A DNA stretch of 28,956 bases from Chrysochromulina tobinii (Eukaryota; Haptophyta; Prymnesiales; Chrysochromulinaceae): the NCBI GenBank assembly GCA_001275005.1, contig JWZX01001367.1:1-28956 (forward strand), given 5' to 3'. Within the stretch, counting starts at the first letter, position 1; each line of letters starts with the position of its first letter. The notes beneath the pieces were generated by a model. It was not told the DNA's origin. It ran no database searches and worked only from the letters and a program-made list of their open reading frames with translations. Made by a program: the position numbers and the translations under genes. Shown piece by piece: positions 1-28,956 of this stretch.

Positions 1-1
1 C

Positions 2-643
2 TTGTGCAAATCCGCTGCTCAGATCAAGCAGCTCGACGTGCTCGTTTGGGCAGTCAAGCAAGGTTGCGAATGCGACGTAACGGTCTGCCAAGCGGCAGCT
101 GCCGCTGGCGATCTGACCATATTGGAATGGCTCTGGACGCATAATGCGCCGATGGACACGCATAGTGCAACGCTCGCACTGTGGGCTGGGCACAGGGACG
201 CCTTCAATTATCTCACGGGCGGCCCAATGCTCAATTATCTCCTGTGCGGCCAAAGCGTCACCGTCCCCAAAGTGAAATGGCAGGACCGTTTTATGCTTCG
301 CATCAAGTCGGAGGCTGACATGGAGGGGCGGAGGTATCTCGTGCACTTCCTGACGCCCTTAGGTCTAGTCATGCGGAGGTATTGCAACGAGGTTGGCATT
401 GGCCTCGATGCGTTCCAGTTTGAGCTTGACGACGGCACCGCCAGCCGAAAGGTCGTCGACTATCATCAATTTCCGCATGACCTGCGGATCGATACGCAGC
501 GTGCGGCGTATCCGCAGACCGAGGCAGAGTATGTAGCAGAGCTCGGAGCGACGATGACAGAAGACTGGCTCGAGCACGTGCCTACCCTTTGGGCCGTTGA
601 AGTTGACGCTCAGCGCGATGATTCGAGCGACGAAGGCGAGTAG
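2..643 (+). CDS. Ankyrin-repeat protein, 3' part (5' end outside window)
   Basis: The frame is open to the left edge and begins with TTG rather than ATG, so the gene is cut there; it ends with TAG at 641-643. The first ~75 residues show divergent ankyrin repeats of the kind common in algae, oomycetes and giant viruses, with 'LDVLVWAVKQGCECD', 'AAAAGDLTILEWLW' and 'ALWAGHRDAFNYL' marking helix pairs about 30 residues apart. The remaining ~135 residues are not repeats; they are acidic toward the end (DDSSDEGE) and match nothing I recognise. Third positions are GC-rich. Ankyrin repeats usually bind proteins, and no partner can be read from the sequence. The gene converges on the giant minus-strand gene. 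The repeat call is fairly sure; the cellular role is unknown. Confidence 0.75.
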   Translation: MCKSAAQIKQLDVLVWAVKQGCECDVTVCQAAAAAGDLTILEWLWTHNAPMDTHSATLALWAGHRDAFNYLTGGPMLNYLLCGQSVTVPKVKWQDRFMLRIKSEADMEGRRYLVHFLTPLGLVMRRYCNEVGIGLDAFQFELDDGTASRKVVDYHQFPHDLRIDTQRAAYPQTEAEYVAELGATMTEDWLEHVPTLWAVEVDAQRDDSSDEGE

Positions 644-839
644 GCGAGGGGCGGGGAAGGGCGGGGTGCGAAGATGCGGTGAGTACTGAGTAGATCGCTT
701 GGACCTCGGTCCGTCGGATACGCACCCCGCGTCTTCTCTGTGCAGCGCATCTCACTGTGAAAGGGATGTTGAAATTAACAAACAGCCCCAGGAGCCGGCC
801 ACGGGCCGGGCTCCAAGTCCGCTAGTAAGAAAACGACTC

Positions 840-859
840 CGTACACGGTACCGTGTACG
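840..859. repeat. 20-bp perfect palindrome
   Basis: The sequence cgtacacggtaccgtgtacg equals its own reverse complement over 20 bases with no spacer. It lies about 200 bp after the stop of the ankyrin gene. Such a site could be bound by a dimeric DNA-binding protein or form a small cruciform; neither is shown by the sequence. Confidence 0.85.
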
Positions 860-901
860 TCGTACCATGAGCTTTCCCGACCTCGACTCCACCCACCGGG
901 C

Positions 902-923
902 GTTCTAACCATGGTTCTAACCC
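902..923. repeat. Short direct repeat gttctaacc x2
   Basis: The 9-mer gttctaacc occurs at 902-910 and again at 914-922, a 12-bp step of about one helical turn. It lies 43 bp beyond the 20-bp palindrome. No function can be assigned. Confidence 0.6.
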
Positions 924-1080
924 GGATAACCGCGCCAACCGCGCCGCGCCTGCGCACGGCACGACGCCGCCCAACCCGGCCAATTGCAATACCGCCGTCT
1001 TTCGGCACATCACACTACCTGGGACTCAGAGCCGGCCCTTGGCCAGCTCTCGGGGCTGCTTATTTTCCATAACCATCCCT

Positions 1081-1100
1081 TTAATTAAATGATTAATTAA
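1081..1100. repeat. AT-rich island with two TTAATTAA palindromes
   Basis: The 8-bp palindrome ttaattaa occurs at 1081-1088 and 1093-1100, separated by atga. It is conspicuous against the GC-rich surroundings. It may be an AT-rich 3' flank or nucleosome-poor spot; no specific function is evident. Confidence 0.6.
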
Positions 1101-1417
1101 CATTGCACAGAGAAGACACCCACCAGCACCGCACCACATCTCCGCGCACACCGCACTGGCCTCGCCTGGCCGGAAAGCGATGAAGTACGCTACGCAAGAA
1201 CCATGACGCATTGACGCAACGCAGGAAAAGCGATTAATTGTACGGCATGAGGAACCCAGTGCAACATACGAACACATCTTTTAATTTTAAGCTTCCCGCG
1301 CCCCTGACATTCGGACAGCAGGCCTCCAGGACAGCTGGTGGCAGGAAAAACATCCCGGTGATTTTGCCCAGCCTCGAATTTGTCGCTTCGGGACGGGGGT
1401 GGAATGTAGCGGCGTGG

Positions 1418-1637
1418 GATAGCGGCACGCACATCACCCCAGGCCACGCCCCCCCTGCAGTCGGCCTCGTAGGCTCTCTTCGTTTGCGGTCGCCCTAGGC
1501 CACGCCCAGCCCCCCTGCCGTCGGCCTCGTAGGCTCTCTTCGATATCGGCACGCACATCACCCCACATCACCCCAATCCAAGCCCCCCTCGTCGTCGGCC
1601 TCGTAGGCTCTCTTCGATAGCGGCACGCACATCACCC
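1418..1637. repeat. Tandem repeat (60-74 bp units, ~3.5 copies) reaching the stop codon of the giant gene
   Basis: A 22-bp core is repeated without change at 1461-1482, 1521-1542 and 1595-1616, giving steps of 60 and 74 bp. A second core, roughly cggcacgcacatcaccc, recurs at 1423-1439, 1547-1563 and 1621-1637. The last copy covers the TGA stop (1632-1634) of the giant minus-strand gene and one more codon; weaker similarity (the 'aaggctacgccc' part) continues over the next few codons. Unit length varies through small insertions between the cores. Read on the minus strand the core would encode KRAYEAD, but there is no reason to think it is translated. The repeat probably forms the start of the 3' UTR. 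Confidence 0.85.
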
Positions 1638-2319
1638 AAGGCTACGCCCCTCGGACAAGAATCGAATCTGTTCGACGGTGGCCGTCGTCTGCGACAGCAT
1701 CTGCTCCATCATCTTTTCCTTCCTGCGCTGGAGTAGCTGCTGCTCCGTTTCGAGCTCGATTTTGACCTCGTTTTCCTCCCACCTGCGCAGCGCAACCCAC
1801 GAGAAGTGGAAGCGCTCTCTAATGGCCTTGTCATCGTACCAGTCATTGCCTTTGTCGTCGCGCTTGTGGGCGTACCAAAGCACACCGCCACCGTTGCCGC
1901 CGCCCGCCTCGCCCTTGGAATGCACCGCCACCGTCGTTGTATATTTTTCGACCAAGGCGTCCACGTCCTCCGCATCCCCAGTCACCTCCCAGAAGAATGG
2001 CTCGCGTAGGAAGAAGCCGAGCCATGCCTTGCGCAGTGGGCCCCGCCTGATCCACCTTTTCCAGCCCGAGCCAGAGGCACTGATACAACAAGGCACGCGC
2101 GCTTTTGCGAGGAGCTCGCCCAGCCCCCGAAACAGGTCGCCCAGCTGAAAATGGCGGCGCGCCCTGTCGCGGCCCTGATCGAGCACTCTACGTATCTCGT
2201 TGAAAAGCGTCTCGTTCTTATTCGGCTCCTTGCGCCATGCTTTGTTCATGGTGATCTGCTCCCAAAGCGCAGATTGCATGGAATGCGTCACGCGCTCCTT
2301 CCACTTTTCCTGGCATTCC
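1632..2319 (-). other. Cytoplasmic C-terminal tail after the channel
   Basis: About 230 residues follow span 6. They include a helical start (EECQEKWKERVTHSMQ), a basic amphipathic middle, a Gly-rich loop (GEAGGGNGGG), and a final Gln/Glu/Lys/Met-rich helix 'ELETEQQLLQRRKEKMMEQM' that could form a coiled coil. Polycystin-2 also has a coiled coil in its tail, used for assembly. No EF-hand or ER-retention signal is visible. The last residues lie next to the downstream tandem repeat. Confidence 0.7.
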
Positions 2320-5300
2320 TCGATGTGCACATTATACTCCTCGCTGATGATGGCAATGAAGATGTTGGAGAGCAGCGCGACGCCGAAGAGTATGAGGATG
2401 ATCCAGAACAGCGCTCCGAGGCCGCCCGACGCCTCGACGAGCACGTTTTGGTCCATATTGCCGAAGATGGCCGCGTAACTCGCGAGGATGGCGCTGCCGA
2501 GCTCGTCGAACTGCTGCACTTCGTTGCCAAAGGCGACGTGCGTCCCCACCCCAAGGATGCATGCAAAGAACCACGTGACGGCGATGAAGACGAGCACCTT
2601 GAACGAGAAGAGCGTCGTAAAGAAGGCATGCAGCAGAGGCCCGAGCTTAGGGATGTTCTCCGAGCGTCCGAGCAGCCGCAGCCACTGGAAGAAGAGACCG
2701 AGGGCCAGCATCGCGCGCTGCACGAGGATCAGTGTTGAGAGCGGCTGGAAGCAGCCGACGTACGCGGCGGTCTGCAAGTCGAGACCGTGCCAGCTAACCA
2801 GCGCGTGCCACCACAGGGTGCGCGCCGCGATCCACACGAGGAGCAGAGAGAGGCCGATCACATCGAGAAAGTTCCACACCGTTGAAAAGTACCCGACCGC
2901 TACGCCGGCCTTGCAGGCCTCGCTAAGCTCGAACGTCGCCTGTGCAAGCGTCCACGCGACAACGGTCGCCTCGCAGCCCACCATGATGCGCTCGCCCAAG
3001 TAGAGCGGCCAGTAGAGCGGCAGCAGCACCTTCATCGCTCGGGGTATCATGGTGCCCGACGGCGGCATCTCGACGGTCAGATGCACCACGACGGCGGCGC
3101 TAAGCGGCCGGTTGTACAGTGTGTAGTCGATGAACAGCGCGCGTGTGAGGCCATCCTCCAGCACCCCATCGTCGATTACCGCCTGCAGCGCCGCAGCGCT
3201 CTCGTTGGTCCGCGATGGGTGCAAGTCGAGCACGTAGCCCGCCGTGCCGAGAAACCAGCGGTCGCCCGGCCAGTAGCCAAAGAGATGGCGCGCCGCGTGC
3301 CCGCTCGCGTTACAGAACACACCATCCTCGCAGTGTGTGTACTCTCGCCCACTCGCGGGGCCTGCAAAGCTCGCGAGCGAACTCGGCGCGCTGCCTCCGA
3401 CAAACCACTTCCGCATGATCTCGAAGACCGCGTAGAGGTACCAATCATCGTCCGCGCATGCGCCGTCGGCGGCGAGCCAGCCATCGTGGCACGCCGCGGG
3501 ACCCGAGCGCACGAGGCGCAGCCGCACCGCGCCGAGCAGCTGGGTGTTGGGATCGACGTCGACGCCCTCTAGCAGGCCGGCGAAGAGCGGACCACCGTTG
3601 GGGTCAAGGAAGCCGTTCAGCCGTGCACCCTCGTTAATGCCCGAGAACTCCTCGCCGCTCACCAGCCCACCCACCTCATTCTGCAGCAGGAACGACATCG
3701 ACAGGCCAGAGCCCGAGGCGCGGCCCGGCCACGAGCCCACCCCTGTGGTGTGCAGGGCGACGGCGGTGAGCAGGATCAGGTAGATCAAGAAGCCAAACGC
3801 CTGCCTGGCCTCGTGCGCCCAGAGGAAGGAGCGCCGGTAGCGCATCGTCGAGTCCTGTTCGTTCATCAGGCCGAGAAAGCGCTCGGCGAGGAGCAGCGCC
3901 CTGCCGGCGTTCCTCTTCGACTTCTCGGACAGCGACTCGATCAGCGAGGACTGCTGGCCTCCCGATCTGCTGCCGTGAACTCGAGCCCCGACGCGTTGCC
4001 GCAGCCAGCCCAGCCGCCGCGCGTGGACCTCGACGGCGGCTGGATCGCTTGCCTCTTTTGAAGAGACAGCGGCGGGGCGGGCGTCCGCTTTCTTTAGGGC
4101 GCCCGACGAGAGATTAGGGCGCACGACGCGCTCGTAGTGGTGGCGGAGCAGCGCAAGCACAAAGGCGCAGGGCACGCGTTTCTCGTCCTTGATGATCGGG
4201 ACCGGGAATGCGCCATACTCGACGAGCAGCTCGGCGACGCGAAGGTGGCCGTTACTCACGGCGAGGGCGAGGGGCGTCCAGCCCTGCTCATCGGTCGCAT
4301 TGAGCAGATCGCTCTCGCTATGCTCGTGCCCGTTGCCAGTGAGGAAGCCTTCAAGCCGCAGCATACCAACATGGCCAAAGGCCGCGGCGTAGTGCAGCGG
4401 CAGGCGGCCGTGATTGTCGGCCTCGTGGAGGAGCCCCCAGCCGACGGCTTCGCCGTTCGCCGACTTGAGCGCGAGCACCTGTTTAGTCATCTCGACCATC
4501 TGGCTGCTCGCCTGCGCATACTCGATGCCGTCGCCGCGCGGGAGCAGCGTGCGACAAACGTCGTGCAGTAGGGTGCGCCCCTCACGGTCGCGCAACGATG
4601 TGAGCATCCCACACGTGCCCGCAATCTTGTGGCACGGCTGATTGGCCGTTGTGCCGAGGGCGAGCTTCCGGTACGCCAGGAGCGCAGTGACCACCGACGG
4701 CATGCCGCGCACGGCGGCTACCCGAAGCGCCTCGGCCGCCCCAGCCCTGTCAGCGACTCCTCCTTTGTCGAAGGCGCCTTCGACGGCCGAAAGGCCGACC
4801 GCGTCGGGCCACTCGGGCACCGTGAGCTTTGTGTCGACTGGCGGGACGTGGAGACCCCCCTTGGCCAGCTCGTCGCACGCGGCGGCATTGAGCGTCATTG
4901 AGAATGCCATCGCGCCTTCTCCATCGGTCCCCAGCTTGCCCGCCGCGTCGATCTCGAACGAGGGCCCGGCATTGAGCCGTCTGGCGAGCACCAACGCTGC
5001 TGTCTGGTGCCCCTCGTGTAGTGCTGCGAGGAGCACCGTGCGGTTGGGCACTGTCGGCTGCCCATCCGGCTGGGCACTGCCGGTGCCCACGATCGGCGGT
5101 GCCACGGCATTCCACGCGAACGTCGAGAGAAGATCCTTATAGAGCTGCGTATTAGGGACTGGCAGCGCTGCCGACCAGAGGTCCTCACGCAGGGTCACAT
5201 TAAGCGTCACATGCCGTAGCTTGTTGTCCGCAGAGTACAGGAAGGCCGCAGGATCCGGACGCGCCTTCTGTGATGGTTGGTCCGGATGGTTGATCGATGG

Positions 5301-8300
5301 GAGGAAGCGTGAGTCGCCCCACCACGAACTGTCCTGCGCAGCCTTCACGTCGGCTTCGGGGGCGTGCAAGTCGGCTTCGAGCTTCGCCTGATGAGGCTCG
5401 CTCGCCTCCGCGAGTTTCGTTTTCTTCTCCGCTGTGTCCAGGTTTGCGAGACGGCCCTGCTGGGCTCTTAATGTGACGGACCGCATGCCGAAGCCCGCTC
5501 CGCTGCCAACCATACGTTCGAGGGTGGAGAGGTTGGCTGTCTCCACGTCAGGCAGCAGCACAACCTCGAGAAGCGCGCACTGAGCGTCCTGGTCTGACAC
5601 GTACGACTTGCGCCCGCGCACGCCACGCGCCTTCTCGGCGCTGCCGTACGCGTTCCGATCGTCGATGAGCAGCCCAGCGAGCTCGTAGCGGGGCCGCGCG
5701 AGCTCGCGCCGCCATGCCTCTTTAGCCCCCCGCTCGTCTTGCGCCTCGTGCACGGCCTCTTTCGCCGCTTTCTCGGCGGCCTTCTGCTGCACTTTGTCAC
5801 ACCGGCGATCATCATCCTTGGTGTCATCCTTTTGCACCGGCATGAGCGATCGCACGCAAAAGGAGAGCGGCCCTCTGAAGAAGCGCTTGCAATGCGTTTG
5901 GCCGTCGACGAGAAGAAGCGAGCCAAAGTCGAGTAAGCACTCGGCCTCCTCCTTGGCGGCGGTCACGGCAGCCTTGAGGCTGAAGAGCAGCTTTGCACGA
6001 GTGTGCAGGTCCACTGCGTCCTCGTGCACCACCAGGCTGGACAGCGACGAGTTCTCGTTCTTCTTCAGCACCTCTGCGAGGGCGCCGAGCCCTTCGGCAT
6101 CGATGCTGTTGCCGTGGCCGAGGACAAGACGCGTGAGGGTATCATTGTGCGAAAGCGCCTCCGCGAGCGACGTCACACCCTTCGTACGCAGCCCCGTCTC
6201 AGAGAGCGAGAGGACTCGCAAATGGCTGTTGCTCGAAAGCGCGTCGGCGAGGTGCTCGGCGCCCCCAGGCCCGAGCCCGTTCTTGTCGAGGTAGAGCTCC
6301 TCCAGCGGCAGCCGCGCGAGCGCGTTGCCGATCGCCTGCACACCTGTCGCTGAGATCGAGTTGCGCGCGAGCCGCAGTACGCGAAGCCCCGTGGGCCCGT
6401 TGACGGTTGGTGCTGAGATGTTGCTACAGAGCGCGGCGATGCCCTCGTTACCGACATTGTTATCGGATACGTCGAGCTCTTCGAGCGCATGATTGTTCAT
6501 TGATCGCAGCGCCACCGCGAGTGTGGCGATGCCCTCCGCGCCCAAGGTGTTGTTGCTCAGGTCGAGCCGCTCCAGCTGAGTCTGCGACTCGATACGCTGC
6601 GCGAGTGTCTCAATGCTCACAGCGCGCAGCAAGGAACGCTTGCACACGATGCTCGAGACCACAACGGCAGGTGGTCGCCCTTCCACAACGGCAGGTGGTT
6701 GCCCTTCCAGCACATCAAAGATCGCTGCGATCGTGAGCGGCTCGCTCAGATTGAGCTCGCTCAGATTGAGCAGCGAGCAGCCCGTGATGAAGGGGCGGTA
6801 CAGCGCTTCGCCGAGTTCTGTGGGCTTGCCCTCGGCCCATAGCACGCCGGTGTGCTTGGCCTCTTCCATGGCACTTCTTGCAAGTTCCAATCTCCCCCCC
6901 TCCTCCCTACTCTGCTTCGTGAGCTCACCCGCAGCCGCCAGCACATCGCTGCGCGTCTTGTGGTTTCGCCGCGCTTCTCGTGGCGTCGCCGCACTTCTTG
7001 GAGCGTCGACGCTCGCCGCAGCACTCAAAACCGGGTTGAACCCTGAGGGCGCGTGGTTGAACTTGCCGCCATCGCCAAAGTTGACGGTTACACACATGTT
7101 CGCGTGCAGAGAGATGGCGGGCATCACGCCATTGAGCAGGAGGTTGTCGCGGATTCTTGTCGTATGCACCATTTTGCCGTTGTAGTAGTAGTCAAGGTGG
7201 CCGGTGGCGTCGGGCTGGATGGTGATCGCGCAGCCTACGACGCCGCCCGTGGCCCATTTTGCATTGTCCTCGTGCCATGGGATGGGCGGTGAGGGCGACG
7301 CATCGGCAGACTTGAAGAGGGCGTACTGGTGCAGCCTATCGTCCGCCTCACCCTCGTCGCCGCCCTTGGCCGCCTTCCCGCCATCCTTGTCGAGGTTGGC
7401 GCCGGCGAAGCCCCACGAGATCCGCTCGTCGCCCACGCCAACCATCTGCGAGTAGTCCCCTCTGAAGCGCGAGGTCGCCCACCCGAATGCTGCCGGTCCG
7501 CCCTCCTGCACCACCTTCTGACCAGGCTTGTCGTCGCTCTCGACGTACTCGCGCGCCTCTAAGTCGAAGACGTCGGAGGCGGTACCCGCGCCGCCGAGAC
7601 GCTCGATCTTCACCTCGTAATACAGCTTGCGAGGCACCTGGCTTGGCGGGTACGCAGTGAGACCCGGCGCTGTGAGCGAACCGAGAAAGGCCGTGCAGTG
7701 GACTTTGTACGTGTCGTCGAAGAAGAGAGTGTTGTGGCCGCTCGTGGGCAGCAGGCGCTTCGTCATCCGATCGATCGACGTTTCGAGCATCGGCGTCGCG
7801 ACGCTTGCGCCCTTTGTGATCGCGAGGAGGTTGCCGATTGGCCGGTACTCAGCGAGCTCGGGCGGCAGCTTGGCCGCCTGCAGCAGCTCGCAGTCGTAGA
7901 GTCGTACGATCGGCTGGTAGCAGTACAACGTGAGCGAGGGGATGAGGCCGCCCGCAAAGGCCACACCCTCATACGCGACATTCACGTACAGCTCCCCATT
8001 CTTGTCCTTAATTACGTAGCGGATCGTGCCGCGATCAACGTCTATGGCGCAGCCGATTAGCCCAGTGGAGAGGCCCTTGAACTTGTCGTCCCACTTGACG
8101 CGCTTGCCCGCGTGCCGGAGCAGGCCGGTGCGCCGTCGGAAGCCACCCACTTCGAGAGCCCACGAGTGCTTGTCGTCGCCCAGCCCTTGGTCGCCACTGG
8201 CCGGCTTGAAGAGCGTGTCGTGGCACCCAATCTGCATGTAGCCGAACGGATTGGTTCCCAGGTCGACCTCGAAAAACCACTTGCCGTGCGTCAGCAGCAC

Positions 8301-11300
8301 ACCGTCGAGCGAGACCGTCGGATCGCGCCAACAGTTCGGGACGCGCTTCAAGCTCCACTCGTTTCCGCTCGGCTCGATCTTGACGGCCCTCCGATTGAAT
8401 AAGGCGCGCATCTTGCCCGGAGCGTTGCTCATACGGAGATGCTGGAGCGTGCGCTGCTCCAGCACGAACGCGTAGACCGCCTTCACACCGGCCATGTTCG
8501 GCGGATACCGAAACGGCGACTCGCCGAGGTTGAAGAATCCGAGGAAGCCGCAGTCAATGGTGAGGGCGGGGCACAGGCCAATCTGGCCCCGCACGTCCAA
8601 AAAGGAGGCGACTCCGCCCTGCAGCTCGAGGCCGTTGCGGTAGAATCGCAGCTCTGCCTGCTTGCAGTCGATCAGGCAGCCAACCACGTCGCCATCCTGC
8701 CATAGATCCCCTGACGAGATCGGCGTGTTCTGGTTGGCGTGACGCAGTCCCTTCTCGCCCACTCCCCAAGAGAACTCGTCCGCGCCCACAGCCTTGCTCG
8801 CCGAATTGAACCGCTCTGTCACCACCCCAAAGATCGTGCCGCCCGACGCCGACGTCCGATGGACGTTCAGCTCCATGTACCACCTGCCGCTGCTCGGCCG
8901 AAGCAAGCAGCCGCGCGGGCAGACAGTGACAAACGAGCCCGAGCGCGTCCAGAGCAGGTTGGAAGCGTACAGCTCGAGCTGCGTGCCCGCCACCATTGAG
9001 AGCTCACCAGCCGTCTCTGGAGTCACGGCGATCAGGTGCGCCGACAGCCCAGCCGGGGTGGCTTCGGCGGTGGCCGGCGTCAAGACGCTTGAGTCGGCCC
9101 TCTCGACGGCGCTCCGCTCGCCACGCATACGCGCCTCGCGGACGACGGGTTTCCTGCTCGCGCTCGCCGTCGCGTCGTCCTTGCGCACCTCTTTGATGCG
9201 CTCCTCCAAGGTTGATTGCTTGCTGCCAAGGTTTTCCTCCTTCTTGTTGGCATTCTCCAACTCACAGAGCACGTCCCATTCAGTCGCCTTGTTGCCCAGG
9301 AGCGCATGCAGGTCCGTATTCAAGATGTCCGCTTGCGACGTGTCACGCCGCCGCCCCTTGTGCAGCTCCCAGAAGACCTTCGCGACATCCGAAGCCGTGA
9401 AGCCCAGCGACTTGAGGCTGGCGAGCAGCGCAAGGAGTTCTGACGACGCGAAGATGAACTCTGAATTCCAGAAGCGCAGTCGCACAAAGGTGGCGGTCAG
9501 CAGGAACCTCTCCTTGGCCGAAGTTTTCTCGCGCATGCTGCCGAAGTGCATGAGAAGCCTCTCTGGATCCTGGCTCTCGTCGTCCTTATCTAAATTATCT
9601 AAAAGGTACTGCTCGCTGATGAGCCGGTTGCCGAGGTCCACCGTGACCGCCTCGTCCTTCTGCTCCTTCGGCACCTTCTGCTCCTCCTGCTCCTCCGTCG
9701 AGCCGCCGCTCGTGCCGTGGCGGGACAGCAAGACGCCTTGGAGCGAGTACATCTCGATGATCGGATCTGAGCCCTGCTTTGTTGCGGCGGCCCGGGCGTT
9801 CGAGGTGCGCGGCGCGCGCTCCGAGAGCGCATCAAGGGAGGTGCGCGGCGCGCGCTCCGAGAGCGCATCAAGGGCTCGCATGATTCCCTCCGCCTCCTCC
9901 AGAGTCACAAGCACAAGAGAGGAGCTCGTAGGCGAGTGTATCACGCGCACAAGCACCTCGATGTTGCGCACACGTCGCGTGCGACTGCCTCGGTACTCAC
10001 GCGCTGCCCAGTTGGGCGAGAAGAGGAGTGACATTTCCTGAGCATTCTTCTCTGGCCACAACACGCCCTCGTGCGCCGTCTCGCCCTTCATCTTCAGCGT
10101 CTCGAAGGGTAAGAGCTTCTCGCGCAGCAGCGTTTCACGTTTCGACGCACGCAGAACGAAGATGGGGCACCATCGGAGCTGCTCGCGAATGATGTAGTCG
10201 TCGAAGTCGCCAAACTCAGTCTGCTGCTCGACTTTCTCTACCTGCTGCTGCTGCTCCTGCTCCTGCACCATCTCAGTGTTGAGGCCGCGCTCTTCCGCGC
10301 TCTTGCTGCTGCCCTTGCCTTTCGAACTTTCGAAGTCGCGCAGCTCTTTGAGAGCGTCCATCATGCGCTGAGTGATGAGGTAGTCCCCGATCTCGCTGAT
10401 GGTGCGCGTGTCCGTGGCGCCCGTGCTGCTCAGGATTGAGTCGAAGACCGCGCTCGGATCCTGTAATCGCAATAGCACACGCGAAGATACGAATTTCGCT
10501 TCGGCCGAATCAAGGTTTATGCGGGTGTGGACGCCGCCTTCGACTTGCAGTCGCTGCATGCGGTCAAAGTGTAAGGCGAGGTTGGCGTAGAGCGCGATGG
10601 TCTTGGTCACGTTCTCCGCATCGCTCGCCACAAATTTGGGTTTGGGCACGATCAGTAGCGATTCGGTCACGTCCTCGCGGTGCAGCCGGACGCAGCCCCG
10701 AATGACTTCGCCACTCTCGAGCAGGCGGGTTGTGTAGATCTCTTGAGGAGGGATCTTGTTGCCGCTTCCGTTGAGCTTGGGCGTCGGCCAGCCGAGGAGA
10801 TCCAGCCCGACGTGGTACACGGCCTCACGCTCCTCGCGGAGCTGCTTCGCCTCACATGCCTTGCGTTGTAACTCTTCGTTCCGCTCCTTCGCCGTCGAGA
10901 TCAGACGCTGGTCGAGTGCGAGGAGCCGCTTCGCGCCGCCGTGCACGAGATCCTGGATTAGCATGAGCTCGCTTATGATCGATGCATCGTCCCGTGCCAT
11001 TGCTGACACACCCTTGGCGTCTCGTTTGCCGATGCGCTCATCTCGTTTACCGATGCGCAAGTGAGTGCGCAGCATGTACCACGTCTCTTTCACCTCGTAC
11101 CTGCTGTTCTCGTCGCTGCCAGCCGCATTGCTGGTGAGCGGCGATGAGAGCTTGAGGTCAAACTCCTTGAGAATGCTCTCTCGAGTCTCCTCCTCACGGT
11201 CGGCCTGCTCGTCGCCCACCGTTTCGGCCGTTGCCTTATCCTCGTTGTAGTCCAGCCGAATGCGCAGCGCGCCCTCGAAGCACGTGCCAATTTGATGCGG

Positions 11301-14300
11301 ATCGTACCCCACCCAGCCAAACATCGCGTCGTGCGCGTACTCCTCGCCGTTCTGCTTGAGACGCCAACGCAGCATCTCGTACACGGTCGCGAACGCGCAG
11401 AATGTCTCGCTCACGTCGCACCCCTTGAACTCGACCATGAGCCGCAGATGCTCCTCCGCATTGACCCAGGCCAGCACCGAGCGGTCGTGGTCGGTGTTGC
11501 GGAAGAGCGCGCGGTGCTTCTGCCATTCGACTTCAATCTGCGTGTGCGCTTGCGCTTGCTCTTGCTCGTCATCATCAGTCACGACACGCGCGAGCGAACC
11601 GATGGCAGGCTGCTCGAACAAGGCGCCTGCCGCTTTCAGGTTGAGCTGCTCGTTGGCGTCGATCGAGGTCAGCTCGCGGTACACACCTTGAAAGAGCTCG
11701 GCGCAGCGCTTTGGGTCCGCAAACTCGCCGCGACCGCTGGGCTCAATGGCGGCAGCGGCAGGTGCCGCAGCGGCAGGTGCCACTCGAGATGGACGCTTCC
11801 AACGTGAACCTTCGCCCTCATCCCTCTTCGCCAGCACTTCACTCGCCTTCGCCGCCTCTTCTTTTTTGCATAGCTTGTCCAGGTCCTGCTGGGTCTTCGT
11901 GAACGCTTTCTTGAACGTGTCCGAGATCTCCGTGAACGCTTTCTTGAACGTGTTCGAGACATCCTGAAGGGCTTTGGGCCCACAGGCGGGCAAAAAGGGG
12001 TAGGCGCTTAGGTTCCGCGTGCACCAGAAGGAAACAGACGCGACGTGCGTGGTGAAATTTCTTGTCTCGTCCGCTTGTGCCGCCATCTGCGCAGCCACCA
12101 CAGCTTCGTCATTGAGCTGCGTGAGCTGGACCTCCTGGCGCTCGAGCTCTTTGCGTCCCTCGGACGTGATGGTGCCGTTGGTGAGCTGCGCCTGCAGCTC
12201 GCCAACACGCGCTCGCATCGCCTTCGCCTCCATCGCCTTGGCCTCCGCCTCGTCGACCGCGAGACTTGCAAGGAACATTTCCACCTCCGTCGACCACATG
12301 TCAGAGCAAGATTTGACAGTCTTGTCGAAGTAGGGATGCAGTCGGCGCACGACGGGCAGAAATAGCTCGCGCAGGTGCTTGTACGAGGAGATGCCGCCCG
12401 CCACACACATGTCAGCATGCGGCCCGCCCTCTTTGAGGGCGGGCTTCAGGCATTGCTTGATCGTAAAGCCGCCGAGTTCAGGCTCAAAACTTTTTCTCTT
12501 GAGCGTCGCGAGTAAGTCCTTTGCCAGCGGTCTTGGCCCAAAGTACTTGCCAGAGGCATGCAAATAGTTCTCGGTCAGCAGGCTGCTGACGCCAAACGCG
12601 TCCCACTCGGCCTGCGAGAATTTGGTTCGGCCCTCCGCGAGCGCCGCAGCGAGCTTCTCACAGCTCAGCTCGACGCCGCCCTCGGGCTTGTCCTGCACGG
12701 AGAGGAGCTGCCACTCCAGCGGGCTGAGGCTGACCCTTGCAAGAGCTTTCCACATCGTGTCATCCTCATTTGTCTCCTCTTTCTTCTCGCCTGTACCGTG
12801 CTGCTTATCCTCATTCTTTGGCTGTGTGCCTCCTTTTTCTTCTCGGTTCTGTGACAGTTGGCGACAGTTGGCGACCACTTTGCTCGGCTCGGTGAAGACC
12901 GAACCGGTGAAGAGGCTCTGCATCGTCTTCTGCGGGAAATGAAACCTGGTGAAGATGTACCAGTACCAGTAAGTAGACTCGTCGTGGATGTTCTTCAGGC
13001 ACTGATGGAGGTTACTCAACTCATTCTTGTCCATCCCCCCGGCTTTGCTGCCATCGGTCGGGTCGAAGATGGCGGACACGTCGTCCGCAACCACCCCCGA
13101 CCAAGATAACACGTTAATTGTAGCTTTGATGATTTGCTCAGGGGTAGCGTGGCCATAATCGCGCAACGGCGCGGGTGGTGCGTAGAGGTTGCGCACCAGC
13201 ACGTGAATCGCGTCCCGAGTGTTCTTGATATGCGCATACTGGCCGTCGTCGGCTGTCCTGCTCTCTTTCTCCTCCTCCATCTTGAGCTCTGCATGGAGGG
13301 CAAGGAGCTTCACGGTCAATGTGGGCAACTCCTCGATGAGCACCCCCGGCGCGTCGCTGTGAGAGAGCGAGAAAAGAGAGCTCGGCACGAGCGGCGCGTC
13401 GGCGGCGGCGCGACCAGCTCCACCGACTGCTGCGGCACCGCCGCCACCGCCACCATCGCCACCGTCATGAGATTCGCGCAGGAGCAGCGAGAGCGCGTGC
13501 TTGCGCAGCACGTTTTGGGCCTGCTGTATCAGCAGCTGCTTCGCCATCAGCATCTCGGCGTCGAGCGAGTTGCATATGAGCCAGCGCATGATCGCGTTCA
13601 GGTCGATCTTCAATTCGATGGGTGCTGGAGGCTTCGTCTCGACTGTCGCTGGCTGCGAGTCCAGGTCCTGCACAAAAGTACCGTCAGGCCTTGTTGCTGC
13701 TGCAGGCCCGGCGGCTGCCTTAGTCGACGCTGGCTCGTCCGGCATCCCTGCCTTCTTGCGGCGCGAAGTTTCCGGAGCATCCTTGCGAGGCGTTGCCATC
13801 GGCGCGTCAGGGTCGCGGCCCTTGTCAGACAGCTTGAAGAGGCCCAACGCCGGCCGCGCCGTGCTCTCTCCCGCGGCAGCAGCTTCCTCCTTCTTGTCCT
13901 TAGCTCCGCGCGCCGTGAGCGCGGCGATTCCCGTCGATGCCAACACTGGCCGTACAATCTCGCCCGCGGAGCTCGGAGGCTCAGCCGCGTCGCTCATGCT
14001 ATCAATGAGCTTCTCGATTTCTGGGGGGAGCACCACGGTGAGCGTTTGTCCCTCGCCCAGCTGCCGCATGCGCCAGCACGCCTGCGTGTGGTCGCGCATC
14101 ACCATGCCCTTGCCAATTGTCACCGCGGCGCGCGCATCAGCAGCCTGCTTGATGTCCATGCCCGTCGTGTGCACTTGGTCATAAAAAGTGAAGCGCTCGC
14201 TGAGCGAAATGCTCACGTTGGCGAGCGGCGTCGCCGGCCCGCCGCCTTTGAGAACCACCATCTGCCTGTCCTGCGGGTCGAGGAAGACCGCAGCCTTCGC

Positions 14301-17300
14301 CCATTTTAGGCCGTGCGTCAGGCAGTACCTGGCCACCTCCTCGTTGGTGAAGCCAGTGACGAGTGCGCCCGTGTCGATGAAGGCGTGGAAGGGTGGCGAC
14401 GCGAGCGCCACCCACAGGAGCAGGTCCTCCACGCTCCATGGGTGAGCGATGTCTTTCAGACGCTGGAGAGTCACGTACTTCGGCGACGTGAGCACGTTGA
14501 TCATGTTGGCGTCCGAGCCCTTTTGGACGCGAATACCTCCCTCTCGCTCCTGCATATCTTTCGGCACGAGGCTCGAAGGCGTGCCCGAAAAGCCAACGAC
14601 CCTTTTGAAGAGATTGGATCCGAGGTCCATGCCGCACGCCGAGAGCTTCTCGACCGCGTAGCCGCCGCCGCCCTCCACGTTGCGCTGCGTCAGCCTGAAG
14701 CAGTACTGGTCAAGGTAAAAGCAGATAAGTGACGGCTCTCTGTGGAGCAACTTGGACAGTTGCGCCACCTGCTTCTCGTCGCCCACCCGGATGTGGTTGA
14801 GCGCGAGCTCGCCCGCAGCTCCAGGAACGACCTCTTCTTCGCCGTGGGTGCGCTTCCACCGCTCCTGGCCCAGCTTGATCCAGCGGTCGAAGCGCACCCA
14901 CTGCGGGCGCTTCGACTCCTCGCCTGTTGAGCGGTCGAAGTCGAGGCGCTCCTGCTTGACAAGGGCGGCCATGTCGTAGCGCTCGCGCAGCCCCTCGATA
15001 CGGTACGCGGCTACCGTGAGTCCGATGACCACGTCGGGGTTGGAGAACTCAGCGGCACGCGACGGCGCGTCCTTGCCGACAAATGGGACGGCGAGCAGCT
15101 CGCGCGACTTGCGGCGGATCTCAAGGAGCTCCTCCCTGATCGGGTTTTCTCTCTTACCGGTACGCTGCTCCTTCTCATCGAACTCTAGCTGCTGGATGCG
15201 GATGGCGTCCTGCTCCTGCAGCAGACCAAAGTCGACGCGGATGCGCTTACCCAGCACGTGCGGCAGTAGTGAGACGAGATAGAGCTTGCACAGATTGAGC
15301 AGCGCGAGTGCCTGCTTGTCGACGATTTGGCGCATGAAGTCGTCAAAATCGCCCGGGTTGATCTCGCCGGTCGTCATGTACGTAACCACTCCATCCCCAA
15401 GGTCGAGCGCCCCCGAATGCGCTATCTTGGCCGCTTTCACTTCCTTCTGGACACAAGCCTGTGCCAAGTACCACAGACAGCACCACCGCCCAAGCGGCTT
15501 ACGCATCTGCTTCTCGTAGAATGTCTTCTGGAGCAGCACGAGGTGTGGCAAGCGCGCGATGCTGCTCTCCACACTGCCCGCCTCGATGCATTCTTGCAGC
15601 TGTTTGAGGATAAGTGGCGCCTCATTCGCTGGATCCTCGAGGTGGTGATGCAGCGCTTCTTCCTTGCGCCACGCGAGCTCCGCCATCGGGTCATTCTCGA
15701 GCGCGGCGTACACGCCGTCGAACAGGTGAATCGGCAGCAGCCAGCGCAGCTGGCCGTTGTCCTCGTCTAGCGCGTCCTCCTCTTTGCCGCCCTTGGCGCC
15801 CTCGCTCTCCGCCTCGGGGATGCGCATCAGTTGTAGCTCGACCTTCTTGCCGATGGGGAAGTTGAGCTCGGAGCGCAGCGGGTGCAACACCATGTCGACC
15901 TCGTCGATGAGTGCTGTCGCGCCTTGGAAGATGCACAGGATGCGCTGGATCACGTCCGCCTCGTCGGAGCGGGTGCGCATCGCCAACGCGATCTTGTCGA
16001 CGCTCGCCCGCTGCTGCTTCTCGAGCTTGAGCGCGCTCTTCGGCAGGAAGAAGAGGCGCGGTGCACGCTCCTCGAGGTGCATCCGATCGAGGAACGAGAG
16101 GAAGATCGACTTGATGGCGCCGGGCGTCGTGCACACGACGCCGCCCTGATCGCATGCGATGCTGAGCCGCCGCTGGATGCCGCGCAGGAGCTTAATCATG
16201 TCAGCACCTGCGGCCGCGCGTTCGAAGGCGAACGAGACGATGGGCTTGACGATGGTCGTTCCAAAGGCGTTGCGCATCACGCTGATGCTCATGTTGAGCA
16301 ACGCGTCCGGGACGATCTGCACGACCAATCGGGCGCCACTCGAAACGCCCGCCGTCGCGCTGCCGTCGCTGGGTGCGCTCTCGGACCCGCCGCCGCCGCC
16401 GAGGAGCAGCGCAAGCAGAGGTGCCACCACTGTGGTCTTGCCGGAGCCCATCAGGAACTGCTGGCAGCACGACTGCCCATTCTTCCACTGCTCTGCCATG
16501 CCCTTGATCATCTCCACCTGCTCTTTGCGCAACATAAACTTTGCGGCAAACTCAAACGCCAGGAAGCGCGGGTCGAAGCTCACACTCTCGGAGCTGCCAT
16601 ACTTGCGCACCACGTCGTCCGTGGCCCCATCCTGCTTGACAAACCAGCGTTTCGTGCGCAGGCTTGCCGCGAGCGTGCCCGCCTTTTGGGCAAGCACATC
16701 GATCTCTGCCTTTGTGGGCGGCAGGGCGTTCGATATAGCGCTTCCGATATCGAGCGGCACGCCGTTCCAGCACACCCCACGCTTGGTGCATCGGACCGCC
16801 TCCATCAATTCCTCCGCGCTCATCACATGCATGCCCGCGAGTAGTGCCCACGAGGCCGGGGAGATGGTGATGGAGGCGGTCTGGGTGGTCGCGGTGGTGG
16901 CGGGGTTGGAGGAGGTTTTTCCGGAGGTGGAGGTTAGGGCAGTGGCCTGGGCGTCGGCGTCGACGGTGGTGAGGTTGGTGGGGACGGAGGAGGGGATGAC
17001 GGTGGGGGCGAAGGCGGCGGCGGTCGTGGGGGAGGTGTTCTCGATCGGTTCATGCTTCACGCTGATCGCGCCGGTGTCAAAGCCACAGCCGTGCACCAGG
17101 AGGTACGCCGCGTGCCCCGCCTCCTCTTCACTGAACGAGCTCACCTCTTGCAGTTCCACCGCCAGCTTCTTAATCGCCTCCGTTAGTTGAATGAGCCCGC
17201 CAAGCGCCTTGAGCACGTCGCTGCCGTGCTTCCGAAGTGAGTGCTGCAGCAGCTCGGCCGTCGGCGCGCGAGAGGCGGGGCACGTGGCTGCAAAGCTCGC

Positions 17301-20300
17301 GGCGAGCAGTCGCATGCACATCTTGCTCGTCGTCGCCTCAAGGTCGTCGCAGCCGCCGGCACACGCGCCCAGTAACCGCAGCCGACAGCCACGAAGCTGG
17401 CATGAGATGATCTCGGCGTTGAGCTCTGGCATGCGCTTGCACAGCTCAGGGTCAACCATCCTCAGGTCAGCTTCCTGCGTCGAGGAGAGCATTGAGGCGA
17501 GTAGGCGCTCAAACGAGGGACGCACGGCACGCTGGCTGAGAAGCAGCAGCGTCTGCGTTGTGCTGTTGCTGTCAGCGCGGCTGCCGATTTCTTCCACGCG
17601 CGCCAGCGTCTGCGTCGTGCTGCCGCTGTCAGCGCGGCAGCCGATTTCTTCCACGCGCGCCACGCCGCGCGCCATTGCAGCCGTCTCCTTGCGAATCGTC
17701 TGGCTGAGCTGCACGCTGAGTCGCACGAGCCGCTCGTGAAAGCGGGCGAGCGCCTGGCTGGCCGCGTTCGGGTCGCTGACTGGTTTGCTTGGCGCCGTGC
17801 TTTGCTTTGCTTGGCGCTCAATCACTTGCACGTGGTCAGAAAGCTGCTCCAGCTCGATTTGCGGGAGCCCCTTTAGCTGCACCCTCGGCCGCGGGTCCTC
17901 CGCCTTTTGTTTCTGCTCGTATTCGAGGTCAACGACTAAGGATTCGACTAAGCGCTGGTCCGGCAGCCCAGGCGCTCGTCGACTGTCATACTCATTGTCA
18001 CCTGGGTCTTTCTTCTTCGGATAATCTTCATGGAAGCGCGTGCTCCATATATTCTTTAGCTCGCTGACAAAGGGCGTCTCGAGTTGCGACTCCGCCTCAA
18101 CCACCCTTGCCTGCTCCTCTGTGTGCTCGTCCGCAAACGCGTGGAGGGGTTCCTTCACCTCTTGGAGGGTGAGGCGAGCGTCGGCGGGTCGCGGGAGCTC
18201 CAGCAAGGCCGAAGCATTAGCACTTTCGGACACCTGGATATTCACTGGCCGGATGTCGTGGCGGCTCAGCTTCACGTAAACATCCTTCTGGCTCGTCGCG
18301 CGTTCGAACCTGCTCAACACCTGCTGCTGCTCCTCGGTCAGGGCGGCTTCTTCCTCGCCACCTTCTTCCTTGCCTCCTTCTGGCGCGCGTTCATCCTGCT
18401 TGACCCCCGGCGCCTCCTGATTGTCGTCATCTGCCACCGTCTCCACAGTGGGCGCCGCCGCCGCTGCCCTCTCCGCAGTGCCAAAATCGCCAAAAAAGCG
18501 CTGGGAAAATTGGCGGAGATCGGCGAGCATGCCCGTCTGCTGGACCTCGCCACCTTTTTCCTTGCCACCTTCTTCCTCGCCACCTTTTTCCTTGCCACCT
18601 TCTTCCTCGCCAGCTCCTTCCTTGCCACCTTCTTTTCCCACGCCAGCTTCTTCCTCGCGGAGCAGCGCCACCATTCTGGGCGTCTCGCGGAACAGGATCT
18701 GGAAGAAGGTAAAGGCTTGCCCCGCGTCCACGCGCAGCCCTGCCGTCGAGTCCAATGCCGCGACGTTGCGCGCCACTGGAAAGAGAGGCAGCGTATGCAT
18801 AAGCTTGCGGCCAGCGTCGAACTGCATCACCTCGACCAACACCGAGAGCAGCGCCACGAGGCCCTCGTGATTTTCGACCGTTGCATCGCCTTGGTCCACG
18901 AGCGAGCGCATGAGTATCTTGCAGAGCACCATCTTCAGCACGCTCAGATTCTCGGCGGGAACGGCTGCCGTAGGGTCAGAGGACGACGTTCTGCTCTCGT
19001 CGAGGTCGAGGGGGTGTACGACCACCGAGGGTATGATGTCAGCGCTCTCGTCTTCGTAGCTGTGCTCCATTCCAGGATACTGCTCTGCCTCACTGGGCGC
19101 GGTGGCCGGCTCAGGCTCCTCAGAGGTCTTATCAAAGGTCTCCGACAGACGCAGCCGACAGCGGCCGGTGACGAGGCCGTACAAGTACGGAAAGCCCATT
19201 TGCACGTGACGTTGCCAAAGACCATCATTTTGGAGCATCTTGAGAAGGTTGACCATCTGCTGGCGGGATGAGGTGGGCTCAGCTGTGGTCGGCGTGAATC
19301 TAAGTGCTTCAGGCCAACATTCTGTCTGATTGTAGCCCTCAACTGTCGCTGCCCTCGACCGCGAAGGCAGCTCCTTGGTGACATCGCGATCGGCTATCTC
19401 CTTGGCGTCCTTCTGGTTCGGAGCAACAGGCCCGATGCCCTCCGTCTTCGTCTTCGCAGGATCTTGCATCTCGAGGGGATCCGACGTGCCCTTCCGGCTG
19501 ACAGCAATCACGCGGAATGTGTACGAGACTTCTCGTTGCAGTACTTCCGCCATGTCGCCGCCGCCCAGCAAGAAACTCGTCGTGGTCTGCCACACGACGA
19601 CAGGCTTCTCGCCCCTCTTCTCCTTCTCGACCCCCTTCTCGCCGCCCTTGCGCCCCTTGCGCACCATCTCCAGCTCGCTCAGCGTATTGATCCACACGTG
19701 CGCGTCGCCAGATTCGGTACCCACCACTCTGTGCTCAATGATGTAGCCCTCCACAGGGGCTATCTTGACCAACACGGGCTTGTAAAACTGGCCGTCGCAG
19801 CCTTTGATAAACTGGCCAGCCTTGAGGCTCCCCACGCGAAACTTTTGCCACTCGGACGTGGTGAATTCGTTGTGCGATGGAAGCTCTCGACACAGTTCGT
19901 CGTTATGCAGCTCGAGATCCTCCGCGGCACTTGGCCGTGAGGTGCCGATTGCCTCCCACCACAAACCAGACGGTGTCTCGGCCGCCGGCTGGTCCCATGC
20001 GAGCATGATGCAATGAGTCTCGCGTCGTGCGATGCGCAATTTCATCGGCGGGCCCGGAGGTCCCTCCAAAAAGTGTGCTCGAGCGTTGGCCAGAATCTTG
20101 GGACAGCGCGAGATCCACTCGCGCCAAAAGACGCCGCCGTTTGCACGCGGTTCGAGCTCCCTATTCCGCCGCTGGAACTCGCCGCCGGCCGTCCGGGCAG
20201 GAGGGATGGGAAGCGACTCGGATGTCTTGTCGCTCTTGAGCAGACGCAGCTCGGCCTTGATTAGCTCCTGCCGCCCCAACATACCCAACCACTCACAGAG

Positions 20301-23300
20301 CAGCAGCTCGTGCTCAGGCTCGACGAGGCATTCGGGCGAGACGTCTTTGATTCCGATCACGTACCGCATGTATATTGTGCGTATGCTGTTGCCTTGCAAT
20401 GCGGCGATACTGACCGTACGCCAAAAGCCATTCTCGAGGCACGCGAGGATGAGGGGCATGATGCACGCGATCCCGTCTACCGCGATATGAGAGCTCTCCT
20501 TGAAGTTCAAGATCTCAACCACGAGGCCACCCTCGATCTGATCATCGTACGGCACGTCCTTGAACGCGGCCTTGATCAGTGGCGGCACGGCATTGTACTC
20601 GCGCGTCATGAGGCGAAGGTGAGCCAGATGGAGCGCGGCGGCCACCGACGTGATGCGTAGATGGCTACCCGAGACGTGCAGCGGGTACAGAAAGTAAGAG
20701 ACCGGATCGCCCGCGTGTGGATGCGCGTTGATACTGTAGACAGGCGTCCTGAACCCGACGTGGCTCTGCCGGCCGATGGCATACGTGTAGGCGAAATGGT
20801 AGTCCGTGCTCAGCTTGCAAAAGGGAATCAGTCTCTGTTCCAACTTGAGCAGTGGCAGCAGGAGAAAATACTCGTGCTCCGAGTTCGTGAGCCACACGCC
20901 GTGGCGCAGCCGTTGAATGTGCTTCTGCAGCGCGGGCTGCTCGCAGTCTTCCACGAGCCACATGCTCGTGAGCTCGTCGCACATGATACGCAGGCTCGGA
21001 TCCGACGCCCCTGGCTCCCACACCATCGTCGGTCGAAACGTAAGTTCGTGGCGAGGGATTTGAATGCTGTGCAGCCTGCAGCCCTCGCCATCAGTCGGTT
21101 CGGCCGCGTCCGTCCAGAAGAGCATCTCGGTCTGCGGCACGAGGCGTACGAGCACCCGCAGCAGCCGCTGTGCCGTCGAGTGCGGAGGGCAGCGGAGCAC
21201 GTTGAGCAGCGTGAGCACTGGCGGCTCGTTGTCGCGCTGAAAGTCACGCCGCACGGGGTCGAAGCGTCGGATTCGGCGCACGGTTGCAGCGTTGCCACTG
21301 CTATCGAGCACAATGTGCAGTGCGAAGCCGTCGTACCACTCTTTACGATAGACCGATTTCATGCTCTTGCTAGCATGGATTTCCTCATCGTCGCGCGACT
21401 GGAGCGCGGCCGTCATGCGATAGCCCCACAGCGTGCGCGGCCCCGCGAGCCAGAATTCGAAGGAGCGTGTCAGCACACCCGGTAGCAGCCCATCGACGAG
21501 CCTGGGCGGCACGTACTGCAGATGCAGCCACAACTCGTCCTCGGAGAGGTGGGACAGATTGGCGCTACAAAGGGCTTTCATGTCAGCGGTCCGCTGCACG
21601 TCCGGGCGTGTGCAGCGCAGGCCCACATGTCGCAGGCTGGAGCGCTGTTGAGTGCGGGGATCCACGTCAGGGTCCAGGAGTTCGCCGGTTGGTTTGTAGA
21701 GGATGCCAAAGAGAAAGCCGCCCTCGTGGCGCAGGCCGGGGAGGATGGGCTCCCCGTTTGAACCCGCTTGCGCCAGGTAGCACGTGTGCCCAAATAGGCA
21801 CGCCTCCTTGTTTGAGGAATACACGCTGAGACGCGAGAAGGCCTGCTGGCCACACGGCACCAGCGCACGCACGATGAAGTCCGGACGCGCACTCTCTGGC
21901 TGCGCTGAGGGCGGGCCGACCTCGTACAGCATGCCGGGGTTGCCATCGGCATGGTCGCCAAAGGCGGGCATGTACATGAGCAGCGGCATCTGAGCGTCAG
22001 GGCAGTAGAAGAGCAGCAGCTTCTCGAGCAGATCTTGCAGGTCGCCCGGCTGGGCGCGCGTGTATCGCAGCTTGCGCCAGAAGAGAAGCATCCACGGCTC
22101 GCGCGAGGGAGCGTCGGCTTCGGCCGACACGTTGCCACCATCCGTGGGCTCATTTGCTGCCGTGCGCTCGGGCTGCAGCACGGAGACGGGCTGAAAGAGG
22201 CGGCCACAGAAGCGCAGCCCCTCCTTCTCTTGCGCGAGCAAGGGTGGTGGCAATCCCGGAGTGAGCGCACGCTCGTCTAGCCCGCCGAGGATCCACGGGC
22301 CGCTCGTGGAGGAGGATGCTGCCTTGCTGCCCTTCACCTCGCGACGTCGCTCGCGTTGCTTGGCGAGCGCGTCGAGGGCCCCATGGTGGAGGAGGTGCGC
22401 GAAAAGCTGACGCTCTGCAGGCAGCGGCAGCACCTGCTCGGGCAGTGACGCGGCCAGCGCTTGACAGTTGGCAACGTCAACGAGGAAGCAGAGCCCATTC
22501 GGCTTGCGGCTCACTCCGAGGTGCGCTAGCGTCTCGAGGCAGCGCGTGCGCAGGGCGGCGGCGTCCTTCTTGTCGATGTGAAGATCGCGCAGTGCGTCGA
22601 TCGTGCGCGAGAGAACGCCACGCAGCTCGGGCTCGCTCCCGCAATGCGCGGCGGAGGTGGCGCCTTCGAGCGCCTCCAGCTCCTCACCCAGCTTGGCGAG
22701 CTCCTGACGTGCCCTGATCGCGTTGGGCAGCTCCGCCGGCTTGGTCTTGTACGCGAACGCGTCGATGAGCGCCCCATCGGTCCGGCGCTTGATCTGAAGC
22801 CATTCGCCCTCCTCATTGCTCCCCATGGTCGAGCAGAACATCGCGCCCCAGCCCATCGCCGCCCGGAAGTCCTCATGGCTTGCGACCTTCTCCGGCACTG
22901 GGATGAGCGCGCGGCCGTTGATCGTCACCTCGCCCGTCTGCAGCGAGACCCGCAGCTGGTTCTTTCGCTCTTCGTAGATCCCGCCGATCGCCATGTTCTG
23001 GAGGCGCTGCCGCTCGCGCCTCCCGTCGGCCTTGAGCGACTCGAAGTTCGAGTCGAGGTACGCGCGTGCGCGGTGGTAGTCGTTGTCGCTCGCCTTGAGC
23101 GCCATGCGGCAGGCGAACAGCGCGTCGTCCTCCTCGCCGTCGTCCTCCTCGCCGTCGTCCTGCTCGCCCATGCCCTCGTCAGCGTCGAAGGGCTTACTGT
23201 TGGCGCCGTGGTGGACGGCGAGCAGCTGACGCGCGCTGCCCTCGCTCACCGGCGCCTGAGCGGTGAAGTGGAACCCGCGCTCGCCGATGGAGGCGTCGCT

Positions 23301-26300
23301 CCGGAAGTGGACGAAGACGTGATCGTCCGGGACGACAAGAGCGCTCACGCCGTTCACCCCTGGCCAGCCCGCGCGGCCCGAGTAGCGCCGCTCGCCCCAG
23401 TGGCTTGTGCAGCTCGCATCCTTGTAGAAGGTGACATAGTCGTTATCCTGCTCGAGCTCGGTGTCCTCGTGAAAGGTGATTACGATGCGGGATGCGTTTG
23501 GGAAGCGCACCTCGCGGAAAAATCTCGTTGACGGCGGATAGCGCTGCGTCCGCTTGTCGGCCGTCTCGTGCCATCCCGGGCTGTGGACGCTCTGAGAGCA
23601 CGAGAGCGGTTGCGCTCCGAGCGCCTTCCACTTGTCAGTCTTCTGCCGCGCGCGGCCGCCGCCCCCCGCCTGCACGAGCTCGCCGCCTGACTGCTCGCGC
23701 TGCGCGACGCGCACAATGCGCTCGAGCATGCCGTCCAGCTTCGCCGCCTCGTTGCCTCGCTGCATGCGGCGCGCGCACGCGAGCACCGTTGAGCGGCTCT
23801 CTTGGATCGTCGCGTACACGTTGGGGAGTAACTCGGCCGGCGCGGCGTCGTGGCAACCCTTGAGCAGGTACATCAGCCAGGCCGTGTCGACGTCCACCTC
23901 TTCGATGGACGCGGATCTCATCCACTGCGCCACCACCGCGAGCGAGGGCGAAATAGCCATCGCGGACTCGGCATCCGAGGCGGGGGATTTCGAGGCGCCC
24001 TGCTTCCTTGCGATGGCGTCGACAATAGCGTCTGGCCAGCCGCGGTGCAAGTTGCCGCGGATGAGGATGAGGTGCGAGTGGAAAACCACCGGCGCGAGCG
24101 TCTTGTTGTGCTGCTCCCCCGACGCGTGCTCGACGAGCCAGTGCTCAAGGAGCGAGGCGGCGTGGACGAGAAAGTCCTTGCGCAGTGCAGCCAGGTGCTC
24201 CGCCGTCTCGTCGAGATGGGCGGCGGCCATTGTCTTGTGTGTCTTGTGTGCAGCGCGCTTTTGCTCACTTAGGCTGAGGCTCGGATCCTCACCCTCCTCC
24301 TCCTCCATGTAGAGTGTCTCGAGCACCGCGAGCGCCGCTGCCTCCACAGTCGTTGCGAGGCGAACGAGGAACAGCAGCAGCGCCACGTACGACGAGGACG
24401 AGGGCACGACGGAGTAAGAGAGGCCCGCTTTGCACAGGCGCAGCGTCGCGCGGAGCACCACCGCCGGCCGAAGGCGCAGCTCCCACGCCATCAGGCCGTG
24501 GGGAGTGCCGAGGCAGATGTCACGCTCAGTGCGCGGATCATCCTCGCGGAGGGGCTTGCGCTTCAGTGGCACCGATAAATCGCCGGCGTCGACGCTGGCG
24601 TCGCAAAAGGCTTCGGGCTGCCAGAGCAGCTTTGTCAGGATGAGACACAGGGAGTTGTCGAGCAAGCAGCGCGCCACCTTGTCGACGAAAAAGTCCAGCA
24701 CGAGGGACAGCGAGACAAAGGGCGCGGCGAGCAGTGTGAGGAGGCTCTCCGCCTCCTGCTTCGTCAGGCTACGGAGGAAGGTCTTGGGCAGGTCACGCTT
24801 CAGTAGGATCTCGTCCTCCGTTAAACTCACATGGCGCAGCCGATGTGGGATCTCGTTCGGCTTCTTCTGGATCGCCTCCGTCTCCGCGCGAATCTGCGTC
24901 TCCGTCTGAAGTTGACACACGAGACTGGACTGCACGCCCAGACCATCAAGTCGAAGGGTCCGCAAGTCGGAATCTAAGCCGTGCAAGCAATCGCCGTCGA
25001 TGCCAGACCCGCTGCCTGTCATGAGGTAGCGTCTACTTTTCCCAAACCAGACGGCGACGATGATTTTGTCAGCGCCATCGTTTGTTCCCACGTCATTGCA
25101 GAAGATGCCCGGAGAGACGTCGCGCGGCAGGAAAGTCGTCGTGCTCCTGACTTGTTTCATCTTTGTACATGCGACCTTCCAATCGACTCCCGCCTTAAAG
25201 AGGATGAGCATATCGCGCAGCGCATCGAACTCGGGCACGGGCACGTCGAGAAGGGCCCACTCCTGGGTGAGCTGGCGATACGTCTTAAGTGCGCCCGTGC
25301 CAGCTAACGCATTCTTGATCGGCTTCTGCCTGCTCTCGTGCAGGTACTTGGGTGGTCTAATGTCCTTGTCGTCGAGGTCGTGAACTTGGATGAGATCCAT
25401 GACGATCTCTTCGATGCCGTCCTCTCGCGCGCCACCCCTGCTGCCCACGTTGAAGTTGGTCACCCGCCCGTTTTGGCTACTCTGACCCTTTACGTCTTGG
25501 TCCTTCTCGGCGATCACGCTGAATTTCCCCATCAGCACGAGCAGCTCCTGTCCGCGCTCCTTGGTCTTGGCCGGCGAAAAGTCCGACTCGGCACCAAAGT
25601 AGCGCAGCGCAGCGCGGCGCGCGCGCAGTGCGCGCGGGCGGCGGACAAAGAGCTGTGAGGCGAGAAACTCGAGCGAGAAGTCGAAGAAGGACGAGGTGCT
25701 GAGCGCAAAGAGGCGCCCCGGCTTGTGCACACCGTTGAGCATCTCTGTGAGCGCAAGCGGCTTGTCGGAGGTCCTGCGGCGGAGGACGGCATCAAACATC
25801 GCATACAGCGCTGCGAGTGTGGCGAGGTGCTCGCCCTGGCACGCTGCACCACCGCGGCCGTGCTGCTTGCTCTCCGTGCGCTCGTGCTGTTGCACTTGGG
25901 AGGTGAACAATGCGGCGAGGTAGTGCTCCGTGAGGGCCTGCAGCTGCGCCAGTAGCAGCTGCTGCTCGTACCGCGTGAAATGGTTGCGCTCGCTCGGCGC
26001 CGTTGCCTCGCCCAAACCGGCAGCAGTGGCACCGCTTGTCGGGTTGTACAGGTCGTTCTTGGAGCCGCCGCCGATGCGCCACGGCAGCGGCAGCGGCAGG
26101 AGGTGGCAGACGGAGTGCTCAATCAGAGCTTCCACCATGTGCGTCGCGGCGAGCTCCTCGAGGCCGTGGCTGCCCTGCCGCAGCTCGTCGCAGATGACGA
26201 CAATCAGCTCGATGGCCTTTGCGAGCTTGGCGATGCTCCGCAGCCGCCCCGCCGGACGATAATAGACGCCGTTCACGTTGAGGTAGTGGAACGAGCGCGC

Positions 26301-28196: not shown

Positions 28197-28340
28197 CGTC
28201 TCGAGCTGGTTCTCGAGCGTGGCCCACCGCCATAGGATTCCAAATGAGGTAAGAATTTTTCCTAACGATTTGTTTTCGAAGAATCCGAGTTCCTTCTTTG
28301 GGCGTTCTCTACGCACGTTTTGGGCGTTAATTCCCACGCG
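28197..28340. other. AT-richer spacer before the first ATG of the giant gene
   Basis: On the minus strand this stretch is in frame with the giant gene back to a GTG at 28335-28337, just after a TAA. The part at about 28240-28340 is clearly richer in A/T than the gene and looks like 5' UTR, intron or promoter. The last ~35 bases before the ATG (encoding RWATLENQLET) look coding. No TATA box or clear splice acceptor can be fixed with confidence. Confidence 0.5.
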
Positions 28341-28615
28341 TTAAATTTCCGATCCTCTCTCGTCCACCCGCGAGTCGTCGTACGGCGTGAAGTCGAAGAC
28401 TGCTGGAAAGAGCCGCTCGAAGAGCAGCGGCACGACCAGGTAAACTCTGCCCAGCCAGCCGAGGGCGAAAAGCAGCTCGCTGTATAGCGTCGCGCGATGT
28501 CTGCTCGCAGGTAGGACTGTGGGGCGTCGGCGATGATGTTGCACGTGAGCATGGCGCGTGCGCGCGTCGGGCAGATGCCGAAGGAAGATGCACCAGCGGC
28601 GCCGCACAGATGCAT
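28341..28615 (-). pseudogene. Small coding-like stretch broken by a 2-nt frame change
   Basis: From the ATG at 28613-28615, one frame gives a plausible segment with GC-rich third positions, including 'LTCNIIADAPQSYLRADIAR'. Near 28480-28487 the coding look moves to another frame, which continues with 'LLFALGWLGRVYLVVPLLFE' and 'RLFPAVFDFTPYDDSR' to the TAA at 28341-28343. Loss of two bases at the TATA step would make one frame. It may be a pseudogene, a sequencing error in a small gene, the end of a neighbouring gene with a splice near there, or a 5' exon of the giant gene, since the TAA is in the same frame. The second part has one likely membrane-embedded helix. I do not recognise the protein. 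Confidence 0.35.
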
Positions 28616-28800
28616 GTGTAGCCGCGCGCGAGCCGACCAAAAAGCTTAATGGAATCCTATTAGAACGACGGATCCCACTCCTGGAGGGGTACATCTCAAA
28701 ATCCATGAAGGCCCGATATCGACGAGGAAAGCAACAACATTTGCCGAAACTTTGCCGAAACGGTAAAGGCACACACATCGCACATCGCCTCCGCACAGGC

Positions 28801-28841
<41 letters not shown>

Positions 28842-28956
28842 ATGCGTGGCGTGCGTGCGTGAAGCAGTGGCGCGCGAGCACATGCATCTCGCTGCGCATG
28901 GCGTCGAGGCAGCTTTGGCCACGGCGGTGCTCGAGGTGCCGCGCACCCGCCCCGCC
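28616..28956. other. Right-edge region without a supported gene
   Basis: Apart from the GCGT microsatellite I see no coding signal, RNA gene or regulatory site that I can defend. A 10-mer ggaatcctat at 28651-28660 recurs in inverted form (ataggattcc) near 28232, which may be chance. The rest is mixed-composition intergenic DNA. Confidence 0.5.
28803..28861. repeat. GCGT tetranucleotide microsatellite
   Basis: About nine and a half uninterrupted GCGT units run from 28803 to 28841. An interruption (catgcgtg) and further units to 28861 follow. On the minus strand this yields meaningless Thr-His-Ala-Arg repeats in every frame. It is a simple-sequence repeat of the kind found in eukaryotic intergenic DNA. 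Confidence 0.95.

What the first reader, a model, noticed from the sequence alone, without database searches (positions are those of the whole stretch)
1632..28196. A ~1-MDa channel-enzyme: DExD-box ATPase, SPRY/LRR/ankyrin scaffold and polycystin channel in one chain
A single uninterrupted frame joins a DUF3638/DUF3645 helicase-like ATPase with all motifs kept and a full polycystin-2-like channel, with CUB-like, UBA-like, FN3, three SPRY, six LRR and ankyrin modules as well. Channel-enzyme fusions are known (TRPM2, TRPM6/7), but I know of none joining a DUF3638-type motor to a TRPP channel. Inference: ATP-driven or ubiquitin-linked cytoplasmic events could gate, place or turn over the channel.
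Basis: partly seen in the sequence, partly recalled or inferred. Interest (0 to 1): 0.92.

Follow-up and report, generated by a model that had tools for sequence, protein, structure and literature searches.

The report
Giant algal ion channel with ATPase
A single algal gene appears to encode a roughly one-megadalton protein that joins a predicted ATP-driven motor, a decayed energy-metabolism enzyme domain and a polycystin-type ion channel, and distant relatives keep the same order, so the join is very unlikely to be an assembly error.

Summary
One uninterrupted minus-strand frame (first ATG 28196, stop at 1632; 8,854 aa, about 975 kDa) carries DUF3638/DUF3645, three SPRY, five LRR_6 stretches, ankyrin repeats and a polycystin-2-like channel, each above its Pfam cut-off. 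The genome is very probably Chrysochromulina tobinii, a haptophyte.

The join is very unlikely to be an artefact: three diverged proteins (P0002, P0003, P0056; 21-40% identity in aligned blocks) run from motor to channel in the same order, and trees of motor and channel are compatible with one origin. It is rare: annotated in 3 of 60 DUF3638 homologues, and in this genome only this contig holds both parts.

The motor keeps SF2-type motifs; its moderate-confidence model resembles SecA, DinG and Snf2 motors, tied. The guanidino kinase lacks the R280-position arginine in all three proteins examined: perhaps a sensor. I read it as a new TRPP channel-enzyme architecture; ATP or ligand control of gating is inferred, untested.

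The parts
1632..28196 (-). Coding frame of the giant protein, 8,854 aa from the first ATG (frame open to 28337), about 975 kDa
23265..23564 (-). CUB-like domain, aa 1592-1691 (borderline)
   Evidence: 22.2 bits vs cut-off 21.4 for the segment alone; 14.5 bits in whole scan
20268..21560 (-). Conserved module of unknown fold upstream of the motor, aa 2260-2690 (invariant W, Y, H, R, E positions in 14 rows)
   Evidence: alignments; AF2 mean pLDDT 64.3, no clear PDB fold match
19779..19958 (-). Copy 1 of a mobile ~60-aa domain, aa 2794-2853, within the FN3-like stretch (judged by eye)
15969..16574 (-). DUF3638: first RecA-like lobe of the motor, aa 3922-4123
   Evidence: 2e-14
16434..16451 (-). 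Walker A MGSGKT, aa 3963-3968
   Evidence: alignment of 26 rows
15894..15905 (-). DEVD (DExD motif II), aa 4145-4148
15015..15110 (-). DUF3645, aa 4410-4441
14046..14072 (-). Motif VI-like RMRQLGEGQ, aa 4756-4764, end of second RecA-like lobe
12552..12719 (-). Copy 2 of the mobile ~60-aa domain, aa 5207-5262
12348..12473 (-). Possible remnant of guanidino kinase N-terminal lobe, aa 5289-5330 (not significant alone)
   Evidence: E 0.09, 13.7 bits vs cut-off 25.7; stretch aligned to creatine kinase N-lobe, i-Evalue 13
11265..11693 (-). Guanidino (phosphagen) kinase C-terminal lobe; R280-position arginine replaced
7053..8885 (-). Three SPRY domains (first, best: aa 6485-6593)
   Evidence: 2.8e-29, 3 stretches; far end of the span estimated by eye
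5898..6800 (-). Segment holding the leucine-rich repeats (5 LRR_6 stretches)
   Evidence: 3.7e-20
4206..4451 (-). Ankyrin repeats, best stretch aa 7963-8044
   Evidence: 4.5e-13
3039..3545 (-). Polycystin (TOP) domain between S1 and S2, aa 8265-8433
   Evidence: 1.8e-10
2331..2963 (-). Polycystin cation channel core with pore and S6, aa 8459-8669
   Evidence: PKD2L1 structure E 9e-25

Best explanation
A TRPP-type cation channel whose large N-terminal part carries an ATP-hydrolysing two-lobe SF2-type motor (DUF3638/DUF3645), a decayed guanidino kinase and a SPRY/LRR/ankyrin scaffold. Shown: one open chain, the same order in diverged relatives, kept motor motifs, polycystin homology through TOP domain, pore and S6, loss of the R280-position arginine in the guanidino kinase. 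Inferred: the N-terminal part faces the cytosol and four chains form one pore, as in polycystins. A substrate bound by the SPRY/LRR/ankyrin scaffold engages the motor; ATP-dependent movement is passed through the ankyrin repeats to the membrane helices and changes channel opening. The decayed guanidino kinase acts as a ligand (nucleotide or phosphagen) sensor, as the NUDT9-H domain of TRPM2 does for ADP-ribose. Some relatives carry EF-hand loops between motor and SPRY, so Ca2+ feedback on the motor may be ancestral, but the C. tobinii copy has no canonical EF-hand loop.
Against: No biochemical, structural or transcript evidence. The motor model is of moderate confidence; Foldseek found no PDB match at E <= 0.001 and no PDB sequence matched at E <= 10. 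The motor's substrate is unknown. Coupling between parts about 4,000 residues apart is conjecture; the motor could work independently and use the channel only as an anchor. The EF-hand loop is absent in this very protein. Cytosolic placement is not tested: several stretches of the N-terminal part also exceed the hydropathy threshold used. The filter stretch of P0056 (LLGNSY) departs from that of the others.
Confidence: 0.4

Rival explanations
1. Anchor model: the channel mainly tethers the DUF3638-SPRY machine to a membrane and supplies local Ca2+; Ca2+ regulates the motor, not the motor the channel.
For: 57 of 60 DUF3638 homologues have no annotated channel (one of the 57, P0001, is this protein cut short), so the motor's work does not need one; EF-hands are annotated in 23 of 60, and EF-hand loops lie between motor and SPRY-aligned stretches in P0002, P0056 and P0004.
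Against: The window protein and P0003 have no canonical EF-hand loop; the pore-S6 block is conserved, so the channel is probably used as a channel.
Confidence: 0.35
2. The frame is one ORF in DNA but yields two or more products: internal transcript ends or proteolysis (as polycystin-1 is cleaved; recalled) separate motor and channel.
For: Shorter models exist: P0061 covers only aa 5621-8901, and the alignments of P0062 and P0063 begin at window aa 6144 and 6282. P0002 shows an intron-like in-frame insert in its Walker A, so reading such genes from DNA alone is not simple. GC3 is somewhat lower near the join (0.65-0.68).
Against: The same order in three diverged proteins in single models; the 500-codon block around the join has GC3 0.77, like others. 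P0061 starts inside the guanidino kinase domain, which looks like a contig or model edge and not a natural start.
Confidence: 0.2
3. Assembly or annotation artefact joining two neighbouring genes.
For: The draft genome was assembled from 454 and Illumina reads (PMC4580454, passages).
Against: Order kept in P0002, P0003, P0056; P0001 (JGI, 20.8-kb contig) repeats aa 1-6685 at 99.985% identity, and P0061 (4 contigs, longest 19.2 kb) covers aa 5621-8901, overlapping it; whether those assemblies are independent is not known.
Confidence: 0.02

Closest known systems
DUF3638/DUF3645 giant proteins (Pfam PF12340/PF12359; some labelled 'ubiquitinyl hydrolase 1' in UniRef, e.g. from Leishmania, Chromera)
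   Same: Same motor with the conserved motifs; P0004 and P0013 also have annotated SPRY.
   Different: 57 of 60 homologues found have no annotated channel (one of them, P0001, is this protein cut short); common extras are thioredoxin-like (30 of 60), EF-hand (23), RanBP zinc-finger (11) and WWE (9) modules.
Polycystin-2 / PKD2L1 (TRPP) channels
   Same: TOP domain, channel core, pore and S6 homologous.
   Different: They lack the motor, guanidino kinase and SPRY/LRR parts (recalled).
TRPM chanzymes (TRPM2, TRPM6/7; choanoflagellate TRPM2)
   Same: Enzyme or ex-enzyme domain in the same chain as a TRP channel.
   Different: Other TRP subfamily, enzyme on the C-terminal side (recalled); no TRPM family appears in the Pfam scan.
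Oomycete PKDRR channels (PMC7399828)
   Same: Polycystin channel with extra domains shared with RyR, in a protist.
   Different: Carry the RyR domain, not found here; no motor or SPRY array is described for them in the part read, though some are said there to have further domains.
Phosphagen (arginine/creatine) kinases
   Same: C-lobe sequence.
   Different: R280-position arginine replaced.

Membership tests
DUF3638/DUF3645 family | Both Pfam domains above curated cut-off, in order | tested here: met
   53.9 bits (cut-off 31) and 49.4 bits (cut-off 25)
DUF3638/DUF3645 family | Walker A, DExD, GFSGTPS and R-x-R...GQ motifs intact | tested here: met
   (26 rows; one row, P0013, is misaligned around the DExD block)
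SF2-type motor (SecA/DinG/Snf2-like) | Two RecA-like lobes | tested here: inconclusive
SF2-type motor (SecA/DinG/Snf2-like) | ATP hydrolysis | not testable with these tools
   needs purified protein
Polycystin (TRPP) channel | TOP domain plus PKD channel above cut-off | tested here: met
   Polycystin_dom 41.2 (23.6), PKD_channel 33.6 (22.4); 16 of 16 PDB sequences at E<=0.01 are polycystins
Polycystin (TRPP) channel | Cation conduction as a tetramer | not testable with these tools
   needs expression
Active guanidino (phosphagen) kinase | Substrate/phosphate-binding arginines (R124, R126, R229, R280 of Limulus arginine kinase; numbers recalled) | tested here: not met
   read by eye: R280 position E, E, D in window, P0002, P0003; R126 position not R in any of the three; R124 position S in the window but R in P0002 and P0003; an R229-like arginine is kept in all three
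Guanidino kinase fold | Pfam PF00217 above cut-off | tested here: met
   42.1 bits (22.4)
TRPM chanzyme | TRPM channel/melastatin region | tested here: not met
   no TRPM family in Pfam scan at E<=0.1; no TRPM chain among the 16 PDB sequences
Oomycete PKDRR | RyR (R) domains beside PKD channel | tested here: not met
   no RyR domain in Pfam scan at E<=0.1
Ubiquitinyl hydrolase (UniRef label of some homologues) | Deubiquitinase catalytic domain | tested here: inconclusive
   no peptidase family in the Pfam scan at E<=0.1; the module aa 2260-2720 gave no clear fold match, so an unrecognised one is not excluded

The most novel reading that the evidence does not exclude
A first motor-channel: an ATP-driven SF2-type (possibly SecA-like, polypeptide-pulling) motor works in the same chain as a polycystin Ca2+ channel, with a former phosphagen kinase as built-in energy sensor, so that engagement of a protein or ubiquitin-conjugate substrate is turned directly into a Ca2+ signal. 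The four fused proteins may descend from one ancient fusion.
Probability: 0.15. Interest if true: 0.92.

Novelty: new variant of a known kind. Interest (0 to 1): 0.62.

Why it matters
Channel-enzymes are known mainly from TRPM (recalled). A conserved TRPP version with a motor would be a new architecture and a lever on two unknowns: what the widespread DUF3638 ATPase does (searches on its Pfam names listed 4 papers and 1 paper, none with the name in title or abstract, none opened), and how protist polycystins are gated. The decayed phosphagen kinase in a channel suggests a testable link between cell energy state and Ca2+ entry in haptophytes, which are major marine algae.

Full report
What is there. 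The window is the whole of contig C531 of a 53.15-Mb, 2,253-contig genome. Homologue P0057 is named as Chrysochromulina tobinii Ctob_000046 on a 107,333-bp contig, and this genome's contig C2239 has that exact length and a DUF3638 match, so the genome is very probably that haptophyte (the genome paper reports 59 Mb in 3,472 contigs; the copy held is smaller). One frame on the minus strand is open from 28337 to 1632; the first ATG is at 28196, giving 8,854 aa and about 975 kDa. In 200 shuffles of the window the longest open frame was 452 codons; the real one is 8,902. GC3 is 0.70-0.87 in every 500-codon block; in 40-codon steps it is 0.65-0.68 just at the SPRY/LRR join, within the range of 0.62-0.90 seen over aa 7001-7400.

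Domains. Pfam puts DUF3638, DUF3645, a guanidino kinase C-lobe, three SPRY, LRR, ankyrin, polycystin TOP domain and PKD channel above their cut-offs, in that order. CUB is borderline, FN3 sub-threshold, UBA not found. Two copies of a mobile ~60-aa domain lie at aa 2794-2853 and 5207-5262.

Is the join real? A search of about 5.8 billion proteins with the motor region of the whole protein returned 60 proteins. P0002 (6,206 aa), P0003 (7,745 aa) and P0056 (7,876 aa) align with the window colinearly from motor to channel, with block identities of 25-37%, 22-40% and 21-30%; the pore-S6 block aligns in P0002, P0003, P0056, P0062 and P0063, though the filter stretch of P0056 departs. P0062 and P0063 (39-42% identity in main blocks) cover the SPRY-to-channel part only; their alignments begin at window aa 6144 and 6282. 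P0001 (JGI) repeats aa 1-6685 at 99.985% identity and P0061 aa 5621-8901 at 100%. So an assembly error is very unlikely. The join is nonetheless rare: channel domains are annotated in 3 of 60 homologues (the 60 include P0001, the truncated window protein), and of 11 DUF3638 places and 51 PKD_channel places in the genome only contig C531 has both, with the caveat that contigs are short.

One fusion or several? On the motor, window, P0002 and P0003 form a strongly supported group (100/100). P0056 sits on a long branch; the free trees left it unresolved or put it with channel-less rows on weak support; a tree with all four together is not rejected and is slightly better (p-AU 0.53). On the channel, P0056's best non-self matches among 14 sequences compared are the five other channels of this set (E 2e-23 to 2e-17), against E 7e-7 for the best of eight other C. 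tobinii PKD sequences; the six form one side of the tree at 91/93, not starred. Both ends are thus compatible with a single ancient fusion, which is not proven. The guanidino kinase is annotated in P0001, P0002 and P0003 but not in P0056, which suggests that it was added later in one branch or lost in P0056.

The guanidino kinase. Its C-lobe matches arginine and creatine kinase structures (best E 3.3e-11); a short N-lobe stretch aligns with creatine kinase without significance. Read by eye (residue numbers of Limulus arginine kinase recalled): the R280 position is Glu in the window and P0002 and Asp in P0003; the R126 position is not Arg in any; the R124 position is Arg in P0002 and P0003 but Ser in the window; an R229-like arginine is kept in all three. 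A separate LRR-guanidino kinase ORF in the same genome, L025, keeps the GTGMR arginine. Catalysis is unlikely; ligand sensing is the natural guess, by analogy with TRPM2, whose NUDT9-H domain binds ADP-ribose and is reported not to hydrolyse it (title and start of abstract of PMC4974056).

The channel. All 16 distinct PDB sequences matched at E<=0.01 are polycystins (PKD2L1 best, E 9e-25). Hydropathy shows S1 and S3-S6 segments above the threshold used, S2 under it; several N-terminal stretches (for example aa 1196-1226 and 1309-1340) also exceed it, so the cytosolic placement of the N-terminal part rests on polycystin topology (recalled), not on a test. The filter region FGNMD aligns with LGDFD of PKD2L1.

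How it may work. The best-supported anatomy is an ATPase and scaffold leading through ankyrin repeats into a TRPP channel. I favour, at 0.4, motor- or ligand-controlled gating; at 0.35, the reverse, in which the channel anchors and feeds Ca2+ to the machine. EF-hand loops between motor and SPRY-aligned stretches in P0004 (unfused) and in P0002 and P0056 (fused) suggest that Ca2+ sensing was ancestral (P0013 also has two loops; their place relative to its SPRY was not checked), but the window protein, P0003, P0062 and P0063 lack canonical loops, which speaks against Ca2+ feedback through that route here.

Literature. DUF3638: 4 papers listed, none with the term in title or abstract; DUF3645: 1 paper; none of these was opened. 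The search combining polycystin, TRP channel, domain architecture, algae, fusion and haptophyte listed 15 of 86 papers, of which I read the abstract and part 1 of 2 of the results of PMC7399828 and saw the rest only as a listing. Polycystin + SPRY + ankyrin + protist gave one paper, read in passages. Further searches listed nothing on such a fusion by title and abstract start. In the C. tobinii genome paper PMC4580454, seen in passages, the word polycystin has no occurrence in the main text, and each gene is said to contain on average a single intron. Within these searches the architecture is undescribed; most subscription journals and preprints were not covered.

Noticed in passing
window 19779-19958 and 12552-12719; also P0002, P0003, P0064: A mobile ~55-65-aa domain (W..IG....G.EV....L..AL..G...F...EL..F...L..D.F..AG) sits at different places in related giant proteins; one P0002 copy as query found 36 matches at E<=0.01 in this genome. 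It looks like a protein-coding insertion module spreading in these genomes.
   Followed up: partly
P0002, about residues 993-1031: An intron-like in-frame insert splits the Walker A motif, which reads through without a stop in the public model (splice sites not checked at DNA level); in-frame introns may hide in such giant ORFs.
   Followed up: no
L025 (G000:C821): An LRR - guanidino kinase - LRR open frame (LRRs judged by eye) on a contig that also holds a PKD_channel match about 6 kb away; it keeps the GTGMR arginine. Guanidino kinase, LRR and polycystin parts may meet repeatedly in this genome.
   Followed up: partly
window 1430-1630: Short direct repeats (GTCGGCCTCGTAGGCTCTCTTCG-like) just downstream of the stop codon.
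   Followed up: no
window 2-643, plus strand: End of a neighbouring convergent ORF with weak, sub-threshold ankyrin matches.
   Followed up: no
L034, L035: Motor relatives on a contig of an Anaerolineaceae MAG (33% identity, query residues 5-878; possibly a eukaryotic contaminant) and in Legionella jamestowniensis (26%, second lobe only).
   Followed up: no
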